Source: a virus. From it: a DNA stretch of 64,000 nucleotides. Positions within the stretch are counted from its first letter, which is position 1. Each line of letters starts with the position of its first letter. Positions 1 to 64,000 of this stretch are shown here, piece after piece. Both the position numbers and the translations under genes were made by a program. The notes beneath the pieces were generated by a model. It was not told where the DNA came from. It searched no databases and saw nothing but the letters and a program-made list of their open reading frames with translations. Where the stretch lies: IMG/VR virus record IMGVR_UViG_3300020469_003050, positions 188,001 through 252,000 of that record; one strand, given 5' to 3'.

Positions 1-1569
1 ACTTTGGGTGAAGCGGCAGAATTTACAAAAAGATTTTCAAGGTCTGTTGGTATGGTAGGGGTAGAGGCTTCATTAAAGTTTGCTAACTCACTAACAAAAT
101 CTCAGGAAGCAGGTGGTCTTGATTTAATGGGAAGATTTGGTCTTGAATTTGGTGAAGTAACATCAATGGCAGGAGAATACCTAGACTCATTAAGAAACAT
201 GGGCATGCTTGATAGAATGAGTCAGCAACAATTACGTGACGGCATGGACGATTTTATGTCAGGTGTTTCTTCAACTGCAAACGTTTTAAAGATAAACATG
301 GAAGATGCGGCTAAGATGATTTCACAAACTCTACAACGTGACGATGTAACATCAAGATTAGTTACTATGGATCCTAATAGAGCGGATGCTATTAGAGAAA
401 CTATTGGCTCAGCAGGAATGTTAGAAGGTACATTAGGTCAAGCAGTTATCGAAAGAATGGCATCAGGAAGCCAAGGCGCATTTGTACGTGAACAAACATT
501 CCAACAATTAAGTGGTACCGGTATTGGTAAAGAATTACTTCCAATAGTAGAACGACTTGCATTGGCAGGCGAACAAGGACCAGAAGCATTTCAAACTGCT
601 ATTGCTGATTTATCTCCTGACATTGAGTCTATCATTGCAAGTGCAAGTACAGAAGGCAATCGTGCAGTTTTACAAACAGACCAATTTTTACAGTCAATGG
701 TTGCAGACTTGTCTCGTCTTAGAGCAACAGTGGAAGATGCAGATGCAGGACCGGTAGCACCATCACAAGAAGATAAGGCTGTTTTACAAGGAATAGAAAA
801 TAGAAGACAGGCTATTATTGGATTAGAAGATATATTCAATACACAAGTTAAAGGTTTTACGGATATATTAGGAGAAATGAACGCCGCCAACGCAGAATCA
901 ATTAAAGAATTTAGAAGATTAGGAAATGAATTAGGACCAGTAGCAACTGTTATTACAGATTTATCTGGAACATTTGAGGTAATAAAAACAGATTTCTTTA
1001 CATCATTGGCAGGTATGGCCGCAGATATAAGTGCATGGTCTACAGAAAATCTTGGGATAAGGGATGAAAATCAAGACCAAAAAAATCTTGAAAACGAAAT
1101 TACATCCTCAGAAGCAACAAAGAATTTAACCGAAGGTAAAGGAAAACTCAGGGACGAGGATTCAGGTGTAATCACAGATAATAATAATCAAAATATATTC
1201 GACCAAATTATGAAAGGCTTAGAGGCAACTGGATCAAACCGGGACGAAAAAATTGCTAAAAGTACAGAAAAAATGGTTGAGTTGATGGGAATGTTTGATA
1301 ATGGTGATAGCATAGCAGACAGAGAGGCGCAGATGGTAGAATTCGCAAAAGTACTAGAGGTACTTTCGAAAACTGATGCGGCTCAAACTGAGGATGGAAA
1401 GAAAAATCTTGAAGCAATATATGAGGCTTTAACTAACATGGATACGAATATGGCTTCTTGGTTTAAGCCAAAATCTGTAGATGACCGTAATACGGCAGAA
1501 AACCAAGCAGAACAAAACGCTATACTGGTAGAATTACAAAAGCTAATAAATGCGTTAAATAACATATAA
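1..1569 (+). CDS. Unidentified long structural-like protein, 5' partial
   Basis: The frame is open from base 1 (ACT TTG GGT), so the true start lies upstream; about 522 codons are visible. I do not recognise the family. The protein is soluble, rich in Ala, Gly, Met and Gln in its first half, and predicted mostly helical, with an Asn/Glu-rich C-terminal third. Long helical composition and its place directly before the portal gene suggest a virion or tape-measure-like component, but no motif proves it. It ends 58 bases before the portal start. A sigma70-like promoter lies in that gap, so the next unit can be transcribed separately. Confidence 0.5.
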   Translation, partial: TLGEAAEFTKRFSRSVGMVGVEASLKFANSLTKSQEAGGLDLMGRFGLEFGEVTSMAGEYLDSLRNMGMLDRMSQQQLRDGMDDFMSGVSSTANVLKINMEDAAKMISQTLQRDDVTSRLVTMDPNRADAIRETIGSAGMLEGTLGQAVIERMASGSQGAFVREQTFQQLSGTGIGKELLPIVERLALAGEQGPEAFQTAIADLSPDIESIIASASTEGNRAVLQTDQFLQSMVADLSRLRATVEDADAGPVAPSQEDKAVLQGIENRRQAIIGLEDIFNTQVKGFTDILGEMNAANAESIKEFRRLGNELGPVATVITDLSGTFEVIKTDFFTSLAGMAADISAWSTENLGIRDENQDQKNLENEITSSEATKNLTEGKGKLRDEDSGVITDNNNQNIFDQIMKGLEATGSNRDEKIAKSTEKMVELMGMFDNGDSIADREAQMVEFAKVLEVLSKTDAAQTEDGKKNLEAIYEALTNMDTNMASWFKPKSVDDRNTAENQAEQNAILVELQKLINALNNI

Positions 1570-1579
1570 GGAAAGAGTA

Positions 1580-1608
1580 TTGACAACGATATCAAATTAT
1601 GATAGAAT
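1580..1608 (+). promoter_or_regulatory. Sigma70-like promoter before portal gene
   Basis: TTGACA at 1580-1585, exactly 17 bases, then TAGAAT at 1603-1608. It lies in the gap between the left-edge gene and gp20. The fit to a host vegetative promoter is good, which is odd because the portal gene of T4-like phages is expressed late. No late box is seen here. Confidence 0.55.
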
Positions 1609-1627
1609 TAACTCTAAGGATTAAAAA

Positions 1628-3325
1628 ATGAGCTGGAAAAAATATTTTAAAACATACGACGGAATGCCAGAGAAAATGCCTGCATCGACAGGTACTGGTT
1701 ATGCCGGAGATGCAGACACAAAACGATATAGTAGTTGGTTACCTGAGGTTTATCAGGGACAACCTAATCGTGTTCAACGATATGGTCAATATGACCAAAT
1801 GGATTTAGATAGTGAAGTAAACACTGCGTTAGATACTATTGCAGAATTTTCTACACTAAAAAACGAACAATCTAAACTTCCATTTCATGTCGAATATAAT
1901 GAAGACCAAACTGAAACTGAAAATGACGTTATTCAAAAGTCATTAAGACAGTGGTGTGCAGTAAATAAACTTTCTAAAAGAATGTTTCGTATTTTCAGAA
2001 ATGCAGTAAAATACGGAGACCAAATGTTCATTCGTGATCCTGAAACATATAAACTTTTTTGGGTAGATCCAGCTAAAATCGAAAAAGTTATTGTGAACGA
2101 AGGTAAAGGAAAAAAGATTGAAGCATATTATATTAAAGATTTAGATATCAATCTGCAAAGTCTTAATATTACAGCCGATACAACTAAACTATTACAAACA
2201 CAAACAGGGTTAACAGGTGCACCTAACATCAATGCTAATACAACACAAGGCTTTGGTGGCGGAGCGGCAGGCGGAACACGTTTTGTTTCAGACCAAACTT
2301 CAACTCCTGTAGATGCTAAACACGTTGTACACGTTTCATTGAATGAAGGTATCGATGGCTTCTGGCCTTTTGGTAACTCAATTCTTGAACCAGTGTTCAA
2401 AGTTTACAAACAAAAAGAATTATTAGAAGATGCTATTCTGATTTATCGTGTTCAAAGAGCACCAGAACGTAGAGTATTCTATATCGATGTTGGTAACATG
2501 CCAACACACAAAGCAAGAGCCCACTTAGAACGTATTAAAAGTGAAATTCATCAAAGACGTATTCCAAGTAAAACAGGCGGTGGACAAAACATCGTTGATA
2601 GTGCATACAATCCACTATCTATTATGGAAGATTACTTCTTTGCTCAGACGGCTGAAGGTCGTGGTTCTAAAGTTGAGACACTACCAGGTGGTGAAAACTT
2701 AGGACAGATTGATGATTTAAAATACTTCAATGATAAGATGATGCGTGGACTTAGAGTCCCACCAAGCTATCTAGGTAGCTTAGACAGTGACGGTAACGGC
2801 TACAATGATGGTCGTGTAGGCACTGCATTCATTCAAGAATTTAGATTTACTAAGTTCTGTGAACGTTTACAAGCATTAGTATGTGAAGACTTAGACAGAG
2901 AGTTTAAGATGTTTATGAAACACAGAGGTGTGTTGATTGAAAGTTCTTTATTCGACTTGAAATTTAATCCTCCACAAAACTTTGGTAAGTATCGTCAAGC
3001 AGAAGTAGACCAAGTTATGATGAACGTATTTACTGCAATCGAAGGCGCAGATTATGTAAGTAAACGTTTTGCAATGAAACGTTTCTTAGGTTTATCAGAA
3101 GAAGAAATTATGATGAACGAAAAAATGTGGCATGAAGAAAAAGGCACTGGTGACCCACAAGATGCAGACGGACTTAAATCAGTAGGAGCAAGTGTTCCTG
3201 GTGGTGAGTTTGAAGGCGGCGAACCAGAGTTTGATGAAACAGATGCAGAAACAGATGAAGAAGGTTCACCAATAAGTGGCGCGGAAAATTCCGAAGAAGG
3301 CGAAGAAACGCCTATAAACGTATAA
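1628..3325 (+). CDS. 20: Portal vertex protein (gp20)
   Basis: Portal protein forming the dodecameric ring at the unique capsid vertex. It nucleates prohead assembly, binds terminase during packaging and connects to the neck. At 565 residues it is slightly longer than T4 gp20 (524). Recognisable family segments are the N-terminal start leading into DLDSEVNTALDTIAEF, the central block with QRAPERRVFYIDVGNMP, and the conserved RVPPSYLG region about two-thirds along. The last 60 residues are an acidic Glu/Asp/Gly tail. A TAAGGA ribosome site lies 7 bases before the ATG. It is followed by small core-region genes and gp21, as in T4. Confidence 0.95.
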   Translation: MSWKKYFKTYDGMPEKMPASTGTGYAGDADTKRYSSWLPEVYQGQPNRVQRYGQYDQMDLDSEVNTALDTIAEFSTLKNEQSKLPFHVEYNEDQTETENDVIQKSLRQWCAVNKLSKRMFRIFRNAVKYGDQMFIRDPETYKLFWVDPAKIEKVIVNEGKGKKIEAYYIKDLDINLQSLNITADTTKLLQTQTGLTGAPNINANTTQGFGGGAAGGTRFVSDQTSTPVDAKHVVHVSLNEGIDGFWPFGNSILEPVFKVYKQKELLEDAILIYRVQRAPERRVFYIDVGNMPTHKARAHLERIKSEIHQRRIPSKTGGGQNIVDSAYNPLSIMEDYFFAQTAEGRGSKVETLPGGENLGQIDDLKYFNDKMMRGLRVPPSYLGSLDSDGNGYNDGRVGTAFIQEFRFTKFCERLQALVCEDLDREFKMFMKHRGVLIESSLFDLKFNPPQNFGKYRQAEVDQVMMNVFTAIEGADYVSKRFAMKRFLGLSEEEIMMNEKMWHEEKGTGDPQDADGLKSVGASVPGGEFEGGEPEFDETDAETDEEGSPISGAENSEEGEETPINV

Positions 3326-3328
3326 ATA
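3321..3328 (+). promoter_or_regulatory. Late promoter TATAAATA
   Basis: Exact match to the T4 late -10 octamer, overlapping the end of gp20 and 23 bases before the start of the small gene at 3352. Confidence 0.8.
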
Positions 3329-3351
3329 GATATAGTAAACGGAGTTTTTAA

Positions 3352-3570
3352 ATGAAGTATAGTGATATTACTGAAAACTATTCTCCCGATAGGGATGAAC
3401 ACAATAGTATAGAATTAGATGATACAAGAAAAAATCGTCTAACACTTACTCACCTTAACGACTTACGTAAGATGCGAGAGTACAGAAAAGTACAGAATTC
3501 AGAAGAAAAAGACAGACTAAAAACACAATATGGTGGTAGTTCTGAGGCATCTTCTGAGCCTGAATTATAA
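3352..3570 (+). CDS. Small prohead-core-region protein (gp67 position)
   Basis: A charged 72-residue protein with no membrane segment; its centre (residues 24-60) is helical and basic, with an SSEASSEPEL-type tail. I cannot assign it by sequence. In T4 the interval between gp20 and gp21 holds the small core proteins gp67 and gp68, so a role in the prohead core is inferred from position and from its own exact late promoter. GGAG lies 7 bases before the ATG. It is followed by a terminator, so it forms a single-gene late unit or is read through. Confidence 0.7.
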   Translation: MKYSDITENYSPDRDEHNSIELDDTRKNRLTLTHLNDLRKMREYRKVQNSEEKDRLKTQYGGSSEASSEPEL

Positions 3571-3656
3571 TACTTAAGTGTCAAATAATTGTTTGAAAAA
3601 GCAGTTATATATGTATATAAGTTAGATATGACCTTTGTTAAATAACTTATATCAGT

Positions 3657-3684
3657 AAAACCGGCTAAAAAATAGCCGTTTTTT
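3657..3684 (+). terminator. Rho-independent terminator
   Basis: Stem CGGCTA (3662-3667), loop AAAAA, stem TAGCCG (3673-3678), then six T. It closes the gp20 / small gene unit. The A-run before the stem could extend pairing with the T-tract. Confidence 0.8.
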
Positions 3685-3714
3685 ACTATTTCCGTAATAA
3701 ACCCCAAAAACCTC

Positions 3715-3722
3715 TATAAATA
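3715..3722 (+). promoter_or_regulatory. Late promoter TATAAATA
   Basis: Exact late octamer about 31 bases after the terminator T-tract. It starts the unit acidic core protein - gp21 - gp22 - gp23, in which no further late box is seen. The leader is about 85 nt. Confidence 0.8.
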
Positions 3723-3813
3723 CATGTGAAACAAATAGAAGTGTTTCTACAACCTTGCCACATCAAACGACTTTAGTTTTTTTTGGCGATTATAGAAGAT
3801 AAGGAGACAAATT

Positions 3814-4740
3814 ATGTCAGACAGAAGTACATTAGAACAAGTACTAGAACTTCTAATCAATGAGGAAAAAGACGCCGCAGAAAACATGCTACACGATTTT
3901 ATCGTAGCAGAGGCTCGTAGGATCCACGAAGAACTTCTTAACGATAGTGATGAAGTTGTAGAAGAAGACCTTGAGGATATTGACGAATCTGAGGCCGAAA
4001 CTGACCAAGTTGAGGACAAAGAAGAAGTACAAGAAGTAGCATCAATCGAAGATGGCGAAGCTATCGAAGATGATACTGCTGAAATTGAAAATGAAGAATT
4101 CTATGATGCAGACGAATCAGACGAAGACGAAGCAGTTGCAGACCTAGAAATGGGTGATGCAGAAGCAGAGGCTCCGGCAGATGATATGGAAGCACGTGTA
4201 GACGACCTAGAGTCAAATCTAGCGGATCTTGAAGCGGAATTCGAAAAAATAATGTCAGGTGAAGGCGATGACATGGAAGACGAAGCTGATGAAGAAGAAA
4301 AAGCTGAGGACGACATGGAAGAAAACACTGAAATTGAAGTTGCAGAAGAAGACGCAACAGAAGGTTCAGATGAACTAGAACTTGATTTAGAAGAATCAGA
4401 AGACGAAGCAGAAGCAGACAAAGTAGAAGAAAAATCTACAGATGAAGAAGCAGATGAGAAGTTAGAAGAATATGTAACTCCAGCAACTGCCTCAGCAGGC
4501 GATGACGGCGATAAAGCGGCATCACCAGTTAATGCTAATGCAAAACGTCCTGGTGACGACTCAAATGCAAAACCAGTAGGCCAAAACGATGGTAACACAT
4601 CAGGCGGCAAAGGTGATGCACCAAAAGATATGTCAACAGGTAACGTAAACGTATCTGGAAACAGTAAAGCACCTGCTATGAAGTCAGAGAAGGCTTCTGA
4701 AGGTGATGGCGGCGCTAACACCAAGTCAGTTAGTAGCTAA
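3814..4740 (+). CDS. Highly acidic prohead-core candidate
   Basis: A 308-residue protein whose middle (about residues 45-220) is almost entirely Glu/Asp/Ala. It is preceded by a normal helical N-terminus (LEQVLELLINEEKDAAENML) and followed by an Asn/Ser/Gly/Lys C-terminal tail. It has no enzymatic motif. It lies directly before the prohead protease, where T4 encodes core protein gp68, so I infer a scaffold or core component, possibly cut by gp21. RBS AAGGAG precedes the ATG. The long minus-strand frame opposite is a mirror of the Glu/Asp codons and not a gene. Confidence 0.7.
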   Translation: MSDRSTLEQVLELLINEEKDAAENMLHDFIVAEARRIHEELLNDSDEVVEEDLEDIDESEAETDQVEDKEEVQEVASIEDGEAIEDDTAEIENEEFYDADESDEDEAVADLEMGDAEAEAPADDMEARVDDLESNLADLEAEFEKIMSGEGDDMEDEADEEEKAEDDMEENTEIEVAEEDATEGSDELELDLEESEDEAEADKVEEKSTDEEADEKLEEYVTPATASAGDDGDKAASPVNANAKRPGDDSNAKPVGQNDGNTSGGKGDAPKDMSTGNVNVSGNSKAPAMKSEKASEGDGGANTKSVSS

Positions 4741-4760
4741 TAAAACTTTGGAGAAAACCA

Positions 4761-5390
4761 ATGACCGTTCTTATTGAAAGATTATCTCACAAACAAGCGA
4801 ATGTGAAGTCACGTATCGTTGAAGGTGATGACGGTGGAAAAAACATGTTCATGGAAGGCATTTTCGTTCAAGGTAACGTAAAGAATGCTAACCAAAGGGT
4901 ATACCCTGTATCTGAAATTACTAGGGCTGTTGAATCAGTTCAAGCTAAAATCAGTGAAGGATTCCCGGTTTTAGGTGAATGTGACCATCCGCCAGAATTA
5001 ACCGTAAACGTTGACCGTGTTTCGCATATTATTGAAAGTATGTGGATGGATGGACCGAACGGATATGGTAAACTTAAAATTGTTCCTACACCCATGGGTA
5101 ACATTATCAGAACATTAATCGAATCAGGTGCCACGCTAGGTGTCTCATCTCGTGGTTCTGGTGAAGTTGGCAATAATGGGAATGTTAGCAATTTTGAGAT
5201 TGTCACAGTGGACATCGTAGCACAACCAAGTGCTCCGGATGCCTATCCGAAGGCAATCTACGAAGGTTTAATGAACATGCGTGGTGGTTTCCAAACTTGG
5301 CAACTAGCACAAAATGTACAAACAGACAAGGTCGCTCAAAAATACTTGTCAGAACAAATCGTTAAGTTCATTAATGAACTTAAACTATAA
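4761..5390 (+). CDS. 21: Prohead core protease (gp21)
   Basis: Serine protease of the T4 gp21 (S77) family that matures the prohead by cutting scaffold, capsid and internal proteins after I/L-x-E. At 209 residues it is the usual length (T4 gp21 is 212). Visible catalytic elements are His76 in ECDHPP, the Ser pair 129-130 in LGVSSRG, and Asp151 after VTV. A GGAG site precedes the ATG. It sits between the acidic core protein and the scaffold as in T4. Likely substrates in this window are gp22, gp23 and the CTS-bearing protein at 28793. Confidence 0.93.
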   Translation: MTVLIERLSHKQANVKSRIVEGDDGGKNMFMEGIFVQGNVKNANQRVYPVSEITRAVESVQAKISEGFPVLGECDHPPELTVNVDRVSHIIESMWMDGPNGYGKLKIVPTPMGNIIRTLIESGATLGVSSRGSGEVGNNGNVSNFEIVTVDIVAQPSAPDAYPKAIYEGLMNMRGGFQTWQLAQNVQTDKVAQKYLSEQIVKFINELKL

Positions 5391-5404
5391 CAGGAGAAGC
5401 AACA

Positions 5405-6523
5405 ATGGCAAACGAAATCCTTGCTAATCTTTTAGAGTCCGGAGCACTTTCCGAAGAGGCAGGCGCTCAGATTAAAGAGGCTTTAGAAGCAAAATTGAAT
5501 GAAGCAAGAGAGGAGATTACAGCCGAGTTGCGTGAGGAGTTCGCACAGAAGTTTGAACACGACAAATCAGTAATTGTTGAAGCAATGGACAACATGCTAA
5601 ACACAACAATTAAAACTGAAATGGAAGAGTTTAAAACAGACCGTGAGGCTCTTATCGCAGAACGAGTAGCATATAAGAAAGCAATTTCTGAACATGCTAA
5701 ACTCCTTGAAAAATTCATTGCATCTCGTTTGGCGACCGAAGTTAAAGAACTCAGAGCAGATAGGGCAAAAGTTAACGAAAATCTACAGGAAACTAAGAAA
5801 TTCGTTGTTAAACAACTTAGCCGTGAACTAGCTGAGTTCCACAACGATAAACGTGAATTAGTTAACACTAAAGTACGTTTAGTAGCAGAAGGTAAGAATA
5901 TTCTTAACAAGACCAAAGATTCGTTTATTAAACGTTCAGCGGAACTTGTTGAAAATACAATCAAGAATTCTTTACGTTCAGAAATGAAAAACTTAAAAGA
6001 AGATATCGTACAAGCTAAAGAAAACGAGTTTGGACGTAAGGTCTTTGAAGCATTTTCAGGTGAATTCATGGCTTCACAATTAAATGAAGGCACAGAAGTA
6101 GCTAAAGTGAACAAGAAACTTGACGAATCTGCTAATAAGGTTGCAGAACTTGAAAAAGTGATAGCTGATAAAGATGCAGACATTGAAGGCGCTAAGAAGG
6201 CTCAACGTATACTAGAAGACAAGATGAACAGAAAAGAAGTTCTATCAGGTTTACTAGCACCGTTAGGCAAAGAAAAAGCAACAGTAATGTCTGATTTATT
6301 GGAATCAGTAAAAACTTCAAATCTACAAACAGCATTCAAGAAATATCTACCGGCTGTTTTAGATGAAAAGAACGTTTCAACGAAAGAAGAAACACAAACA
6401 TTAACAGAAGGCAAAGTGACTGAAATTACTGGTGACCGTGAGGTAGCAACACACGTGGAATCACAGTCGTCAGGAAGCGATGCCGAAATTATTCAGCTTA
6501 AAAAATTAGCTGGATTAAATTAA
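5405..6523 (+). CDS. 22: Prohead scaffold protein (gp22)
   Basis: Major scaffold of the prohead core, later degraded by gp21. The 372-residue product is longer than T4 gp22 (269). It is almost wholly charged coiled coil (residues about 10-300), with many Glu/Lys/Arg heptads, no Trp and few aromatics, as expected for a scaffold. The C-terminal 35 residues end in IIQLKKLAGLN, a short motif also seen in the protein at 29356. AGGAGAAG precedes the ATG. Its place between gp21 and gp23 makes the call firm. Confidence 0.88.
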   Translation: MANEILANLLESGALSEEAGAQIKEALEAKLNEAREEITAELREEFAQKFEHDKSVIVEAMDNMLNTTIKTEMEEFKTDREALIAERVAYKKAISEHAKLLEKFIASRLATEVKELRADRAKVNENLQETKKFVVKQLSRELAEFHNDKRELVNTKVRLVAEGKNILNKTKDSFIKRSAELVENTIKNSLRSEMKNLKEDIVQAKENEFGRKVFEAFSGEFMASQLNEGTEVAKVNKKLDESANKVAELEKVIADKDADIEGAKKAQRILEDKMNRKEVLSGLLAPLGKEKATVMSDLLESVKTSNLQTAFKKYLPAVLDEKNVSTKEETQTLTEGKVTEITGDREVATHVESQSSGSDAEIIQLKKLAGLN

Positions 6524-6549
6524 CCAGGATAATATCAGGAGAATAAAAG

Positions 6550-7704
6550 ATGGAAAATCTTTTTGAAGGAAATAACTGGGACGGTACACGTGATGCTCTT
6601 TTAGAAGGTCTAGAAGGCACAAAACGTGACACAATGTCCGCAGTTTTAGAAAACACTAAAGTAGCACTTAATGAAAGTGCAACTGCTGGTGCAACACAGG
6701 CTGGTAACATCGCAACACTAAACAAAGTGATTCTACCAGTTATCCGTCGTGTAATGCCAACAGTTATCGCAAACGAAATCATCGGCGTACAGCCAATGAC
6801 TGGCCCAGTTGGCCAAATTCACACATTACGTGTACGTTACGCAGAAGCAAAAGCTGGCGTGGCGGCAGGTGATGAAGCACTAAGTCCATTTGAAATTGCT
6901 AACGCATATTCAGGTGACGCGGCAGGGGCTCCGGCTTCTACAGCATCACTAGAAGGTGAAGCAGGTTCAAAAATGTCAATTCAAGTGTTAAAACAAACTG
7001 TAGAAGCTAAAACAAGAAAGCTATCTGCACGTTGGACATTTGAAGCGGCTCAGGACGCTAACTCAATGCACGGTTTAGATATCGAAGCTGAAATCATGGC
7101 GGCATTAGCAATGGAAATCACTGCTGAAATCGACCAAGAAATCTTAGGTTCACTATCAAGCCTAGCAACAACTGGCGCTACATATGACATGTCAGCATCT
7201 TTCACAGGTACACCAACATTTATTGGTGACAGACATGCCGTTCTTGCGACATTAATTAACCAACAAGCTAACCTAGTTGCTCAACGTACTCGTAGAGGCG
7301 CGGCAAACTGGGCAGTTATCTCACCATCAGCACTAACAGTTCTACAATCTGCAACTACATCAGCATTTGCACGTACAACTGAAGGTACTTTTGAAGCACC
7401 AACAAATACTAAATTCGTAGGTACTCTAAACAGTACAATGAGAGTATATGTTAACACATATGCATCAAACGATGACGTATTACTTGGTTACAAAGGTCAA
7501 GGCGAAATCGATGCGGCGGCATTCTATTGTCCGTACGTACCGCTAATGTCTTCAGGCGTTGTGGTAGATCCAAGTTCATTCGAACCAGTAGTGTCATTCA
7601 TGACTCGTTACGGTTACGTTGAACTAACAAATACTGCATCATCTCTAGGTAATGCGGCAGACTACGTATCTAAAATCGCAGTCTCAAATCTATCTTTCGT
7701 ATAA
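6550..7704 (+). CDS. 23: Major capsid protein (gp23)
   Basis: Main shell protein of the T4-like head (HK97 fold). The diagnostic block is VIRRVMPTVIANEIIGVQPM followed by GPVGQIHTLRVRYA (residues about 64-95), matching the most conserved part of T4 gp23. A candidate gp21 processing site is L40-N41-E42|S43, which would remove the N-terminal delta peptide. At 384 residues it is much shorter than T4 gp23 (521) and probably lacks the insertion domain. Ribosome site AGGAGAATAAAAG. It closes its operon with a strong terminator. Confidence 0.93.
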   Translation: MENLFEGNNWDGTRDALLEGLEGTKRDTMSAVLENTKVALNESATAGATQAGNIATLNKVILPVIRRVMPTVIANEIIGVQPMTGPVGQIHTLRVRYAEAKAGVAAGDEALSPFEIANAYSGDAAGAPASTASLEGEAGSKMSIQVLKQTVEAKTRKLSARWTFEAAQDANSMHGLDIEAEIMAALAMEITAEIDQEILGSLSSLATTGATYDMSASFTGTPTFIGDRHAVLATLINQQANLVAQRTRRGAANWAVISPSALTVLQSATTSAFARTTEGTFEAPTNTKFVGTLNSTMRVYVNTYASNDDVLLGYKGQGEIDAAAFYCPYVPLMSSGVVVDPSSFEPVVSFMTRYGYVELTNTASSLGNAADYVSKIAVSNLSFV

Positions 7705-7730
7705 TTCGTTATACACAGATTACGAAGAAA

Positions 7731-7756
7731 GCCGGGATTTATTCCCGGCTTTTTTT
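7731..7756 (+). terminator. Rho-independent terminator after gp23
   Basis: Stem GCCGGGA (7731-7737), loop TTTAT, stem TCCCGGC (7743-7749), seven T. It ends the core-protein to gp23 operon. Confidence 0.9.
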
Positions 7757-7779
7757 ATGGCTAAAAAACCAAGAAATCT

Positions 7780-7787
7780 GATAAATA
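7780..7787 (+). promoter_or_regulatory. Late promoter GATAAATA
   Basis: Late octamer with G for the first T, 24 bases after the gp23 terminator and about 43 before the fibre gene at 7830. Confidence 0.75.
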
Positions 7788-7829
7788 CAATTAAGATAAG
7801 AGACATAACCGTTTTGAGAGAGAATTCAC

Positions 7830-9554
7830 ATGGCAGAACAAATTAAATTTGGTGACAGATTATTTCTAAAAGGCGAAAAGCTAATATTAGATTCTGTTGC
7901 AAATGCAGTAATAAAACCTAATCAAGGTACACTAGAAATTGAAGGTAATTTACTAGTATCAGGTACAACTACCACAGTTAATTCAGAAACAGTAAGTATC
8001 GCTGATCCATTTATGTTATTAAATGGTGATTTGACATCATCAACTGCACCAACAGAACCTGTTGGTATTGAAATTAATAGAGGTTCTTCTGATAATAAGA
8101 AATTTGGATGGGACGAAACAAATTCTAAATTCTCAACATTTAGTGATGATTTAAAAACAGCCGCCATTGAAGCAACTGATATAGTTCTTACAGGTTCTTT
8201 AGTAGGTGATATTGCCTCAGAACTAGGTGATACAATAATTGATGTAACAGGCAACGGTACAGTAGATATCAACTCAGGTAATATTGACGGTACTGTTATT
8301 GGTGCAACTGCACCAGCACAAGCAACTTTTACTTCACTTACTTGGTCTACTACATCTAATACTACAGATGATTTAACTGAAGGTACAACAAATCAATATT
8401 ACACAGATGCAAGAGCAAGAGCGGCTATCAGTATGAATGCTGGTAGTGAATTGACTTATGATCCAGCAACTGGTATAATATCTTTTTCAGGAAATTATTA
8501 TCAAGATTCAGATGCTAGACAGGCAATCAGTGTAACAGGTAATGAAATAGGTTATGATAATACAACTGGTGTTATTAGTTATGATGCTCCTACAGACTTT
8601 GGTCTTTTAACAGATACAAATGTTATTTCAGGAAGCACAGGAGGCTCAACAGGTTCTAGTTTACCAACTAATGTTAGTTCTTTGTTTAATGATGCAGGGT
8701 ATGTTACACAGAGTTATCAAGGCTTCACCGCAGATTGGCAAGCAGATGATGTAACTAATTTAAATGCGGCAAAGGCTTACACTGACCAACAAATTAATTC
8801 GGTTGTTGACGTTGCTCCGTTACAATTAAACACATTAAAAAAATTAGCGGCGGCAGTAAATAACGATGCCAATTATAGTACATCAATACAAAATCAAATT
8901 AATGCTATGGCAATAGCCAATAATTTAGCAACTGTGGCTACATCAGGTAGCTTTAATGATTTACTAGACCAACCAACTATTCCTGTAAACGTAAGTGACT
9001 TACCAAATGATAGTGGTTACTTAACTTCTGGTGATTTACCAACTAATTATATGATTAATAATGGTAACAACACAGTAGCAGGAAGTATCACACCATTAAA
9101 TGATGCATCTTTCAGCTTGGGTACTCCAACAAAAAGATGGGAATATGTTTATGGTGAAACAGTTGAGGCAACATATGCCGACTTAGCAGAAAGATATGAA
9201 GCAGATGATATTTACGAACCAGGAACTGTTCTTATATTCGGTGGTGATAAAGAAGTTACTAAAACAGATGTACATACTGATTATAGAGTAGCAGGTGTTG
9301 TAAGTACTAATCCAGCTTATAAAATGAATTCAGATGCAGGTGCAGATGACACTCATCCTTACATTGCATTACGTGGTAGAGTTCCATGTAAAGTGGTGGG
9401 ACCAGTAGCTAAAGGCGACTTGATGGTAACATCTAGCGTCAAAGGACATGCAAAAAGTGTCGCTGGTGCTGATATGGGACGAGCAGTTTTTGCCAAATCC
9501 TTGACAAATGATGCTTCTGAAGGTTCAAAAATTATTGAAGTTGTAATACTTTAA
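7830..9554 (+). CDS. Fibre-like virion structural protein A
   Basis: A 574-residue beta-rich Gly/Ser/Thr/Asn protein. Near residue 190 it has a repeat of the form EGTTNQYYTDARARAAIS, typical of marine phage fibre shafts. From about residue 450 it has a C-terminal domain starting ATYADLAERYEADD and containing GTVLIFGG and ALRGRVPCKV. The same domain ends the protein at 11754. These are features of tail or head fibres; which structure it joins is not clear, and the position after gp23 also permits a capsid fibre. RBS is weak (GAGAGAAT). Own late promoter. Confidence 0.75.
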   Translation: MAEQIKFGDRLFLKGEKLILDSVANAVIKPNQGTLEIEGNLLVSGTTTTVNSETVSIADPFMLLNGDLTSSTAPTEPVGIEINRGSSDNKKFGWDETNSKFSTFSDDLKTAAIEATDIVLTGSLVGDIASELGDTIIDVTGNGTVDINSGNIDGTVIGATAPAQATFTSLTWSTTSNTTDDLTEGTTNQYYTDARARAAISMNAGSELTYDPATGIISFSGNYYQDSDARQAISVTGNEIGYDNTTGVISYDAPTDFGLLTDTNVISGSTGGSTGSSLPTNVSSLFNDAGYVTQSYQGFTADWQADDVTNLNAAKAYTDQQINSVVDVAPLQLNTLKKLAAAVNNDANYSTSIQNQINAMAIANNLATVATSGSFNDLLDQPTIPVNVSDLPNDSGYLTSGDLPTNYMINNGNNTVAGSITPLNDASFSLGTPTKRWEYVYGETVEATYADLAERYEADDIYEPGTVLIFGGDKEVTKTDVHTDYRVAGVVSTNPAYKMNSDAGADDTHPYIALRGRVPCKVVGPVAKGDLMVTSSVKGHAKSVAGADMGRAVFAKSLTNDASEGSKIIEVVIL

Positions 9555-9590
9555 GTATTATATACTAATAGTCACAAATACTCCAATCCA

Positions 9591-9598
9591 GATAAATA
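9591..9598 (+). promoter_or_regulatory. Late promoter GATAAATA
   Basis: Late octamer 73 bases before the fibre gene at 9671, giving a leader of about 67 nt with the ribosome site GGGAGAAACAAT. There is no terminator between the 7830 gene and this box. Confidence 0.75.
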
Positions 9599-9670
9599 AA
9601 GATAGATTACACTTAACCCAATTCAGTGTAGTTTATAATAAATCGATTTTTTATAGACGGGAGAAACAAT

Positions 9671-11665
9671 ATGGCGGCATATGCAATACAGTTCCGTCGT
9701 GGGACAACGACACAACACTCATCATTTACTGGCCTAGTAGGTGAGGTTACTGTCGATACTGACAAGAAAACACTTGTAGTCCACGATGGTTCAACAACCG
9801 GCGGCTACCCACTTATGAGAGAAGGCGGATCTTCGTCTTCGACAACAGGTTCGTTCTCAAGTAACGTAACTGTTGGGGGTACTCTAGCGGTAACAAATAC
9901 AGCTACATTCTCGGCAGGCGTAAATGTAACAGGTGATTCAGAATACACCGGTCACATCTTACCTGGCACAGATGATACTTTTGACTTAGGCTCAACAACA
10001 AAAAGATGGCGTGACTTATACTTAGGCCCTGGCTCACTTTATGTTAACAACAAGAAAATTCTTGAAGATGACAGTGGTACCATTACTATCAAAACTGATA
10101 CTGATGAAAACCTAAAATTAGTGACTACAGGTACTGGTACGATGCAAATCGAATCAAGCAACGGAATTCAGTTCACAGGCGAACTTAAAACTTCATCTGG
10201 TGATATTCAGGTCGGTGACCACATTGACATGAACTCAAATATCATCAAAGAAGTTGGCGCTCCAACAACTGGCTCTGATGCGGCCAACAAAACATACGTA
10301 GACAATGCAGTTAGTACAGGTATCGGTTCAGGCGCCAATGCTGTTTCAGGTACAACTGGTGCGTTTACAAGTGATGTAACTATTGGTGGTGACTTAACAG
10401 TTAATGGAACAACTACTACAATTAACACTTCACAAATCAACTTAGCAGACAACATTCTATTATTGAACTCAGATGCAACTGGCTCAGCTACAGCATCAGG
10501 TGGTATCGAAATAGAACGTGGCGATGACTTAAACGTTCAGTTACTATGGGACGAAACTAATGACCGTTGGTCAATTGGTGCAGAAGACCTATATTCATCA
10601 GGTGACTTTATCGGTAATTTAACTGGTAACGTAACTGGTAATGTAACTGGTAACGTAACAGGCACTACAAGTGATATTTCAAATCACGACACAGATGCCC
10701 TAGCAGAAGGTACAAATAAATTATACTTCACAGATGCAAGAGCAAGAGCGGCAATTTCAGTTTCAGGTGACTTAACATATAATCCTACAACTGGTGTAAT
10801 TTCGACTCAAGGTCTAGCTTCAAGTGATACTGATGACCTTGCAGAAGGTTCAACAAACCTTTACTACACAGATGCACGTTTTGATACAAGATTAGGCACT
10901 AAAGATACAGACGATGTATCAGAAGGCTCATCTAACTTGTATTACACAGATGCACGTTGGGACTCAAGACTATCTACTAAGAATACAGATAGTTTATCAG
11001 AAGGCTCATCTAACTTGTATTACACAGATGCACGTGTAGGAACTTATCTAACAACTAACTCATACGCAACTGAGGCATTCGTAACAAGTGCAGTTCAAGG
11101 CGTTGATAACTCAGACGAAATTACTGAGGGTTCATCTAACTTGTATTTCACAGACGAAAGAGCCCAAGATGCGGTAATGGCTAATGTTTCTGCAGGAACA
11201 GGTATCAACGTATCATATGATGATGCGGCGGGTACATTAACTGTAACTAACACACAAACAGAAGTCAATGACTATGTAGATGGTGCTTCATTCTCAGGCG
11301 GTACACTAACTTTATCAGTTGGTACTCAATCAGATGTAACAGTATCTTTAGATGGTCGTTATGCACAGTTAGGAAACACTTCTAAAAAACACACACATGC
11401 TTATGAGGCAACTGCACAAGACGAAACAGATAACACTGGTTCATCACATGCAATCACATGGGCTAACTTAACTTCTGGTAAGATTGACACTGGTGGTGTT
11501 GATTTTGCATCAGAAATTAATGATTCACCGTATGCTGTTGTTTATATCAACAGAATTATGGTGAGAGCAAATGAGGTATCTATTACTTCAACAGGATTAA
11601 CTTTTGCATCAGACGTTCTTACAGAAGACGATGAAGTAGAAGTAGTCTACATGGACGAGCAATAA
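9671..11665 (+). CDS. Fibre-like protein B with Mtd-type N-terminus
   Basis: A 664-residue structural protein. Residues 1-50 (IQFRRGTTTQHSSFTGLVGE, then VDTDKKTLVVHDG) match the N-terminal domain of phage tropism determinants, which anchors fibres to the baseplate. The middle carries five copies of an EG(S/T)xNLYYTDAR repeat (about residues 345-500), two coded by an identical 40-base direct repeat. The C-terminal 120 residues form a separate beta domain that may contact the receptor. No peptidase or lyase motif is seen. It belongs to the three-gene fibre cluster 7830-12941. Confidence 0.75.
   Translation: MAAYAIQFRRGTTTQHSSFTGLVGEVTVDTDKKTLVVHDGSTTGGYPLMREGGSSSSTTGSFSSNVTVGGTLAVTNTATFSAGVNVTGDSEYTGHILPGTDDTFDLGSTTKRWRDLYLGPGSLYVNNKKILEDDSGTITIKTDTDENLKLVTTGTGTMQIESSNGIQFTGELKTSSGDIQVGDHIDMNSNIIKEVGAPTTGSDAANKTYVDNAVSTGIGSGANAVSGTTGAFTSDVTIGGDLTVNGTTTTINTSQINLADNILLLNSDATGSATASGGIEIERGDDLNVQLLWDETNDRWSIGAEDLYSSGDFIGNLTGNVTGNVTGNVTGTTSDISNHDTDALAEGTNKLYFTDARARAAISVSGDLTYNPTTGVISTQGLASSDTDDLAEGSTNLYYTDARFDTRLGTKDTDDVSEGSSNLYYTDARWDSRLSTKNTDSLSEGSSNLYYTDARVGTYLTTNSYATEAFVTSAVQGVDNSDEITEGSSNLYFTDERAQDAVMANVSAGTGINVSYDDAAGTLTVTNTQTEVNDYVDGASFSGGTLTLSVGTQSDVTVSLDGRYAQLGNTSKKHTHAYEATAQDETDNTGSSHAITWANLTSGKIDTGGVDFASEINDSPYAVVYINRIMVRANEVSITSTGLTFASDVLTEDDEVEVVYMDEQ
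10918..11035 (+). repeat. Exact 40-base direct repeat in fibre gene
   Basis: Bases 10918-10957 and 10996-11035 are identical and lie 78 bases (26 codons) apart in the same frame. They encode the shaft motif SEGSSNLYYTDAR. Flanking copies of the motif have diverged at the DNA level. This suggests recent in-frame duplication or gene conversion, able to change shaft length. Confidence 0.85.
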
Positions 11666-11675
11666 AACTTAACAA

Positions 11676-11699
11676 CGTAGGGGAGTAAAATCCCCTACG
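11676..11699. other. Perfect 9-bp hairpin between fibre genes
   Basis: CGTAGGGGA (11676-11684), loop GTAAAA, TCCCCTACG (11691-11699). It is followed by GTTCAATTAT, so it lacks a clean T-tract. It may be an mRNA-stabilising or processing hairpin rather than a terminator. A weaker AGGTC/GACCT hairpin (11717-11733) follows, just before the RBS AAGGAG of the next gene. Confidence 0.6.
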
Positions 11700-11753
11700 G
11701 TTCAATTATGAACATGAGGTCATCTAAAGACCTTTCGATTTAAGGAGACAATC

Positions 11754-12941
11754 ATGGGAAGAAAATTTAGACACAATGGTTCTACGAATACAAAAATTGG
11801 TCGTGGAACTACATTCAAGTACGACACAAGTGGAAACTTATCACAAATTACAGGTACAATAGATACAACTACTGACGATATTATTTTCACTGGTACAAAA
11901 TCAAACTTAAGACGTATAGCAGACCTAGAACGTAACGTATCTATTCTTGCATCACAAGATAGAGGTGACGGTGGTTCAGCTACTGGTAAACAATTTGGTG
12001 GTAAAGTAAAATTTAAAAATCAAATTGAAGTTGATGGAACTTTAAAAGCAGATGGCGATGTTGACGTTGCAGGTACACTAGATGTACAAGCAGGTCTAAC
12101 TCTTGGTGCAACTGCACAAGAAGTTGTTCAAGACTTAATCGGTGGTATGGCTAACACAGGCCTATCATACGATGATGCAAATAATCAAATTAATGTTGAT
12201 ACATCAACAATCGCAACACAATCTTACGCAGATACGGCCGCTCAAACAGCCGCAGATGCAGTAGTGGCGGCGGCACCTGGTTCATTAGATACTCTAAACG
12301 AACTAGCGGCGGCCTTAGGCGATGATGCCAACTTTGCTACAACGGTAACTGACTCAATCGCTACAAAAGCCGCACACGCAAGAACTATTACTGCGGGTAA
12401 CGGTCTTTCAGGCGGTGGTGACTTAAGTGCAGATAGAACAATCGCAATGGACGGTTCATATACTGGTGACTTTACAGTATCAGGTGATATCACTGCTAAC
12501 GGTGGTGACATGACAGCAACACGTTTCAACGGTGAAGCAACAACGGCAAAATATGCCGACCTTGCAGAACGTTATGAAGCAGATGCAGAATACGATGAAG
12601 GCACAGTAATGATGTTTGGTGGAGAAGCAGAAGTAACAGCGGCAGAAGGTCACGGTTGTGACAGACTAGCAGGTGTTGTTTCAATGAAACCAGCTTATCT
12701 AATGAACGGCGAAGCGGGTAGTGATATAACTCACCCAGCTATCGCATTACAAGGTCGTGTTCCAGTTAAAACTATGGGTGCAGTCAAAAAAGGCGACATC
12801 ATGGTAGCGGCTGATAACAAGGGACATGCTACAGCATGGAAAGAAGACCACGATCCTAAAATGACGGCATATATCGGTATCGCAATCAAAGATAAAATCG
12901 AAGAAGGCGAAGGTATGGTCGAAGTTAAAGTAGGTAAGTAA
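11754..12941 (+). CDS. Fibre-like virion structural protein C
   Basis: A 395-residue protein with a glycine-rich N-terminus, an Ala-rich mid-segment (AADAVVAAAPGSLDTLNELAAAL-type, coded GCG GCG GCA) found in many phage fibre shafts, and a C-terminal domain from about residue 265 beginning AKYADLAERYEADA. That domain is clearly paralogous to the end of the 7830 product (shared GTVxxFGG, AGVVS, NPAY/KPAY, ALxGRVPxK, VKGHA/NKGHA). It probably arose by duplication and recombination within the cluster. Strong RBS AAGGAG. No late box of its own; it is likely read from 9591. Confidence 0.72.
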   Translation: MGRKFRHNGSTNTKIGRGTTFKYDTSGNLSQITGTIDTTTDDIIFTGTKSNLRRIADLERNVSILASQDRGDGGSATGKQFGGKVKFKNQIEVDGTLKADGDVDVAGTLDVQAGLTLGATAQEVVQDLIGGMANTGLSYDDANNQINVDTSTIATQSYADTAAQTAADAVVAAAPGSLDTLNELAAALGDDANFATTVTDSIATKAAHARTITAGNGLSGGGDLSADRTIAMDGSYTGDFTVSGDITANGGDMTATRFNGEATTAKYADLAERYEADAEYDEGTVMMFGGEAEVTAAEGHGCDRLAGVVSMKPAYLMNGEAGSDITHPAIALQGRVPVKTMGAVKKGDIMVAADNKGHATAWKEDHDPKMTAYIGIAIKDKIEEGEGMVEVKVGK

Positions 12942-12967
12942 GTAACTTAATAATTTTACAATATAGA

Positions 12968-13001
12968 GAAGGTCGGCATTACAGTCGGCCTTCTTTTTTT
13001 T
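12968..13001 (+). terminator. Rho-independent terminator after fibre cluster
   Basis: A 10-bp stem with two G-U pairs (12968-12977 with 12984-12993), loop ATTACA, then eight T. Confidence 0.85.
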
Positions 13002-13016
13002 AAGGAGGAGAAAGTT

Positions 13017-13121
13017 ATGAAAAAACTAATGAAGAACAAGAAAGTATGGATTGCAGTAGCAGTTGTAATAATTGTTGCATGGTACATGTTCGGTGGTCAA
13101 GCACCAGTCGAAGCAGTGTAA
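13017..13121 (+). CDS. 34-residue single-span membrane peptide
   Basis: A short gene with a very strong ribosome site (AAGGAGG, 10 bases before the ATG). The product has a basic N-terminus (KKLMKNKK), one hydrophobic helix (residues 10-25, WIAVAVVIIVAWYMF) and a short GGQAPVEAV tail. That is the layout of a small inner-membrane protein with N-in charge. It sits alone between two terminators, so it depends on read-through or an unrecognised promoter. Function unknown; a lysis-timing, superinfection or membrane-modulating role is only a guess. Confidence 0.7.
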   Translation: MKKLMKNKKVWIAVAVVIIVAWYMFGGQAPVEAV

Positions 13122-13145
13122 CAATTCAATTATAAAAGATAATCA

Positions 13146-13168
13146 AGGGCGCTTATGGCGCCCTTTTT
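13146..13168. terminator. Terminator between convergent units
   Basis: AGGGCGC (13146-13152), loop TTATG, GCGCCCT (13158-13164), then TTTTT on the + strand. The minus-strand gene at 13167 ends right against it, so the same hairpin can stop transcription from both sides. Confidence 0.8.
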
Positions 13169-13871
13169 ATTCGTCTTCTCCGCAGAAGAAATTCTTAAGT
13201 GTTTGATATAGTCCCCCACCCTGAGTATTAGTATTTTCTTCAACCCATTCAGGAAACTTTTCAAATAATCTTTTCCATTGTAGCATTTCATTATGTAAAT
13301 CTATCACTTGTTTATAGTATTCACTTTTATTTGCAAAACCAAGTTCTTCTCTGATTTTAATAATTCTTTCTCTACATTCTTTTAAATCCAGTATATCTTT
13401 ATCAACTGCAACAATAATATCATCAAATGATTTTTTGTCAGAAAACTTATCTATTAAAAACTTATGATGTTTGTTTTTTGGCTTGCCATCATAAAGAAAC
13501 ATAATTTCTTGTAAATCATAGTACAATGCTTTTACTGGATTTATAGTTTCTCTATATCTTTCTGTAACTTCTTTAATTTCAAATCTTATATCGTCTGTTG
13601 ATAACTTTTCTAATGTTGCTAATGCAATTATATTAATCTTTTGTCTACTACCTGTAATTTTCTTTTGTGATGATAATCTTATCTTTTTGATTACAGTATC
13701 TATTATTATAATTGTATCTTTATCAATATCTTTCTTAATGTATTCTATATATTCAGGTGTGGCACTGTTAACGATGGCTCGTAATTCAGCCTCGGCATTC
13801 CCGGTCTTTAGGTACTCAATACAGTCCCTAATGAACTTTTGCTTCTTGAAATCTATTATGCCTGTTTCCAC
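13167..13871 (-). CDS. Hypothetical protein in inverted block
   Basis: A 234-residue soluble, lysine/isoleucine-rich helical protein that I do not recognise. The GTG start at 13871 is supported by GGGAG six bases upstream; an ATG overlapping it is out of frame. It is the last gene of the minus-strand unit gp14-gp15-Nudix and stops at the shared terminator. The C-terminus contains a paired-aromatic region (LQWKRLFEKFPEWVEE) and a lone Cys near the end. Late expression is inferred from the operon. Confidence 0.65.
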   Translation of the reverse strand: METGIIDFKKQKFIRDCIEYLKTGNAEAELRAIVNSATPEYIEYIKKDIDKDTIIIIDTVIKKIRLSSQKKITGSRQKINIIALATLEKLSTDDIRFEIKEVTERYRETINPVKALYYDLQEIMFLYDGKPKNKHHKFLIDKFSDKKSFDDIIVAVDKDILDLKECRERIIKIREELGFANKSEYYKQVIDLHNEMLQWKRLFEKFPEWVEENTNTQGGGLYQTLKNFFCGEDE

Positions 13872-13911
13872 TCATTTCTCCCATACAGTATTTAATAGTT
13901 TCATTAAGAAG

Positions 13912-14337
13912 TTATAGTGACGATATAATATCCCTAATAACTTTTAACTTATTCTTTTTAAACAATGTTCTACGAGTTCCTGGGTGAAGTGGCTTTGGAA
14001 AATATTCATGCTCTATCCAAGCATACCCTCCACTTTCATGATTTAGTGTAGGTATAAATTCTTTCTTTATAACTATTACAAAAGAGTAATAACTAAAATC
14101 TTTATTTCTGGAATGATATTGGTCTAGTGGATATATCTTTCGTACATCTTTCTTAATATCAAGTCCTAGTTCTTCACACACTTCTCTTAGCAACGCTTGT
14201 GAAATATTTTCATTATCCTCAACTTTGCCTCCCCAAAATCCCCAATTTCGTGGATGCGAACCTAACTTGTCTCTTTGTTGAAGGATAATTCTTTTTGTGT
14301 CTTTAGCGATTATACATGCGCCTGCGGCTTTTAACAT
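13912..14337 (-). CDS. Nudix hydrolase
   Basis: A pyrophosphohydrolase acting on nucleoside diphosphate derivatives. The full Nudix box is present: G37-x5-E43-x7-R51-E52-x2-E55-E56-x-G58 (GKVEDNENISQALL then REVCEELGL). The 141-residue length is typical of small one-domain Nudix enzymes. The substrate cannot be read from sequence; MutT-like cleaning of the dNTP pool or RNA decapping (as for T4 NudE) are both possible. RBS AGGA. It lies between gp15 and an unknown gene on the minus strand, so late timing is likely. Confidence 0.88.
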   Translation of the reverse strand: MLKAAGACIIAKDTKRIILQQRDKLGSHPRNWGFWGGKVEDNENISQALLREVCEELGLDIKKDVRKIYPLDQYHSRNKDFSYYSFVIVIKKEFIPTLNHESGGYAWIEHEYFPKPLHPGTRRTLFKKNKLKVIRDIISSL

Positions 14338-14350
14338 TGATACGACTTTC

Positions 14351-15727
14351 CTACTGTAATAATTCTAGTCGCCAATAGCCTGCATCATAAATTCCTTGGA
14401 ATGTATCATTCCATTCACCGTCTTCAAATTTAAATTGTTGTCCAGTAAAAGTATTAGAAACATATGCTCTTAAAGTATACGCACTTGCATCAAATGATTT
14501 AACCCATGAACTACCATTATATTCAATGATATCATTCTTAGATGCATCTATTCCCCACGGTCCACTAGCAGAAACGTCTGTCAATGATAGATATCTTTGT
14601 CCAATTGCTGGGCTTGGTATATTATTAAAACCAGGTTTCGCAGTTGTGGCATCTATGACTCTATCTACTGCCGTGATAGTATTAGTAGGTAATGTATCTT
14701 TGTCTACTGTAAATTCTAATATTTCAGGATTGGCTGTTGAACTCAGTGAACCTATAACGTCAGCCTCAAGGTTATCTAATTCACCGTGAAACTTAAGTCT
14801 GAGTCTTGATATTCCATCGTCAAGGGATCCATAATTAGTCAATACATCTTCCCATGTAACACCATCTTCATAGTTTCCATTTTTTAATGGTTGACAGAAG
14901 TACTTACCGTTTGTTTCTGTAACTTGTAATGCATAATTCTCTGGTGTTACAACTACTGTTGCTTGTTGTTTTAAATCACTAAAGAATTCAAATGCATCAG
15001 GATCATAATCTAATGTATCTAAATCTGTATATGTGTATAAGTTGTGTATAATATTTCTTATTACGTTTTGTCTTGTTACTTGTGCTGGAGGATTAATCCA
15101 AATAGGAATTTGAAAGAACATTGTAGCAATGTCTATTTGGTCTTCAATTCCTGCAGGTATTCCTCTGCTACTCCACTGAATATCAGATAATTCAACAGTA
15201 GTGATAGTTGTCCAATCTACTGGATTATCATTGTGTTGTATTTCTAATGCTGGATTAAATAAAACTAAAATTTGTTCCATTAACTGTAACTTTTGGTCTG
15301 TATTGGAAGTCCAAACATCTACTTGCATATTCAAAAGATAAGGAACAGGCATAAGTCTTTTTACATTAAATCTGTTTCCATCTTCATTTACGTATTTGTT
15401 TGTTGCTTGGTCAAACTTTCTTTCCGTTACTGCTACTGCATCATTAAAGAATGGCTCTTGAACTCTTGCTCTATCGGGTTGAAGACTTTGTATCCAACAA
15501 CCGATAAATGGTGCAGAATTTACGATATTTTCAGAATTGCCTTTCATAATAGTAGCGGCCATTCTTGATATATCACCGTATCTTGCTGGTACACGAATAT
15601 AATAATCAGTTGTACCATCATTCATTTTCTTCCCTGTTTTTACGCTGAACCCACTGAATATTCTGATAAATTGTAGAATATATCTTCTTATCTGTTCATC
15701 GTAAAAGTGATGTTGCTTTATCGCCAT
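14351..15727 (-). CDS. 15: Tail sheath stabiliser/terminator (gp15)
   Basis: Caps the distal end of the tail and joins it to the neck. Similarity to T4 gp15 is seen in FYDEQIRRYILQFIRIFSGF, in IRVPARYGD, in the block with KLQLMEQILVLFNPALEI, and in WINPPAQ. T4 gp15 has 272 residues; here there are 458. The extra C-terminal half (from about 240) includes segments such as DIIEYNGSSWVKSFD and FKFEDGEWND that resemble modules also found in gp14 and gp18 of this phage. It is one base from gp14 in the minus-strand late unit. Confidence 0.87.
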   Translation of the reverse strand: MAIKQHHFYDEQIRRYILQFIRIFSGFSVKTGKKMNDGTTDYYIRVPARYGDISRMAATIMKGNSENIVNSAPFIGCWIQSLQPDRARVQEPFFNDAVAVTERKFDQATNKYVNEDGNRFNVKRLMPVPYLLNMQVDVWTSNTDQKLQLMEQILVLFNPALEIQHNDNPVDWTTITTVELSDIQWSSRGIPAGIEDQIDIATMFFQIPIWINPPAQVTRQNVIRNIIHNLYTYTDLDTLDYDPDAFEFFSDLKQQATVVVTPENYALQVTETNGKYFCQPLKNGNYEDGVTWEDVLTNYGSLDDGISRLRLKFHGELDNLEADVIGSLSSTANPEILEFTVDKDTLPTNTITAVDRVIDATTAKPGFNNIPSPAIGQRYLSLTDVSASGPWGIDASKNDIIEYNGSSWVKSFDASAYTLRAYVSNTFTGQQFKFEDGEWNDTFQGIYDAGYWRLELLQ

Positions 15728-15728
15728 T

Positions 15729-16724
15729 TTAATCTACCTTTGGTTTAACTGCCTTAGACAAGTTAACCTTTCCTGCAATAGTGGTACCATCTTCAAGTTT
15801 GACAACGCCATCATTGTTAATGAATTTATGGTGTAAGTGGTTACCAACTTCCCAACCACCATCACTATCTTCAATTTTATACCACTTAATTCCTTGATAT
15901 TGAAATAATCTGTTAGGATTATAATCAGTTCTTAAGAAGTAAGAATTTTCTGCTGGGTTGCTAGGAAATCTTGTACCACTTGCAACAGTTGCCATGTCTA
16001 CATCTTTAGGATGTTGTCCTTCGGGTGCATATTGCAAGTTGTTAGTTCTATAATCCCAGTATTTTCCAGGAACATTTTCTTGTGCTTCTTCAACGATTGC
16101 ATCATTGATTTGAAGTTCTTTATTGTAAGTAGACAGTAGATTTTTTAAATCGTCTGCTTCTTCGCCTGTTCCAAGAATATCTGAGTACTCTTGTGTATCT
16201 TGTAATTGCTTACAACGAACACGCCATATGTGCGGCCACCAACCTGGGTCAAAGCCTTCTGCGGCCTTTGATGCATCTTGCACTACCCAATATTGATTGA
16301 CTGCTGGAGCGTCCTCGTCAAGTAACAAATCTTCTCTCATATGAGGAAGTTCAATGACATCTCCTGTCATTAATTTTCTTCCCATTTTTTCTACCATATC
16401 GTTTATAGACATTGTGAATATAATTTGGTCATTGCCCAAAAACATTCCAAACTGAGATAGGTCCATATCTTGGTCTGAAACTGTATACACACCACGTAAG
16501 TCATATATGTTATCATCATACTTTCTGTCACGATTCTCCATGAACAACAAATCTTGTATTGCTGGTTTGGTAGGATCATAGTTAGGATCAGTTGTATCTT
16601 GTGAACCTAAATATTTGTGAACAAGTAGCGAAGTGCCTCCATGTTCGAAGTGCGCCTTCACCATCTTATCGATGAATTTGTAATCATTTCCCTTACGAGG
16701 GTTCCATAAACTTAATCTTGGCAT
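15729..16724 (-). CDS. 14: Neck protein (gp14)
   Basis: Neck protein that with gp13 completes the head for tail joining. The segment DLSQFGMFLGNDQIIFTMSIND (about residues 90-112) matches the T4 gp14 block SNFGMQVQDEVTLSIN. At 331 residues it exceeds T4 gp14 (256) because of a C-terminal extension containing YFLRTDYNPN and FQYQGIKWYKIED. It is the first gene of the inverted unit, 25 bases downstream of a minus-strand late box, with RBS AAGGA. Its partner gp13 is encoded on the other strand at 19487. Confidence 0.87.
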   Translation of the reverse strand: MPRLSLWNPRKGNDYKFIDKMVKAHFEHGGTSLLVHKYLGSQDTTDPNYDPTKPAIQDLLFMENRDRKYDDNIYDLRGVYTVSDQDMDLSQFGMFLGNDQIIFTMSINDMVEKMGRKLMTGDVIELPHMREDLLLDEDAPAVNQYWVVQDASKAAEGFDPGWWPHIWRVRCKQLQDTQEYSDILGTGEEADDLKNLLSTYNKELQINDAIVEEAQENVPGKYWDYRTNNLQYAPEGQHPKDVDMATVASGTRFPSNPAENSYFLRTDYNPNRLFQYQGIKWYKIEDSDGGWEVGNHLHHKFINNDGVVKLEDGTTIAGKVNLSKAVKPKVD

Positions 16725-16734
16725 ATTTTTTTCC

Positions 16735-16763
16735 TTGACTTCTAACTGTATTTATCATATAAT
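16735..16763 (+). promoter_or_regulatory. Early sigma70 promoter for PhyH gene
   Basis: TTGACT (16735-16740), 17-base spacer, consensus TATAAT (16758-16763). It drives the oxygenase gene at 16788. Its spacer contains the minus-strand late box for gp14. Confidence 0.75.
16749..16756 (-). promoter_or_regulatory. Late promoter GATAAATA for gp14-gp15 unit
   Basis: Reverse complement of TATTTATC. It lies inside the spacer of the + strand early promoter, 25 bases before the gp14 start, so the two promoters cannot be occupied together. Confidence 0.75.
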
Positions 16764-16787
16764 GAAGGTATCTTGAAGGAGAAGTGA

Positions 16788-17486
16788 ATGGAACAACTTC
16801 CAAATAGTAATGGATATACTATTGTACGTGATTATTTACCAGGAATAGCGATAGAACAATTCAGAATGTGGGCAATGAACCCTAATAATGCTCATAGAGG
16901 CAACGGGTCAGATGGGATTTACTACGATAAACATGATGGAAAACGAACATATGATGTTTGGTGGACAACAGCACCACCTAAAGAAATGTGGTTACCAGTA
17001 GTTTTAGGACTGAAAAAATATATTGATGTATTATTTGGGTCTATTCAATGGGGAATTCATGCAGTTGATTGTATTACTACTGCACCTCAATCAAGTAAAA
17101 TCTATGCACATATAGATACCCCTTATCGATTCGAAAAATATGCTAAGGTAGATGAGACACTAGGTGTACAAATAATTATACCTCTTAATGCTTTTACTTT
17201 AGAGAATGGCGGCACTGCATATCTTCCAGGTTCGCACTTAGAAAATTTATATTATAAAGATATCGAAGATAATCAACAACACTATAATGATAGATTAGTC
17301 AATGAAGGTCATCAATTTTTAGCAAAAGCAGGTGATGTATTAATGTATGACGGTCGAACATTACATAGCACAATGCCTAACAAATCTAATTTATATAGGA
17401 GTGCCTTACTTATAAATGCATTACGTGAACATGTACTTGAAGATGCTCTTTTGTTAGATAATAACACAGATAACCTTAAAACTTGA
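16788..17486 (+). CDS. PhyH-type 2-oxoglutarate/Fe(II) dioxygenase
   Basis: A member of the phytanoyl-CoA dioxygenase superfamily, non-haem iron enzymes that hydroxylate a substrate using 2-oxoglutarate. The iron triad is visible: His108-x-Asp110 (AHIDTP) and His193 (TLHSTMPN), with Arg204 (LYRSALL) for 2OG binding. The GGTAYLPGSH block before the second His is typical. The 232-residue length fits. The substrate is unknown. RBS AAGGAG. It has its own sigma70 promoter, so it is read earlier than the surrounding structural genes, and is flanked by divergent gp14. Confidence 0.87.
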   Translation: MEQLPNSNGYTIVRDYLPGIAIEQFRMWAMNPNNAHRGNGSDGIYYDKHDGKRTYDVWWTTAPPKEMWLPVVLGLKKYIDVLFGSIQWGIHAVDCITTAPQSSKIYAHIDTPYRFEKYAKVDETLGVQIIIPLNAFTLENGGTAYLPGSHLENLYYKDIEDNQQHYNDRLVNEGHQFLAKAGDVLMYDGRTLHSTMPNKSNLYRSALLINALREHVLEDALLLDNNTDNLKT

Positions 17487-17511
17487 CAAAAATAGCTATT
17501 TGTAGTTAAAT
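17483..17511 (+). promoter_or_regulatory. Candidate sigma70 promoter, weak -10
   Basis: TTGACA (17483-17488) overlaps the end of the PhyH gene; 17 bases later TTAAAT (17506-17511). The -10 is poor and overlaps TTAAATAG, a degenerate late box. Either may serve the gene at 17558. Confidence 0.4.
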
Positions 17512-17557
17512 AGAAACTATAATAAATTGATTCGAAACATTACGGAGCGAGATTTAA

Positions 17558-18835
17558 ATGGCATTGGCGAAAAAAAGAAAATCACTAAAGAGAGCCCCAT
17601 CCAAACGCGGAGCAAAACTTGAATCACCTAAATGGGAAGGATGGGAAAAATTATCAGGACAAGAATTCCATCGTAAAAAAGAAGGCGCTCGTTCTTTTTA
17701 TTATGAAAACTATCAAGCCAAAGATTTATATGCATTTGTGTTCACTTGGATGGCTAAGAATGATTATACAAATGAAGATATTAAATTAGCTAAACTCCCA
17801 CCAGAACATATGATAAGCATTACTTGTGCGATATGTTGCAAATTGTTACTAGATGGTATGCCAGACTTTGTTCAAGTAGAAGATGATTATTGGCAAACTC
17901 TTGCTGGTACTAGCGGACATATAACTCCTATTACTGACTTTATTAAGAAACGTATAACAGAAACAATAGAGGCTGGCAAAGTAATCAAAGAAAAGAAATT
18001 AGAAGTAGAAAAAGAAGAAGCTAAAAAGAAGAATGTTTATAGACCTAGTATACAAGAACTTCTACGTCTAAAAGCATTGACTATGACAGACGATATTGAA
18101 AAGTTTATCGATGATTTTGATATGGATGTAAAGTCGTTAAAAGACTTTAAACCTCTGAATCTTTTACGTAGAAAAGAAGCAAAGGCAAATCATGCCAAAG
18201 TTATTAGAGAGTTATATACTGGTAACTTTGCTGAATATGATGAACTTGTTAACCCACCTTCAACAAAAGGTATGGACGAGAAAGAGTTAGATTATCATAA
18301 TCAGTTGATAGAAGGGTACAATCATTTAGATAAGTCTGAAATCAAAGCAATGCATGAAATGTACAAAAGCATTGTACAAGCATGTGATATGATTATTGCT
18401 AATGCAAAATTTGACCGAAAACCACGTAAACGTAAAGTAGTTAGTGCAGAGAAATTAGTATCTAAAATGAAGTTTATGAGAGAACATACAGAAACAGGTA
18501 CAGTTAGTATAAATCCAGTTGAGATTGTTGGAAGTAACATATTGCTTATATATAATACAAAGTCACGAAAAGTCGGTATATATCATACAAGTAATGTGGA
18601 TCCAATGAACCAAAAACGTGAAGGAAGTGGTCTAACAGTAAAAGGCACTACAATGATACGTTACAACGAAGAAACTAGTGTACAGAAGACACTACGTAAG
18701 CCTCAAGAGCAATTAAAGATGTTCAAAGATATTACAAAAAGGTCTCTCAATAAACAGTTTGAATCAGTAAAAAGTGTACCTACTAAAATGAATGGTAGAA
18801 TTAATGAACATACACTGCTCCTTAAGGTATTTTGA
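17558..18835 (+). CDS. Hypothetical protein, conserved-looking, basic N-terminus
   Basis: A 425-residue protein of unknown function. The N-terminus is strongly basic (KKRKSLKRAPSKRGAK); the middle (about 135-180) is a Glu/Lys coiled coil (VIKEKKLEVEKEEAKKKN); the C-terminal 130 residues form a more globular region with NPVEIVGSNILLIYNTKSRK and a TLRKPQEQLK motif. I recall similar proteins in marine T4-like phages without an assigned role, but cannot verify this here. The basic tail could bind nucleic acid. It lies between the PhyH oxygenase and a late unit. Confidence 0.7.
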   Translation: MALAKKRKSLKRAPSKRGAKLESPKWEGWEKLSGQEFHRKKEGARSFYYENYQAKDLYAFVFTWMAKNDYTNEDIKLAKLPPEHMISITCAICCKLLLDGMPDFVQVEDDYWQTLAGTSGHITPITDFIKKRITETIEAGKVIKEKKLEVEKEEAKKKNVYRPSIQELLRLKALTMTDDIEKFIDDFDMDVKSLKDFKPLNLLRRKEAKANHAKVIRELYTGNFAEYDELVNPPSTKGMDEKELDYHNQLIEGYNHLDKSEIKAMHEMYKSIVQACDMIIANAKFDRKPRKRKVVSAEKLVSKMKFMREHTETGTVSINPVEIVGSNILLIYNTKSRKVGIYHTSNVDPMNQKREGSGLTVKGTTMIRYNEETSVQKTLRKPQEQLKMFKDITKRSLNKQFESVKSVPTKMNGRINEHTLLLKVF

Positions 18836-18841
18836 TAAATA
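18834..18841 (+). promoter_or_regulatory. Late promoter GATAAATA
   Basis: Overlaps the stop codon of the preceding gene; 60 bases before the gene at 18902, which has RBS GGGAG. Confidence 0.75.
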
Positions 18842-18901
18842 GATGTAGATACTGACGAGTATACTAAATTAACTATTAATTTATATCCCGGGAGAGATAG
18901 A

Positions 18902-19390
18902 ATGGCAGACAAAAAAAGACATTATTTTGCGGAAGTTAACATTCCCGATGCCGTAATTACGGCTCAGGGTGGCGCAGAAGTTCCTGGCACAAAGATGATC
19001 CAAAATCTTTTAGATGCTTATATTGAGGAAACTAACACTAAATATGCGAGAGCATTAAAAGATTTCATATACGAAACTGCAAAACCATATGGTTGGCATT
19101 CATCAGATGCTAATAAATGTGCATATGGTATCACATTTATCAATGCAAGACATTGGGCGAACTATTCGGCGTACACTGCTCCATTTAGACAGTGGTTAAA
19201 TGATACACATGGTGTAACATATACATATGAAGTTAAAACAGATGTACCTTACGAAATTGCTGAATCAGGAGTTTCGGGTGCAGGCGAACCAGTCAAAGAT
19301 GATGATGGGTTCAATCACACATATGCAACCGCTAGTCAAAATGAGATATTAGTTAATATCCCTACAGACCGTGGTTACACTATAGCATAA
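18902..19390 (+). CDS. Hypothetical late protein
   Basis: A 162-residue acidic protein with no motif I recognise. It has an aromatic central region (PYGWHSSDANKCAYGITF, then ARHWANYSAY) and a C-terminal acidic/Gly loop. It forms a one-gene late unit with late box 18834 upstream and a terminator downstream, next to gp13. That pattern is typical here for abundant virion proteins, so a minor head or neck role is inferred. Confidence 0.65.
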   Translation: MADKKRHYFAEVNIPDAVITAQGGAEVPGTKMIQNLLDAYIEETNTKYARALKDFIYETAKPYGWHSSDANKCAYGITFINARHWANYSAYTAPFRQWLNDTHGVTYTYEVKTDVPYEIAESGVSGAGEPVKDDDGFNHTYATASQNEILVNIPTDRGYTIA

Positions 19391-19413
19391 TAACTAAAAA
19401 TTTCAACAAAAAG

Positions 19414-19439
19414 AGCCCATTCTTGAGTGGGCTTTTTTT
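19414..19439 (+). terminator. Rho-independent terminator
   Basis: AGCCCA(TT) pairs with (GAG)TGGGCT around a CTTG loop (19414-19432), followed by seven T. Confidence 0.85.
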
Positions 19440-19454
19440 ATATCTCCACTAAAT

Positions 19455-19462
19455 GATAAATA
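19455..19462 (+). promoter_or_regulatory. Late promoter GATAAATA before gp13
   Basis: 16 bases after the preceding terminator and 25 before the gp13 ATG, with GGAG between. Confidence 0.78.
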
Positions 19463-19486
19463 CTGTATATAGTTGGAGTAATATCA

Positions 19487-20236
19487 ATGGCTAAAAATAC
19501 AAAAATTAGAAATAATGTAATCAAGGAAGTAAGACTATTACTAGGTGATGGTATGGTCGATATTGAACTTGATCCAGACCACTATGATTTAGCAGTAGAT
19601 GTTGCTTTATCAAAGATAAGACAAAGGTCTGAAAACGCAGTAGAAGAAGATTTCTATTCAATAGAACTAAAAAAAGATGTAGACGAATACACTCTACCAG
19701 CAGAGATTACAGAAGTCAAACAAGTTTGGCATCGTTCATTTGGACATGGTATCTCTGGAGGCGTTGATATGGATCCATTTGAATTAGCATATGCTAACTC
19801 ATACTTTTTCTTAAACAATCACATTGGTGGTATCGCAACTTTTGATGCATTTGCACAATATCGTGAAGCATTAAACAGAGTAGCCGCTACAGATATCCAA
19901 TTCATTTGGAATCCAAGTACAAAAAAATTAAAACTACTACGAAGAATGAGAGCCGATGAAATGGTTCTAATTCATGTTCACTTAGAAAGACCAGAAGAAC
20001 AATTACTTGAAGATCCGTATCTTAAATCATGGATGAGAGATTATACTTTAGCATATTGTAAAAAGATGTTAGGTGAAGCAAGAAGTAAATTCTCATCATT
20101 ACCTGGTGCTCAAGGCGGAGTAACATTGAATGGTGCAGAAATGAAAAACGAAGCAGATGTTTTAATTGACAAGTTGGAAAGTGAACTACAAACTTATGTT
20201 GATGGTTCTGCTCCACTTGGGTTTGTAATTGGATAA
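19487..20236 (+). CDS. 13: Neck protein (gp13)
   Basis: Partner of gp14 in the head-tail connector. The 249-residue protein has the gp13 pattern: helical N-terminus ending in DHYDLAVDVALSKIRQRS, then YTLPAEITEVKQVW, a central region with FIWNPSTKKLKLLRR, and a C-terminal helix YLKSWMRDYTLAYCKKMLGEAR. T4 gp13 has 309 residues; marine homologues are commonly shorter. It starts a late + strand unit that continues into a radical SAM gene, a membrane protein and dNMP kinase, an unusual mix of neck and metabolism. Confidence 0.85.
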   Translation: MAKNTKIRNNVIKEVRLLLGDGMVDIELDPDHYDLAVDVALSKIRQRSENAVEEDFYSIELKKDVDEYTLPAEITEVKQVWHRSFGHGISGGVDMDPFELAYANSYFFLNNHIGGIATFDAFAQYREALNRVAATDIQFIWNPSTKKLKLLRRMRADEMVLIHVHLERPEEQLLEDPYLKSWMRDYTLAYCKKMLGEARSKFSSLPGAQGGVTLNGAEMKNEADVLIDKLESELQTYVDGSAPLGFVIG

Positions 20237-21353
20237 TTCATCTAACACTGCTTGTTCATTATTATGGTCTCATGCTAGACTTAAAGTAGACGGTACCGTT
20301 CTGCCTTGTTGTTTCGTAGAAGAAAATAATATCCCAAATTTAAACGAAGCCCCAAAATTATCTGATGGATTGAATAACGCATTCAATTCTAAATTCTTTG
20401 ACGATATAAGAAGTGAAATGTTGAAAGGTAAAAAACTTTCAATGTGTGACAAGTGTTGGAATGCAGAAGATAATGGTATTGAATCATTCAGACAACAGTA
20501 TAAACAATACGATAAATTTATAGGGCAACAACCAAAGATAAGATATATTGAAACTGCTTTATCCACACATTGTAATTTATCATGTAGAATGTGTAATGAT
20601 ACATTTAGTAGTAAATGGAAACTTATAAAAAATCCTGGAATGTCAGTTGATGTTTCAGTTGATTCATTTGACTTAGAATATTACGACACTGATTTATCTA
20701 AATTAGATTTCGTTAAGTTTGTTGGTGGAGAACCGTTAATAGATAAAAAACATGCAAACTTTTTAAAACAAATTATAAGCAAATCAGATGATCCAAGTAA
20801 TGTAAAATTGTTCTACAATACTAACGGTACAATAATACCAAAACAAGAAATATTTGATGCATGGTCTAAACTAAAAGAAGTAGAAGTTACATTTAGTATC
20901 GATGCTATAGGCGAAGCAAATGAGATACTAAGACCCCCACACAAATGGGATACTATTCAAAGCGCCATAAATCACTTTACAGAGCATAAATCAGATAATA
21001 TGACGTTAGGTATGCATACTGTGATAAACGTCTTTAACATACACCTATTAAAGGATATAGTAGAGTTTTCATACGGTCACTTTGGGAAGATGCCTTATTT
21101 TGATATATTAGACTATCCAGAGCATATGTCATTAAAGAACTTAGAAAGTAGTTTAAAGATTAAACTATCTAATGTACTCAAACATGCATTTGAGGGACAA
21201 GAAGAATTACAATTTTTATTAGAATTTATAAATCAACCAACAAAGTATTCATATACCCTTGACCAAATTATAGACAAAGAAAAAGAAAATGATATTAAGG
21301 TAAATACATTGATAGAAAAATTAGGAACAAGAGAAATATGGAATTCTTTTTAA
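20229..21353 (+). CDS. Radical SAM protein, twitch-type
   Basis: A radical S-adenosylmethionine enzyme. The 4Fe-4S cluster motif is C115-x3-C119-x2-C122 (HCNLSCRMC), followed by VGGEPL and a TIM-barrel-like segment. The N-terminus has a second Cys set (C9, C27, C28, C73, C76) in a W...DGTVLPCCF...CDKCW layout, typical of the auxiliary-cluster domain of twitch/SPASM-like members. The family modifies peptides, proteins or sugars; the substrate here is unknown. The start is TTG at 20229, overlapping gp13 by 8 bases; no ATG start exists before the conserved Cys. It overlaps the next gene. Confidence 0.85.
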   Translation: MDNSSNTACSLLWSHARLKVDGTVLPCCFVEENNIPNLNEAPKLSDGLNNAFNSKFFDDIRSEMLKGKKLSMCDKCWNAEDNGIESFRQQYKQYDKFIGQQPKIRYIETALSTHCNLSCRMCNDTFSSKWKLIKNPGMSVDVSVDSFDLEYYDTDLSKLDFVKFVGGEPLIDKKHANFLKQIISKSDDPSNVKLFYNTNGTIIPKQEIFDAWSKLKEVEVTFSIDAIGEANEILRPPHKWDTIQSAINHFTEHKSDNMTLGMHTVINVFNIHLLKDIVEFSYGHFGKMPYFDILDYPEHMSLKNLESSLKIKLSNVLKHAFEGQEELQFLLEFINQPTKYSYTLDQIIDKEKENDIKVNTLIEKLGTREIWNSF

Positions 21354-21661
21354 AAGCATTAATATCAGGAATAGTAATAGCATCAGTTAGTATGGTGGCT
21401 CAAAGAAGTGCTACAATGGCGGCATTTTTATTGGGTATACCTTTTACTGCCTTTCTTGCAATGATTTTTATGTGGTATTCAGGCATTGATGCAGATACTT
21501 TTGCAAAATTTAGTTTCGAAACTACGTATTTTGTCTTGACAAGTCTCGTATTTTTTGTTATATTTGGGTTACTAGTTACAAAGATAGGATTTTGGTGTAG
21601 TGTTATAGCCGGTTTATCTGTAACGATAATACTGTATAACATTCTTTTGAGGATTATATGA
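21338..21661 (+). CDS. DUF3147-like integral membrane protein
   Basis: A 107-residue protein with about four membrane helices (near residues 5-25, 28-50, 63-84, 88-106). The order SGIVIASVSMVAQRSATMAAFLLGIP, then VLTSLVFFVIFGLL, is that of DUF3147 bacterial inner-membrane proteins of unknown function. It overlaps the radical SAM gene by 16 bases and the kinase by 4 (ATGA), implying translational coupling. Such genes are probably acquired from bacteria. A link to the radical SAM enzyme (membrane export or anchoring of a product) is possible but unproven. Confidence 0.7.
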   Translation: MEFFLKALISGIVIASVSMVAQRSATMAAFLLGIPFTAFLAMIFMWYSGIDADTFAKFSFETTYFVLTSLVFFVIFGLLVTKIGFWCSVIAGLSVTIILYNILLRII

Positions 21662-22284
21662 AAAAAATTATAGGTATCTGTGGGCTAATAGGTCATGGAA
21701 AAGACACGGTCGCAGGTCACTTAATTGAAAACGGCTTTCAACGAATAAGTTTTGCAGGAGTTCTAAAAGATGCATGTGCAAATATATTTGGATGGGACAG
21801 AATTCTTTTAGAAGGTAATACATCAGAGAGTAGAGTATTCAGAGAACAAGTAGATGAATGGTGGGCAAAAAGATTAGGTATTCCTAACTTCACACCAAGA
21901 TGGGCCTTACAACATGTAGGTACAGATGTGTTCAGAACACATTTTCACCCAGATATCTGGGTAGCGGCTTGTGAAAGACAAGTCGAATTAACAGACAAAA
22001 ATGTAGTCATTTCTGATTGCAGATTTTACAATGAATTAGATGTTATTAAACGATTAGGTGGCAAGACTACTGTAGTATGGCGAAAAGAAAAGCCTGAATG
22101 GTGGCAGAATGCTTGTACATCAAATAAGACTAAATCAGAGAATATGCTTGATCCCATGAAACGATATCCAGACGTACATAAAAGCGAGTATAGTTGGGCT
22201 GGATGGGACTTTGACATAGAATTCGACAATTCTAAAGACTTGGAGCATCTATATAGCCAAGTTACAGATGTATTGTCTACGTAG
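21658..22284 (+). CDS. 1: Deoxynucleoside monophosphate kinase (gp1-like)
   Basis: Converts dNMPs to dNDPs to feed the phage DNA precursor pathway (with NrdA/NrdB in this window). The P-loop is GLIGHGKDT (residues 9-17). The WALQHVGTDVFR and DVVISDCRFYNE-like segments (here NVVISDCRFYNELDVI) and a lid-like WWAKRL region fit the T4 gp1 dNMP kinase family; 208 residues against 241 in T4. It overlaps the membrane protein gene (ATGA) and ends before the sheath promoter. Confidence 0.85.
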   Translation: MKKIIGICGLIGHGKDTVAGHLIENGFQRISFAGVLKDACANIFGWDRILLEGNTSESRVFREQVDEWWAKRLGIPNFTPRWALQHVGTDVFRTHFHPDIWVAACERQVELTDKNVVISDCRFYNELDVIKRLGGKTTVVWRKEKPEWWQNACTSNKTKSENMLDPMKRYPDVHKSEYSWAGWDFDIEFDNSKDLEHLYSQVTDVLST

Positions 22285-22318
22285 TTAATTCAAAAACAGC
22301 CACTTTTTTGTGTTTTTC

Positions 22319-22326
22319 GATAAATA
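22319..22326 (+). promoter_or_regulatory. Late promoter GATAAATA before sheath gene
   Basis: 59 bases before the gp18 ATG; RBS AAGGAG in the leader. Confidence 0.78.
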
Positions 22327-22384
22327 GTAGTAGCAATAAAAGAATTTTGCTACAATGCAATTTATATAATTAAGGAGAAACAGA

Positions 22385-25063
22385 ATGCCTACATTAGTAT
22401 CACCGGGCGTGTCAGTTGTTGTTAGTGATGAGTCGCAATATGCGGCCGCTACACAAGGTACACTTCCACTACTAGTCGTTGCTACGGCAACAAACAAAAC
22501 AGACGCATCTGGTTCAGCAATCGCATCTGGAACACTTGAGGCTAACGCCGGTGTTGCATATCTTGTTTCTTCACAACGAGAATTAGTTGAAACTTTCGGC
22601 GAACCTGTGTTCTATGAAGTTGGCGGATCGGTTGTGCAAGGAGCAGAGACAAGTGAATATGGCCTACTAGCCGCGTATCAATACTTAGGAGTTTCAAACA
22701 ACGCCTATGTTGTACGTGCTAACGTGGACATGTCACAATTAGAAGCGACTTCAAACGAACCAGCTGGCGCAATTACAAACGGAACATATTGGCACGATAC
22801 GTCAACATCTGATTTTGGTATCTTTAAACATGATGGTACAGACTGGAAAGCAGTTACACCTAAAGTGTTAACAGATGCACCAGGAACAGGTAATGTTGAG
22901 GCTATCAATGCTGATGGTTTTGCATCACCGAAAAACACATTCGGTTCTGCAGGAGACATCGCCGTTGTAACATCAACAACAAAAATTACTTACTGGGAAA
23001 AAGTAGGTGTTAACTGGGTCATCACTGGTGACACTGGTTCATCAGATTTTCAGTGGTCTGCTTTTGCACCAACAACTAAATCAGATAACAATGCTTTAGC
23101 GGGTGGCGAAATTTATGTTAGACTTACAAAACAAGGCGGTGGTTTAGATTTATCAGCGGCTGTTTATAATTCTACTACAGGCTTATGGACATCAGTTCAA
23201 GCACCACTATATTCTACAGATGATATCGCAGGAACATCATTAATTGATGAAGGTGATATCTATGCACGTTATAACTCAGCATTAGGTTTCGTTGAGTTAC
23301 GTAGACATACTGGTAAAGTAGCTACAACAATCACAACAGGTCAAATCCCTGATACTACAAGTATCACTGCGGACTTCACAGTTGAAGGTACACAGTTCAA
23401 TGTTACTGCGGTAACATTAGATGCTCTTGTAGTACAAATGCAAATGAACACAAATTTAAATGCGGCTAACGTTTCAGTTGAAAAAATCGGTGCTGATAAA
23501 GTCAGATGGACTAAATCAGACGGATTAGAACTAAACATCGTATTTTCTTCTGGTTTCAATGCAATGGGACTTGCTCAATCAACAAACATTGATAGTGTTT
23601 GGGCAGACTTATCATATGAAGCATCTTCATCTACACCAAAAGGTGCAGTAGCAGAAGGTACTCTATGGTTTGATGCAGATTTAAAAATTGAAGTACTTAG
23701 AAATGCTTACGTAAGTGGTGTTCAGCAATGGCAACAACATGCTTGGTCTGAGGACACAGACGGTTTAATGGGCAATGAATTACAATTACGTTCAGGTATG
23801 CCAACAAAACGTAAAGATGGTACAACTAATCTATTCACTGGCGACATTTGGGTAGATAGTGATGCTATGCCTTATCCACATGTCTATCGTTGGGACGGTG
23901 GCAAATGGGTTAAACTAGATAATGCTGACCAATCATCTAGCAATGGTATCGTTTTCTCTCATTTCTCAGAGGAAGCACCATACGATGCAAACGGAAACAT
24001 TAATTCACGTACTGCACATGCCAAAACAGCAAATGCTGAATTGCATCCAGACGGTATGTTATTAGTGAACATGGATTACTCTACTTACAATGTTAAAAAA
24101 TATGTTAACGGTAAGTGGGAATGGGCATCAGGTTCTAACTTAGATGGCTCAGGCAAATTCGGTAAAGAAGCACAACGTAATATGGTTGTGGAAGCTATGC
24201 AGGCGTCAATCGCAGGTAATGATGGTATTCGTTCAGAATCAGTTTACTTTAACTTGATTGCGGCTCCTGGTTATCCAGAACTAATGGACGAAATGATTGC
24301 TCTAAACAAAGATAAGAAAGAAGTTGCTTTCGTTATTGGTGATACACCAATGGACTTGAAATCAGATTCTACATCTATGAAAAATTGGGCAACTGATAAC
24401 GTTCCAGCAGAATCATATGCAGGCGTTTATTACCCACATGGTCTTTCAACAGACTTATCAGGTAATGATGTTGTTATTCCATCATCAGCAATCGCACTAC
24501 GTACTATCGCATTCTCAGACCAAGTATCATTCCCATGGTTCGCTCCAGCGGGCTTGACACGTGGTGTTGTAACGAATGCAAGTAAAGTAGGTTACGTAAC
24601 AGATGAAAGTGAATTTGCACAAGTTCGTTTAAGTAACGGACAACGTGATGCACTTTACACTTCACGTGTTAATCCAATCGCAGACCTTCCAAATCAAGGT
24701 CTAGTAGTTTATGGTCAAAAAACAGCACAGGCATTTGCATCAGCACTTGACCGTATTAATGTTGCGAGACTTGTAAACTATATGCGTTTCAATTTGGATC
24801 AATTATCTCGTGGTTTCTTATTCGAACAGAATGACAAAATCACACGTGATAACATGCGTGATGCAGTAGAACGTTTCTGTGGTGAACTAGTAACTAACAG
24901 AGGTCTATTCGACTTCTTAGTTGTTTGTGACGAATCAAACAATACTCCGGCTCGTATCGATAGAAACGAGTTATGGGTAGACGTTGCAATTCAACCAGTG
25001 AAAGCAGTAGAGTTTATCTACATCCCACTACGTATCAGAAATACAGGCGAATCTCTAGCGTAA
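22385..25063 (+). CDS. 18: Tail sheath protein (gp18)
   Basis: Contractile sheath subunit. The N-terminus (LVSPGVSVVVSDES) and C-terminus (RLVNYMRFNLDQLSRGFLFEQND, then VAIQPVKAVEFIYIPLRI) match the conserved sheath core of T4 gp18. At 892 residues it is far longer than T4 (659). The insert, roughly residues 125-590, contains several loosely repeated beta modules of the form G-x-(I/L)-W/Y-x-D ... W (for example near 133-157, 425-450, 486-512, 557-583), probably surface decoration of the sheath. It has its own late promoter and a strong terminator. Confidence 0.92.
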   Translation: MPTLVSPGVSVVVSDESQYAAATQGTLPLLVVATATNKTDASGSAIASGTLEANAGVAYLVSSQRELVETFGEPVFYEVGGSVVQGAETSEYGLLAAYQYLGVSNNAYVVRANVDMSQLEATSNEPAGAITNGTYWHDTSTSDFGIFKHDGTDWKAVTPKVLTDAPGTGNVEAINADGFASPKNTFGSAGDIAVVTSTTKITYWEKVGVNWVITGDTGSSDFQWSAFAPTTKSDNNALAGGEIYVRLTKQGGGLDLSAAVYNSTTGLWTSVQAPLYSTDDIAGTSLIDEGDIYARYNSALGFVELRRHTGKVATTITTGQIPDTTSITADFTVEGTQFNVTAVTLDALVVQMQMNTNLNAANVSVEKIGADKVRWTKSDGLELNIVFSSGFNAMGLAQSTNIDSVWADLSYEASSSTPKGAVAEGTLWFDADLKIEVLRNAYVSGVQQWQQHAWSEDTDGLMGNELQLRSGMPTKRKDGTTNLFTGDIWVDSDAMPYPHVYRWDGGKWVKLDNADQSSSNGIVFSHFSEEAPYDANGNINSRTAHAKTANAELHPDGMLLVNMDYSTYNVKKYVNGKWEWASGSNLDGSGKFGKEAQRNMVVEAMQASIAGNDGIRSESVYFNLIAAPGYPELMDEMIALNKDKKEVAFVIGDTPMDLKSDSTSMKNWATDNVPAESYAGVYYPHGLSTDLSGNDVVIPSSAIALRTIAFSDQVSFPWFAPAGLTRGVVTNASKVGYVTDESEFAQVRLSNGQRDALYTSRVNPIADLPNQGLVVYGQKTAQAFASALDRINVARLVNYMRFNLDQLSRGFLFEQNDKITRDNMRDAVERFCGELVTNRGLFDFLVVCDESNNTPARIDRNELWVDVAIQPVKAVEFIYIPLRIRNTGESLA

Positions 25064-25090
25064 GCTGAGAAAAACCAATAAAAATCTTAG

Positions 25091-25116
25091 AAACCCGGCA
25101 GTAATGTCGGGTTTTT
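25091..25116 (+). terminator. Rho-independent terminator after gp18
   Basis: AAACCCGGC (25091-25099), loop AGTAAT, then GTCGGGTTT with one G-U pair and a five-T tract. Confidence 0.88.
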
Positions 25117-25147
25117 ATTAACTACAACTTTAATTATATTCATAAAA

Positions 25148-25155
25148 GATAAATA
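25148..25155 (+). promoter_or_regulatory. Late promoter GATAAATA before tube gene
   Basis: 32 bases behind the gp18 terminator and 46 before gp19; RBS AGGAG. Confidence 0.78.
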
Positions 25156-25200
25156 CTCTTATATAAAGTAAAGTTTCGAAACTTTTTAGGAGACAAAAAC

Positions 25201-25800
25201 ATGGCAAGAACATTAAATACTTTTGGTGTACCTACAGACAGCGGCGATGGCGTAACTGGCTCAGGTATTCTACAGCCTAAATTAAACTATCGTTTCCGTG
25301 TTCAAGTAGCAGGTTTCGGTGGAGTGGCTACAAACACTACCGAATTCACAAGACAAGTTATGAACGTAACTCGTCCAAAGATTACACACGAATCAATTCC
25401 TGTAGATTCATATAACTCTCGTATGTATATGATGGGTAAACACACTTGGGAACCTATCACAATTACTCTACGTGATGATATTGCAAACAATTTAACTAAA
25501 CTAGTAGGTAGACAAGTACAATCACAGTTGAACCACAGAAATCAAGCTGGTCCGGCGGCAGGTACTAACTACAAGTTTTCTACATTAATTGAAATACTTG
25601 ACGGTAACTCAGGCAATCCAAACGAACAATGGCAACTAGAAGGTTGTTTTGTTCAGAATGCAGATTATTCTCAGTCAGATTACTCAGTTTCAGATCCTGT
25701 GACAATCGCACTAACACTACAGTACGATAACGCAGTATTCACTGATACTGAAATTATGCCTGACACAACATTCGTTAATAATTCAAGTATTCTTGGTTAA
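25201..25800 (+). CDS. 19: Tail tube protein (gp19)
   Basis: Forms the inner tube of the contractile tail. The 199-residue product has the tube beta-fold pattern: PKLNYRFRVQVAGF near residue 25, PKITHESIPVDSYNSRMYM, WEPITITLRDD, and a C-terminal WQLEGCFVQNADYSQSDYS then VTIALTLQYDNA. T4 gp19 has 163 residues. It directly follows the sheath gene, as in T4, and shares its late transcript with a second tube-like protein. Confidence 0.9.
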   Translation: MARTLNTFGVPTDSGDGVTGSGILQPKLNYRFRVQVAGFGGVATNTTEFTRQVMNVTRPKITHESIPVDSYNSRMYMMGKHTWEPITITLRDDIANNLTKLVGRQVQSQLNHRNQAGPAAGTNYKFSTLIEILDGNSGNPNEQWQLEGCFVQNADYSQSDYSVSDPVTIALTLQYDNAVFTDTEIMPDTTFVNNSSILG

Positions 25801-25816
25801 TCTGAGGTAGGCTATT

Positions 25817-27427
25817 ATGGCTACACAGAAACAAGGCGGCAACAATAAGCAAGGCAATATTGTAGTTCAGGATAGCAGTAATGCCAGAAAAAGATTTGGG
25901 TTCGACGGCGTCGGACCCATTACTACAGCTCCAAAATTTGGAGATATGTGGTATGTGGAATTCCACACAGTTGAATCAGGCGCCTTAGGCCAATCACTTC
26001 CAAATAACAGATTCGTTAAAGCAGTAGGTGGGGTATCTATTGCCACTTCCACTGTACCAATCGATAGATATGGTAAACGAACATATATTCCTACACGTGT
26101 AGATTTTGGTGAAGTATCGATTAGTATGTATGATACTATTAATGGTGATACTTTTAACTTCATGAAAGATATCTATAAAAGATTTTTTAATAACAGTGAT
26201 ATACCAACCGATACAGCAAATATAGAAAAAAGTATTGCTGATATAAATCAAGGTAGAAGGTTCCCAACATCTGGAAAATCATTTCATCAAAATTTTGAAA
26301 AAGTTGTAATATTTCACTTCTTTGGTAACTTAGACGGTGCACCAAGTCCAACTGACTTTACTGGTACTGTACATGACCAAGTAGGCACAGGAAAAATTCA
26401 AAAAATTACACTAGTTAACCCTTTAGTTACATCTATTAATTTCTCACCGAGTGATTATGCCGATGCACAATTAAAGATGATTGACTTTAATCTGCAACCA
26501 GAAAATGTCACATTCGAAACAGTTACAGATGAGATAGCATTCCCTAAATGGATGACAGATGGTCAACCGTATATACTGGAGTCTTTAGTTAGTCAATCAA
26601 GTGTTCGTGACACAGAAGCAGGGACGAATGAATGGAATAATAGACTTAATGACCTATTAGCACAATTTAAGAAAGATCCAAGTGATGTTCTTAGTGCAGT
26701 AAACGAAGAACAAGAACTTCCTTTCTGGTCAAAGAATACTGATAGGTCTTCACTTGCTAACCAAACTGCGGAAACACAAGCACTTATCAATCAACAAAAA
26801 CTTGATGAGTTAACAAAACTTAATAATGCAGTAAAATTTTCTGGTTTACCTATGAATGAATTCAATGGCCAAGACATTGACCCTGCTCAATTTTCAAATG
26901 TGTTAGATGCACAGAATGAAATTGCACAAGCAGAATTTGAAGAAGCAAAATCAAGACATCAGTTTGTAGAGGCTCTTCCAACAAATGAAAGATTTACTGA
27001 TCCTTTTGTTCCAGAAACAAAATATCCTCAAATAGCAGATTTTGCCAACTTAGGTAACACATATGACGGCGGTACAGGAAGATACGGTGGAAGTAACTTA
27101 GGAGGAGCGATTAAAAACGAATTAGTAAATGCTTTCTTCAATGGAAGAAGTATTAATTGGGGTAACATAAGAGATTCAGCGGCTCAAGGCCTTTTAGGAA
27201 ATTCGGGTATCGGTTCTATACAGAATTTAAGTAAAACGAAACAAAGTAAGTTCGGTATCTTAGGAGATTTAGTTAGAGACGGTATTAATAATTCAAATAC
27301 AAGAAGTGGTGGACAAGCAAATCAGACTGTTACTGTCCCTTCAAATGGAACATCGGCAAATGCTACTTCACTTAACAACGCACAATCTTCTATTAATGTG
27401 TTAAAGAATTTAACGAGGGGTTTATAA
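25817..27427 (+). CDS. Tube-like baseplate protein candidate
   Basis: A 536-residue protein in two parts. Residues about 35-265 have the order of a tail-tube fold (MWYVEFHTV, FVKAVGGVSI, VPIDRYGKRTYIP, GEVSISMYDTING, then a QLKMIDFNLQPENV strand near the end). The rest (about 270-536) is Asn/Gln/Ala-rich and low in complexity. T4 has two tube-fold baseplate proteins, gp48 and gp54, that start the tube on the baseplate; this could be such an initiator, but I cannot say which. It lies 16 bases after gp19. Confidence 0.6.
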   Translation: MATQKQGGNNKQGNIVVQDSSNARKRFGFDGVGPITTAPKFGDMWYVEFHTVESGALGQSLPNNRFVKAVGGVSIATSTVPIDRYGKRTYIPTRVDFGEVSISMYDTINGDTFNFMKDIYKRFFNNSDIPTDTANIEKSIADINQGRRFPTSGKSFHQNFEKVVIFHFFGNLDGAPSPTDFTGTVHDQVGTGKIQKITLVNPLVTSINFSPSDYADAQLKMIDFNLQPENVTFETVTDEIAFPKWMTDGQPYILESLVSQSSVRDTEAGTNEWNNRLNDLLAQFKKDPSDVLSAVNEEQELPFWSKNTDRSSLANQTAETQALINQQKLDELTKLNNAVKFSGLPMNEFNGQDIDPAQFSNVLDAQNEIAQAEFEEAKSRHQFVEALPTNERFTDPFVPETKYPQIADFANLGNTYDGGTGRYGGSNLGGAIKNELVNAFFNGRSINWGNIRDSAAQGLLGNSGIGSIQNLSKTKQSKFGILGDLVRDGINNSNTRSGGQANQTVTVPSNGTSANATSLNNAQSSINVLKNLTRGL

Positions 27428-27428
27428 G

Positions 27429-27698
27429 ATGGCATTCGACATAGATGTATTAAAGGCAAAATTCCGAAAGAAAGGCTTCACAGAAGCCAAAGCAGATACG
27501 TTTGCTAGAGAAATAACAAACGTAGCAAGAAGTTACGGACTAAATCCATACCAACTAGTCGATGAAATTAAACCTAACTTTGACTTAAATGATTTAGGCG
27601 CATTTGTAATTAATAGTTCTTTGAGATTTGGTTATCAGACTGGTACAATAAAACCATCTAAACCTAACGCTATGGTCCAAAGAGCAATTATTAAATGA
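27429..27698 (+). CDS. Small helical hypothetical protein
   Basis: An 89-residue helical, basic protein (FRKKGFTEAKADTFAREITNVARSYG) with no known motif. It starts one base after the tube-like gene and overlaps gp4 by four bases (ATGA), so it is certainly part of the late tail/head-completion operon. A structural or assembly role is inferred from context only. Confidence 0.7.
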   Translation: MAFDIDVLKAKFRKKGFTEAKADTFAREITNVARSYGLNPYQLVDEIKPNFDLNDLGAFVINSSLRFGYQTGTIKPSKPNAMVQRAIIK

Positions 27699-28156
27699 GA
27701 CAGAAATATCATCAAGGAAAATATACAATAAAAAACCCACAGAAGTACTCTGGGAGGGGTGAGCCTACTTTTAGAAGTAGTTGGGAACACACTTTCATGA
27801 ATTTCTGTGATGATAATCCAAGTGTTGTAGCTTGGGCAAGTGAACCTTGTAAGATAACATATCAAAACCCTTTAAATGGCAAAGTTACTGGATACGTTCC
27901 TGACTTTATCATTGTTTATATGGATAAAAAGGGCAATAAGAATGCAGAGTTGGTTGAAATCAAACCTTCAACACAATCTAACCCAGAATTAGCAAGAAGA
28001 AGAACAGACAAAGCGGCTGTTGTACAGAATTTTGCTAAATGGGATGCGGCAACCTCTTGGGCTAAGAAAAGAGGCATGCGTTTTCGTGTATTAAACGAAG
28101 GTGACATATATCAAAACACAAAAAAGCCTAAACCTGTCAAAAGAAAAAAGAAATAA
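27695..28156 (+). CDS. 4: Head completion nuclease-like protein (gp4)
   Basis: T4 gp4 (also called gp50/65) family, which completes filled heads and has a TnsA/PD-(D/E)xK nuclease fold. The 153-residue length matches T4 gp4 (150). Catalytic-type residues are Glu31 in RSSWEH, Asp70 in GYVPDFII, and Glu88-x-Lys90 in ELVEIKP. The C-terminus is a basic tail (KPKPVKRKKK). It probably trims DNA at the portal before neck attachment. Start ATG overlaps the previous stop. Confidence 0.85.
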   Translation: MRQKYHQGKYTIKNPQKYSGRGEPTFRSSWEHTFMNFCDDNPSVVAWASEPCKITYQNPLNGKVTGYVPDFIIVYMDKKGNKNAELVEIKPSTQSNPELARRRTDKAAVVQNFAKWDAATSWAKKRGMRFRVLNEGDIYQNTKKPKPVKRKKK

Positions 28157-28167
28157 TTTTTAGCAAT

Positions 28168-28175
28168 GATAAATA
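28168..28175 (+). promoter_or_regulatory. Late promoter GATAAATA
   Basis: 32 bases before the gene at 28207, just after gp4; RBS AGGAATAAC. Confidence 0.75.
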
Positions 28176-28206
28176 CTATTAACTACTGATATAATAGGAA
28201 TAACAG

Positions 28207-28770
28207 ATGACTAAAAAATTAGAAGAAACGTTTAACATTACAGGCGCGGAAGAAGACAAGACATATGAGAATGAAGTTGAACGTGACACACCTTCTATAG
28301 AAGAATCTAACGAAATTACCAAAATCATCAATACTGAAATGAAAAATGCAGAGAAAATCGATGCATCACTTCCTATGGTATCAGATTTAAATGAACATGA
28401 CAGAGAAATGGACGATATTCATGGAAAAGCCATGCAAACATTTGAAGATTTACTGCAATTAGGTATGAATGTAGAAGTACATGCAGGTGCAAAGATATTA
28501 GAGACAGCAAATCAGCTATTAAAGACAGCTAAAGAAGCCAAAGACAGTAAAGTAGACAGAAAACTCAAAATGATTAATCTACAGTTGCAAAAAGCGAAGC
28601 TAGACCATCAAAAAGATAGGGATACTAGCAAAGATGACAACGAATTAGAGTCAGAAGGCTCTCTAAACCTTGATAGAAACGAATTATTGAAGCGAATTGC
28701 TAATGCACAAAAGGTTGCAGATGAAGTAACTGGTAAAAAACCAGAAAAAAATAACAAAAATGATAAATAA
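28207..28770 (+). CDS. 16: Terminase small subunit candidate (gp16)
   Basis: A 187-residue acidic, helical protein. The central helix pair (DDIHGKAMQTFEDLLQLGMN through ILETANQLLKTAKEAKDSKV) parallels T4 gp16, where [29 protein letters not shown] occupies the same place. The role would be to recognise DNA and regulate the gp17 packaging ATPase. It is not adjacent to gp17 (35153), unlike in T4. The acidic N-terminus and Lys/Asn-rich tail are unremarkable. A late box overlaps its last codons. Confidence 0.7.
   Translation: MTKKLEETFNITGAEEDKTYENEVERDTPSIEESNEITKIINTEMKNAEKIDASLPMVSDLNEHDREMDDIHGKAMQTFEDLLQLGMNVEVHAGAKILETANQLLKTAKEAKDSKVDRKLKMINLQLQKAKLDHQKDRDTSKDDNELESEGSLNLDRNELLKRIANAQKVADEVTGKKPEKNNKNDK
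28762..28769 (+). promoter_or_regulatory. Late promoter GATAAATA
   Basis: Inside the end of the gp16 candidate. It supports the start at 28793, because transcription would begin at about 28775, after the upstream in-frame ATG at 28760. Confidence 0.75.
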
Positions 28771-28792
28771 GAGTAGTACGTTGGAGAGCAAC

Positions 28793-29359
28793 ATGAAACA
28801 ATTTAAAGAGTTTTTAACAGAATCAGAAAAAGAACATAAATTCACAATGCGTTTTTGCTGTGAATTAGATACTAATGCAGAAGATAGAATTGAAAAGTTT
28901 TTAGGCAAATATGACCTTAGAACGATGTCAAAAACATCTACTACACCAGTATCAAAAAACCCAATGTTCTTTAAAGAGGTAGAAAATTCAGAAGTATCGA
29001 AGATTGATGTTGTTACAGGTTATCCTGTATCAGCCGATATCTTACGTCAACAACTTTCTGATTTGTTAGGTATGCATTTAACACACGTTGCAGTACATCC
29101 AGAAGGATGGGAACCAACAGAGGAAGAAGCAGAAGAAAACAAAGAAGCAAAACTTACTTCCGAAGAAGAATCAAAATCAGACGATGGTGCAAACTATGGT
29201 CGTACTTTCATAAGTGATTTTCTAAAGTCATTAACACCAAAAGAAACTGACACAGTAGAAAATGAACTAAGTCCGAAAGAAGTACGAGACCAAGCACCAG
29301 AACAAATGGATACAGAAGAAAAATCTAGTCCATCTGTTATCTCAGGAGATAAAAAATGA
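28793..29359 (+). CDS. Capsid-internal protein with gp21-cleavable targeting peptide
   Basis: The start at 28793 is chosen because GGAGAG precedes it and a late promoter begins just upstream. The N-terminus MKQFKEFLTE|S has the layout of the T4 capsid targeting sequence (MKTYQEFIAE|A) that directs internal proteins into the prohead and is cut by gp21 after (I/L)-x-E. The remaining 178 residues have a folded N-terminal half (HKFTMRFCCELDTNAEDRIE, VTGYPVSADILRQQLSDLLG) and a Glu/Lys/Ser-rich disordered tail. It may be packaged and injected with DNA. The molecular function after injection is unknown. Confidence 0.68.
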   Translation: MKQFKEFLTESEKEHKFTMRFCCELDTNAEDRIEKFLGKYDLRTMSKTSTTPVSKNPMFFKEVENSEVSKIDVVTGYPVSADILRQQLSDLLGMHLTHVAVHPEGWEPTEEEAEENKEAKLTSEEESKSDDGANYGRTFISDFLKSLTPKETDTVENELSPKEVRDQAPEQMDTEEKSSPSVISGDKK

Positions 29360-30156
29360 GCAAACATTATAATTTAACTGTTACTGATGATAACGGAAAG
29401 TCAGTTACTACATCGAACACAAGCACAGAACATCCAGAAGAAGTTCTACGTATGATGCAACTTGCAGGTATGCAATCAGAACCACAATGTGGTATGGAAA
29501 GTGTTGAAGAAAACGAATATCAGGCTACACCGGCTAATGACAAGTTAGATTTAGACGATTACTCAAAGAAATCTCCAGAAAGCATTTCAAAACAACCTAA
29601 AAAGTTACAACCTTCAAGAGGCGATAACCCGTTAGAATATTCACTAGATGAAAATGAAATTTTTGAATCTTTAATGAATGAATTTGAAACAGTTGACGAA
29701 GGTAAAGTTAATCCAGGTCTTCAAGCATACCTAGATAAGAAAAAAGGTAAAAAAGATGACAAAGATGACAAAGATGACAAAGTAGAAGAAAAAGCAAAAC
29801 CAGATTTTGCAGATATCGATAAAGACGGCAATAAAAAAGAAACAATGAAAAAAGCGGCTAAAGATAAAAAAGAAAAAGCTGACGAATCAATCAATGAAGC
29901 AAAATGTGATTGTGATTGTGGAAAAGACCCATGTGAAGAATGTGGCAAGTCTCATCATAAAGTAAAAGAAGAAAGCACAGAATTAGCTAGACTAAGAAAA
30001 CTTGCAGGCAACGAAAAAGTAGATGAAGTACTTCCATTGGCGGCAATAGCTGTTGGTAAGGCTGTCGGCGGTGCGGCAAAGTTGGCAGGAAAAGCTATCA
30101 AGCATGGTGCTAAAGCAGTCGGCTCTATGGCGGCGGCTCATAATTCTAACAAATAA
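29356..30156 (+). CDS. Low-complexity late protein, possible cleaved internal polyprotein
   Basis: A 266-residue, highly charged protein. It contains a D-K repeat (KKDDKDDKDDK), a Cys cluster (CDCDCGKDPCEECGKSHH, about residues 194-211), two copies of an LxxLAG-type motif (RMMQLAGM near 35 and RLRKLAGN near 213), and a Gly/Ala/Lys C-terminus (AVGGAAKLAGKAIKHGAKAV) like an amphipathic helix. ESINE|A and other I/L-x-E sites could be cut by gp21. The start overlaps the CTS protein by four bases. An internal virion role is inferred. Confidence 0.6.
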   Translation: MSKHYNLTVTDDNGKSVTTSNTSTEHPEEVLRMMQLAGMQSEPQCGMESVEENEYQATPANDKLDLDDYSKKSPESISKQPKKLQPSRGDNPLEYSLDENEIFESLMNEFETVDEGKVNPGLQAYLDKKKGKKDDKDDKDDKVEEKAKPDFADIDKDGNKKETMKKAAKDKKEKADESINEAKCDCDCGKDPCEECGKSHHKVKEESTELARLRKLAGNEKVDEVLPLAAIAVGKAVGGAAKLAGKAIKHGAKAVGSMAAAHNSNK

Positions 30157-30175
30157 TCAATAATTTAAAGAATCC

Positions 30176-30183
30176 TCTAAATA
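30176..30183 (+). promoter_or_regulatory. Late promoter, degenerate (TCTAAATA)
   Basis: 7 of 8 match to the late octamer, 48 bases before the gene at 30231, which has RBS GAGGAG. Confidence 0.55.
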
Positions 30184-30230
30184 CAGTTACAACTTGATAA
30201 TTCTATCAAGTGTGAAGAGGAGACACACTA

Positions 30231-30596
30231 ATGTATCATTCAGAAACTATGATCCAGATGATGGAAGACCTGCAACGTCAGGCTTCTGAAATGGAAAAAC
30301 ATGTCAAAGACATGATGGAAGCAGAAGGTAGAGCATGTGGCATCGAACTTGATAAAAGAAAAAATGCACGTGACCTAATGCACGAACTAATGGAACATCA
30401 ATCACATCAGGAAAACCAAGCAGAAATGACATGGGCTTATGTACCTGCAGAAAATGTAGACTATGACACTCATTCAACTGATTGGGATAACTCAATGCAT
30501 TCACCATGGGCAGGAGCAAATGGCGAAATGTTAACAGAGCAAGATTTGTGGCATGACGGTGGCGACATGGATGGCCACGAAGACCACCAAGAATAA
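30231..30596 (+). CDS. Small Met/His/Asp-rich hypothetical protein
   Basis: A 121-residue acidic protein with unusually many Met and His. The first half is a charged helix (MIQMMEDLQRQASEMEKHVKDMM); the second half is disordered with WAYVPAENVD and a His/Asp tail (HDGGDMDGHEDHQE) that might bind metal. I do not recognise it. Late box 30176 upstream and a terminator downstream make it a single-gene late unit. Confidence 0.65.
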   Translation: MYHSETMIQMMEDLQRQASEMEKHVKDMMEAEGRACGIELDKRKNARDLMHELMEHQSHQENQAEMTWAYVPAENVDYDTHSTDWDNSMHSPWAGANGEMLTEQDLWHDGGDMDGHEDHQE

Positions 30597-30614
30597 AAAA
30601 TTCATTAAAATTTA

Positions 30615-30643
30615 AAAGCAGTCTTTATTTAGACTGCTTTTTT
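30615..30643 (+). terminator. Rho-independent terminator
   Basis: AAAGCAGTCT (30615-30624), loop TTATTT, AGACTGCTTT (30631-30640), T-tract to 30643. The next late box begins at the following base. Confidence 0.9.
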
Positions 30644-30651
30644 GATAAATA
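30644..30651 (+). promoter_or_regulatory. Late promoter GATAAATA abutting a terminator
   Basis: Starts directly after the T-tract; 44 bases before the adhesin-like gene at 30695. Confidence 0.78.
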
Positions 30652-30694
30652 TGATTAACAGAGATTAAAAAGAGTTATTCTAAGGGAGACTAAG

Positions 30695-31000
30695 ATGGCA
30701 AAATATCGTGGTTTAACCTGGCAAAATGCCGGAGCAGGACCAAAAGTAAGAGTAAGACGTTCTATCTGGCTGGCAGAATTAGGAGACTTCGGAGCAATTA
30801 CAGACTCCGCAGATGACTTACCAACAAGAGGTGCTCTACACAGAGGTTCTAATGGTTCTACATCAGGTACACGTGGTTATGTAAACCTTTCAACAGTAAA
30901 TGATTTAGCAGTGGTCGATACACAAGACCAAGGACTAATAACAGATACAGCTATATCAGCCGCTATCTGGAAAACAAATTCAGAAAATACAAACGTGGTT
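30695..31000 (+). repeat. Duplicated N-terminal module, copy 1
   Basis: About 305 bases, closely matching 31976-32278 both in DNA and protein. The longest shared runs code for KVRVRRSIWLAEL and DDLPTRGALHRGS. Similarity stops sharply near the codons for ENTNVV. Confidence 0.9.
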
Positions 31001-31963
31001 GTCCCAGCAACACAGGCAGATTTTGCAATTCAATCTTCTTCTAACTTTACAAGTTGGAATTTCGGAGACAGTGCAAATCCAGTAAACAGAAGTAATACTA
31101 TGGGCGTTTACAGACTTGCTAAGACTATGCAAACTACCACTTCATCAGGTAATCAAGAACCAGGTGATAGTGGATATGAAGTAGTTACATCGGCAACTGG
31201 TGGTTCAGGTGATACACCTATTATTGGTTGGCGTAGAATCAATAATCCTTCAACATCTTCATCTACAACTTATAGAGTTTACTCATATCAAGCAATGGGT
31301 ATTAGCAGAAACAATGCAACAAACCAAGAGTCAGGTCAACAAGTAATACACGCCTGGGATATTGAAGTTCCGGCAAATGGTGCATTATTTGTAAGACCAG
31401 GACAAAATGCCCAAAGAGGTGTTTGGGGTGATCCAAATAATGGAGGTTCTCTGTCTTACGCAAATAGTTATACAGGCGGTACTGGTGGTGCAGGTCAGAT
31501 AATGATTTATGATCCAAGCGTTTCAACAGGTACAACTATAGACGGTGTTGCAACAAATAGTATTCTTGCTATAACTTCATCAGGAGCAGGAACATCAAGT
31601 AGTAATGGAACAACGACTTCAACAATTACTGCTTCAACTAGTTTTCAGACGTACTATTCAACTGATGGTACAACAAATATTATTCAACAAGGTTCAATGT
31701 CGGGTTCAGCCCCGCCTGCATATATTGAGGCTTACGGTGGTTATCCAAATGGTTCAGGTAGCACAAGTTTACCTAGAAGCGATAATGGGTATACATCAAC
31801 TTATGTGACACCCGTAAATGATTGGGATGGCAGTGAAATAGGTGTAAACTATGGTGCAGTAACTGGAACAAACTATTATTTAGGTGGTAGAGCAAATAGT
31901 ACAAATACTCCAGGACCAAAAGGCAAATTTGTATTTGTATCTGGAGCAGTTAAAGATTCATAA
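30695..31963 (+). CDS. Adhesin-like structural protein, shared N-terminal module (copy 1)
   Basis: A 422-residue Gly/Ser/Thr-rich beta protein. Residues 1-about 100 (MAKYRGLTWQNAGAGPKVRV, RRSIWLAEL, PTRGALHRG) are almost the same as in the next gene, and the remainder is unrelated to it. This is the layout of an attachment module plus an exchangeable distal module. The C-terminal part has repeats of short polar strands and an aromatic/Gly end (NYYLGGRANSTNTPGPKG). No enzyme motif. It is probably a fibre or decoration subunit. RBS AAGGGAG. Confidence 0.7.
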   Translation: MAKYRGLTWQNAGAGPKVRVRRSIWLAELGDFGAITDSADDLPTRGALHRGSNGSTSGTRGYVNLSTVNDLAVVDTQDQGLITDTAISAAIWKTNSENTNVVVPATQADFAIQSSSNFTSWNFGDSANPVNRSNTMGVYRLAKTMQTTTSSGNQEPGDSGYEVVTSATGGSGDTPIIGWRRINNPSTSSSTTYRVYSYQAMGISRNNATNQESGQQVIHAWDIEVPANGALFVRPGQNAQRGVWGDPNNGGSLSYANSYTGGTGGAGQIMIYDPSVSTGTTIDGVATNSILAITSSGAGTSSSNGTTTSTITASTSFQTYYSTDGTTNIIQQGSMSGSAPPAYIEAYGGYPNGSGSTSLPRSDNGYTSTYVTPVNDWDGSEIGVNYGAVTGTNYYLGGRANSTNTPGPKGKFVFVSGAVKDS

Positions 31964-31975
31964 GGAGATATATAG

Positions 31976-32278
31976 ATGGCAAAATATCGTGGTATAACTT
32001 GGCAGAACTCAGGTGCTGGCCCAAAAGTAAGAGTAAGACGTTCTATCTGGTTAGCGGAACTAGAAGACTTCGGAGTAATAACAGATTCGGCAGATGACTT
32101 GCCAACAAGAGGTGCTCTACACAGAGGTTCTTTAGGAGCAACATCAGGTACACGTGGTTATGTTAACTTATCTACAGTAAACGATTTAGCAGTGGTTGAC
32201 ACACAAGACCATGGACTAATAACAGATACGGCTGTAACAGCCGCATGGAAAACAAATCCAGAAAACACAAACGTTGTC
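31976..32278 (+). repeat. Duplicated N-terminal module, copy 2
   Basis: Partner of 30695-31000. It is one codon shorter near its end (TAAWK against SAAIWK). Confidence 0.9.
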
Positions 32279-33259
32279 ACTCCTTCAACACCTACTTATG
32301 CATTAACACATAATGCAGGAACAAGTGTAAACGAAGGCACAACAATAACATTTACATTTACTACAACACTTGTAGCAGATGGTACTCAATTCTTGACCTC
32401 AATTACTGGGCAACATACTACAGGTAGTAGTTTTGACTTCAACACTGATATCTCTGGTGGCGGTGTCACCGATGGAACACAAGACGGTTCCGCTCCTGGC
32501 TATCCAATTGGAACACAAATAATAACAGTTAATAATAATACTGCTACTTTTCAAATAACAATTAATGCAGATGACATGGATGATGGTACCGGTATAGAAA
32601 GAATTAAAGGCAAGGTTCATAACACAGATTTAAACGGTCTAGCTTTCCCAGCCACAACGGTAGCCGAGACTGCATACATTACAATTAACGACACATCAAC
32701 GTCAACACCAGCACAAGCACGTACTCATTATCTACGTATTACAGGTGCTAGTTATAATACTAGTATAAATTCTTACGTAAATGACCATGTTGACATGTCT
32801 AGTGACCACCCTGATTGGACTGCAAATGGTATGACTACAGACGTAACAATCGTTAAATTTGCACATGCCCCATCAGGTAGAATAATAGAATTAAGTGATA
32901 CAATACCGTCTAATGTGTTTAATTTGACAACTAACAGTGCATATCATATTTGGGGATTAAATGATACTGCATACACGACTATTCATGCACCAACTGGATA
33001 TCGTATATCAGGATTTACAAAAGATTCTCAGACAAGTTATACAAGATGGAACATTGATTATGACGGTTCTCAATTCGGTGCAAGAGCAACAGTACTTGAC
33101 CAATTGTTTGAAGGACAAGTAATTAATAATTATGAAAATACTACATGGCTTACTTTATATGATACTGATGGCTATAAATATGAGTTTTCTCATCATAGAA
33201 GAAGTACAAATGGTTACTCTGACCAGTTCGAATATAACGGCACAACACAAGTATATTAA
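31976..33259 (+). CDS. Adhesin-like structural protein, shared N-terminal module (copy 2)
   Basis: A 427-residue paralogue of the preceding protein in its first 100 residues only. Residues about 105-240 look like a Calx-beta or cadherin-like Ig module (VNEGTTITFTFTTTLVADG, ending AYITINDTSTS). The last 180 residues are a distinct aromatic-rich globular region (HPDWTANGM, YHIWGLNDTAY, YEFSHHRRSTNG), a plausible receptor-binding tip. Twelve bases separate it from copy 1, with strong RBS AAGGAG, and a terminator follows. Both proteins are late. Confidence 0.7.
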   Translation: MAKYRGITWQNSGAGPKVRVRRSIWLAELEDFGVITDSADDLPTRGALHRGSLGATSGTRGYVNLSTVNDLAVVDTQDHGLITDTAVTAAWKTNPENTNVVTPSTPTYALTHNAGTSVNEGTTITFTFTTTLVADGTQFLTSITGQHTTGSSFDFNTDISGGGVTDGTQDGSAPGYPIGTQIITVNNNTATFQITINADDMDDGTGIERIKGKVHNTDLNGLAFPATTVAETAYITINDTSTSTPAQARTHYLRITGASYNTSINSYVNDHVDMSSDHPDWTANGMTTDVTIVKFAHAPSGRIIELSDTIPSNVFNLTTNSAYHIWGLNDTAYTTIHAPTGYRISGFTKDSQTSYTRWNIDYDGSQFGARATVLDQLFEGQVINNYENTTWLTLYDTDGYKYEFSHHRRSTNGYSDQFEYNGTTQVY

Positions 33260-33282
33260 TAATTTTCAACTTATCTAAAATT

Positions 33283-33309
33283 AAAAGGGAGTTTAGGCTC
33301 CCTTTTTTT
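33283..33309 (+). terminator. Rho-independent terminator
   Basis: AAAAGGGAG (33283-33291), loop TTTAGG, CTCCC then TTTTTTT. Confidence 0.87.
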
Positions 33310-33312
33310 ATG

Positions 33313-33320
33313 CATAAATA
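33313..33320 (+). promoter_or_regulatory. Late promoter, CATAAATA variant
   Basis: 7 of 8 match, immediately behind the terminator and 32 bases before the amidinotransferase gene. Confidence 0.6.
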
Positions 33321-33351
33321 GTATTATATTAGAAGTTAATTAGGATAATAC

Positions 33352-34386
33352 ATGATATGGACAGAATGGGATAAACTAACAGAGATTATTGTTGGTTCCA
33401 CTTATGATACAAAGTCTTTAGAACAATTCGATGATACACAATTTGTTGATAGTATGTCAAAGATACTAGAAGAAACAGAGCAAGATTTTCAAAAATTATC
33501 AGATATATTTAAATCAGCAGGTGTTAAAGTTCACAGACCAAATCCTCTACCTTTGAAATCTGAAAGTACAAGACAATGGAAATCAGATTTTCCATATCCT
33601 GCTATATGTCCTCGTGACCATCATATAGTTTATGGAGATACTATTATCAATACTATAGGTGGTGACTGTAATAGATATACTGAAAGTGATTACTTCTTAG
33701 ATATAATGTTAGAAAAACATAAAGAAGGAAGAAACTATATTGCAATGCCTAGACCTTTATTACAATCTCAGTATCAACATTATGAGACAATGGAACCTCA
33801 GATAATGTATCATGCCGCAAATATTATAAAATGCGGAGATACATTAATTCATTCAAGACCTTATAATGATTCTGAAGGCAGAGACTTTGGAGCAAGAGGC
33901 ACAAGAACAGGATTAGATTGGGTAAAAAGAAATATAGGTTGTGAAACTAAATGGATAGAAGTACCTGAGTGTGGACATGTCGATGGTATGTTAGCAATTA
34001 TTAAACCAGGATTACTAATGACATGGAAAGAAGAATATATTCCCGAAGAATTAAAACATTGGGATAAGATTATTTTAACACCATGGGATTTACCTGAGTG
34101 GTTTCATGAAATGAGAATACAACACTTCTATAAAGATAAAGTAGAAAATTGGCTATCACATTGGATTGGATATGTAGACGAAACAGTATTTGATTTAAAT
34201 GTAGTAAGTATTGACGAAAACACAGTAATTACAAATGGTCATGATAAAAGAATTGAAACTGAGTTAAAGAAATATGGTGTAGAAATGATACCGTTTGATT
34301 TTAGACATAAATATTTCTGGGACAGTGGATTACATTGCGTAACACTTGACTTAAGCAGAAATGGAGAAAGAGAAAGCTATGTATAA
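33352..34386 (+). CDS. Amidinotransferase-family enzyme
   Basis: A guanidino-group-modifying enzyme of the amidinotransferase / arginine deiminase fold, close in pattern to glycine amidinotransferases. The catalytic triad is visible: His209-x-Asp211 in ECGHVDGM and Cys329 in SGLHCVTLDL; the substrate-contact block CPRDHHIVYGD is at residues 86-96. The 344-residue length fits the family. It could make or consume arginine-derived compounds, but the substrate is not determined. It has a late box upstream and overlaps a 2OG oxygenase gene, then terminase, an unusual place for a metabolic gene. Confidence 0.83.
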   Translation: MIWTEWDKLTEIIVGSTYDTKSLEQFDDTQFVDSMSKILEETEQDFQKLSDIFKSAGVKVHRPNPLPLKSESTRQWKSDFPYPAICPRDHHIVYGDTIINTIGGDCNRYTESDYFLDIMLEKHKEGRNYIAMPRPLLQSQYQHYETMEPQIMYHAANIIKCGDTLIHSRPYNDSEGRDFGARGTRTGLDWVKRNIGCETKWIEVPECGHVDGMLAIIKPGLLMTWKEEYIPEELKHWDKIILTPWDLPEWFHEMRIQHFYKDKVENWLSHWIGYVDETVFDLNVVSIDENTVITNGHDKRIETELKKYGVEMIPFDFRHKYFWDSGLHCVTLDLSRNGERESYV

Positions 34387-35152
34387 TGTTGTAATGAGAA
34401 CACCTGAGTGTTTAGTAATTGATGACTTCTTACCAGAAGAAGCACAAGATAAAATTTTAAATCAAGTACAAGTCGATGAGTGGGAACAAACTCAAGGAGA
34501 CGATAAGTTTTGGCATTATACAGATGGTGCAAATTATAAAAATCAAAAGCGTTGGCAAGGTAAATATCCTTATGGTGATAATTGTGATGTTTGGTTTGAA
34601 CATTTTAATAAGTTTTTAAATGAGTATGAGCATATCGGTGACTATGTTGAAGGTGGAAAGTTTGAAGATTATGCAATGCGTTGTCATGCATATCCTGTAA
34701 ACTCAAAAAACCCATGGCATAGTGATTTAGGTTTTACAACATATACGTATTATGTTCATAAAGATTGGCAAATAAATTGGGACTCTACATTATTAATTGT
34801 TCCTATGGGAAGTGTACCAGAATACTCTCAGTGGATAGAATTAATGGAAGGAACAAAACATTATGATAGTTATAAAGAATTACGAAGTCCAATGGAAATG
34901 TTTCAACAAAAAGAAAAGTTTCAATCATTAATAGATAAAGGTGTGGGTACATTTGTAAGTCCTAAACCAAATAGATTAGTATTAATACAAAAGAATTCAG
35001 TACACGGTATTACACGTGTTGATCCAGATGCTGGTGATAATATAAGAGTTACACTCACAGGTGCAATCGGAGAAGTAGGTTGGCGTGATAGAGTTACAAG
35101 ACTAGCAGATGCAGAAATTAAAGAAGACGGAAAAGTCGGAATAAAAAAGTAA
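34361..35152 (+). CDS. 2-oxoglutarate/Fe(II) oxygenase candidate
   Basis: A 263-residue protein with iron-ligand pattern His120-x-Asp122 (NPWHSDLG), His215 (NSVHGITRV) and Arg229 (NIRVTL) as the 2OG anchor, like prolyl-hydroxylase-type enzymes. The N-terminus LVIDDFLPEEAQDKIL is a common opening of this fold. The start could be ATG 34379 instead, which has GGAG 11 bases upstream; both overlap the amidinotransferase gene. Translational coupling suggests the two enzymes act on one pathway or target. The substrate is unknown. Confidence 0.75.
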   Translation: MEKEKAMYNVVMRTPECLVIDDFLPEEAQDKILNQVQVDEWEQTQGDDKFWHYTDGANYKNQKRWQGKYPYGDNCDVWFEHFNKFLNEYEHIGDYVEGGKFEDYAMRCHAYPVNSKNPWHSDLGFTTYTYYVHKDWQINWDSTLLIVPMGSVPEYSQWIELMEGTKHYDSYKELRSPMEMFQQKEKFQSLIDKGVGTFVSPKPNRLVLIQKNSVHGITRVDPDAGDNIRVTLTGAIGEVGWRDRVTRLADAEIKEDGKVGIKK

Positions 35153-36712
35153 ATGGCAGATTTAACTAAAAAAGCATATCAAAAAACAAAGTTCAGTAAT
35201 GCACAACTATTAGAATTTAGTAAGTGTGCAAATGATCCTTTTTATTTTTTAAACAATTATTTTAAAATACAACACCCTACTAAAGGTAGTATGACATATG
35301 ATGCTTATAAATTTCAAAAAGGATTACTGAATTCTTATCATAACTATAGATTTTCTATTTCTATGCTAGGTAGACAGATGGGTAAATCTACTACTGCGGC
35401 AGGTTATCTATTATGGTATGCTATGTTTATGCCAGACCAAACTATTCTAATTGCGGCTCACAAGTATTCAGGTGCTCAAGAAATTATGCATAGAATTAGA
35501 CATGCGTATGAATTATGCCCTGACCACATTAGAGCAGGTGTTACAAGTTATAATAAAGGTAGTTTAGAATTCGATAATGGTTCACGTATCATAGCACAAG
35601 CAACTACAGAAAACACAGGTCGTGGTCTTTCAATTTCTTTACTATACTGTGATGAGTTTGCATTCGTTAGACCTAATATTGCAAAAGAGTTTTGGACTTC
35701 AATATCTCCTACTCTAGCAACAGGTGGTAAAGCAATTATTACTTCAACACCAAACTTAGATGATGACCAATTTGCTCTCATATGGAGTGGTGCTAATAAA
35801 AATATAGATGAACACGGTAATGAAAAAGAGACAGGTATCAATGGCTTTAAACCATTTAAAGCTATTTGGGACGAACATCCTGATAGGGATGAAATCTGGT
35901 CTAAAGAAGAAAGAACACGTGTTGGTGAAGAAAGATTTTTGCGTGAACATGAATGTCAATTTATTGCGTTTGATGAAACACTTGTAGATAGTATCAAACT
36001 TTCTCATTTAGAAGGCAAAGAGCCTCTTATGAAAACTGGGCAAGTAAGATGGTATGAAAAAATTAATAAAAATTCTACTTACGTTGTTGGTCTTGATCCT
36101 GCTATGGGTACTGGAGGAGATTATTCAGCAATCGAAGTTTGGTCTTTGCCAGAATTAGTACAAGTAGCAGAATGGCAAAGTAATCGTACAGATGTAAGAG
36201 GTCAAGTAAAAACAATGCATGATATCCTAACTATCTTAAATGATGAAATGAATGAATTAGGAAATCGAAGACCAGAGATATATTGGTCTGTAGAGAATAA
36301 CTCACTTGGAGAAGCCGCTCTTATTGTTATTGATGAAATGGACGAAGATAAATTTCCAGGTGAATTCTTACATGAACCAAAGAAAAAAGGTATTCAAAAA
36401 GCGATAAGAAAAGGATTTACTACATCTTATAAAACAAAGATAACTGCATGTATGAAATTAAAATCTTGGATTGAGAGTGATAAAATGGTACCACTCAGTA
36501 AGAATTTAATTAGAGAATTTAAGACATTTATTGCAAAAGGTAAAAGTTTCGAAGCAAAATCAGGCGAAACAGACGATTTAGTAAGTGCTACATTGCTTTG
36601 TATCAGACAAATTCAAGTAATATCACGATTCGATGAAGAATTTATGGAGACATTAGGAGAATCACTTGATAGTGAAGACGATTTTAATGACCCTCTTCCT
36701 GTACTATTTTGA
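35153..36712 (+). CDS. 17: Terminase large subunit (gp17)
   Basis: DNA packaging motor: N-terminal ATPase and C-terminal headful nuclease. Walker A is GRQMGKST (73-80), Walker B LLYCDEFA (163-170) with Asp167-Glu168, followed by a coupling motif ITSTPN. The RNase H-like nuclease shows Asp315 and Asp323 (VVGLDPAMGTGGDYS) and a C-terminal acidic ETDD motif. The 519 residues compare with 610 in T4. The ATG overlaps the preceding stop region with no strong RBS, so coupling to the oxygenase gene is likely. Confidence 0.95.
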   Translation: MADLTKKAYQKTKFSNAQLLEFSKCANDPFYFLNNYFKIQHPTKGSMTYDAYKFQKGLLNSYHNYRFSISMLGRQMGKSTTAAGYLLWYAMFMPDQTILIAAHKYSGAQEIMHRIRHAYELCPDHIRAGVTSYNKGSLEFDNGSRIIAQATTENTGRGLSISLLYCDEFAFVRPNIAKEFWTSISPTLATGGKAIITSTPNLDDDQFALIWSGANKNIDEHGNEKETGINGFKPFKAIWDEHPDRDEIWSKEERTRVGEERFLREHECQFIAFDETLVDSIKLSHLEGKEPLMKTGQVRWYEKINKNSTYVVGLDPAMGTGGDYSAIEVWSLPELVQVAEWQSNRTDVRGQVKTMHDILTILNDEMNELGNRRPEIYWSVENNSLGEAALIVIDEMDEDKFPGEFLHEPKKKGIQKAIRKGFTTSYKTKITACMKLKSWIESDKMVPLSKNLIREFKTFIAKGKSFEAKSGETDDLVSATLLCIRQIQVISRFDEEFMETLGESLDSEDDFNDPLPVLF

Positions 36713-36718
36713 TAAATA
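36711..36718 (+). promoter_or_regulatory. Late promoter GATAAATA
   Basis: Overlaps the gp17 stop codon; 21 bases before the gene at 36740, with RBS AAGGAA. Confidence 0.78.
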
Positions 36719-36739
36719 CATCTATAAGGAATCAATAAT

Positions 36740-38185
36740 ATGGCTGTAAATTATTCAACTATCGCAGAAAAAATAATGAGAATTATTCAAGGGAATGGTA
36801 TTCCTTTGAAAATGTTTAATTCTGATAATGGTAAAAGTGTTGCTAATCCAGAGGAAGCAAGATTTTTTTACATTGACGAACCAAACATGATGGTGTCTAT
36901 TGATGAGGGAACTAATGAAGTTAAACTTCATTTTGGTGAAGGCGTTGATATTGATAAACCAAAAGCAGAAAAATTAATGAATAGTTTAAGACAGTTATCA
37001 CGTGAGTACATGTTAGATTTTGACATGCGTTCATTTGGTAAACATATTGAACCTAAAAACTATGCTTATAAATTAGAAAATGATAAGGAGCAGACTATGA
37101 GTGACGTAATGAAAGAAGGCTTATCGCCTTTAGAAGGCTCATCACGTACCAGTCGCCAAACACTAGAAAATGTAAGACTAATCGTCAAACACCGTGCTCC
37201 AGTAAACGAGGAATCACGTGGATCACGTTCTCGTAATATTTCAGCAATCTTTGTTGAAAATGCTGAAGGTGAACGTTTCAAATATCCATATAAACATTTG
37301 AACGGCGCAAGAGCAATGGCGAGACATGTATCACATGGTGGTGTACCTAGCGACATGGTGGGCGAAGCGATTGTGGAACTTTCAACAAACTTAGCAAAAC
37401 TAAAAGAGTTTATGAATGTTGTTAACAAGCAATCACTAATCAACGAAAACAATCGTTCAGTTGTACTAAATGTAAAACGTAGAATGGAATCAATCAAAGA
37501 ATCTATCAAACGTGTACAAGGTGCAAAAGGATATACAAACTTTGTTGAAAAATTAGCAACAACAGAAGCAAAAGAAAATGCTGAAATCACAGAAGATACA
37601 GTAAACAAATATGTTTCTAAATTTACAAAAACAACTTTTGAAGAATCTTTAAGGGATGTTCTTCCGCTTATACATCGTGTAAACGAAGAAGAAATGGAAG
37701 ATAATCGTGCAGACCAAATCTCACGTGTTAGAGAAATCATTGTAGCAAAAGACAAGAAAACAGGTCAAAAGAAAAATAAAATTACTTTTCCTAAAGACCC
37801 TAATGCTGAATACAACTTTGATAAAATCAAAAAACAATATGCTGAACCTCGTAGTCCACAAGAAGCTGAGGAACAGAAGAAACTTATGTTAGCTTTATCA
37901 ATCGATGATTTAGCAGATAGAGTCGATGTTGATACTACAGATGATAACAAACGTAAAAATAAAGGTCACGATAGAGCGGCTGAATTGTCAATGTTCTTAA
38001 TGGATATGGCAAATGCGATTCGTTCAGGTCAAGGTCTTACAAAAGAAAAGATTCAAATGACTGGATACTTAAGAAAATTAGCGGCACAGAGTAACGAAGC
38101 AGTAGAAACTGTGGGTAAACCTGTGAATGAACAATTCGATTCAATGCTTTCAGAAGCATTCGCTAAGTTCGAAATACCAGCATAA
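36740..38185 (+). CDS. Conserved-looking late structural candidate
   Basis: A 481-residue protein I cannot name, although similar proteins follow terminase in marine T4-like phages as far as I recall. The first 120 residues form a small mixed domain (FYIDEPNMMVSIDEG, LHFGEGVDID). The rest is helical and charged, with a conserved-looking core (RSRNISAIFVENAEGERFKYPYK, then HVSHGG) and a C-terminal helix SMLSEAFAKFE. It forms a one-gene late unit between box 36711 and a strong terminator, marking the end of the structural half of the window. Confidence 0.65.
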   Translation: MAVNYSTIAEKIMRIIQGNGIPLKMFNSDNGKSVANPEEARFFYIDEPNMMVSIDEGTNEVKLHFGEGVDIDKPKAEKLMNSLRQLSREYMLDFDMRSFGKHIEPKNYAYKLENDKEQTMSDVMKEGLSPLEGSSRTSRQTLENVRLIVKHRAPVNEESRGSRSRNISAIFVENAEGERFKYPYKHLNGARAMARHVSHGGVPSDMVGEAIVELSTNLAKLKEFMNVVNKQSLINENNRSVVLNVKRRMESIKESIKRVQGAKGYTNFVEKLATTEAKENAEITEDTVNKYVSKFTKTTFEESLRDVLPLIHRVNEEEMEDNRADQISRVREIIVAKDKKTGQKKNKITFPKDPNAEYNFDKIKKQYAEPRSPQEAEEQKKLMLALSIDDLADRVDVDTTDDNKRKNKGHDRAAELSMFLMDMANAIRSGQGLTKEKIQMTGYLRKLAAQSNEAVETVGKPVNEQFDSMLSEAFAKFEIPA

Positions 38186-38208
38186 CGTACCAAAAAACCA
38201 ATAAAATC

Positions 38209-38236
38209 AGGGATCCTTAGTGGGTCCCTTTTTTTT
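38209..38236 (+). terminator. Rho-independent terminator at structural/replication border
   Basis: AGGGATCC (38209-38216), loop TTAGT, GGGTCCCT (38222-38229) with one G-U pair, then eight T. Confidence 0.9.
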
Positions 38237-38270
38237 GTGGAAAAAATTACAAAAAATACGTATTTAACGC

Positions 38271-38299
38271 TTGACTTTGACTCCAAAGATAAGTATAAT
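38271..38299 (+). promoter_or_regulatory. Sigma70-like promoter for gp32
   Basis: TTGACT (38271-38276), 17 bases, TATAAT (38294-38299). Predicted start near 38306, giving a leader of about 77 nt before gp32. Confidence 0.78.
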
Positions 38300-38316
38300 T
38301 GTAAGCATGTTTAAAA

Positions 38317-38368
38317 GTAAACTGTTTACATTTAGGCTAATACAAACAAAAACTAATACAGGCTAATA
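38317..38368 (+). promoter_or_regulatory. gp32 leader: inverted and direct repeats
   Basis: GTAAAC-T-GTTTAC is a perfect inverted repeat (38317-38329), and AGGCTAATA occurs twice (38334-38342, 38360-38368). T4 gp32 represses its own mRNA by binding a structured leader and adjacent unstructured A+U-rich RNA, so this could be the equivalent operator. That function is inferred. Confidence 0.5.
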
Positions 38369-38382
38369 TAGGAGAATACAAT

Positions 38383-39399
38383 ATGGCTACACTAGCAGAA
38401 ATCCGTGCAAAACTTCTTGCACAAGATTCAAAATCGGCAGACAATGCCAACGCAAATAGAGGCACAGACGCCATCTATCCTTTCTGGAACATGGACACTG
38501 ATTCAACATCAGTAATTCGTTTTCTTCCAGACTCAGATAACTCAAATACTTTTTTCTGGCGTGAGCGACAAATCATCAAGATGCCTTTTCCAGGTGTCAA
38601 AGGGGGTGACGTGTCAAAACCAGTAACAGTTCAAGTTCCATGTATCGAAATGTGGGGTGATACTTGTCCAGTACACGCAGAAATTCGTCCTTGGTTCAAA
38701 GATCCAGCAATGGAAGACATTGGACGTAAGTATTGGAAGAAACGTTCATACATCTTTCAAGGATTTGTAGTAACGGATCCGATGAATGAAGAAACTCCAG
38801 AGAATCCAATTCGTAGATTCGTAATTGGGCCACAGATTTTCAAACTATTGAAATCGGCTCTTATGGATCCAGATATGGAAAATCTTCCAACTGACTATGA
38901 TGCAGGTACAGACTTCCGTCTTACTAAAACTCAAAAAGGTCAGTATGCAGACTACTCAACTTCAAATTGGGCACGTAAAGAACGTTCTCTAAATGAGGAA
39001 GAACGTCAGGCGATTGAAACTCATGGTCTTTATGACTTAAATGATTTCATGCCAAAGCGTCCTAATGAGGAAGAGCAACGTATCATTATGGAAATGTTTG
39101 AAGCATCAGTTGATGGGCATCTTTATGACCCAGAAAAATGGGGTTCTTTCTATAAACCATATGGATTGGATGTTGGTAATTCTAAGCCAGCTAATGCACA
39201 AACAACTGCACCAGCAGTTGAAGAAGCAAAGGCTCCGGTAGCACAAAATTCAACTCCAGCTGAAACACCGGCTCCTGCTCCAAAGGCAGTAGCAACTCCT
39301 CAACCAGCAATGGCAGAGGCGAGTGCACCAGCAAGTGGTGGTCAGGGAACTGACGCCGCTGATATCCTGAAAATGATTAGAAGTCGTAAGGCTGACTAA
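38383..39399 (+). CDS. 32: Single-stranded DNA-binding protein (gp32)
   Basis: Coats ssDNA in replication and recombination and organises UvsX/UvsY. The N-terminal basic region, the IYPFWNMDTDSTSVIRFLPD block and IEMWGDTCPVH (part of the zinc subdomain) match T4 gp32; there are 338 residues against 301. The C-terminus is an Ala/Pro/Glu linker ending in an acidic/helical tip (DAADILKMIRSRKAD) for partner contacts. RBS AGGAG. It heads the recombination operon gp32-UvsX-QueD-like-UvsY. Confidence 0.92.
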   Translation: MATLAEIRAKLLAQDSKSADNANANRGTDAIYPFWNMDTDSTSVIRFLPDSDNSNTFFWRERQIIKMPFPGVKGGDVSKPVTVQVPCIEMWGDTCPVHAEIRPWFKDPAMEDIGRKYWKKRSYIFQGFVVTDPMNEETPENPIRRFVIGPQIFKLLKSALMDPDMENLPTDYDAGTDFRLTKTQKGQYADYSTSNWARKERSLNEEERQAIETHGLYDLNDFMPKRPNEEEQRIIMEMFEASVDGHLYDPEKWGSFYKPYGLDVGNSKPANAQTTAPAVEEAKAPVAQNSTPAETPAPAPKAVATPQPAMAEASAPASGGQGTDAADILKMIRSRKAD

Positions 39400-39411
39400 T
39401 TGTTAACAAAC

Positions 39412-39433
39412 GAGGGAGGCTTAGGTCTCCCTC
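39412..39433. other. Hairpin between gp32 and UvsX
   Basis: GAGGGAG (39412-39418), loop GCTTAGGT, CTCCCTC (39427-39433); no T-tract follows. It is likely an attenuating or mRNA-stabilising hairpin that lets gp32 exceed UvsX. Confidence 0.6.
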
Positions 39434-39455
39434 ATAATATCAAACGGAGAAGAAT

Positions 39456-40547
39456 ATGGCAAGAGCATTTGACGTAAGTAAATTCAGAAAAAGTATTACA
39501 AAAGCGGTACCAGGCGTAAGTGCTGGTTTTCGTGATCCTGATACTTGGATTTCAACAGGTAACTACTGTCTAAACAAGTTAATCAGTGGAGACTTTTATA
39601 AAGGTATTCCATTAGGAAAAGTAACAGTACTAGCAGGTGAAAGTGGTGCAGGTAAATCATATATCGCCGCAGGTAATGTTGTTAAAAACGCACAAGACCA
39701 AGGTATCTTTGTAGTTCTTATCGATAGTGAAAATGCACTAGATGAGAAATGGCTACATGCATTGCAAGTAGACACAAGTGAAGATAAATTATTAAAACTA
39801 AACGTAGCAATGATTGACGATGTTGCTAAAATTATTAATGACTTTATGAAAGATTATAAGGCAGAATATGCCGATAAAGACGAAGAAGAACGTCCTAAAG
39901 TGTTATTTGTTATTGATAGTTTAGGAATGATGTTAACACCAACAGATGTTGACCAGTTTCAAAAAGGTGATATGAAAGGTGACATGGGTCGTAAACCTAA
40001 AGCACTTGCATCATTAGTACGTAACTCAGTTAATATGTTTGGTGATTATAATGTTGGTCTAGTAGCAACAAATCATACATATGCATCACAAGATATGTTT
40101 GACCCTGATGATAAGATTTCAGGTGGTCAAGGTTTCATTTATGCTTCAAGTATTGTTGTAGCAATGAAGAAACTAAAACTAAAAGTAGATGCAGATGGTA
40201 ACAAAACATCACAAGTACATGGCATTAGAGCGGCATGTAAAGTGATGAAAACAAGATATGCAAAACCATTTGAAGGTGTACAGGTAGAAATTCCTTATGA
40301 AACAGGAATGAGTCCTTATAGTGGTTTAGTAGATTTCTTTGAAGCAAAAGGAATCTTAGTTAAGTCAGGCAATAAGTTGGCTTACACAACTAAGTCAGGT
40401 GAGATTATGTCAGAATTCAGAAAGAATTGGACAAATGAAAAACTTGAAGTAGTAATGAATGAATGGAATGATAGGAATTTTGATGATGAATCACATGAAC
40501 TTGAAGTTCCAGAAGATAATAACTTAGAAGTAAATGAGGAAGCATAA
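39456..40547 (+). CDS. uvsX: RecA-like recombinase (UvsX)
   Basis: Strand-exchange ATPase for recombination-dependent replication. Walker A is GESGAGKSY (61-69), Walker B LFVIDSLGM (about 150-158), and a DNA-binding loop region follows DISGGQGFIYASS (here DKISGGQGFIYASSIV). At 363 residues it is close to T4 UvsX (391). RBS GGAG. It follows gp32 and precedes UvsY after two small genes. Confidence 0.93.
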   Translation: MARAFDVSKFRKSITKAVPGVSAGFRDPDTWISTGNYCLNKLISGDFYKGIPLGKVTVLAGESGAGKSYIAAGNVVKNAQDQGIFVVLIDSENALDEKWLHALQVDTSEDKLLKLNVAMIDDVAKIINDFMKDYKAEYADKDEEERPKVLFVIDSLGMMLTPTDVDQFQKGDMKGDMGRKPKALASLVRNSVNMFGDYNVGLVATNHTYASQDMFDPDDKISGGQGFIYASSIVVAMKKLKLKVDADGNKTSQVHGIRAACKVMKTRYAKPFEGVQVEIPYETGMSPYSGLVDFFEAKGILVKSGNKLAYTTKSGEIMSEFRKNWTNEKLEVVMNEWNDRNFDDESHELEVPEDNNLEVNEEA

Positions 40548-40993
40548 TGGCTAAATATTTTTCGACCAAGTGCTATGGGCATAACATTGGACTAAGTGCA
40601 GTGTTTAGACAGCCTAACGCACACTCACATTGTAAATTGCTACACGGATATAGTTTATCTTTTAAATTCACATTTGGTTGTGATGAATTAGATGAACGTA
40701 ATTGGGTAGTTGATTTCGGTGGACTTAAACCTCTGAAAGCATGGCTTGAAGATACGTTTGACCACAAAGTTGTAATTGATGTAAATGATCCTAAGAAGAA
40801 TGATTTACTATTGTTAGAGAAACAAGGTCTCGCAAGTATTGTACAACTAGATGGTGTGGGGGTCGAAAAATTCTCAGAACACGCATGGCGTTTCGCTGAT
40901 AAACTTGTCAGAGATATGTCAGACAATCGTTGTTACTGTGTGAAAGCCGAATGTGCGGAACATGGTGCTAATTCAGCCATCTTTGAGGCTTAG
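40547..40993 (+). CDS. queD: QueD/PTPS-like 6-carboxytetrahydropterin synthase
   Basis: T-fold enzyme family making 6-carboxytetrahydropterin on the path to preQ0/queuosine-type deazaguanines. Features: His12, His26/His28, Cys29 in AHSHCKLLHGY, WVVDFGGLKPLKAWLEDTFDH, and C-terminal CAEHGANSA. The usual HGH zinc motif is HGY here (His33, Tyr35), so a zinc ligand may be replaced by a neighbouring His. The 148-residue length fits. Phage QueD usually serves tRNA or DNA base modification; no QueC, QueE or transglycosylase is seen in this window. It overlaps the UvsX stop. Confidence 0.8.
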   Translation: MAKYFSTKCYGHNIGLSAVFRQPNAHSHCKLLHGYSLSFKFTFGCDELDERNWVVDFGGLKPLKAWLEDTFDHKVVIDVNDPKKNDLLLLEKQGLASIVQLDGVGVEKFSEHAWRFADKLVRDMSDNRCYCVKAECAEHGANSAIFEA

Positions 40994-40998
40994 GTCTA

Positions 40999-41223
40999 AT
41001 GGCGGCAGTTGAATTAGAAACAGTATTTGAGTTATGGGACAAAGTTAAAGGCTTTATTCCGGCGAAAGACAAATTAGAAGCGGCAGAAACATTTATTAAA
41101 GTATGTGATGATAGTGGTATCGAACAACATGAGATAGATGAATTTGCAGATGGTGACAAAATACTTGAGACGGCGGTAGACAGGTATTTTGATGAATGGG
41201 AAGACGAAGAGGAAGATTGGTAA
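40999..41223 (+). CDS. Small acidic hypothetical protein
   Basis: A 74-residue acidic helical protein ending in a WEDEEEDW tail. No motif known. The start at 40999 lies five bases after the QueD-like stop, and its own stop overlaps the UvsY start (TAATG), so it is co-translated with recombination genes. An accessory role to UvsX/UvsY is only suggested by position. Confidence 0.65.
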   Translation: MAAVELETVFELWDKVKGFIPAKDKLEAAETFIKVCDDSGIEQHEIDEFADGDKILETAVDRYFDEWEDEEEDW

Positions 41224-41693
41224 TGGAAAATTGGTATAATAAGGTAGTTAAGGATTGGAGTAAAATTCCAGAAGCCGTTGACTATTTTACCAATGAAGTC
41301 GCAGAAGCAAGAAAAGAAGTTAAAATATATGGTAATGTAGAAAAGAATGCTACACATTTGCCGTCATATGTAGAATTGCGTTTTGCACAGTTACAAGAAC
41401 TAGAGGCTATCCTAGAACACTTAAATATACAACTTAGAAAGAAACGTAGTGAGTATCTAAGAAAATACTTAGAAAACTACAATAAAGCACTTAGTTCACG
41501 TGATGCAGAAAAGTATGCAGATGGTGAAACTGAGGTTGTAGCAATAAGCGAATTAATCAATCAAGTTGCATATACACGCAATCAATATTTGGGGATAACT
41601 AAAGGTTTTGAAATTAAACACTTTCAACTAACTAATATTATCAAATTACGAGTAGCAGGAATGGAAGATGCAGAAATAAACAACAGACATTAA
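41223..41693 (+). CDS. uvsY: Recombination mediator (UvsY)
   Basis: Loads UvsX onto gp32-coated ssDNA. The start at 41223 (TAATG overlap) is preferred over an in-frame start 27 bases upstream inside the previous gene. The 156-residue product is helical and basic. The C-terminal block GITKGFEIKHFQLTNIIKLR matches the T4 UvsY end (RGFAIKHIQDMRAFEAGK). T4 UvsY has 137 residues. Its neighbours gp32 and UvsX support the call. Confidence 0.8.
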   Translation: MENWYNKVVKDWSKIPEAVDYFTNEVAEARKEVKIYGNVEKNATHLPSYVELRFAQLQELEAILEHLNIQLRKKRSEYLRKYLENYNKALSSRDAEKYADGETEVVAISELINQVAYTRNQYLGITKGFEIKHFQLTNIIKLRVAGMEDAEINNRH

Positions 41694-41739
41694 TGAACAG
41701 TGGGAATGTGTAAATACATTACCAGCAAGAGAGACAGAT

Positions 41740-44052
41740 ATGAGCGAAATACAAGTAATTAAAAGAGACGGCACTCCAGAGCCGCTAGACCTGGAAAAAA
41801 TGCACAAAGTTGTGATGTTTGCATGTGAAGACATTGCGGCGGTTAGTGCAAGTGAAGTAGAATTAAAATCACATATTCAATTTTATGATGGCATAAAAAG
41901 TGAAGAAGTACAAGAGACTTTAATTAAAGCGGCCGCAGACTTAATTTCAGAAGAAACACCAAATTATCAATGGGTTGCAGGCAATCTAGTGAATTATCAT
42001 TTGAGAAAAATGGTATATAACAGTTTCGACCCATGGCATATTAGAGATATTATCAAACTTAATACTAAAAATGGTTTTTATGATCCGGCATTACTTAGGG
42101 ATTACTCAAAAAAAGAATGGGATGAAATTAATAGTTTTATCAAACATGATAGAGATTTTAATATTGCATATGTTGGTATGGAACAATTTCGTGGAAAATA
42201 TTTAGTACAAAATCGTGTAACTGGTAAGCATTTTGAAACGCCACAAGTTGCATATGTTTTAATTGCCGCTTCATTATTTGGTAATTATCCTAAGGAAACA
42301 AGATTGAAATATGTCAAAGAGTACTATGATGCTATTAGTAGTTTTGATATATCTCTACCTACACCTGTCATGGCTGGCGTAAGAACACCACAAAGACAGT
42401 TTTCATCCTGTGTTTTGATTGAGACAGACGACTCACTTGATTCTATAAATGCTACCTCAAGTTCAGTAGTTAAGTATGTTTCTCAAAAAGCAGGAATTGG
42501 TATTGGTGCAGGTAGCATACGTGCTATCAATTCACCGATACGTAATGGTGATGCAAGTCATACAGGTGTTATTCCTTTTTATAAACTATTTCAAGCAAGT
42601 GTAAAATCATGTTCACAAGGTGGTGTACGTGGTGGAGCGGCTACTTTGTATTATCCTATTTGGCATTACGAAGTAGAAGACTTACTTGTTTTAAAAAATA
42701 ACAAAGGCACAGACGATAACAGAGTACGTCATATGGATTATGGTGTGCAATTTAATAAACTAATGTATGAACGTCTAATGACAGGTGGAAACGTTTCATT
42801 ATTTTCACCTAGTGATGTTCCTGGTTTATACGAAGCATTCTTCAATGACCAAGATAAGTTTAGAGAACTATACGAAAAAGCAGAACGTAATACAAGATTA
42901 CGTAAAAAATCTATTCCTGCAACTGAGTTATTTTCTTCATTTATGAATGAAAGAAAGAATACAGGTCGTATCTATTTGATGAACGTTGACCATGCAAATG
43001 ACCATAGTTCATTTGTAACAGAGAAAGCACCAATCAAACAATCTAACTTATGTTGTGAAATTAATTTACCTACTAAACCTTTGAAACATATGCATGATGA
43101 AGAAGGTGAGATTGCTCTTTGTACTCTTAGTGCTATTAATTGGGGTACTATTAGAACACCAGAAGAATTTGCTAAGCCTTGTGAATTAGCAGTACGTGGA
43201 TTAGATGCTCTATTAGATTATCAGAGATATCCTGTACTTGCGGCTGAAATTTCAACTAACAATAGAAGACCTCTTGGTGTTGGTATTATTAACTTTGCAT
43301 ATTGGTTAGCTAAGAATGATACAAACTATTCAAATCCAGATTTAAAACTAATAGATGAATGGGCAGAGGCTTGGTCATATTATCTTATTAAATCATCAAA
43401 TATCTTAGCACAAGAAAAAGGTGCATGTCCATTATCTAACGAGACAAAGTATGGTAACGGACTTTTACCAATAGATACATATAAACCTGAGGTTGATGAA
43501 TTAGTTAAAAGAAAATATACCCAAGATTGGACTTCACTAAGAAAAGATTTAAAAGAACATGGTATTCGTAATTCTACATTAATGGCTCTTATGCCAGCAG
43601 AGACATCTGCACAAATATCGAATTCAACTAATGGTATTGAACCACCAAGAAGTATGGTCAGTATCAAGCAATCAAAACATGGCGTTTTAAAGCAAGTTGT
43701 ACCCGGTATTCACAAGTTAAAGAATAAATATGAGTTACTATGGGAACAAGAATCTCCTGAAGGATATCTAAAAATTATGGCAGTATTACAGAAATATATC
43801 GACCAAGGTATATCTGTCAATACAAGCTATAATCCAATATTCTTTGAAGATGAAAAGATTCCTATGAGTATTATGTTGCAACATCTTATTATGTTTTACA
43901 AATATGGTGGAAAGCAACTTTACTATTTTAACACATTCGATGGACAAGGTGAAATCGATGTGAGCAAAGACATTCCAGAAGAATTAAAATCAAGGGATGA
44001 ATTTGATAGTGATTTAGAATATGAAGAATATTGTGATAGTTGTGCTATCTAA
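41740..44052 (+). CDS. nrdA: Ribonucleotide reductase class Ia large subunit
   Basis: Reduces NDPs to dNDPs. The N-terminal ATP-cone (IQVIKRDGTPEPLDLEKMHK) is present. Active-site features: FSSCVLIETDDS for the first redox Cys, NLCCEINLPT (Asn, Cys, Glu of the catalytic site), the tyrosine pair in KQLYYFNTFDG, and a C-terminal CDSC exchange pair. At 770 residues it is full length. RBS GAGAGACAG. It pairs with NrdB at 44621, with one small gene between. Confidence 0.95.
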   Translation: MSEIQVIKRDGTPEPLDLEKMHKVVMFACEDIAAVSASEVELKSHIQFYDGIKSEEVQETLIKAAADLISEETPNYQWVAGNLVNYHLRKMVYNSFDPWHIRDIIKLNTKNGFYDPALLRDYSKKEWDEINSFIKHDRDFNIAYVGMEQFRGKYLVQNRVTGKHFETPQVAYVLIAASLFGNYPKETRLKYVKEYYDAISSFDISLPTPVMAGVRTPQRQFSSCVLIETDDSLDSINATSSSVVKYVSQKAGIGIGAGSIRAINSPIRNGDASHTGVIPFYKLFQASVKSCSQGGVRGGAATLYYPIWHYEVEDLLVLKNNKGTDDNRVRHMDYGVQFNKLMYERLMTGGNVSLFSPSDVPGLYEAFFNDQDKFRELYEKAERNTRLRKKSIPATELFSSFMNERKNTGRIYLMNVDHANDHSSFVTEKAPIKQSNLCCEINLPTKPLKHMHDEEGEIALCTLSAINWGTIRTPEEFAKPCELAVRGLDALLDYQRYPVLAAEISTNNRRPLGVGIINFAYWLAKNDTNYSNPDLKLIDEWAEAWSYYLIKSSNILAQEKGACPLSNETKYGNGLLPIDTYKPEVDELVKRKYTQDWTSLRKDLKEHGIRNSTLMALMPAETSAQISNSTNGIEPPRSMVSIKQSKHGVLKQVVPGIHKLKNKYELLWEQESPEGYLKIMAVLQKYIDQGISVNTSYNPIFFEDEKIPMSIMLQHLIMFYKYGGKQLYYFNTFDGQGEIDVSKDIPEELKSRDEFDSDLEYEEYCDSCAI

Positions 44053-44624
44053 TGAGAGATATAAACTCTGTATTAGCTAAGGGAACTATCGCAGAATATT
44101 ATTCATTTTTTAAGAGTGACGAGGAAAAAGTGGGATGGGTCTGTGTCAGACCAGATTATAATCCTGCAATACCTAATTTTGTGTGGTCTAAAACATGTAG
44201 ACAACATAAACACGACCAGAACATATGTAATATGTTTATGGATAGTAAGGAAGACTTTAGATACGTTGACCTTAAAATTAAAGGAGATAGGGAACACAAA
44301 GACTATGATGAATTTTTAGATAAACTAATTGAACGTATGAATAAAAATGCAATGCTTATTCATATATCTAGTTGGATTAGTGGTAAAGATACATCTACAA
44401 CCTTAAGTAGTAATGGATTATTTGAGTACGTTTTAAATAGAATATGTGATGAAGTAAACAATCACTTTATTTTAGAAATAACAGACAAAATGTCAAATAT
44501 AGACGAACCATCGGCTTTAGATTTTATTACAAAAAGGGTAAATACAATAGATAATTGTGTAACTGCATCTTATCAAAGAGAATTAATAAACGAAGATTTA
44601 ATTGATTATGTTAGAATCAAATGA
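44052..44624 (+). CDS. Hypothetical protein between nrdA and nrdB
   Basis: Start at 44052 overlaps the nrdA stop (TAATG). The 190-residue soluble protein has a Trp/Cys-containing N-terminal part (GWVCVRPDYNPAIPNFVW, then QHKHDQNICNMF) and a helical C-terminal half. I do not recognise it; it is not a glutaredoxin (no CxxC with thioredoxin fold). It overlaps nrdB by four bases. Co-translation with both RNR subunits suggests a role in nucleotide supply, but nothing more can be claimed. Confidence 0.65.
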   Translation: MRDINSVLAKGTIAEYYSFFKSDEEKVGWVCVRPDYNPAIPNFVWSKTCRQHKHDQNICNMFMDSKEDFRYVDLKIKGDREHKDYDEFLDKLIERMNKNAMLIHISSWISGKDTSTTLSSNGLFEYVLNRICDEVNNHFILEITDKMSNIDEPSALDFITKRVNTIDNCVTASYQRELINEDLIDYVRIK

Positions 44625-45796
44625 CAAAGAAACAGAATAAGAAAGATAAGAAAGAGAGAAATAAAATGTCAGTATTCAATTCCGACAATAGGGCAGACCA
44701 TACGAAAGCCTTAGCATTTTTAGACCCATCGGGTGGGGTAGCAATTCAACGTTATGATATGCTAAAGTATAAACAGTTTGATAAGTTAACAGACAAACAG
44801 TTAGGTTTCTTTTGGAGACCAGAAGAAGTGGACGTTCTTAAGGATGCGAATGACTTTAAAAATTTAACAGCCCACGAACAACATATTTTTACAAGTAATC
44901 TAAAGAGACAAATTCTTTTAGATTCTGTACAAGGTCGTGCACCAGTCGAGGCATTCTGTCCGATTGTATCTATTCCAGAACTAGAAGCATGGATTCAAAC
45001 TTGGACATTTTCAGAAACAATTCACTCACGTTCTTACACACATATTATTAGAAATGTGTATTCTGACCCATCAAAAATCTTTGATGAAATGATGGACATC
45101 AATGAGATTATGGATTGTGCAGATGATATTTCTAAAAACTATGATGAATTAATTGAAATGACAGGTTACTATAATTTACTAGGTGAAGGCACTCATACAG
45201 TAAATGGTAAAAAAGTAGCAATCAGTAAATACGAAATTAAAAAATCTCTATACAAAACTCTTATGAGTGTAAACATTTTAGAAGGTGTTCGTTTCTATGT
45301 TTCATTTGCTTGTAGTTGGGCGTTTGCTGAACTAAAAAGAATGGAAGGCAATGCAAAGATTATTAAACTTATTGCACGTGACGAAAACTTACACTTAGCA
45401 AGTACACAAACTCTACTAAAACTTCTACCAAAAGACGATCCAGATTACATAAAGATTGCAAAAGAAACAGAAGAAGAATGTATTAAGATGTTTGTAGATG
45501 CAGTAGAACAAGAAAAACAATGGGCTGAGTATCTATTTAAAGATGGTTCGATGATTGGTCTAAACGCAAAACTACTTGAAGATTATATTGAGTGGATTTG
45601 TTGTAAACGTATGACCGCAGTTGGACTAAAATGCCCATACAAAACATCACAAGCTAACCCATTACCGTGGACACAAAAATGGATTGCTGGTGCTGATGTA
45701 CAAGTTGCACCTCAAGAGACAGAGATTTCATCTTATGTTATTGGTGGTGTAAAACAAGACGTTGATAAAGAGACATTTGGCGGAATGACTCTATGA
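44621..45796 (+). CDS. nrdB: Ribonucleotide reductase class Ia small subunit
   Basis: Carries the di-iron/tyrosyl radical cofactor. Ligands and radical site are visible in FSETIHSRSYTHII: Glu and His ligands and the Tyr seven residues after the Glu; a second set is in ARDENLHLAST. The product is 391 residues from 44621, with a lysine-rich extension, or 376 from ATG 44666, which has GAGAG upstream and seems the better start. It overlaps the previous gene by four bases. It works with NrdA at 41740. Confidence 0.93.
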   Translation: MTKKQNKKDKKERNKMSVFNSDNRADHTKALAFLDPSGGVAIQRYDMLKYKQFDKLTDKQLGFFWRPEEVDVLKDANDFKNLTAHEQHIFTSNLKRQILLDSVQGRAPVEAFCPIVSIPELEAWIQTWTFSETIHSRSYTHIIRNVYSDPSKIFDEMMDINEIMDCADDISKNYDELIEMTGYYNLLGEGTHTVNGKKVAISKYEIKKSLYKTLMSVNILEGVRFYVSFACSWAFAELKRMEGNAKIIKLIARDENLHLASTQTLLKLLPKDDPDYIKIAKETEEECIKMFVDAVEQEKQWAEYLFKDGSMIGLNAKLLEDYIEWICCKRMTAVGLKCPYKTSQANPLPWTQKWIAGADVQVAPQETEISSYVIGGVKQDVDKETFGGMTL

Positions 45797-46047
45797 TTGA
45801 CACAAATGCAATAGGTGATATTGTATACGATGTAGAAGACCATGTAGCGATAACACCGAAAACTGATGCTCATTATTGCTTAATACCAAAGGTTGTAGAA
45901 CAAAACGTTATCTTAAAACTACAAAAGATAATGATGGATATCGGCAATCATAATGTTGAAAACGATAACTGTCAGAGTTATGAAGTGACAATGAGATTTA
46001 TAAACAATCACCCTGTAGTGGAAATGTTTATTAACAAAGAGGACTAA
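45793..46047 (+). CDS. Small hypothetical protein downstream of nrdB
   Basis: 84 residues, overlapping nrdB by four bases and abutting the methyltransferase start. It is a compact beta/alpha protein (YEVTMRFINNHPVVEMFINKED) with no known motif. It is kept as a gene because of the tight coupling on both sides. Confidence 0.65.
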   Translation: MIDTNAIGDIVYDVEDHVAITPKTDAHYCLIPKVVEQNVILKLQKIMMDIGNHNVENDNCQSYEVTMRFINNHPVVEMFINKED

Positions 46048-46686
46048 ATGACTGAATTCACAGAAGAATGGATTAGACTTAATAATTTCAAATTTGCTAT
46101 GTCTAATGAAGTAGCAAGATTACCAGAAACTGAACTAGATAGAAAACTAATAGATAGACAATTACCACCATTTGTACAGGCTTCATATCCAGATAAGAAA
46201 GATATCAATATACTTGATATTGGCTGTAACGAAGGCTATGCTATGGAAAAATTTTCCGAGTTGGGATATACCAACGTTCAGGGAATTACTATTGAAAAAG
46301 AAGAATGGGATAAATGTAAAGCAAAAGACTTAAAAGTGCATCTTATGGATTATAACTTTAATCAAGTAATGAACAACTATTTTCATATTGTATGGATGCG
46401 ACAATCATTACAGTTTTCTCACATGCCTTTTTATACTATGTTAGAACTCAATAGAATGATGAAAATCAATGGTTGGGCTTACATAGAAGTACCACATTCA
46501 GCGAATCAACACAAATATTATGCTACATTGCATCCGGATAATTATAGATTGTTTATGATTCGTGCAGGTTTTGAAGTAGTACAATACGACTCATATGAAC
46601 TATCTTCTGGTGATGAAAAAGAAAATCATGTCTTTTTTGCGTTAAATAAAAGAAGAAACGTAACTTTACCTGACGCCACTGCTTAA
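46048..46686 (+). CDS. Class I SAM-dependent methyltransferase
   Basis: A 212-residue protein with motif I LDIGCNEGYAM (about 56-66), an acidic residue after motif II (GITIEKEEW), and IVWMRQSLQF / MLELNRMMKINGWAYIEVPH typical of small-molecule or sugar methyltransferases. It has no DNA-methyltransferase DPPY or PC motif, so it probably does not methylate DNA. It is the last gene of the RNR operon; the substrate is unknown. Confidence 0.8.
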   Translation: MTEFTEEWIRLNNFKFAMSNEVARLPETELDRKLIDRQLPPFVQASYPDKKDINILDIGCNEGYAMEKFSELGYTNVQGITIEKEEWDKCKAKDLKVHLMDYNFNQVMNNYFHIVWMRQSLQFSHMPFYTMLELNRMMKINGWAYIEVPHSANQHKYYATLHPDNYRLFMIRAGFEVVQYDSYELSSGDEKENHVFFALNKRRNVTLPDATA

Positions 46687-46728
46687 AAAGTCCAATATTT
46701 CTGCGGCTTTTTAATATATATTTTTTCC

Positions 46729-46757
46729 TTGACATACTATGCAACTTATGATATTCT
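46729..46757 (+). promoter_or_regulatory. Sigma70-like promoter
   Basis: TTGACA (46729-46734), 17 bases, TATTCT (46752-46757). It serves the wHTH gene at 46782, whose RBS is AAGGAGG. Confidence 0.72.
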
Positions 46758-46781
46758 ATATCCTAAGAAAAGGAGGTACTT

Positions 46782-47099
46782 ATGTTTAATTGGTTAAACG
46801 GTACAAGTACAAAAAAATCTTTTTCTAAATTAGAAAAAGGAGAAACGATGAAAACATCAAAACAAGACAGAATAATCAATGCACTAAAAGACGGAGAGGC
46901 ATTGACGGAAGCAACTATCAAAAATAGATATGGTGTTGCTAATCCGAGAGCAACTATCAGTGCTTTGAGAATGAAAGGTTACGCCGTATATGCTAACAAA
47001 AGCAAACACGGTAAAACTGTGTACAGACTCGGCGCTCCACTAAGAAGGGTTGTAGCCGCTGGTTACAGAGCCCTAGCAGACGAAAAAGTGTTTGGGTAA
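46782..47099 (+). CDS. Small winged-helix DNA-binding protein
   Basis: 105 residues. From about residue 23 there is a winged-helix pattern: SKQDRIINALKDGEALTEATI, then NRYGVANPRATISALRMKGY and a basic wing (KSKHGKTVYRLG). Two starts have ribosome sites: 46782 (AAGGAGG) and the internal ATG 46848 (AAGGAG), so two protein forms may be made. It is probably an early phage regulator. Many marine phages carry similar small HTH genes. Confidence 0.72.
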   Translation: MFNWLNGTSTKKSFSKLEKGETMKTSKQDRIINALKDGEALTEATIKNRYGVANPRATISALRMKGYAVYANKSKHGKTVYRLGAPLRRVVAAGYRALADEKVFG

Positions 47100-47110
47100 A
47101 ACATAACATA

Positions 47111-47257
47111 ATGCCCTGGCCTGATGAAGAAGCACCAGATTGGCCCGATTGTCACATTTGTGGTCAATCACTTGATGAGTGTGAATGCATCTGGCCAGGG
47201 CAAAACAATCAACCAAAGATGATTTATGACGAGAAAAATCAAAGTGAAATTCACTGA
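47111..47257 (+). CDS. Possible 48-residue Cys-rich peptide
   Basis: A short frame starting MPWPDEEAPDWPD with a zinc-knuckle-like C-x2-C ... C-x-C set (CHICGQSLDECEC). It overlaps the next gene by 32 bases and has no clear RBS. The composition looks like a real small zinc protein. Its codons also form a 9-bp inverted repeat, GCCCTGGCC (47113-47121) / GGCCAGGGC (47193-47201). Confidence 0.4.
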   Translation: MPWPDEEAPDWPDCHICGQSLDECECIWPGQNNQPKMIYDEKNQSEIH

Positions 47258-47417
47258 TGATAAAGAATTTACAGAAGAAAAAGAAGGTTTAGGACTTAAA
47301 AAACTATTCAAATCAATTAAGGCGCCCGATGGCCTTACTCATTTAAGAGTAGAATATACTAACAGAAAAGGCACAAAAATCGATAGATGGGCGAAAATAC
47401 CGAAAAATAAAGACTAA
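47226..47417 (+). CDS. Small basic hypothetical protein
   Basis: 63 residues, Lys-rich, predicted beta-alpha-beta (KIKVKFTDDKEFTEEKEG, LTHLRVEYTNRKGTKI). No known family. It lies between the winged-helix gene and a repeated early promoter. Confidence 0.6.
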   Translation: MTRKIKVKFTDDKEFTEEKEGLGLKKLFKSIKAPDGLTHLRVEYTNRKGTKIDRWAKIPKNKD

Positions 47418-47428
47418 AAATGGCGAAA

Positions 47429-47470
47429 AACTTGACATTATAGTGATTCGTGTTATTATATATACATAAT
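47429..47470 (+). promoter_or_regulatory. Early promoter, repeated module copy 1
   Basis: TTGACA (47432-47437), 16 bases, TATTAT (47454-47459). The whole 42-base stretch matches 48945-48986 at 37 positions. It serves the gene at 47493 (RBS GAGAGGGA). Confidence 0.78.
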
Positions 47471-47492
47471 CAAAAGAGAGGGACTAAACATT

Positions 47493-47915
47493 ATGGCTTA
47501 TATATCAACTAACGAAGTTAAAGAAGTAAGAAAAGCATTAAAAGAAAAGTTCGGTAAGAATATTAAATTCTCAGTAACACGTGACCATTATACAGGTATT
47601 CGTGTTGCAATTATGGAAGGTGTAATGGACTTCTATAATGATGGAGACATGGATCACACTGATAAGTATTCAGGTCGGGTTCATAAGTTTGATGGATACT
47701 CTCAAATCAATCATTATCACACACATTTTTATGGCAAGTTTGCATCGTTGTTTGACGATATAAAAGAAATTTGTCATACTGCTCCTGCTAAAGCTGAAGG
47801 CGGTAGAGCATACTACGATAACTCAGATGCCATGATTGACTACTTTGATACTGCATTTTATGTAAGCATCAATGTTGGTAAATGGGACAAACCTTATATT
47901 CAAAAGGCGGCATAA
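47493..47915 (+). CDS. LPD29-like domain protein
   Basis: A 140-residue protein. The opening MAYISTNEVKEVRKALKEKFG followed by KFSVTRDHYTGIRVAIMEG is the pattern of LPD29-type domains, found as stand-alone proteins and inside large polyvalent proteins of mobile elements. The middle is His/Tyr-rich (YSQINHYHTHFYGKF). Biochemical role unknown. It is early, with its own promoter, and heads a chain of four overlapping or near-touching small genes. Confidence 0.7.
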   Translation: MAYISTNEVKEVRKALKEKFGKNIKFSVTRDHYTGIRVAIMEGVMDFYNDGDMDHTDKYSGRVHKFDGYSQINHYHTHFYGKFASLFDDIKEICHTAPAKAEGGRAYYDNSDAMIDYFDTAFYVSINVGKWDKPYIQKAA

Positions 47916-47920
47916 TTTCA

Positions 47921-48061
47921 ATGTACATAGTAAAGGTGAAAGAGACTGGTGAAGTTGTAGCATATTGTTCCGACTGGAAAGATGCTCTATCATATTTTGC
48001 TAGTGGTAAAATCGATAAAGTAACATATGTTATCGAACAAGAAGTGGAAAAGAAGAAATGA
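47921..48061 (+). CDS. 46-residue hypothetical peptide
   Basis: Short gene starting MYIVKVKETGEVVAYCSDW and ending in EKKK. It lies 5 bases after the LPD29-like gene and its stop overlaps the next start (ATGA). It is too short for usual gene callers, but the coupling on both sides and normal codon use support it. Confidence 0.62.
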   Translation: MYIVKVKETGEVVAYCSDWKDALSYFASGKIDKVTYVIEQEVEKKK

Positions 48062-48315
48062 ATTTGAAGAACCAAACTTTAGAAGAGGCTGTCTCTAAAA
48101 ATATTCCGGTATATTTGGTATACAAGGAAGACACTAAAGAGATTTTAGAATGGTGGCCTTTCGGTGAGGGACTAGCAAGTTCCAGTGCAAGTATGCGTAA
48201 CAATATGCATGGACCTGATAGTCATAATTATGCAAGTTGGAAAGATTACGTAGTGATACGTGATAATCACAACAAGCATCTTAAACAATTGGAAGAAATA
48301 GAACGGAGATTATGA
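48058..48315 (+). CDS. Small early hypothetical protein
   Basis: 85 residues, overlapping the upstream peptide and the downstream HNH gene by four bases each. It has a Trp-rich centre (ILEWWPFGEG) and a charged C-terminal helix. I do not recognise it. Confidence 0.65.
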   Translation: MNLKNQTLEEAVSKNIPVYLVYKEDTKEILEWWPFGEGLASSSASMRNNMHGPDSHNYASWKDYVVIRDNHNKHLKQLEEIERRL

Positions 48316-48959
48316 TGCCTGCATGTAAAGGAGATACGTATTCGGTTCCACGCCCGTTTTGTTTAACAGAGGGTTGTGATAATTTGGCACACAATACTGC
48401 ATCAGCGGCTAAGCCAGTCTGGCGTAAATATTGTGGTAAGTGTCATACGATACGTAGAAAGAATTTTCAAAATTTATCAGCTAATTTATCTAAAAGTCAA
48501 TATCCTACTTGTTGTATAAAAAACTGTAGGAAAAAAGTAACACTATTAGGAACAGACCATCATGGTAATTTAAAGTTTTCTCAATACTGCGAAAAACACG
48601 GAGGAGTCCCATTTCATTTAACGTGGAGAAAACCTGCATGTGATAATATAAATGGTAAAGGAATGTTATCAGATAGAAGTCCTATTGGGTTTAATTGTAC
48701 AACTTATATACATTACGACCCGCCCCTTCCTAAGGGAACAAAGTGGTTAGTAGATTATGGCTTCCCACAACCAATGTTACAAGTTGACCATATAGACGGC
48801 CATCCATATAATGAACCATTAGATGGGTCTAATTTTCAGACTTTATGTGCTTGTTGTCATAACTATAAAACTTGGAAATCTGGTGATGGACAAACCGCAG
48901 GTAGAAAAACCGCACAAAAATCAACAAATAATAATGTTGTCCAAAACTTGACAATATAG
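48312..48959 (+). CDS. HNH endonuclease-type protein
   Basis: A 215-residue protein rich in Cys pairs. The HNH core is VDHIDGHPY (about 158-166) followed by NFQTLCACCHNYKT (174-187), matching the beta-beta-alpha-metal nuclease motif. N-terminal CxxC-like pairs (CGKC 41-44, CCIKNC 67-72) suggest extra zinc fingers for DNA recognition. It may be a free-standing homing endonuclease or a recombination/packaging nuclease. The start is 48312 or the adjacent ATG 48315. Confidence 0.78.
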   Translation: MMPACKGDTYSVPRPFCLTEGCDNLAHNTASAAKPVWRKYCGKCHTIRRKNFQNLSANLSKSQYPTCCIKNCRKKVTLLGTDHHGNLKFSQYCEKHGGVPFHLTWRKPACDNINGKGMLSDRSPIGFNCTTYIHYDPPLPKGTKWLVDYGFPQPMLQVDHIDGHPYNEPLDGSNFQTLCACCHNYKTWKSGDGQTAGRKTAQKSTNNNVVQNLTI

Positions 48960-48986
48960 CGAATCGTGTTATAGTATATACATAAT
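48945..48986 (+). promoter_or_regulatory. Early promoter, repeated module copy 2
   Basis: TTGACA (48948-48953), 16 bases, TATAGT (48970-48975). Near-identical to 47429-47470. It overlaps the end of the HNH gene and serves the AAA+ gene. Confidence 0.78.
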
Positions 48987-49014
48987 GAAAATTAACACAC
49001 AAAGGAGTGAACAT

Positions 49015-50022
49015 ATGAGTGAGAACATAGTAGCACAAATTGAAAAAGGCACATACAGAAATCAATCTGTAGAAGGTGCGTTTCCCGTAGTGCAGGAACT
49101 TAAACAAGCTAAAGACGGTAGTTGGTTTATTACTGTTAATGCTGAGGACACTAAGTTTAAAAGTTCTAAAATTAGAGTTAAAGTTAACCCAGAAAATGTA
49201 AAAGTTTCTGAAGGTACTGTTGAATCAATCAACGAGTCTGATGATGATGCAATGAATAGGATTGCAGAAAGGTTTGCAATTCTTGATGAAATGACCGAGG
49301 CAACAATCGATGGTGTTGTTAGAGGTATGGTAGTTTCAGGCCCTCCAGGTGTTGGTAAAACATATGGTGTTGAGCAAGTACTTGAGAAAGATTCAATCTT
49401 TGATATGATGGCTGATAAGCCTCTTAGACATACTTTTGTAAAAGGTACAATGTCTGCGATTGGTCTTTACTCTACACTTTACAAATACTCTGATCCAAAG
49501 AGTATCGTAGTACTAGACGATTGTGATAGTATTCTTTTTAATGAGGATGCACTAAACATTCTTAAGGCCGCTCTTGATAGTGGTAAGAAGAGGAAGATTT
49601 CTTGGAACTCTGACTCGCATTTCTTAAGAAGGGAAGGTGTTCCTGATACTTTCGAATTCAAAGGTTCAGTTATCTTTATCACTAACTTGAAATTTGATAA
49701 AGTTAAAGGTAACAAAATCAAAGACCACTTGGAAGCAATTCTTTCAAGGTGTCACTATCTTGATTTGACTATGGACACTGCAAGAGATAAGATTTTGAGA
49801 ATCAAACAGATTGCTAGAGACGGTGGTTTATTTGATACTAAAGGTCTTACTAAGGATCAAGAAGTTGAGATTATCGATTTCATGGTTGAGAATCAAAAGA
49901 AACTGAGAGAAGTTTCTTTGAGAATGGCTCAGAAAATTGCAGACCTTAGAAATATGTCTAAGTCAGGAGATAGATGGAAGAGTTTAGCCGAGTCAACTTG
50001 TATGAAGAGGTCAGCGGCTTAA
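49015..50022 (+). CDS. AAA+ ATPase
   Basis: Start at 49015 is chosen because AAGGAG lies 7 bases upstream; an in-frame ATG at 48985 lies in the promoter region. The 335-residue protein has Walker A GPPGVGKT (109-116), Walker B SIVVLDDCDS (about 163-172), a sensor-1-like VIFITNLKFDK and an arginine-containing SRCHYLDL. It is not a clamp loader (no gp44-type zinc or SRC pattern in the expected place). Role unknown. It ends a set of early genes with a two-hairpin terminator. Confidence 0.82.
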   Translation: MSENIVAQIEKGTYRNQSVEGAFPVVQELKQAKDGSWFITVNAEDTKFKSSKIRVKVNPENVKVSEGTVESINESDDDAMNRIAERFAILDEMTEATIDGVVRGMVVSGPPGVGKTYGVEQVLEKDSIFDMMADKPLRHTFVKGTMSAIGLYSTLYKYSDPKSIVVLDDCDSILFNEDALNILKAALDSGKKRKISWNSDSHFLRREGVPDTFEFKGSVIFITNLKFDKVKGNKIKDHLEAILSRCHYLDLTMDTARDKILRIKQIARDGGLFDTKGLTKDQEVEIIDFMVENQKKLREVSLRMAQKIADLRNMSKSGDRWKSLAESTCMKRSAA

Positions 50023-50025
50023 CAG

Positions 50026-50049
50026 TTAACTAAGAGCCATCTTAGTTAA
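50026..50049. other. Perfect 10-bp hairpin before terminator
   Basis: TTAACTAAGA (50026-50035), loop GCCA, TCTTAGTTAA (50040-50049). It overlaps almost the end of the AAA+ gene and stands 7 bases before a second, larger hairpin. Confidence 0.7.
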
Positions 50050-50055
50050 AACCGG

Positions 50056-50099
50056 GACGGTATTAGGTTTCTCTCACTCGCCTAATACCGTCTTTTTTT
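50056..50099 (+). terminator. Rho-independent terminator with long stem
   Basis: GACGGTATTAGG (50056-50067), 13-base loop, CCTAATACCGTC (50081-50092), seven T. The longest perfect terminator stem I saw in the window. Confidence 0.92.
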
Positions 50100-50109
50100 A
50101 TATCTACTA

Positions 50110-50138
50110 TTGCATTTTCTTTCGAAACATGCTATAAT
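50110..50138 (+). promoter_or_regulatory. Sigma70-like promoter
   Basis: TTGCAT (50110-50115), 17 bases, TATAAT (50133-50138). The predicted start is only about 3 bases before the ATG at 50148. Confidence 0.68.
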
Positions 50139-50147
50139 TTAAACATC

Positions 50148-50489
50148 ATGAATATAGAAGAAACAAAACAAAAGATTATAGAGAATCTTAAAGGCGTTCA
50201 CGACCCTGAAATGGATTGTGATGTTTATAATCTTGGATTAATTTACGAAGTAAACGTTGGAGAAATGCCTGATACTAAAAAGTATTGTAATATATTAATG
50301 TCTCTAACCAGTGCTTTTTGTCCTGCCGCGGACATGATAGTAAATGATGTAAAAGGAGCGGCGTTAACAGTAGAGGATGTAATAGATTGTCAAGTAGAAG
50401 TAACGTTTAACCCTGCTTGGACTCCTGACAGATTAACGGAAGACGGTCATGCATATCTAAACTATATGTATTCAGATTATATGGATTAA
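50148..50489 (+). CDS. DUF59/MIP18-family Fe-S assembly-like protein
   Basis: A 113-residue protein of the SufT/PaaD-type DUF59 family, linked to iron-sulfur cluster maturation. The family signature is clear: GVHDPEMDCDVYNLGLIYEV, then the conserved Cys58 in SAFCPAAD, and VEVTFNPAWTPDRLTEDG. In a phage with two radical SAM enzymes and RNR it might help load metal clusters, which is inference. It has almost no leader and no RBS, so the mRNA may be leaderless. Its stop is four bases before uvsW. Confidence 0.83.
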   Translation: MNIEETKQKIIENLKGVHDPEMDCDVYNLGLIYEVNVGEMPDTKKYCNILMSLTSAFCPAADMIVNDVKGAALTVEDVIDCQVEVTFNPAWTPDRLTEDGHAYLNYMYSDYMD

Positions 50490-50492
50490 TAA

Positions 50493-51938
50493 ATGAAAGA
50501 ATGTATCATCAAAATTAAGGACGAAGTAAACATTAAGTTGGAAGGTTTGGATCCTGGTACACGTAGAAAGTGTTCTAATAAACTCAAATTCTTTTTACCA
50601 CATGCTTATCATATGCCAGCTTATAAACTTGGTCGTTGGGATGGTACAGTTAGATTCTGTGATGTTGGTGGTCGTACATTTTTAAATTTACTTGATGATA
50701 TCTTGCCTGTAATTATGGAAGAAGGATATGAAGTAAAGATTGATGATGACCGCCAGTTACACAACCTAGAGTTTACTCAAGTTAAGGAAGATTATTGGGG
50801 TGATGCAGTATGGCCAGCTGGACACATACAAGAGGGCCAAAACATACGTTTAAGAGACTATCAGGTAGATATAGTCAATAAGTTCATAGAACACCCTCAA
50901 TGCTTACAAGAGGTCGCCACAGGCGCAGGAAAGACGATAATAACTGCTACTTTATCTAGTCTAGTAGAACAATATGGACGTAGTATAGTTATTGTGCCAA
51001 ATAAAGATTTAGTTAGGCAGACATTTGAAGATTATGAAAACTGTGGATTAGATGTAGGTGTATATTTTGGTGATAAAAAAGATATCGGTAAAACACATAC
51101 AATCTGTACTTGGCAAAGTTTGAATTCATTATTAAAAAGAAGTAAAGCCGGAGAGGCTAATATACAAGATTTTATTGAAGACGTAATCTGTGTTATGGTT
51201 GATGAGGTTCATCAGGCAAAGGCAGATGTATTGAAAGATTTACTTACAGGTGTTTTTGCTAATATGCCAATTCGTTGGGGACTAACGGGAACGATACCAA
51301 AGAGTGATTGGGAATCAGCTTCATTAAGAAGTTCTTTAGGAGAAGTTATTCATAAACTTGCGGCTAAAGAATTACAAGACCAAGGAGTACTTGCTAAATG
51401 TCATGTCAATATTGTACAGACGGCAGAAACGGCAGAATATGGGGATTATCAGAGTGAACTAAAGTTTTTATTAGAAGATAAAAAACGTATGCAGTATGTG
51501 TCAAATATGATTAGAGATATAGCTAAATCAGGTAACACATTGGTTCTAACTGGTAGAATTAGTAACGGAAATATGTTACAGGAACTATTAGACGGTTCTG
51601 AATTCGTTCAGGGATCAATGAAAGTAGTTGATAGAAAAGATGCATACGATGAAATAAATCAAGCAACTAACTCAATAACTATTGCGACTTACGGTGTCGC
51701 CGCAGTGGGAATTAATATTCCAAGAATATTTAATCTGGTTTTGCTTGAGCCAGGCAAAAGTTTTGTAAGAGTAATACAATCAATAGGACGAGGTGTACGT
51801 ATTGCAAAAGATAAAGATTTTGTTAATGTTTGGGATGTAACTAGCAGATGTAAATTTAGTAGACGCCATTTAACAGAACGTAAAAAATATTATAAGGATG
51901 CTCAGTATCCTTTTACAATAGATAAGGTAAATTACTAA
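50493..51938 (+). CDS. uvsW: Helicase UvsW
   Basis: SF2 branch-migration helicase that processes R-loops and recombination intermediates. The N-terminal DNA-binding domain precedes the Q-motif region RLRDYQVDIVNKF. Walker A is ATGAGKT (142-148), the DExH box DEVH (237-240), then GLTGTIP, and C-terminal motif VI SIGRGVRI. At 481 residues it is near T4 UvsW (503). It follows the DUF59 gene. Confidence 0.93.
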   Translation: MKECIIKIKDEVNIKLEGLDPGTRRKCSNKLKFFLPHAYHMPAYKLGRWDGTVRFCDVGGRTFLNLLDDILPVIMEEGYEVKIDDDRQLHNLEFTQVKEDYWGDAVWPAGHIQEGQNIRLRDYQVDIVNKFIEHPQCLQEVATGAGKTIITATLSSLVEQYGRSIVIVPNKDLVRQTFEDYENCGLDVGVYFGDKKDIGKTHTICTWQSLNSLLKRSKAGEANIQDFIEDVICVMVDEVHQAKADVLKDLLTGVFANMPIRWGLTGTIPKSDWESASLRSSLGEVIHKLAAKELQDQGVLAKCHVNIVQTAETAEYGDYQSELKFLLEDKKRMQYVSNMIRDIAKSGNTLVLTGRISNGNMLQELLDGSEFVQGSMKVVDRKDAYDEINQATNSITIATYGVAAVGINIPRIFNLVLLEPGKSFVRVIQSIGRGVRIAKDKDFVNVWDVTSRCKFSRRHLTERKKYYKDAQYPFTIDKVNY

Positions 51939-52441
51939 TGAAAATTTTAACACCAGAAAACATATGTTATGAAATGAATTCTCTTCCAGAAAACGAGATT
52001 GAAGACATAAGATATTGTGTAATGGATGTAACGGATAAGAATGAACCAGATTTCTTTTTTATACCGTTAGTATTCATTGAAACATTTAACGCACCTAGTA
52101 TTAACTTAAGTATAGGTCCTTGGACAATAGAAATGCCAATCGATTGGAATATTCTTATTGGGGATCCAGATATGGGACAACTAGAATTTATTCCATTAAC
52201 AAGTATTAATGAAAGACCTTTTCAAACTATCTTGACAAATCCTCTCGCAGGCTTTACAATGGGATGGGAAGACATAAAAGTAAACAATGTATTTGCAGAT
52301 GTAAAATGGTTTTTTCCAAAACTCAAATATGGTCATATATTAGTTATACCATTAGAGCATGGACCAAAACCAAAGTGTGCATATTTTGTAAAAGACTTGA
52401 ATAGAATACCAGACGTATTAAACAGTTATGACTTTTTTTAA
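51938..52441 (+). CDS. Conserved-looking hypothetical protein after uvsW
   Basis: A 167-residue beta-rich acidic protein. Notable are FIETFNAPSINLSIGPW, MPIDWNILIGDP and a near C-terminal FPKLKYGHILVIPLEHGPKPKC. I recall such proteins next to replication genes in marine T4-like phages without a known role. It has no sigma-factor (gp55) helix-turn-helix pattern. It overlaps the uvsW stop by one base. Confidence 0.68.
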   Translation: MKILTPENICYEMNSLPENEIEDIRYCVMDVTDKNEPDFFFIPLVFIETFNAPSINLSIGPWTIEMPIDWNILIGDPDMGQLEFIPLTSINERPFQTILTNPLAGFTMGWEDIKVNNVFADVKWFFPKLKYGHILVIPLEHGPKPKCAYFVKDLNRIPDVLNSYDFF

Positions 52442-52451
52442 GGAGTAAACA

Positions 52452-52934
52452 ATGGCAGAAAAAATACCATTAAAAGAAATTCTCGGTGCAATGGATCGCC
52501 GTGATTTTAATTGGTATTCGAATCTTGATGATGAGAAAAAGAAACAATTTTCAAGTTGGTTATTTCTCAGATATGCAAGTAGTGCCAAAGGTAAAGATAA
52601 AGATGAAGTTCTGTTGAATACAAACGAATTTGTAAACAAGTATTATAAAGATTTATATAAGCATGAAGACTTGATGTGGAAGTTATTTTGCTTAACATCT
52701 ACAGGAAAAAATCAATTCCATGAGTATATAAAACCGCCAAACTCACGTATCAAGACAGATACAATATCTCAGTTTATATCACAAACATATCCTCACATGA
52801 AAGGTGATGAAATTGAATTGTTTAGACAGTTGAATTCTGATGATGATATAAAACAAATGGCAAGAGATACTGGAATGACTGATAAAGAGTTTGATGAAAT
52901 TTTTGGTAAAACGAAAAAAAGGAAAAAGAAATGA
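52452..52934 (+). CDS. 62: Clamp-loader small subunit candidate (gp62-like)
   Basis: 160 residues, helical. The pattern DRRDFNWYSNLDDEKKKQFSS, then NEFVNKYYKDLYKHEDLMWKLFC, and the C-terminal DEIELFRQLNSDDDIKQMARD resembles proteins annotated in marine T4-like phages as the gp62 clamp-loader subunit. Similarity to T4 gp62 itself is too weak to see by eye, and the partner gp44 is outside the window. RBS AAGGAG. The name is therefore tentative. Confidence 0.5.
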   Translation: MAEKIPLKEILGAMDRRDFNWYSNLDDEKKKQFSSWLFLRYASSAKGKDKDEVLLNTNEFVNKYYKDLYKHEDLMWKLFCLTSTGKNQFHEYIKPPNSRIKTDTISQFISQTYPHMKGDEIELFRQLNSDDDIKQMARDTGMTDKEFDEIFGKTKKRKKK

Positions 52935-53161
52935 CAAATGACGAACTAGTAACAACAATTAAAATACTCGTAAGTGAAATCGAGGTACAAAAATTAAGAA
53001 TTCAACCACATGACACTGGTCACATACATACTACTATCGGCGTATTAGAGGATAGAGTAGAAGAACTTTTAAATGAAGTTAAGACAGGTGTTAATATGTT
53101 TTCTTCATCTACCTATGTAGGTGTAGAAAATGGAAAATACGTAGGCGTTAAAGATGTTTAG
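52931..53161 (+). CDS. Small hypothetical protein before tRNA
   Basis: 76 residues, overlapping the previous gene by four bases and ending 15 bases before the tRNA. It is helical with a short VGVENGKYVGVKD tail. Unknown function. Confidence 0.62.
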   Translation: MTNDELVTTIKILVSEIEVQKLRIQPHDTGHIHTTIGVLEDRVEELLNEVKTGVNMFSSSTYVGVENGKYVGVKDV

Positions 53162-53175
53162 TGGTTGAGATAAAC

Positions 53176-53252
53176 GGACCCGTAGTTCAGCTGGATAGAA
53201 CGCCTGTCTACGAAACAGGAGGTCAGAGGTTCGAATCCTCTCGGGTCCGCCA
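53176..53252 (+). tRNA. tRNA-Arg (anticodon ACG)
   Basis: A full cloverleaf can be drawn: acceptor GGACCCG/CGGGTCC (53176-53182 with 53242-53248), D-stem GTTC/GAAC, anticodon stem CCTGT/ACAGG with loop CTACGAA, T-stem AGAGG/CCTCT around TTCGAAT, discriminator G and encoded CCA. The anticodon ACG needs A-to-I editing by host TadA to read CGT/CGC/CGA. CGT is the commonest Arg codon in the capsid and fibre genes here. It lies inside an operon and has no promoter of its own. Confidence 0.96.
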
Positions 53253-53265
53253 GAAAGAGAAGTCT

Positions 53266-53937
53266 ATGTTTGAATGTAAATTTTGTGGAAAAAGTTTTAA
53301 GAGAGAAAAGACTCTTATTGCCCATATGTGCGAACAGAAAAGAAGATTTACAAACAAAGATTCAAAATATGTAAGATTAGGATTTCTTGCATATAATCGT
53401 TTTTATGAAATATCTCAAAGAGGCACAAAACAAAGAACATACGAAGACTTTTCTAAAAGCAATTATTATACTGCATTTACAAAGTTTGGTAAATATATTA
53501 TAGAAGTAAATGCTATAGACCCAGAAAAGTTTATAGATTTTGTTATAACAAGCGGCGTAAAGCTGGATAAATGGTGTTCTGATACTGTTTATGAAACTTA
53601 TATCAGAGAACTAAATAAAAAAGAGACAGCCGAACGTGCAGTTGAAAGAGGCATCTTATTGATGCAACAATGGGGAATGGAAAATGATAGACCGTTTAAT
53701 GTATTCTTTAGGGAGATTAGTAAGCCACGTGCTATACACTGGATCAAATCCGGACGCATTAGCCCTTGGATTATTTTTAATTCTATGTCTGGTACTGAAC
53801 TTTTAAATAGTTTCAATGACCATGAGTTAAATTTGATTAATGAATATCTTGAGCCTACTTTCTGGACAAGAAAGTTTGAGGTCAGAAAAGACGATGTTAT
53901 TTTTGTAAAAGAGATTCTAGAGAAAGCAGGTATTTAA
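53266..53937 (+). CDS. Zinc-finger protein of unknown function
   Basis: Start at 53266, just after the tRNA; the longer frame upstream reads through the tRNA and is rejected. The 223-residue protein opens with a C2HC-type finger (C4-x2-C7 ... H20-x-C22, CKFCGKSFKREKTLIAHMC), followed by a helical domain with Trp/Arg-rich segments (RAIHWIKSGRISPWIIFNSMSG). Nucleic-acid binding is likely. I recall related marine phage proteins, function not established. Confidence 0.75.
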   Translation: MFECKFCGKSFKREKTLIAHMCEQKRRFTNKDSKYVRLGFLAYNRFYEISQRGTKQRTYEDFSKSNYYTAFTKFGKYIIEVNAIDPEKFIDFVITSGVKLDKWCSDTVYETYIRELNKKETAERAVERGILLMQQWGMENDRPFNVFFREISKPRAIHWIKSGRISPWIIFNSMSGTELLNSFNDHELNLINEYLEPTFWTRKFEVRKDDVIFVKEILEKAGI

Positions 53938-53938
53938 A

Positions 53939-54112
53939 ATGAGTGAAGACATTACAAAAAGAATTGAACAAGTAGAAAAAAAGGTAGATAAATTACAAAA
54001 AAGTTTAGATGAACTAAATGCAAAGCTAAGTAAACATATAGAGTTCATTGACAACACATACGAAGGATTAAGAAATCCTATCGATGCGGCTAAAAGATTT
54101 TTACGGAGATAA
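53939..54112 (+). CDS. 57-residue coiled-coil peptide
   Basis: Short gene starting one base after the zinc-finger stop. The product is a single heptad coiled coil (residues 4-34, RIEQVEKKVDKLQKSLDEL) with a basic end (DAAKRFLRR). It is probably an oligomerisation or accessory factor. Ends two bases before the AbrB-like start. Confidence 0.68.
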   Translation: MSEDITKRIEQVEKKVDKLQKSLDELNAKLSKHIEFIDNTYEGLRNPIDAAKRFLRR

Positions 54113-54113
54113 T

Positions 54114-54317
54114 ATGGCAACTAAAAAGGTAACAAAAGCGACTTCAAGGATAGTAGAAATACAGGAAGATCCTGATACAAAGGAATGTTATTTTGTTCTA
54201 CCACAAGACGTTATTAGAAGTCTAGGTTGGAGTGACGATGATGAGTTGGAATGGATTGAAAATCCTGACAAAAGTTGGTCTCTTAAAAAAGTTAAAGAGG
54301 ACAAAAATGACAAGTAA
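54114..54317 (+). CDS. AbrB/MazE-like small DNA-binding protein
   Basis: Start at 54114 (GGAG upstream), not the ATG at 54084, which lies inside the previous gene. The 67-residue product has the swapped-hairpin pattern: VEIQEDPDTKECYFVLPQDV then IRSLGWSDDDELEWIE and KSWSLKKV. AbrB-like proteins are DNA-binding regulators or antitoxins; no toxin partner is evident next to it. Probably a transcription modulator. Confidence 0.62.
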   Translation: MATKKVTKATSRIVEIQEDPDTKECYFVLPQDVIRSLGWSDDDELEWIENPDKSWSLKKVKEDKNDK

Positions 54318-54828
54318 AGAAAAATATATCTATGAAAGCCCAGATGGAGGAAAAACTGTGACTAGAAGAAAGTTTGGAGAAACTGAAAAAGAATTATTAG
54401 AAGAATATAACGAAATACAAACTTGGAAAAAAGAAGAAGACAACCACTTAACATTAGATATGGGTGATAGTTTAGATTTAGATGTTTCTAACTCAACTAC
54501 TATAACAACTACTATGCATGACACATTGTCTGTGGCAGGTGATTACACATATACAACATCGCCTTCTACTTTGACATTAGGTGGAAGTGGATATCAGTTT
54601 GAAGATGTAGAACCAGATTTACATGTGACAGTCAATGGCGAAGAAAGAAAAATGAGCGAAGTAATTGAACAAGTAGATAGCATTTCAAAAAGATTAAAAG
54701 TTTTAGAAAAGCCTGATGAAAAAACTTTAGAAAAATATAAAGTACTTGCAGATATATATGAACAATATAAAATTGCAGATGCATTTCTAAATTCTCCTGG
54801 ACCGGAGGACGATGATGAAAACCATTGA
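54307..54828 (+). CDS. Hypothetical protein with acidic helix and beta core
   Basis: Start at 54307, overlapping the AbrB-like gene by 11 bases; the longer frame from 54232 lies in another gene. A 173-residue protein: N-terminal KYIYESPDGGKTVTRRKFG, a Ser/Thr-rich central stretch (SNSTTITTTMHDTLSVAGDY), C-terminal coiled coil and a PGPEDDDENH tail. Unknown function. It overlaps the PRTase start. Confidence 0.6.
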   Translation: MTSKEKYIYESPDGGKTVTRRKFGETEKELLEEYNEIQTWKKEEDNHLTLDMGDSLDLDVSNSTTITTTMHDTLSVAGDYTYTTSPSTLTLGGSGYQFEDVEPDLHVTVNGEERKMSEVIEQVDSISKRLKVLEKPDEKTLEKYKVLADIYEQYKIADAFLNSPGPEDDDENH

Positions 54829-55315
54829 TTATGATTGGATTAAAGTAGATAAAGCTATTCAACATATAGCAATGCAAATGTATCAAAGTGAATGGAGACC
54901 GGATTATATTGTTGGTATAACTAGAGGTGGATTAATACCAGCAGTTATGTTATCTCATATGACTAATATTCCAATGCATACACTTTCAATACAACTTGGT
55001 ACAGAAGGACTTGAAGAAAATACAGAAAGTAATTGTTGGATGGCAGAAGATGCCTTTGGTTACAAAGATAAACAAAAAAATATATTAGTTATTGATGATA
55101 TTAATCGTGGCGGTGATGCTCTTGCATGGCTTATGAATGATTGGAAAGAAGGTTGCTTACCCAATGATACATTAACTTGGGAAAGTGTTTGGCACAATAA
55201 TGTTAAGTTTGCTTCACTTATTATGGATCCAAATTCTATTGTTGATACTGATTACTACTATGAAGAATTATATTCAGAAGACGAAAATTGGGTAACATTT
55301 CCGTGGGAAAAATAG
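54815..55315 (+). CDS. Phosphoribosyltransferase-like protein
   Basis: PRTase fold: VGITRGGLIPAVMLSHM (substrate side) and the PRPP-binding signature NILVIDDINRGGDAL (about 90-104). The length of 166 residues fits xanthine/hypoxanthine-type PRTases. ATG 54815 is preferred over 54812 because it gives a 6-base spacer from GGAGG. It may salvage purines or act as a nicotinamide/nucleobase enzyme; the exact base is unknown. It overlaps the next gene. Confidence 0.82.
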   Translation: MKTIDYDWIKVDKAIQHIAMQMYQSEWRPDYIVGITRGGLIPAVMLSHMTNIPMHTLSIQLGTEGLEENTESNCWMAEDAFGYKDKQKNILVIDDINRGGDALAWLMNDWKEGCLPNDTLTWESVWHNNVKFASLIMDPNSIVDTDYYYEELYSEDENWVTFPWEK

Positions 55316-56082
55316 ACGTATTACCACAAAAAACTTACTTGCTAGAATACTTTGCTGGAACATATGGAGACTATATATCAGGTCTTATATCATATTCAGT
55401 AAAAGGGTTTTATGATGATTATGAGTTAAAAGACCAATGGAGATATTGGTCTGTTGATTATGCTTTAGTAAAAAGAAATAGATATTCGCTAAGTTTAAGA
55501 GGTGGTGGATATGAGTTTGTAGAAAAGTATAATGAGTTTATGCTTTCACGTATGATAGAAGATTTTCGCCCTCACTTTGACGAAATGAAACCAACTAAAG
55601 TCTTATTCAATACACACCCAAGACTTGTACAGAACAGACAACCAAATAGCAAAGAACATTATAGAACACTTGTAAATGATTTTACTAAAACAAACACACT
55701 GTTTTTGGCAGTGCCTTTAGAGTTTGAATCTATATTCAAAGTTGCATGTAATGAGTATTATACAAGTAAGATGCATACAGAAAATAATATGGAAAATTTT
55801 TTAGAATTATTTAAACTACATGCAGACAAACAAGCACTTGCTCTAAAAATAATACCCGATGAAAAACGTTTCATGCTACATGATGTAGATGATATTTCAC
55901 CAAAAGATATAGTACAGTTTGGCGATGTTGATAGAGAACGTTTTCTTTATTACCAAGATATGTATAACATGGAAAAGATGGAGTTACTAAATTGGCATAC
56001 TCAACGTCTTTTAAAAAAGACAGAATATAGTAATCCAGAAATAATTAAAGAAATGAAAGACTATGTTAAATCGTTAATGTAG
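55288..56082 (+). CDS. Hypothetical protein, 264 residues
   Basis: Start ATG 55288 lies inside the PRTase gene; GTG 55303 is an alternative. The protein has an N-terminal TYLLEYFAGTYGDYISGLIS segment that could be a degenerate nucleotide- or PAPS-binding loop, and a charged helical C-terminus. Sulfotransferase-like architecture is conceivable but no clear signature is present. It ends tail-to-tail with the minus-strand gene at 56061, overlapping by 22 bases. Confidence 0.6.
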   Translation: MGNISVGKIDVLPQKTYLLEYFAGTYGDYISGLISYSVKGFYDDYELKDQWRYWSVDYALVKRNRYSLSLRGGGYEFVEKYNEFMLSRMIEDFRPHFDEMKPTKVLFNTHPRLVQNRQPNSKEHYRTLVNDFTKTNTLFLAVPLEFESIFKVACNEYYTSKMHTENNMENFLELFKLHADKQALALKIIPDEKRFMLHDVDDISPKDIVQFGDVDRERFLYYQDMYNMEKMELLNWHTQRLLKKTEYSNPEIIKEMKDYVKSLM

Positions 56083-57083
56083 TTAGAAAGTAATTTTCTA
56101 TCTACGTAAGGTCTTATATTGTGTGTTTGAAAATCTGAAATCTTATAGTCTATTTCTTGTACATTTAAATTATCAAACTTAAACTGCTTAACATAATCAG
56201 CAAATCCAACATACTCAGTATCATACTTACCATATAGATAGTCTACTTTGATATTAGGATATGCATCTAAGTATCTGTATGGGTCTAATATCTTATTATC
56301 AATATTTAACTTTTTAAATCCCCAACATTTTACCATATGCATAATTGCAACATTAATCATATCTAGCTTTTGTTCTTCAAGGTGTGATGGTCTATTAAAC
56401 CATTTGAAATAAGATTTAATCCAAGGAGAATGTTCCCAAGAATATGTTGCTTGACCGGCTGTAGTTAATACGTTTGTTACTATATCACTTAGATGATATG
56501 CGACACTTAATGCACTACCGGCATGTTTAGAGTCTGCGTATATTATTACGTGCTTGTATTTTTTCTTAACATATTCTCTTATCTGATTACACATCTTTTC
56601 TTGTGTATCGTTCTTTTTACTTACACCTAATACCATTGCACTAGGATATAAAGACTCAGGATATCGTAATGGGTCTTCATTTACAATCAACAAGTCAGTA
56701 TCTAAGTTTACAATTTTCTCACTTACGTTTGTTAGTGGACTTGTCAATCTACCTTCATGTCCTGCATAACTTGTAAAGTGAATTATTAGTTTATCAAAAT
56801 CTTTGTCAGTTTTCTTCCAACACATAGTATAATCTTCACTGACATTTTCAAACTTATCAGTATCATATTGATATACCATGTCGGAATGAATATCCCAACT
56901 ACCTGTTCTTGCTTTTTGGGTGTAAGTATCTACTACATCTTTTTTATAAATCTTAGTGTAGATATCGCTACTTTTTATATTACGTAACTCTATATATTTT
57001 TCATATACTAGTTTTTCGTGTAAAAAGTATAAATCAAGTTCATCGTTTAGGTCTATATCTAAATCGAGTAGTTTAATTTTCAT
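56061..57083 (-). CDS. Alpha/beta-hydrolase-like protein in ACP operon
   Basis: A 340-residue protein. The middle has a fold-typical run: DKLIIHFTSYAGHEGRL, then HVIIYADSKHAGSALSVAYHL, where Ser in ADSKHAG lies where a nucleophile elbow would be, though the usual GxSxG glycines are missing. A thioesterase or acyltransferase working with the adjacent acyl carrier protein is the natural guess. It shares a boundary with the ACP gene (stop/start abut at 57083), so all three minus-strand genes are coupled. The function is inferred only. Confidence 0.55.
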   Translation of the reverse strand: MKIKLLDLDIDLNDELDLYFLHEKLVYEKYIELRNIKSSDIYTKIYKKDVVDTYTQKARTGSWDIHSDMVYQYDTDKFENVSEDYTMCWKKTDKDFDKLIIHFTSYAGHEGRLTSPLTNVSEKIVNLDTDLLIVNEDPLRYPESLYPSAMVLGVSKKNDTQEKMCNQIREYVKKKYKHVIIYADSKHAGSALSVAYHLSDIVTNVLTTAGQATYSWEHSPWIKSYFKWFNRPSHLEEQKLDMINVAIMHMVKCWGFKKLNIDNKILDPYRYLDAYPNIKVDYLYGKYDTEYVGFADYVKQFKFDNLNVQEIDYKISDFQTHNIRPYVDRKLLSNYINDLT

Positions 57084-57319
57084 TAATCATACTCCGCTAG
57101 ATACTCCACTAAATCTTTAACGTTTTTAATTTCGTCTAGTCTTTGGTTGTCTAATTCGATATCTAACTCGTCTTCTAGTGTAACTAGAATTTCAATACTA
57201 TCTAACGAATCAACGCCAATGTCTTTAAATGGTTGACCTGATTCGATAAACTCATCAGTTAGTTCAACCTCTGCCCTGTCAAGTGTAATTTCTTTTAGTG
57301 CCTTTAGTGTTCTGCTCAT
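57083..57319 (-). CDS. Acyl carrier protein
   Basis: A 78-residue ACP from ATG 57319, whose start is next to the stop of the radical SAM gene. The phosphopantetheine site is Ser38 in DIGVDSLDSIEILVTLEDEL, preceded by FIESGQPF and followed by an acidic helix III (VKDLVEYLAEYD). Acidic and the right length. A longer frame to 57430 would overlap the radical SAM gene fully and lacks support. It needs a host phosphopantetheinyl transferase. It carries acyl or other thioester-bound intermediates, here perhaps for a product made with the neighbouring enzymes. Confidence 0.9.
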   Translation of the reverse strand: MSRTLKALKEITLDRAEVELTDEFIESGQPFKDIGVDSLDSIEILVTLEDELDIELDNQRLDEIKNVKDLVEYLAEYD

Positions 57320-57320
57320 T

Positions 57321-58259
57321 TTAATAGCCGCCTTCATTCTCTTTTGTGTGTTCGTAAAATGGTGCAAGTTTGAAGTCTTGTGTAATACGTCCTCTTCTTT
57401 TGCTACCTGGGTCTGGAATACCACCTTCATTGTCAGTATCCCAATTAGTAATTTTTACCCATCTTCCTCTATTTAGAAGTTTATTTCCTTCCTTCAGTGG
57501 GAATAAAATAGTGTTCTTTTCGCTAAACTTATTGTAGTAAGGTACACCGTGAAAGCTCCAAATATAGTCCTCAGAGACATTAAATTGGTCTGCACATAGT
57601 TTTACTAGCCCTTCTAATTTAATGTTACCGTCTTTGTCTTTCTGATATCTACCTAATTGTCCAACGTTTTTAATTCTCATCATTACGTTGTTTATCTTTT
57701 CTTTCTCTATAAGTTCTTTTAATCTTGCTGGTGCTTCATAATTAATCTCTGGAATAATAATAGTACCAGTATTCAAATTCATTTTTCTATCTACGATATT
57801 ACGAAGTGCTTTTAGTTTTTTAGTTGCACAACGTAGTTCATCGATTTGTTCATACCAATCATCGTTATCTACTCCATTCAAACTTAAAGTTACACTACGT
57901 AATCCTGCTTCAATTAAAGTATTTAAATATTTTGGACGTGATAATCTTAATCCATTTGTTACTAAAGTACAACTATGCTTTCTACCATTGGTACGTCCAT
58001 GCTCATATACTGCACGAATAAAATTTGCACAGTTAGGAGACATTGTAGGTTCTGCACCGATAATACGTACAAATGCTCGACCACCAAGCCTATCCATGAA
58101 ATCCTTAAATCTATCTAAGTCCATATCAGGTGGTTCTCTGCTAGGTATATAACAGTTCTTACAAGTCATGTTGCATTTATGCGTGATATCTGCACATATA
58201 TCTACAAACGTATTTTCTTCTGGTTCTGTAATCTCATAATTAAAGAGTTTATGAAGCAT
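57321..58259 (-). CDS. Radical SAM enzyme upstream of ACP
   Basis: Start at 58259 (MLHKLFNYEI), because the late promoter at 58297-58304 leaves no room for the longer frame; AAGG lies upstream. The 312-residue protein has the cluster motif C29-x3-C33-x2-C36 (KCNMTCKNC), a GAEPTMSP loop for SAM, and TLSLNGV. There is no obvious SPASM Cys set at the C-terminus. Family members modify peptides, lipids or cofactors. It forms an operon with ACP and a hydrolase-like gene. Confidence 0.85.
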   Translation of the reverse strand: MLHKLFNYEITEPEENTFVDICADITHKCNMTCKNCYIPSREPPDMDLDRFKDFMDRLGGRAFVRIIGAEPTMSPNCANFIRAVYEHGRTNGRKHSCTLVTNGLRLSRPKYLNTLIEAGLRSVTLSLNGVDNDDWYEQIDELRCATKKLKALRNIVDRKMNLNTGTIIIPEINYEAPARLKELIEKEKINNVMMRIKNVGQLGRYQKDKDGNIKLEGLVKLCADQFNVSEDYIWSFHGVPYYNKFSEKNTILFPLKEGNKLLNRGRWVKITNWDTDNEGGIPDPGSKRRGRITQDFKLAPFYEHTKENEGGY

Positions 58260-58274
58260 ATAGTTTTGTACCTT

Positions 58275-58282
58275 AATAAATA
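58275..58282 (+). promoter_or_regulatory. Candidate + strand late box AATAAATA
   Basis: 7 of 8 match, 41 bases before the dioxygenase gene at 58323. It faces the minus-strand late box 15 bases away, so the two would produce overlapping transcripts. Confidence 0.45.
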
Positions 58283-58296
58283 TGTTTATGTACATC

Positions 58297-58304
58297 TATT
58301 TATC
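58297..58304 (-). promoter_or_regulatory. Late promoter GATAAATA for radical SAM/ACP operon
   Basis: Reverse complement of TATTTATC; 38 bases before the chosen radical SAM start. It places this metabolic operon in the late class, with virion genes. Confidence 0.73.
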
Positions 58305-58322
58305 GTCCCGGGAAATGCGCCA

Positions 58323-58931
58323 ATGTTAAAGCATTTATACAAATTCGATTATCGAATTGACAAGGACCAACTCAGAAAAGAACACAAGTTGATGCAAGAA
58401 AGTAATGATACTTCTTTGCATAATGTTAATACCGATTTATTAGAAAAAGTTAATGCAGGCAGAGAAACTGGTGAAGATATTTTCCCTACATATCATGATT
58501 TAAAAGATAAAGAGCAATGGGATAATATGGATACTTTGAAAATAAGAGCATTCAATGAATATCAATATCAAGATGATTGTCCAGAAATGAAAAGATTAAC
58601 TAATGATTTTGCTAAGATATTAGATAGTAAAGACATAACACCGTTCTTTGTATTACAAGAGCAAAACTCAGACTTTCCAATGCATATTGATATGGGGTTT
58701 CAATGTGCAATAAACTTAATTATAGATGGTGGAGATACACCAATTATGTTCAGAGAAGACGATGGATCTATACATAAATACAACTACGATAACGCATTAC
58801 TTAACATCTGTAACGTCTTTCACGGTGTACCTAAACAACAAGATATGAAAAGAATGTTACTTAAATTTAGAATAAAAGATGTATCGTATAATAATGCATG
58901 TAAGCGAATGATGGAGTACTTTAGTGAATAA
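58323..58931 (+). CDS. 2OG/Fe(II) dioxygenase-like protein, paralogue 1
   Basis: Start at 58323 after GGGA; a frame extending left overlaps the divergent promoter. The 202-residue protein has His121-x-Asp123 (PMHIDMG), His167 (VFHGVP) and Arg177 (KRMLLKF), the layout of aspartyl/asparaginyl-hydroxylase-type double-stranded beta-helix enzymes. A GGDTPIMFREDDG loop precedes the second His. It overlaps paralogue 2 (GTG start). The target is unknown; a protein-bound or ACP-bound substrate is possible because the ACP operon is divergent. Confidence 0.75.
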   Translation: MLKHLYKFDYRIDKDQLRKEHKLMQESNDTSLHNVNTDLLEKVNAGRETGEDIFPTYHDLKDKEQWDNMDTLKIRAFNEYQYQDDCPEMKRLTNDFAKILDSKDITPFFVLQEQNSDFPMHIDMGFQCAINLIIDGGDTPIMFREDDGSIHKYNYDNALLNICNVFHGVPKQQDMKRMLLKFRIKDVSYNNACKRMMEYFSE

Positions 58932-59487
58932 TTCTATACATAATATAGATTTTGATATTGACAAAGATAAGCTAATAGAAGAAAGCAATCATTGTCAGTT
59001 TGTACCAATCAATCGTGTTACATTAAAACGTGTTCAGTTAGGTAGCTATGATGCAAAAGGTAGAAAGTTTTCTGATTATCTTAACAAGGAAGATAAAGAT
59101 TGGTGGATGCGACAAGATACTTGGCAATCAAGTATGAATGCTGATGCTGATATGTTAACTAAGATGCCAGAGACTACTAGAATACTTTCTATATTTAAAG
59201 AGAGATTAGACACTAATGATATTGAGGCTAACTTTTTTACGCAAAAAGTAGGCACTAATGTTAAGATGCATGTTGATGTTGGTACATCTTGTGCTATAAA
59301 CTTTATACTCAGAGGAGAAGAAACTCCGATAGTATTTGAAGAAGATGGTACATTTTATTATAAAGATGCATTAATAAATGTTAGTAAGAAACATATGGTA
59401 CCAGAACAAACATCTACAGATAGAATGCTTTTTAAATTAAGAATTTTAAATATGCCATTTGAAGAAGTAAGAGAAAAACTGATATGA
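58924..59487 (+). CDS. 2OG/Fe(II) dioxygenase-like protein, paralogue 2
   Basis: 187 residues with a GTG start overlapping paralogue 1. Same active-site order: His116-x-Asp118 (KMHVDVG), His157 (KKHMVPE), Arg167 (DRMLFKL), and matching flanks (CAINFILRGEETPIVFEEDG against CAINLIIDGGDTPIMFREDD). A tandem duplication is clear; the N-terminal 60 residues differ. The genes overlap the desaturase start (ATGA), implying one translation unit. Confidence 0.75.
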   Translation: MNNSIHNIDFDIDKDKLIEESNHCQFVPINRVTLKRVQLGSYDAKGRKFSDYLNKEDKDWWMRQDTWQSSMNADADMLTKMPETTRILSIFKERLDTNDIEANFFTQKVGTNVKMHVDVGTSCAINFILRGEETPIVFEEDGTFYYKDALINVSKKHMVPEQTSTDRMLFKLRILNMPFEEVREKLI

Positions 59488-60116
59488 ACAAAAGCCAAAT
59501 ATTTATATTATTACATCATGTATCGTTAGCAGTAGGCATTGCGATGTATGGGTTTCAATGGCCATGGGCTATCGTAGTATTTTTGTTTGGAATGTTTTGG
59601 GCTTGGGTAGTAGGACATAATATTATTCATTATTATTTTGCTCATGGCAAATACGAGGACAATCTTAAAAGTTATTTTTATACTTTACTGTCATTAACGT
59701 CTGGATTAGGATCACCAATATCATTCAGTGCTTCACACAGACAACATCATAGATTTACAGACACAGAAAAAGATCCACACTCGCCACATCATATAGGATG
59801 GAAACGTGTATACTTTTTAGATTGGGAACCACAAAATATCAATCCTAGACTTCTTGCTGATTTTGCCAGAAGTAAATTTCAAAAATGGGTTCACAAACAT
59901 TGGTATTATTTGCATATTGCAATCGTATTAGTGATTGCTCTTATAGATTTAAGATTGCTATTCTTTGCGTTATCTCCAGGAGTTCTGTATAGTTTTCACA
60001 GTGCCAGTTTGACAAATACATTGTCTCATATTGGCGGAGTGCATAGAAATGTACAGTTGCTAAAACCCCTTGCATGGTGGGGGTGGAACCATGCTGACCA
60101 TCACGATTATAAGTAA
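59484..60116 (+). CDS. Fatty-acid desaturase
   Basis: A 210-residue integral membrane di-iron desaturase. Three His boxes are present: HNIIHYYFAH (45-54), HRQHH (85-89) and HADHH (203-207). There are about four membrane helices (8-24, 28-44, 62-78, 142-164). It is shorter than usual acyl-CoA desaturases (about 300) because it ends three residues after the last box. It would need host or phage electron donors (ferredoxin or rubredoxin). Coupled to the two dioxygenase genes and close to an ACP, so modification of acyl chains is a coherent guess. Confidence 0.87.
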   Translation: MNKSQIFILLHHVSLAVGIAMYGFQWPWAIVVFLFGMFWAWVVGHNIIHYYFAHGKYEDNLKSYFYTLLSLTSGLGSPISFSASHRQHHRFTDTEKDPHSPHHIGWKRVYFLDWEPQNINPRLLADFARSKFQKWVHKHWYYLHIAIVLVIALIDLRLLFFALSPGVLYSFHSASLTNTLSHIGGVHRNVQLLKPLAWWGWNHADHHDYK

Positions 60117-60139
60117 GTATTTTTTATGAGGGAGAAAAT

Positions 60140-60424
60140 ATGTTATTTGAAACTATCAAAGCCGTTCAGTTAGCTTTGTGCGTTATTATGGGAATAGATG
60201 ATTGTCCAAACACTAAAATTGTGGAAATGGAAAATGAATGGACACCTGCGTACTATTACTATACTAGTGGAGAAGGTCATATTCATTATGATGATAATCA
60301 AATAATTCACGTAGGTATTATTATACACGAATTAGCACATCATTTAGAAAAGACACAAGACAAAGATTTCAAAACAGTCTGTATTAAATATGGTGGTACC
60401 AACTGTCATATACATGACAAATAA
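60140..60424 (+). CDS. Small HExxH putative metallopeptidase
   Basis: 94 residues with a hydrophobic N-terminus (LFETIKAVQLALCVIMG) that may be a signal or membrane anchor, and the zinc motif HELAHH (63-68). It is far shorter than most metalloproteases and may be a minimal SprT/M-family-like domain. RBS GAGGGAG. It is 23 bases after the desaturase gene and precedes an early promoter. Confidence 0.65.
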   Translation: MLFETIKAVQLALCVIMGIDDCPNTKIVEMENEWTPAYYYYTSGEGHIHYDDNQIIHVGIIIHELAHHLEKTQDKDFKTVCIKYGGTNCHIHDK

Positions 60425-60431
60425 TTAGCTA

Positions 60432-60460
60432 TTGACTATTAGTCTAAAATAATATATAAT
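60432..60460 (+). promoter_or_regulatory. Sigma70-like promoter
   Basis: TTGACT (60432-60437), 17 bases, TATAAT (60455-60460). It serves the genes at 60486 and 60833. Confidence 0.76.
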
Positions 60461-60485
60461 TACACAACATATTGGAGAAAAGCCT

Positions 60486-60818
60486 ATGGCTAAAAATGGT
60501 GAACTAATTAATACGCCTGAACTAATGCGACATGCCAATGTCAAAAGTCGTTTAGATAGGCTTAGAGCATTGCAAGGCAAAGCAAAAGATTTAAGACAAT
60601 TTCATAGTGACTTTGAAAACTATGAGTTTTTAAAATGGACTTGCTTATCCCATGATGATATTAATTACGAAAAGTTATTGGTATCAGGTGCTGGATATGT
60701 AGTTCAATTAGTAGATTGGTGTAATAGTCATTGTGAAGATTATTATGTTGCTTATCAAGGGAAACTGTATTTTAAAAGTGAAACTGATGCCGCATACTTT
60801 ACAATGGTCTGGAAATAG
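60486..60818 (+). CDS. Hypothetical early protein
   Basis: 110 residues, RBS TTGGAG. Basic helical N-terminal half (VKSRLDRLRALQGKAKDLRQ) and an aromatic C-terminal half (YEFLKWTCLSHDD, YYVAYQGKLYFKSE). No known family. First gene of an early unit with the DnaE-like protein. Confidence 0.62.
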   Translation: MAKNGELINTPELMRHANVKSRLDRLRALQGKAKDLRQFHSDFENYEFLKWTCLSHDDINYEKLLVSGAGYVVQLVDWCNSHCEDYYVAYQGKLYFKSETDAAYFTMVWK

Positions 60819-60832
60819 TGTATACTAAAATT

Positions 60833-61423
60833 ATGAATAAAGTAGAAACAGATATTGATATTGATGTAATTGACCGTGACACAGTCCTTACACATTTTCG
60901 ACACATAACAGCCAGTATCAAAAAAGGCGATAACTGGACAAAGCATAATAGTGGTGTATATCTACAGCCTATTCCATATGATCCAATATCTGGTTTATCT
61001 GCTATCGAATATAAAGAAGCAGAAGAACGTGGATACTTTAAACTAGATTTTCTTAATAACAGTTTATATGAAGGTGTCCGTGATGAAAAACACCTTGATG
61101 CATTGATTGATAAAGAACCTTTATGGGATTTATTACAACACGAAGATATTGTAAAAAATCTTGCACACGTACATAATCATATAGATGTTTTGAAAGTAAT
61201 GAAACCCCAAAGTGTAATGGAACTGGCAGAAGTTCTAGCGGTCATTAGACCTGCAAAAAGGCACTTGCTTAATGAAAGTAAGTCTAAGATTTCTGAATTA
61301 GTTTGGCAAAAGCCAGAAGATGGTACTTACTATTTTAAAAAAGCACATGCTATTGCATATGCAGTAAGTATTGTGGTTCAGCTTAATCTATTTTGCGAAC
61401 AAGTTGAACAGAACGCCTCTTAA
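60833..61423 (+). CDS. Mini-protein derived from DNA polymerase III alpha
   Basis: ATG 60833 gives 196 residues; GTG 60818 is an alternative. The order of motifs follows the region behind the catalytic palm in DnaE: FKLDFL (69-74), then MKPQSVMELAEVLAVIRPAKRHLL (123-146; compare the SFEDLVALVALYRPGPL pattern), and YFKKAHAIAYAVSIVVQLNLF (167-187; compare FNKSHAAAYALVAYQTAYLK). The PHP domain and the catalytic aspartates are missing, so it cannot polymerise DNA. It might bind DNA, dNTPs or the host clamp, or decoy the host replisome. Confidence 0.7.
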   Translation: MNKVETDIDIDVIDRDTVLTHFRHITASIKKGDNWTKHNSGVYLQPIPYDPISGLSAIEYKEAEERGYFKLDFLNNSLYEGVRDEKHLDALIDKEPLWDLLQHEDIVKNLAHVHNHIDVLKVMKPQSVMELAEVLAVIRPAKRHLLNESKSKISELVWQKPEDGTYYFKKAHAIAYAVSIVVQLNLFCEQVEQNAS

Positions 61424-61772
61424 TACGTTTCTGTATAATATTTGATAGACTAGTCTCTGGTCCCCATGTTACCTCAACATCTTTTGAATTCATATTCAAT
61501 ATCCAATTCTTATACTTGCCAATCTGTGAGCCTAAAAATAAATTAATCGGCATAAGCCTATTAGACTCCCACCACCATTGTTCTCCTAATTCTACGAACT
61601 TCTTTCTTAATTCAGGTGTTGGTATTGCCTCAAAGTTGTACATCGAAGTGATTACTTGGTCTGAATTTATAATTATACCTAGATGCTCAGTAAATTCTTT
61701 TTTATTTCCGTATCTAACATATGAGAAGAACGGATAATTCTCTTGCATCCATTGTTGTTTTTCTTTGTCCAT
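61383..61772 (-). CDS. Hypothetical protein, minus strand
   Basis: 129 residues with conspicuous WWWESNRLMPINLFL and a basic end (IQKRIKRRSVQLVRKID). It looks like a conserved small protein of T4-like marine phages, but I cannot name it. It overlaps the end of the DnaE-like gene by 41 bases tail-to-tail and starts 38 bases from the late box of the divergent gene at 61823. No minus-strand promoter is evident. Confidence 0.62.
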   Translation of the reverse strand: MDKEKQQWMQENYPFFSYVRYGNKKEFTEHLGIIINSDQVITSMYNFEAIPTPELRKKFVELGEQWWWESNRLMPINLFLGSQIGKYKNWILNMNSKDVEVTWGPETSLSNIIQKRIKRRSVQLVRKID

Positions 61773-61809
61773 CGTTATATTTAGCTAACCTAGAAAATGG
61801 TCTCTGGGA

Positions 61810-61817
61810 GATAAATA
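61810..61817 (+). promoter_or_regulatory. Late promoter GATAAATA
   Basis: Only 6 bases before ATG 61823. By T4 spacing, transcription would begin at or next to that ATG. Confidence 0.72.
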
Positions 61818-61822
61818 CATAT

Positions 61823-62620
61823 ATGAATTTAAACATGTATCAATATGAAAAAACTATTGAGATTACTTGTGCAGATGGTGACAACACAAGTAACATGACA
61901 ACTTACCTGAGGAATATGCCAATGTATGACGGACAACACAAACTTCATAAGGGTATTGATAATACTCTTAGATTTAATTTACGAGATACCGATAGAAAAC
62001 CTATCGACTTGACTAACAAAACTATTATATGGAAAATGTACGATAGAGAAACGAGAGAGAACGTACTATTCAAATACCTTACCGTCACCAACGCAACCAA
62101 AGGTATGGCACAATTAACTATATTTACAACAGATACGATAATGCTACCTCAGGGCTTTTATCAATTTGCTATGTATACTGTAGAAAATGGTGTAGAACAA
62201 ATCATATACACTGACACATACGATAATGCTAAAGGCGTAATCGAAGTCATAGACGATGTATATCCAGAGTTTGTAGATTCACAGGAAAGTTCAACATTTT
62301 TTAACGATGGCTCTTACTTTATGTCAACTGCTTTCGATGGATCTTCATCAACATCTAAGTCAAAATCAATTCATACTGTAGCTTTATACTTTGACAATTT
62401 CTCTGGAACTGTTAATTTACAAGGCGATTTAAGTGAACAACCAAGTTCACAACACTCAGATTGGTTCAATATCAATCCAAAACTATTCTCAAATCCAGAT
62501 ATCACAGTTAATAATGAGACTGGTGTACAAGCATTTGTGCTTGAAGCAAACGTAAATTGGATAAGAGTTAGATACACTGCGACTAACGGTTCTATTAAAA
62601 AAGTTCTACTAAGAAACTAA
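61823..62620 (+). CDS. Baseplate/structural protein with BppU-like N-terminus
   Basis: Start ATG 61823 or 61835; neither has a ribosome site, and the late promoter ends 6 bases upstream, so the mRNA may be leaderless. The product is about 265 residues, beta-rich. Residues about 40-150 (NTLRFNLRDTDRKPIDLTNKT, IIWKMYDRETRENV, LPQGFYQFAMYTVENG) resemble the Ig-like N-terminal domain of baseplate upper proteins. A Ser-rich linker and a second beta domain follow. It is probably a virion part placed away from the main structural region. Confidence 0.68.
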   Translation: MNLNMYQYEKTIEITCADGDNTSNMTTYLRNMPMYDGQHKLHKGIDNTLRFNLRDTDRKPIDLTNKTIIWKMYDRETRENVLFKYLTVTNATKGMAQLTIFTTDTIMLPQGFYQFAMYTVENGVEQIIYTDTYDNAKGVIEVIDDVYPEFVDSQESSTFFNDGSYFMSTAFDGSSSTSKSKSIHTVALYFDNFSGTVNLQGDLSEQPSSQHSDWFNINPKLFSNPDITVNNETGVQAFVLEANVNWIRVRYTATNGSIKKVLLRN

Positions 62621-62628
62621 TATAGCAC

Positions 62629-62657
62629 TTGACTTTCTGGTCCTAGTTTGCTATTAT
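62629..62657 (+). promoter_or_regulatory. Sigma70-like promoter for primase
   Basis: TTGACT (62629-62634), 17 bases, TATTAT (62652-62657). The predicted start falls on the primase ATG at 62664. Confidence 0.72.
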
Positions 62658-62663
62658 ACTAGT

Positions 62664-63665
62664 ATGGACCTTCAACAAGTAATATTCACACATATCCCTG
62701 GAAAGAACAGACAATCTAGTGGTGGCTGGACTAGTTTCAACTGCCCATGTTGTATCGAGGAAGGCGAGCCTCGTTTGGATACTAGAATGCGTGGGGGTGT
62801 TCGTAGCGACGGTGATTCCATATCATACCACTGTTTTAACTGTGGGTTCACTGCAAGCCATCGTCACGGAAGAATACTTAACAAGAAATTTTTAAAACTC
62901 ATGCGAAATATGAATATTTCTGAAAGCGAGATTAAGCGTTTACAGTTAGAAGCAATCCGTCAGAAAGAGTTGTCTGAAGGTCCATACCTATTTACATCTA
63001 AAACACAAGTGACACGTGTTCCAAGTTTTCCTGATGTCGAACTACCTGAAGGTTCGGAAGATTTGGAAGTTTTACTAGCAAAAGATAGTCCTCCAGAAGG
63101 AGCCATCTATGCAGTTAAATATTTGATTGATAGAGGAGTATATGATAATATAGAGGATTGTTATTGGTCTCCAGATAAGTTTTTTAAAAATAGAATTATA
63201 TTTCCATTTTATCAAGGAGATAGAATAGTAGGATATACTGCTAGAGATATAACTGGAAAGTCCTCGTCTAAATACATGACGAAAGCACCGAGAAAATTTT
63301 TACATAACGTAGACAAGGTAAAATCTAATAATAAATACTTAATCGTATGTGAAGGTATAATCGATGCTCTTGCATTGGATTGTATTGCGATTACAAGTAA
63401 CGAGGCTTCACAAGACCAAATTGATTATATAAATCAGTTTAAAGGAGAGGTTATTGTTTGTCCCGACAGAGACAAAGCTGGAGAGAAGTTAATCAAACAA
63501 GCCCAAGAAAATGGTTGGAGTGTATCTTTCCCTATGTGGGAGGACGACATTAAAGATGCCGCAGATGCAATTCAACGATATGGTAAACTATATACCTTAC
63601 AAAGTATTATAGATGCACGTATAAGTAACAACACTAAAATAAGTGTGAAAATGAGAATAGGATAA
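62664..63665 (+). CDS. 61: DnaG-type DNA primase
   Basis: Makes RNA primers for lagging-strand synthesis, the role of gp61 in T4. The N-terminal zinc finger is C27-x2-C30 (NCPCC) and C57-x2-C60 (HCFNC). The TOPRIM core has YLIVCEGIIDALAL and VIVCPDRDKAGEKL. At 333 residues it is close to T4 gp61 (342). No RBS is present and the predicted +1 coincides with the ATG, so a leaderless mRNA is likely. The partner helicase gp41 is outside the window. Confidence 0.9.
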   Translation: MDLQQVIFTHIPGKNRQSSGGWTSFNCPCCIEEGEPRLDTRMRGGVRSDGDSISYHCFNCGFTASHRHGRILNKKFLKLMRNMNISESEIKRLQLEAIRQKELSEGPYLFTSKTQVTRVPSFPDVELPEGSEDLEVLLAKDSPPEGAIYAVKYLIDRGVYDNIEDCYWSPDKFFKNRIIFPFYQGDRIVGYTARDITGKSSSKYMTKAPRKFLHNVDKVKSNNKYLIVCEGIIDALALDCIAITSNEASQDQIDYINQFKGEVIVCPDRDKAGEKLIKQAQENGWSVSFPMWEDDIKDAADAIQRYGKLYTLQSIIDARISNNTKISVKMRIG

Positions 63666-63668
63666 ACT

Positions 63669-64000
63669 ATGAAAAAAGTAAAGAGTACAATTATACCACA
63701 ACCCAAAGAACAACCGGCACCACCCCCACCCCCTCCGATGCCAACTCCGCCAGTACCACCAAAGCAGGCAGGTGAGTTCTTAAGAGAGAATGGTGTATTG
63801 TTCATGGACAAAGAGTTCAACCAAGACAACTGTATGCCTCTTGTAAGAATGATTTTAGAATACAATCTGATGCCAAAAGATAAAGCACCAGATATTATTC
63901 ACTTATATATTAATTCACCAGGTGGTTTGGTAGACAGTTGTATGCATCTAATTGATACAATCAAACAATCACGTATTCCAGTATATACATATGGAATGGG
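63669..64000 (+). CDS. clpP: ClpP-like protease, 3' partial
   Basis: Runs off the window; 110 codons are visible. RBS AGGA six bases before the ATG, four bases after the primase stop. Residues 1-36 are a basic start plus a proline-rich tail (PAPPPPPPPMPTPPVPP). From residue 38 the Clp protease proteolytic fold begins, with IIHLYINSPGGLVDSCMHLIDTI and VYTYGMG, directly before where the catalytic Ser should follow. It may be a prohead or host-directed protease. The Pro tract is absent from bacterial ClpP as far as I know. Confidence 0.85.
   Translation, partial: MKKVKSTIIPQPKEQPAPPPPPPMPTPPVPPKQAGEFLRENGVLFMDKEFNQDNCMPLVRMILEYNLMPKDKAPDIIHLYINSPGGLVDSCMHLIDTIKQSRIPVYTYGM

Follow-up and report, generated by a model that had tools for sequence, protein, structure and literature searches.

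Rusinov et al. (2018; PMC6286503) described complete or near-complete elimination of restriction sites in roughly one in ten viral genomes, where it concerns orthodox Type II systems and chiefly non-temperate double-stranded DNA phages. Staphylococcus phage K, which lacks GATC, is a clear case, attributed to avoidance of Sau3A (PMC6532042). Methylation of GCWGC, the word considered here, is known from aquatic microbes, in the form of M.AbaBS3I (PMC6329791). The phage described below resembles those of Rusinov et al. in having shed orthodox Type II sites, chiefly palindromes, almost entirely, but differs from them (PMC6286503) in that 200–316 sites are missing over 343 kb and that, for one and the same word, the zero state has changed at least six times in one family. 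Like phage K, it is a large lytic phage purged of every site of one common, here presumed, host enzyme; phage K differs in the word, in the phage family and presumably in the host, and its enzyme is known (PMC6532042).

The window, meaning the whole 64,000-base stretch of DNA that was analysed, comprises bases 188001–252000 of a 342,607-bp virus record, which encodes a T4-like portal and sheath together with ribonucleotide reductase and belongs to a T4-like jumbo phage. The portal protein (PF07230; positions 1628–3325, + strand), on which the family tree is based, is 52–54% identical over about 90% of its length to those of the T4-like jumbo phages PA5oct (Arenbergviridae), Atu_ph07 and Phosso. 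Unlike the present phage, these three do not avoid GCWGC in the stretches read.

Absence of GCWGC from the record

Exact string counting found neither GCAGC nor GCTGC in the 64,000 bases of the window, as the preliminary description had claimed; a maximal-order Markov model expects 40 (22.8 GCAGC plus 17.2 GCTGC). These are the sole 4- or 5-mers in the window that have an expectation above 5 and a count of zero. The entire record contains no GCWGC against 203 sites expected under the Markov model, and a codon-preserving shuffle of all coding sequences of at least 100 amino acids predicts 316 sites (s.d. 9) where none is seen; with elimination defined as an observed/expected ratio below 0.1 at 15 or more expected sites, both comparisons place GCWGC among the eliminated words. 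The 41.7 kb outside these coding sequences likewise contain none. The initial observation is confirmed, and it holds more strongly than first claimed.

GCGGC and GCCGC, which had been called very common, occur 72 and 26 times in the window, and GCSGC occurs 411 times in the record against 230 expected. The phrase is a loose one, because the abundance stems largely from the avoidance itself: the enrichment is confined to codon frame 0. Several other words are depleted in the window (positions 1–64000) taken together with loci L081–L098: AAGCTT (0 of 25 expected), TGATCA (0 of 19), TCTAGA (6 of 70), GATC (295 of 1,167) and CATCTC/GAGATG (26 of 135).

Synonymous replacement in all three codon frames

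GCWGC has been removed from both strands and from each of the three frames through synonymous replacement. Alanine codons that precede a codon starting with GC are without exception GCG (236) or GCC (113), giving 349 of 349 and no GCA or GCT, whereas alanine elsewhere is mostly GCA (3,534) or GCT (1,602), with 396 GCC and 308 GCG; overall, GCA and GCT account for 83% of alanine codons. The preliminary description had noticed this switch, and the coordinates of its example alanine runs were correct or off by one; at positions 8847–8855 (+ strand), Ala-Ala-Ala is written GCG GCG GCA. The Ala-Ala dipeptide itself is barely depleted (349 seen, 384 expected).

The codon shuffle predicts 290.6, 9.1 and 15.9 GCWGC sites in frames 0, 1 and 2, and none is present in any of them. 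GCSGC is raised in frame 0 (349 against 58 expected) and lies at expectation in frame 1 (20 against 19.8) and frame 2 (5 against 4.1), where the site-forming codons are replaced by CAA for glutamine (62 of 62) and TGT for cysteine. Sites in frames 1 and 2 have been removed through other synonymous codons, so that neither a base-calling artefact nor selection on protein accounts for the loss, and the earlier proposal that selection acts on the DNA is borne out by the shuffle and by the synonymous loss in every frame.

Repeated loss of palindromic words among relatives

The 80 loci with related portals can be grouped as GCWGC-zero, partly depleted or normal, and the portal tree implies at least six changes of the zero state. 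This state is found in the window's own clade, the L019–L023 clade, L032, L026/L027, the L028–L067 clade and the L031–L068 clade; in the 328-kb record G006, from the L019–L023 clade, no GCWGC is present against 261 expected. Together, the window's clade and its near sister provide 26 contigs, in which one GCWGC is present against 223 expected; that single site results from a C-to-T change missing from three near-identical contigs and is a recent mutation or else an error. A sister clade at 72–75% portal identity has GCWGC at normal frequency, and another lacks AGCT and has no or almost no GATC. Further losses concern GCGC in G014 (0 of 92 expected) and GTAC in G031 (8 of 565), in which eight 6-base palindromes are nearly gone. 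Loss of GCWGC and loss of AGCT show a suggestive correlation across the relatives, with too few independent pairs to carry weight.

AGCT and GATC are both absent from L268–L274 (G033; 0 of 206 and 0 of 427 expected, respectively), L228, L231–L238, L009, L014, L015 and L073. In the Lake Biwa genome bin BD3, both of these words carry methylation (PMC6329791); that the pair is common to BD3 and these phages is perhaps a coincidence.

A census of 528 word classes of 4–5 bases in 155 related records (81,216 word–record tests) returned 86 exact zeros, 79 of them within five palindromes: GCWGC (32), AGCT (27), GATC (14), GCGC (3) and GTAC (3). The records include many close kin, so that the zeros are not independent, and palindromes dominate regardless. 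Among 6-mers, summed over ten records, an observed/expected ratio below 0.15 was found for 25 of 450 palindromes versus 24 of 18,532 non-palindromes. Such domination by palindromes is characteristic of orthodox Type II restriction.

Complete losses are also common in the kin of HTVC008M (L371–L450), a separate marine T4-like family used for comparison; ACGT, AGCT, CATG, CASTG, GATC, TCGA and GTWAC are among the words concerned, and in L405 and L435 GCWGC and AGCT are both absent. The loss of words in a second such family means that the pressure is not tied to one phage family and favours hosts as its source. These phages have also erased a few non-palindromes (CCGA, GATGC and AGCC), which means that enzymes other than simple palindromic Type II ones must also be at work in this family. 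L403, L405 and L435 lack AGCT and AGCC/GGCT and have little GGCC, as if RGCY were cut by a CviJI-like enzyme.

DNA modification genes

No methyltransferase of the families PF00145, PF01555 or PF02086 (C5, N6/N4 and D12, respectively) scored above the cut-off in G000, and across the related records searched these families are absent or nearly so. They were considered as what might separate avoiders from non-avoiders and rejected, almost none having been found. The phage does encode a short methyltransferase-like protein. Atu_ph07 carries several PF01555/PF02086 methyltransferases, and GCWGC is not avoided in the stretch of it that was read.

A 513-aa protein matches no Pfam or PHROG model, and its predicted fold best matches TGT and DpdA (7ui4); in PA5oct-type phages its homologues carry the annotation 'hypothetical'. 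Genes for FolE and QueE lie near it, and a QueC-like gene lies elsewhere. Judged by this predicted fold and its companions, the set probably represents 7-deazaguanine DNA-modification genes (L084:4800–6338, corresponding to record bases 64800–66338; L084:10523–11197; L084:11202–12095; and L083:6–590), and the guanines of the phage may therefore be modified. As a cause of GCWGC loss the DpdA-like gene was discarded: it occurs in avoiders and non-avoiders alike and so does not explain the pattern of avoidance. Its distribution suggests that DpdA-type modification leaves GCWGC unprotected.

Alternatives to host restriction

Modified bases or assembly errors that make GCWGC appear as GCSGC in sequence reads could mimic avoidance, and both the DpdA-like gene in the phage and its relatives and the frame-0 excess of GCSGC, which matches the GCWGC loss, would fit such an artefact. 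Misreading, however, would raise GCSGC in frames 1 and 2 as well, where GCWGC is equally at zero and no rise is seen; the frame test thus rules out a base-calling artefact, and the avoidance is genuine and operates at the DNA level. The synonymous changes of glutamine and cysteine codons in these frames, the normal or partial GCWGC content of relatives with the same DpdA-like gene and the concordance of many separate assemblies likewise count against it, leaving this explanation with practically no probability. The clear selection at the DNA level would also be compatible with GCWGC being a regulatory or replication mark that has to be absent, or with a by-product of codon usage. The codon-preserving shuffle nevertheless predicts hundreds of sites, the word is missing outside genes as well, its frequency is normal in sister phages and other lineages have erased different palindromes. 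Both versions are very improbable, and the preliminary suggestion that a phage or host factor uses the word as a mark finds no support.

A phage-encoded endonuclease that cuts GCWGC in the DNA of hosts or competitors, and that is not paired with a methyltransferase, would equally oblige the phage to lack the site. The sole candidate nuclease in the window, and a weak one, is a CxxC-rich HNH endonuclease of 215 aa (positions 48312–48959, + strand), whose structure model is unusable (pLDDT 31). Its close homologues are confined to sister contigs of the GCWGC-free clade, with one GCWGC seen against about 110 expected in the 14 loci concerned; G006, the only other near-complete GCWGC-zero record, has a related HNH protein (28% identity); and complete loss has arisen repeatedly in separate lineages, so that the changes on the portal tree could reflect a mobile phage gene. 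Against this, the contigs with close homologues all come from a single clade and therefore count as one event, and the HNH protein of G006 is non-syntenic and little more than a generic HNH match. No restriction-enzyme families were found among the lineage-specific genes, drawn from incomplete contigs, of either the GCWGC-zero or the GATC/AGCT-zero lineage, including no GATC enzyme in the latter although this type should be easily recognised, and the near-loss of eight 6-base palindromes in G031 would need as many phage enzymes. We consider such a nuclease unlikely in the present phage, and the broader version, in which jumbo-phage lineages carry methylase-free nucleases, the window's HNH protein being one example, that cut host or rival DNA at GCWGC, AGCT or GATC, each lineage having purged its genome of the word cut by its own nuclease, slightly less likely still. 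Two other nuclease genes of the record were set aside: an HNH_5 gene at base 89985, which occurs in non-avoiders, and a PDDEXK_15 nuclease at base 184991, which occurs in PA5oct and in normal sisters too.

Probable restriction by a host enzyme

Restriction of GCWGC, which the preliminary description had named as the simplest cause, is the explanation best supported, by the palindromic Type II losses, the depleted 6-mer palindromes and the synonymous removal in all frames. It is very probable that the complete elimination arose under orthodox Type II restriction of TseI- or BbvI-like specificity, in hosts that usually carry the enzyme. The recognition set of TseI, ApeKI, BbvI and M.AbaBS3I exactly matches the missing word and spares GCSGC; an enzyme of this specificity was not found in the phage. 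BbvI (GCAGC) and TseI/ApeKI (GCWGC) sites form an identical set on double-stranded DNA, and these enzymes are therefore indistinguishable from the pattern; the retention of GCSGC speaks against a GCNGC enzyme of Fnu4HI- or BisI-like type.

We infer that the GCWGC-cutting enzyme belongs to the host. Over a long period, an orthodox Type II enzyme cleaving GCWGC in its unmethylated form would usually have been present in the hosts, and new sites arising by mutation would have been purged by selection along synonymous routes (GCA or GCT to GCG or GCC before GC; CAG to CAA; TGC to TGT). Because the search for three common methyltransferase families found none that would protect the phage, absence of the site would itself serve as the defence. 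Related lineages would have met other enzymes and erased other words, namely AGCT, GATC, GCGC and GTAC.

The phage's PRPP synthetase, whose closest cellular relatives are mostly from Alphaproteobacteria, provides a weak hint, from sequence affinity, of what the host may be. It is one of many genes of host-like character for metabolism and transport, among them those for a xanthine/uracil-type permease, an SbmA/BacA-like protein, the PRPP synthetase, a phosphate-transporter-like protein and an IMP-dehydrogenase-like protein (L084:6363–7652, L084:17006–17980, L093:12374–13327, L095:6966–7928 and L096:18363–19535); apart from that of the permease, these names were given by eye.

Implications

With the precedents for site elimination in lytic double-stranded DNA phages, the present finding falls in a known kind: the loss of GCWGC is a strong case of it, an extreme but established anti-defence route. 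Its interest lies in the recurrence within a jumbo-phage family that has a DpdA-like gene, and the pattern suggests that these phages stay exposed to Type II restriction despite carrying this DpdA-type gene. Words that have been wholly erased form a readable record of the restriction enzymes that a virus has met. As the lost words differ among lineages (GCWGC, AGCT with GCWGC, or AGCT with GATC), they could aid host prediction for uncultured jumbo phages.

Follow-up and report, generated by a model that had tools for sequence, protein, structure and literature searches.

A candidate late-transcribed tailoring module of an acyl carrier protein-dependent pathway in a large uncultured ocean phage

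The window (the whole stretch of 64,000 nucleotides that was analysed) belongs to an uncultured ocean virus of bacteria, whose 342.6-kb genome (labelled G000) carries T4-like genes. Six of its genes form two divergent operons. The minus-strand operon encodes a radical SAM enzyme (RSAM, 57321..58259), a 78-aa acyl carrier protein (ACP1, 57083..57319) and an alpha/beta-hydrolase-fold protein (HYD, 56061..57083), while the plus-strand operon encodes two 2OG-Fe(II) oxygenase-like paralogues (OXA, 58323..58931, and OXB, 58924..59487) and a putative membrane desaturase with three His boxes (DES1, 59484..60116). All six open reading frames listed in a preliminary description of this DNA were recovered where it had placed them, and the overlaps reported there are genuine: the ACP stop with the HYD start, OXA with OXB (whose GTG start lies inside the OXA end), and OXB with DES1 (ATGA). 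Purifying selection acts on each of the six genes (dN/dS 0.03-0.17).

The radical SAM identity of the first product is well founded, as both marks of the superfamily are present, namely the PF04055 core (4e-16) and a CxxxCxxC motif that is invariant in a 15-sequence alignment. Its start is probably 58259 rather than the originally assigned 58295, because the late box described below stops just 2 nt ahead of 58295, and the orthologues in L024 and L026 begin at the downstream Met. The closest PDB profile matches were tetraether lipid synthase (Tes, 2.6e-19) and MoaA (8e-17). Assignment as Tes itself was rejected (36.9 bits against the 450-bit cut-off of NCBIfam NF045702, the core domain alone being common), and a SPASM peptide maturase was ruled out, as just four Cys are invariant in the alignment and the seven-Cys C-terminal auxiliary-cluster domain is absent. 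No relatives of RSAM were found among the 50,697 phage records of INPHARED.

The preliminary description had staked its reading on an ACP fold for the second product, and the ACP call is borne out: PF00550 is matched at 4.8e-11 (43.2 bits against a cut-off of 20.8), and the GVDSLDS motif aligns with ACPs in PDB (1.3e-9). The match to TIGR00517 (5.5e-12) lies under that model's cut-off. The start that places the motif's Ser at position 38 is 57319. G000 has two ACPs beyond ACP1, including a paralogue, ACP2, that is 58% identical to it, plus a holo-ACP synthase (AcpS; TIGR00516, 85.7 bits against a curated cut-off of 59.8) with relatives in PDB. AcpS was seen in 3/28 and 1/45 records, most of which are fragments. 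The INPHARED matches to ketosynthase, ACP and AcpS were mostly unannotated fragments resembling host DNA, with the exception of the ACPs of P-HM1, P-HM2 and MED4-213.

A sequence-family search gave no match for HYD, and a sequence-only PDB search gave nothing useful for either HYD or OXA. The AF2 model of HYD (pLDDT 87, pTM 0.89) matches alpha/beta-hydrolases, in agreement with the earlier hydrolase-like label, and Foldseek pairs it with esterases and lipases at a probability of 1.00. By this model and the alignment, HYD is an alpha/beta-hydrolase fold with a predicted nucleophile-Asp-His triad, for which conservation and topology point to Ser185-Asp288-His321; Ser185 is replaced by Cys in L035 and L040. 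The fold resembles esterases, and no acyltransferase signature was found in HYD.

The claim of two 2OG-oxygenase paralogues stands in part. The OXA model (AF2 pLDDT 76) is matched by Foldseek to prolyl-4-hydroxylase and PiuC, and the HxD...H residues (H121/D123/H167 in OXA) are invariant in the family, but both proteins fall below every family cut-off: a sequence-family search with OXA gave no match, and the best one for OXB (32% identical to OXA) was PF05118 (Asp_Arg_Hydrox) at 0.027. Thus, the fold of the OXA model and the HxD...H residues fit enzymes of the PF05118 kind, while the scores do not reach family cut-offs; oxygenases neighbouring RSAM at other loci do score above the PF05118 cut-off. 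DES1 has the His boxes HNIIHYYFAH, HRQHH and HADHH and matches the DesA family at 2.7e-8 and PF00487 (FA_desaturase) at 2.7e-6 (27.8 bits, just below the cut-off of 29.7). Its G000 paralogue DES3 clears the latter cut-off with 42.7 bits, and the genome has three predicted membrane desaturases.

Late-transcription signals precede both operons and are conserved in relatives; the preliminary description had placed a late box ahead of the minus-strand operon. The box of the RSAM-ACP-HYD operon, GATAAATA (58297..58304, minus strand), is kept ahead of RSAM in L021, L022, L024-L027, L029, L031 and L032, and the late-box-like AATAAATA (58275..58282, plus strand), 40 nt before the OXA ATG at 58323, is kept in the same intergenic region among relatives retaining OXA. 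There are 13 copies of GATAAATA in the window against 6.6 expected; 10 of them lie within about 75 nt upstream of ORFs of the 7-37 kb structural region (about 25-75 nt) or within an ORF's first bases. The boxes fix timing, not function. They would also suit protein or glycan acylation, i.e. a modified acyl group passed from the ACP by HYD (as an acyltransferase) or by a GNAT to a virion protein or surface glycan. The ACP of cyanophage P-HM1 is located among baseplate and fibre genes, and the Salmonella IacP offers a precedent, being reported (PMC5279801) as a dedicated ACP that acylates a secretion translocon. On the other hand, the G000 cassette adjoins replication genes, not tail genes, and the esterase-like HYD fold without acyltransferase signature argues against such a transfer, which makes this explanation very improbable.

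The neighbourhood search proposed in the preliminary description supports a non-random association of the gene families. The idea of the six genes as one acyl cassette survives as a single acyl-centred logic but not as a closed set, since parts are missing in relatives and key enzymes lie elsewhere in the genome. A fixed six-gene operon set was rejected, as relatives lose the ACP or the oxygenases: at the window locus the ACP is absent from L024-L029 and both oxygenases from L027-L029, and HYD alone remains in L087-L090, L093 and L095. Across 49 non-redundant RSAM loci, the steadiest neighbour is not the ACP (7 loci; absent within 4.5 kb in the other 42) but a 2OG oxygenase (41 loci), followed by GNAT-like proteins (18, most of these calls being clusters without a Pfam match), desaturases (13) and AMP-ligases (10). 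RSAM chemistry therefore need not take place on the ACP, given also that several relatives have lost the ACP where RSAM and HYD lie. Variable gene content at the window locus, the changing cargo of the MoxR-VWA locus, where different cassettes take one another's place, and the abundance of 2OG oxygenases in marine phages (PMC3037559) would all be compatible with unconnected auxiliary genes gathered by a large phage at cargo hotspots. We consider this highly unlikely, as a 2OG neighbour would be expected at about 15% of RSAM loci (our own estimate, with some five 2OG spots in G000) but is present at 41 of 49, the same families repeatedly recombine with one another, and in 45 records the ACP never occurs without the ketosynthase cassette described below.

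This second cassette of G000, outside the window, encodes an AMP-ligase, a halogenase-family flavoprotein, two desaturases, an acyltransferase-like protein and a FabF-like ketosynthase (KS) with intact Cys-His-His catalytic residues by alignment with FabF. G000 thus has the separate KS, ACP and PPTase of type II fatty-acid and polyketide synthases. Reading its ORF lists by eye and running a few HMM scans turned up no ketoreductase, dehydratase, enoylreductase or malonyl-transferase, and therefore host enzymes must be assumed. The flavoprotein belongs to PF04820 and retains the catalytic Lys and first Glu; a role as flavin-dependent halogenase was rejected, and halogenation is doubtful because the WxWxIP and EPLESTG motifs are degenerate (WNFIIS and EPMEGNA). 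Judged from gene order and content, relatives link the window cassette with the KS cassette. The ACP is present in 12/24 records with the KS cassette and 0/21 related records without it, and RSAM in 5/24 and 0/21, respectively, the 45 records being related rather than independent. A single contig (L031 and L101) bears both RSAM-ACP-HYD-HYD and ligase-halogenase-DES-GNAT-KS, KS is immediately followed by a HYD homologue in L102/L146 and by a DES1 homologue in L156, and AcpS-RSAM-ACP are contiguous in one contig (L035).

The same neighbourhoods bear on two further explanations. In one, the ACP carries an amino or hydroxy acid, from which RSAM, Asp/Asn-hydroxylase-like enzymes and a GNAT make a small amino-acid-derived metabolite. 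The core partners of RSAM (PF05118/TauD oxygenases and GNAT-like proteins) do accompany it also in ACP-less bacterial MAG contigs (L214, L219, L223), and in one lineage they are joined by a class IV aminotransferase, a methyltransferase and a B12 radical SAM enzyme. Yet the AMP-ligase matches acyl-CoA ligases (4e-61) more closely than it does amino-acid adenylation domains (4e-29), and desaturases and KS indicate hydrocarbon chains, so we regard this chemistry as unlikely. In the other, desaturases, oxygenases and ACP would alter acyl chains of host phospholipids or lipid A (fluidity, cold adaptation, superinfection block) with no dedicated small molecule. The three membrane desaturases of G000 are consistent with such remodelling, as is PF05118, the family of the commonest RSAM neighbour, to whose kind the acyl-chain hydroxylases LpxO and OlsC belong. 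Radical SAM, halogenase-family flavoprotein, AMP-ligase and KS, however, are unusual for simple membrane tuning, and DES1 is absent from the HYD-only lineage (L087-L095). Membrane remodelling is the interpretation already given to desC/fabF/fabG/fabZ reads of marine viromes and to the ACP of Rhodobacteraceae prophages (PMC10653327, PMC11705849); for G000 it appears an unlikely one.

We place at about an even chance the reading that the six genes are a tailoring module, transcribed late, in an ACP-dependent pathway of type II fatty-acid/polyketide-like kind that the virus itself encodes and whose other parts lie elsewhere in the genome. The gene content suggests a virus-made fatty-acyl product late in infection. 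AcpS would arm the ACP with phosphopantetheine, the AMP-ligase would load a fatty acid, and KS could extend the chain using host malonyl-ACP and host reductive enzymes. Desaturases, 2OG oxygenases and RSAM may then introduce functional groups at unactivated C-H positions along the carrier- or membrane-bound chain, and the Ser/Cys hydrolase HYD or the acyltransferase-like protein might release or transfer the completed acyl group, yielding a modified fatty acid, N-acyl compound or lipid. A stronger version is tentative and rather doubtful: a marine jumbo-phage lineage with a complete, virus-dedicated acyl-carrier assembly line (PPTase, ACPs, ligase, KS, desaturases, C-H functionalisation by RSAM and 2OG enzymes, release enzyme) that would produce one particular small molecule or lipid during late infection, and in which RSAM chemistry on a carrier-bound acyl chain would be without described counterpart. 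Phages known so far carry metabolic genes singly and, in rare cases, clusters of bacteriocin-like type. If the proposed pathway is real, uncultured ocean phages with a conserved ACP-dependent route would be producers of specialised acyl metabolites or lipids in their own right, and a defined enzyme set, above all the RSAM-2OG pair with HYD, would be available for a product search.

The preliminary description knew of no phage system of this composition, and the combination was indeed not found in the collections searched, whose scope left subscription papers and preprints outside. Its single elements have precedents: ACP/AcpS pairs standing alone in phages, halogenases in viruses and biosynthetic clusters in phages have been described before. 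Tes resembles RSAM as its top PDB profile match and as a radical SAM enzyme acting on lipid chains, but MoaA is nearly as close and RSAM is not a Tes family member. In ornithine-lipid and lipid A tailoring, the GNAT OlsB uses acyl-ACP, and OlsC and LpxO are 2OG hydroxylases; acyl-ACP, a GNAT-type acyltransferase and a PF05118-type acyl-chain hydroxylase are thus shared with G000 by enzyme kind rather than by homology to OlsB/OlsC, and to our knowledge no radical SAM, KS or halogenase-family enzyme takes part there. Phage biosynthetic gene clusters (Dragos et al. 2021, as covered in the review PMC10452541) are described as rare and mostly of temperate phages; what they would share with G000 is the presence of specialised-metabolite genes in a phage. 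G000 differs in its large size, its T4-like genes and late boxes, and in the dispersal of its proposed type II ACP pathway. Genes of the viral flavin halogenase VirX1/prnA kind in cyanophages and pelagiphages (same review) likewise place a halogenase-family flavoprotein in marine phages, often beside a 2OG oxygenase; the G000 protein has <35% identity to phage relatives among the matches listed and lies between AMP-ligase and desaturase. The Prochlorococcus phages P-HM1 and P-HM2 carry a pair of ACP and ACP synthase (T4-GC457, T4-GC500; PMC3037559). Within 8 kb of their ACP, which sits among baseplate and fibre genes in both, no radical SAM, KS or desaturase is annotated, unlike in G000. Like G000, they are T4-like marine phages that encode both ACP and AcpS; the two genomes also have asparaginyl hydroxylase-like and taurine-dioxygenase genes; the pathway proposed here, if true, would offer a reason for these unexplained cyanophage ACP and AcpS genes.

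All six genes that the preliminary description had placed in the late cassette were borne out. On the minus strand, a radical SAM enzyme (RSAM; stop codon 57321-57323), an acyl carrier protein (ACP; ATG at 57319) and a hydrolase (HYD, whose ATG overlaps the stop of ACP at 57083) form a gapless run. Divergently, on the plus strand, lie the overlapping genes of two oxygenase paralogues, OXA and OXB (GTG at 58924), and a desaturase (DES1, ATGA overlap at 59484). The dN/dS values of 0.03-0.17 for all six, each computed against those relatives that carry the gene, argue that they are functional rather than decaying cargo. The window (188001-252000 in G000, a virus record of 342,607 bases) also contains T4-like genes for portal, head protease, major head protein, tail sheath, terminase, UvsX, NrdA, helicase and primase. 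The motif GATAAATA occurs in it 13 times (vs 6.6 expected from shuffles), with the majority of copies in the structural region (7-37 kb), about 22-75 nt upstream of ORFs, a placement that fits a T4-like late box. One minus-strand copy (58304-58297) forms an intergenic divergent pair with a plus-strand box, AATAAATA (58275-58282); it is kept 5' of RSAM in relatives with protein identities as low as about 65%, and its position makes 58259 the probable RSAM start. The sole tRNA of the window, tRNA-Arg (anticodon ACG; 53176-53252), is overlapped by spurious ORFs on both strands. Two amidinotransferase-like genes were seen by eye, one preceded by a late-type box (window 33352-34386) and one at G000:C1:330460-331698.

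The ACP is unambiguous by sequence. RSAM has the CxxxCxxC motif and, in the alignment, lacks the SPASM-type cysteine set; its closest solved structures, tetraether lipid synthase (2.6e-19) and MoaA (8e-17), have a core domain in common with it, which does not make it a member of either family. OXA and OXB are classed as 2OG-oxygenase-like from predicted fold and HxD...H, and DES1 has three His boxes. Family and PDB sequence searches found no HYD relative of known function, and structure comparison identified its AlphaFold2 model (pTM 0.89) as an alpha/beta-hydrolase. The likely triad is Ser185, D288 and H321; the latter two are invariant among homologues, and Ser185 becomes Cys in the two most distant ones, a swap that would be typical of acyl-enzyme chemistry.

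Elsewhere, G000 carries a contiguous row comprising an AMP-ligase (82103-83467), a halogenase-family flavoprotein (83470-85146), a desaturase-like gene (85146-85871), a GNAT-like gene (86032-86652), a desaturase (86642-87418) and a FabF-like ketosynthase (KS; 87402-88550), together with AcpS (315977-316390, scoring above the curated cut-off). Aligned, KS retains Cys-His-His and Lys. In the flavoprotein, the Lys and first Glu of halogenases are present and WxWxIP and the halide-site residues are not, so that halogenation cannot be taken as implied. Inspection of G000 by eye turned up no ketoreductase, dehydratase, enoylreductase or malonyl-transferase, and the pathway would therefore have to rely on host enzymes. 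A second ACP (ACP2) lies at 114981-115217. A third, distinct one (G000:C1:34124-34363; L004:14124-14363) stands in a row that by eye resembles Fe-S cluster assembly (J-domain HscB-like, two IscA-like and nitroreductase-like genes); in mitochondria, links between ACP and Fe-S are known.

Several relatives join the two cassettes. A single contig (L031 and L101) bears both RSAM-ACP-HYD-HYD and ligase-flavoprotein-DES-GNAT-KS; a HYD homologue (37-40%; L102/L146) or a DES1 homologue (43%; L156) lies immediately 3' of KS; and L035 has AcpS, RSAM, ACP and a distantly related hydrolase homologue side by side. By eye, an SbmA/BacA-like peptide transporter homologue was seen at G000:C1:77006-77980, with a relative close to the L035 RSAM-ACP locus. 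With the neighbouring MoxR gene as anchor, 45 records were compared, 24 with the KS cassette and 21 lacking it. ACP was present in 12/24 vs 0/21 (Fisher one-sided p about 9e-5, our arithmetic; about 8/14 vs 0/15 with near-identical records collapsed by eye), RSAM in 5/24 vs 0/21 and AcpS in 1/24 vs 0/21. As the records are related and fragmentary, the ACP-KS co-occurrence is support, not proof. The MoxR-VWA interval (L143-L186) is a cargo hotspot of this phage clade, seen empty, with ligase only, with ligase-GNAT-short ligase, or with the full ligase-flavoprotein-DES-GNAT-KS set.

We give roughly even chances to a cassette whose enzymes would tailor an acyl chain, carried by the phage's own holo-ACP or sited in the membrane, and then release it; every chemical step here is one that we infer, beside observed gene identities and associations. 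The main weakness of this reading is that RSAM mostly occurs with no ACP nearby, so it could instead act on an amino acid or some other small molecule. Within 4.5 kb of RSAM in 49 non-redundant loci, a 2OG oxygenase was present in 41, mostly immediately adjacent (about 15% by chance, our estimate from roughly five 2OG spots in G000), the commonest kinds passing PF05118 or TauD; GNAT-like genes followed (18), then desaturase (13), AMP-ligase (10), ACP (7) and HYD (5). Contigs binned as Rhodospirillales, Roseibium and Bdellovibrionales combine GNAT, 2OG oxygenase and RSAM without ACP. These counts and contigs point to the oxygenase as the fixed partner of RSAM; ACP, ligase, desaturase and hydrolase are additions in some lineages. 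An RSAM-ACP pair in L032 occupies the site where G000 has ACP2 alone, between PF05118-like g114326 and g115575, suggesting that the pair has moved within the phage clade.

Other clusters were noted in passing. In one phage lineage (L213, L036, L243-L259), RSAM is accompanied by a class IV aminotransferase, a methyltransferase, a B12-binding radical SAM protein, an IMPDH/GMP-reductase-like protein, several 2OG oxygenases and a short AMP-ligase; this set appears to be a further small-molecule cluster. A further G000 cassette (C1:38891-45042; L004/L007) holds GNAT-like, truncated AMP-ligase (PF00501 1e-13), sulfotransferase-like, PP-loop and 2OG-like genes; homologues of its short ligase and GNAT are paired with RSAM in L036 and with a class IV aminotransferase in L153. 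At G000:C1:95597-106775 and 137439-146886, genes that by eye are radical SAM/SPASM-like and glycosyltransferase-like form long arrays, which possibly serve surface glycan or peptide modification.

Phage-borne biosynthetic genes are already known, and no report of the G000 combination was found in the literature searched. According to a review (PMC10452541), biosynthetic clusters are rare in phages and come mostly from temperate ones, halogenase-family genes are common in cyanophages, and VirX1 is a characterised, iodinating viral halogenase; viral reads of fabF, fabG, fabZ and desC have been reported (PMC10653327). ACPs are reported from Alteromonas phage R22Y (PMC11705849) and Erythrobacter phage R6L (PMC5463345), and from P-HM1 and P-HM2 alongside ACP synthase and asparaginyl hydroxylases (PMC3037559). 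On inspection, the P-HM1 ACP sits among structural genes, and the MED4-213 ACP locus, annotated as hypothetical proteins only, has by appearance the same layout.
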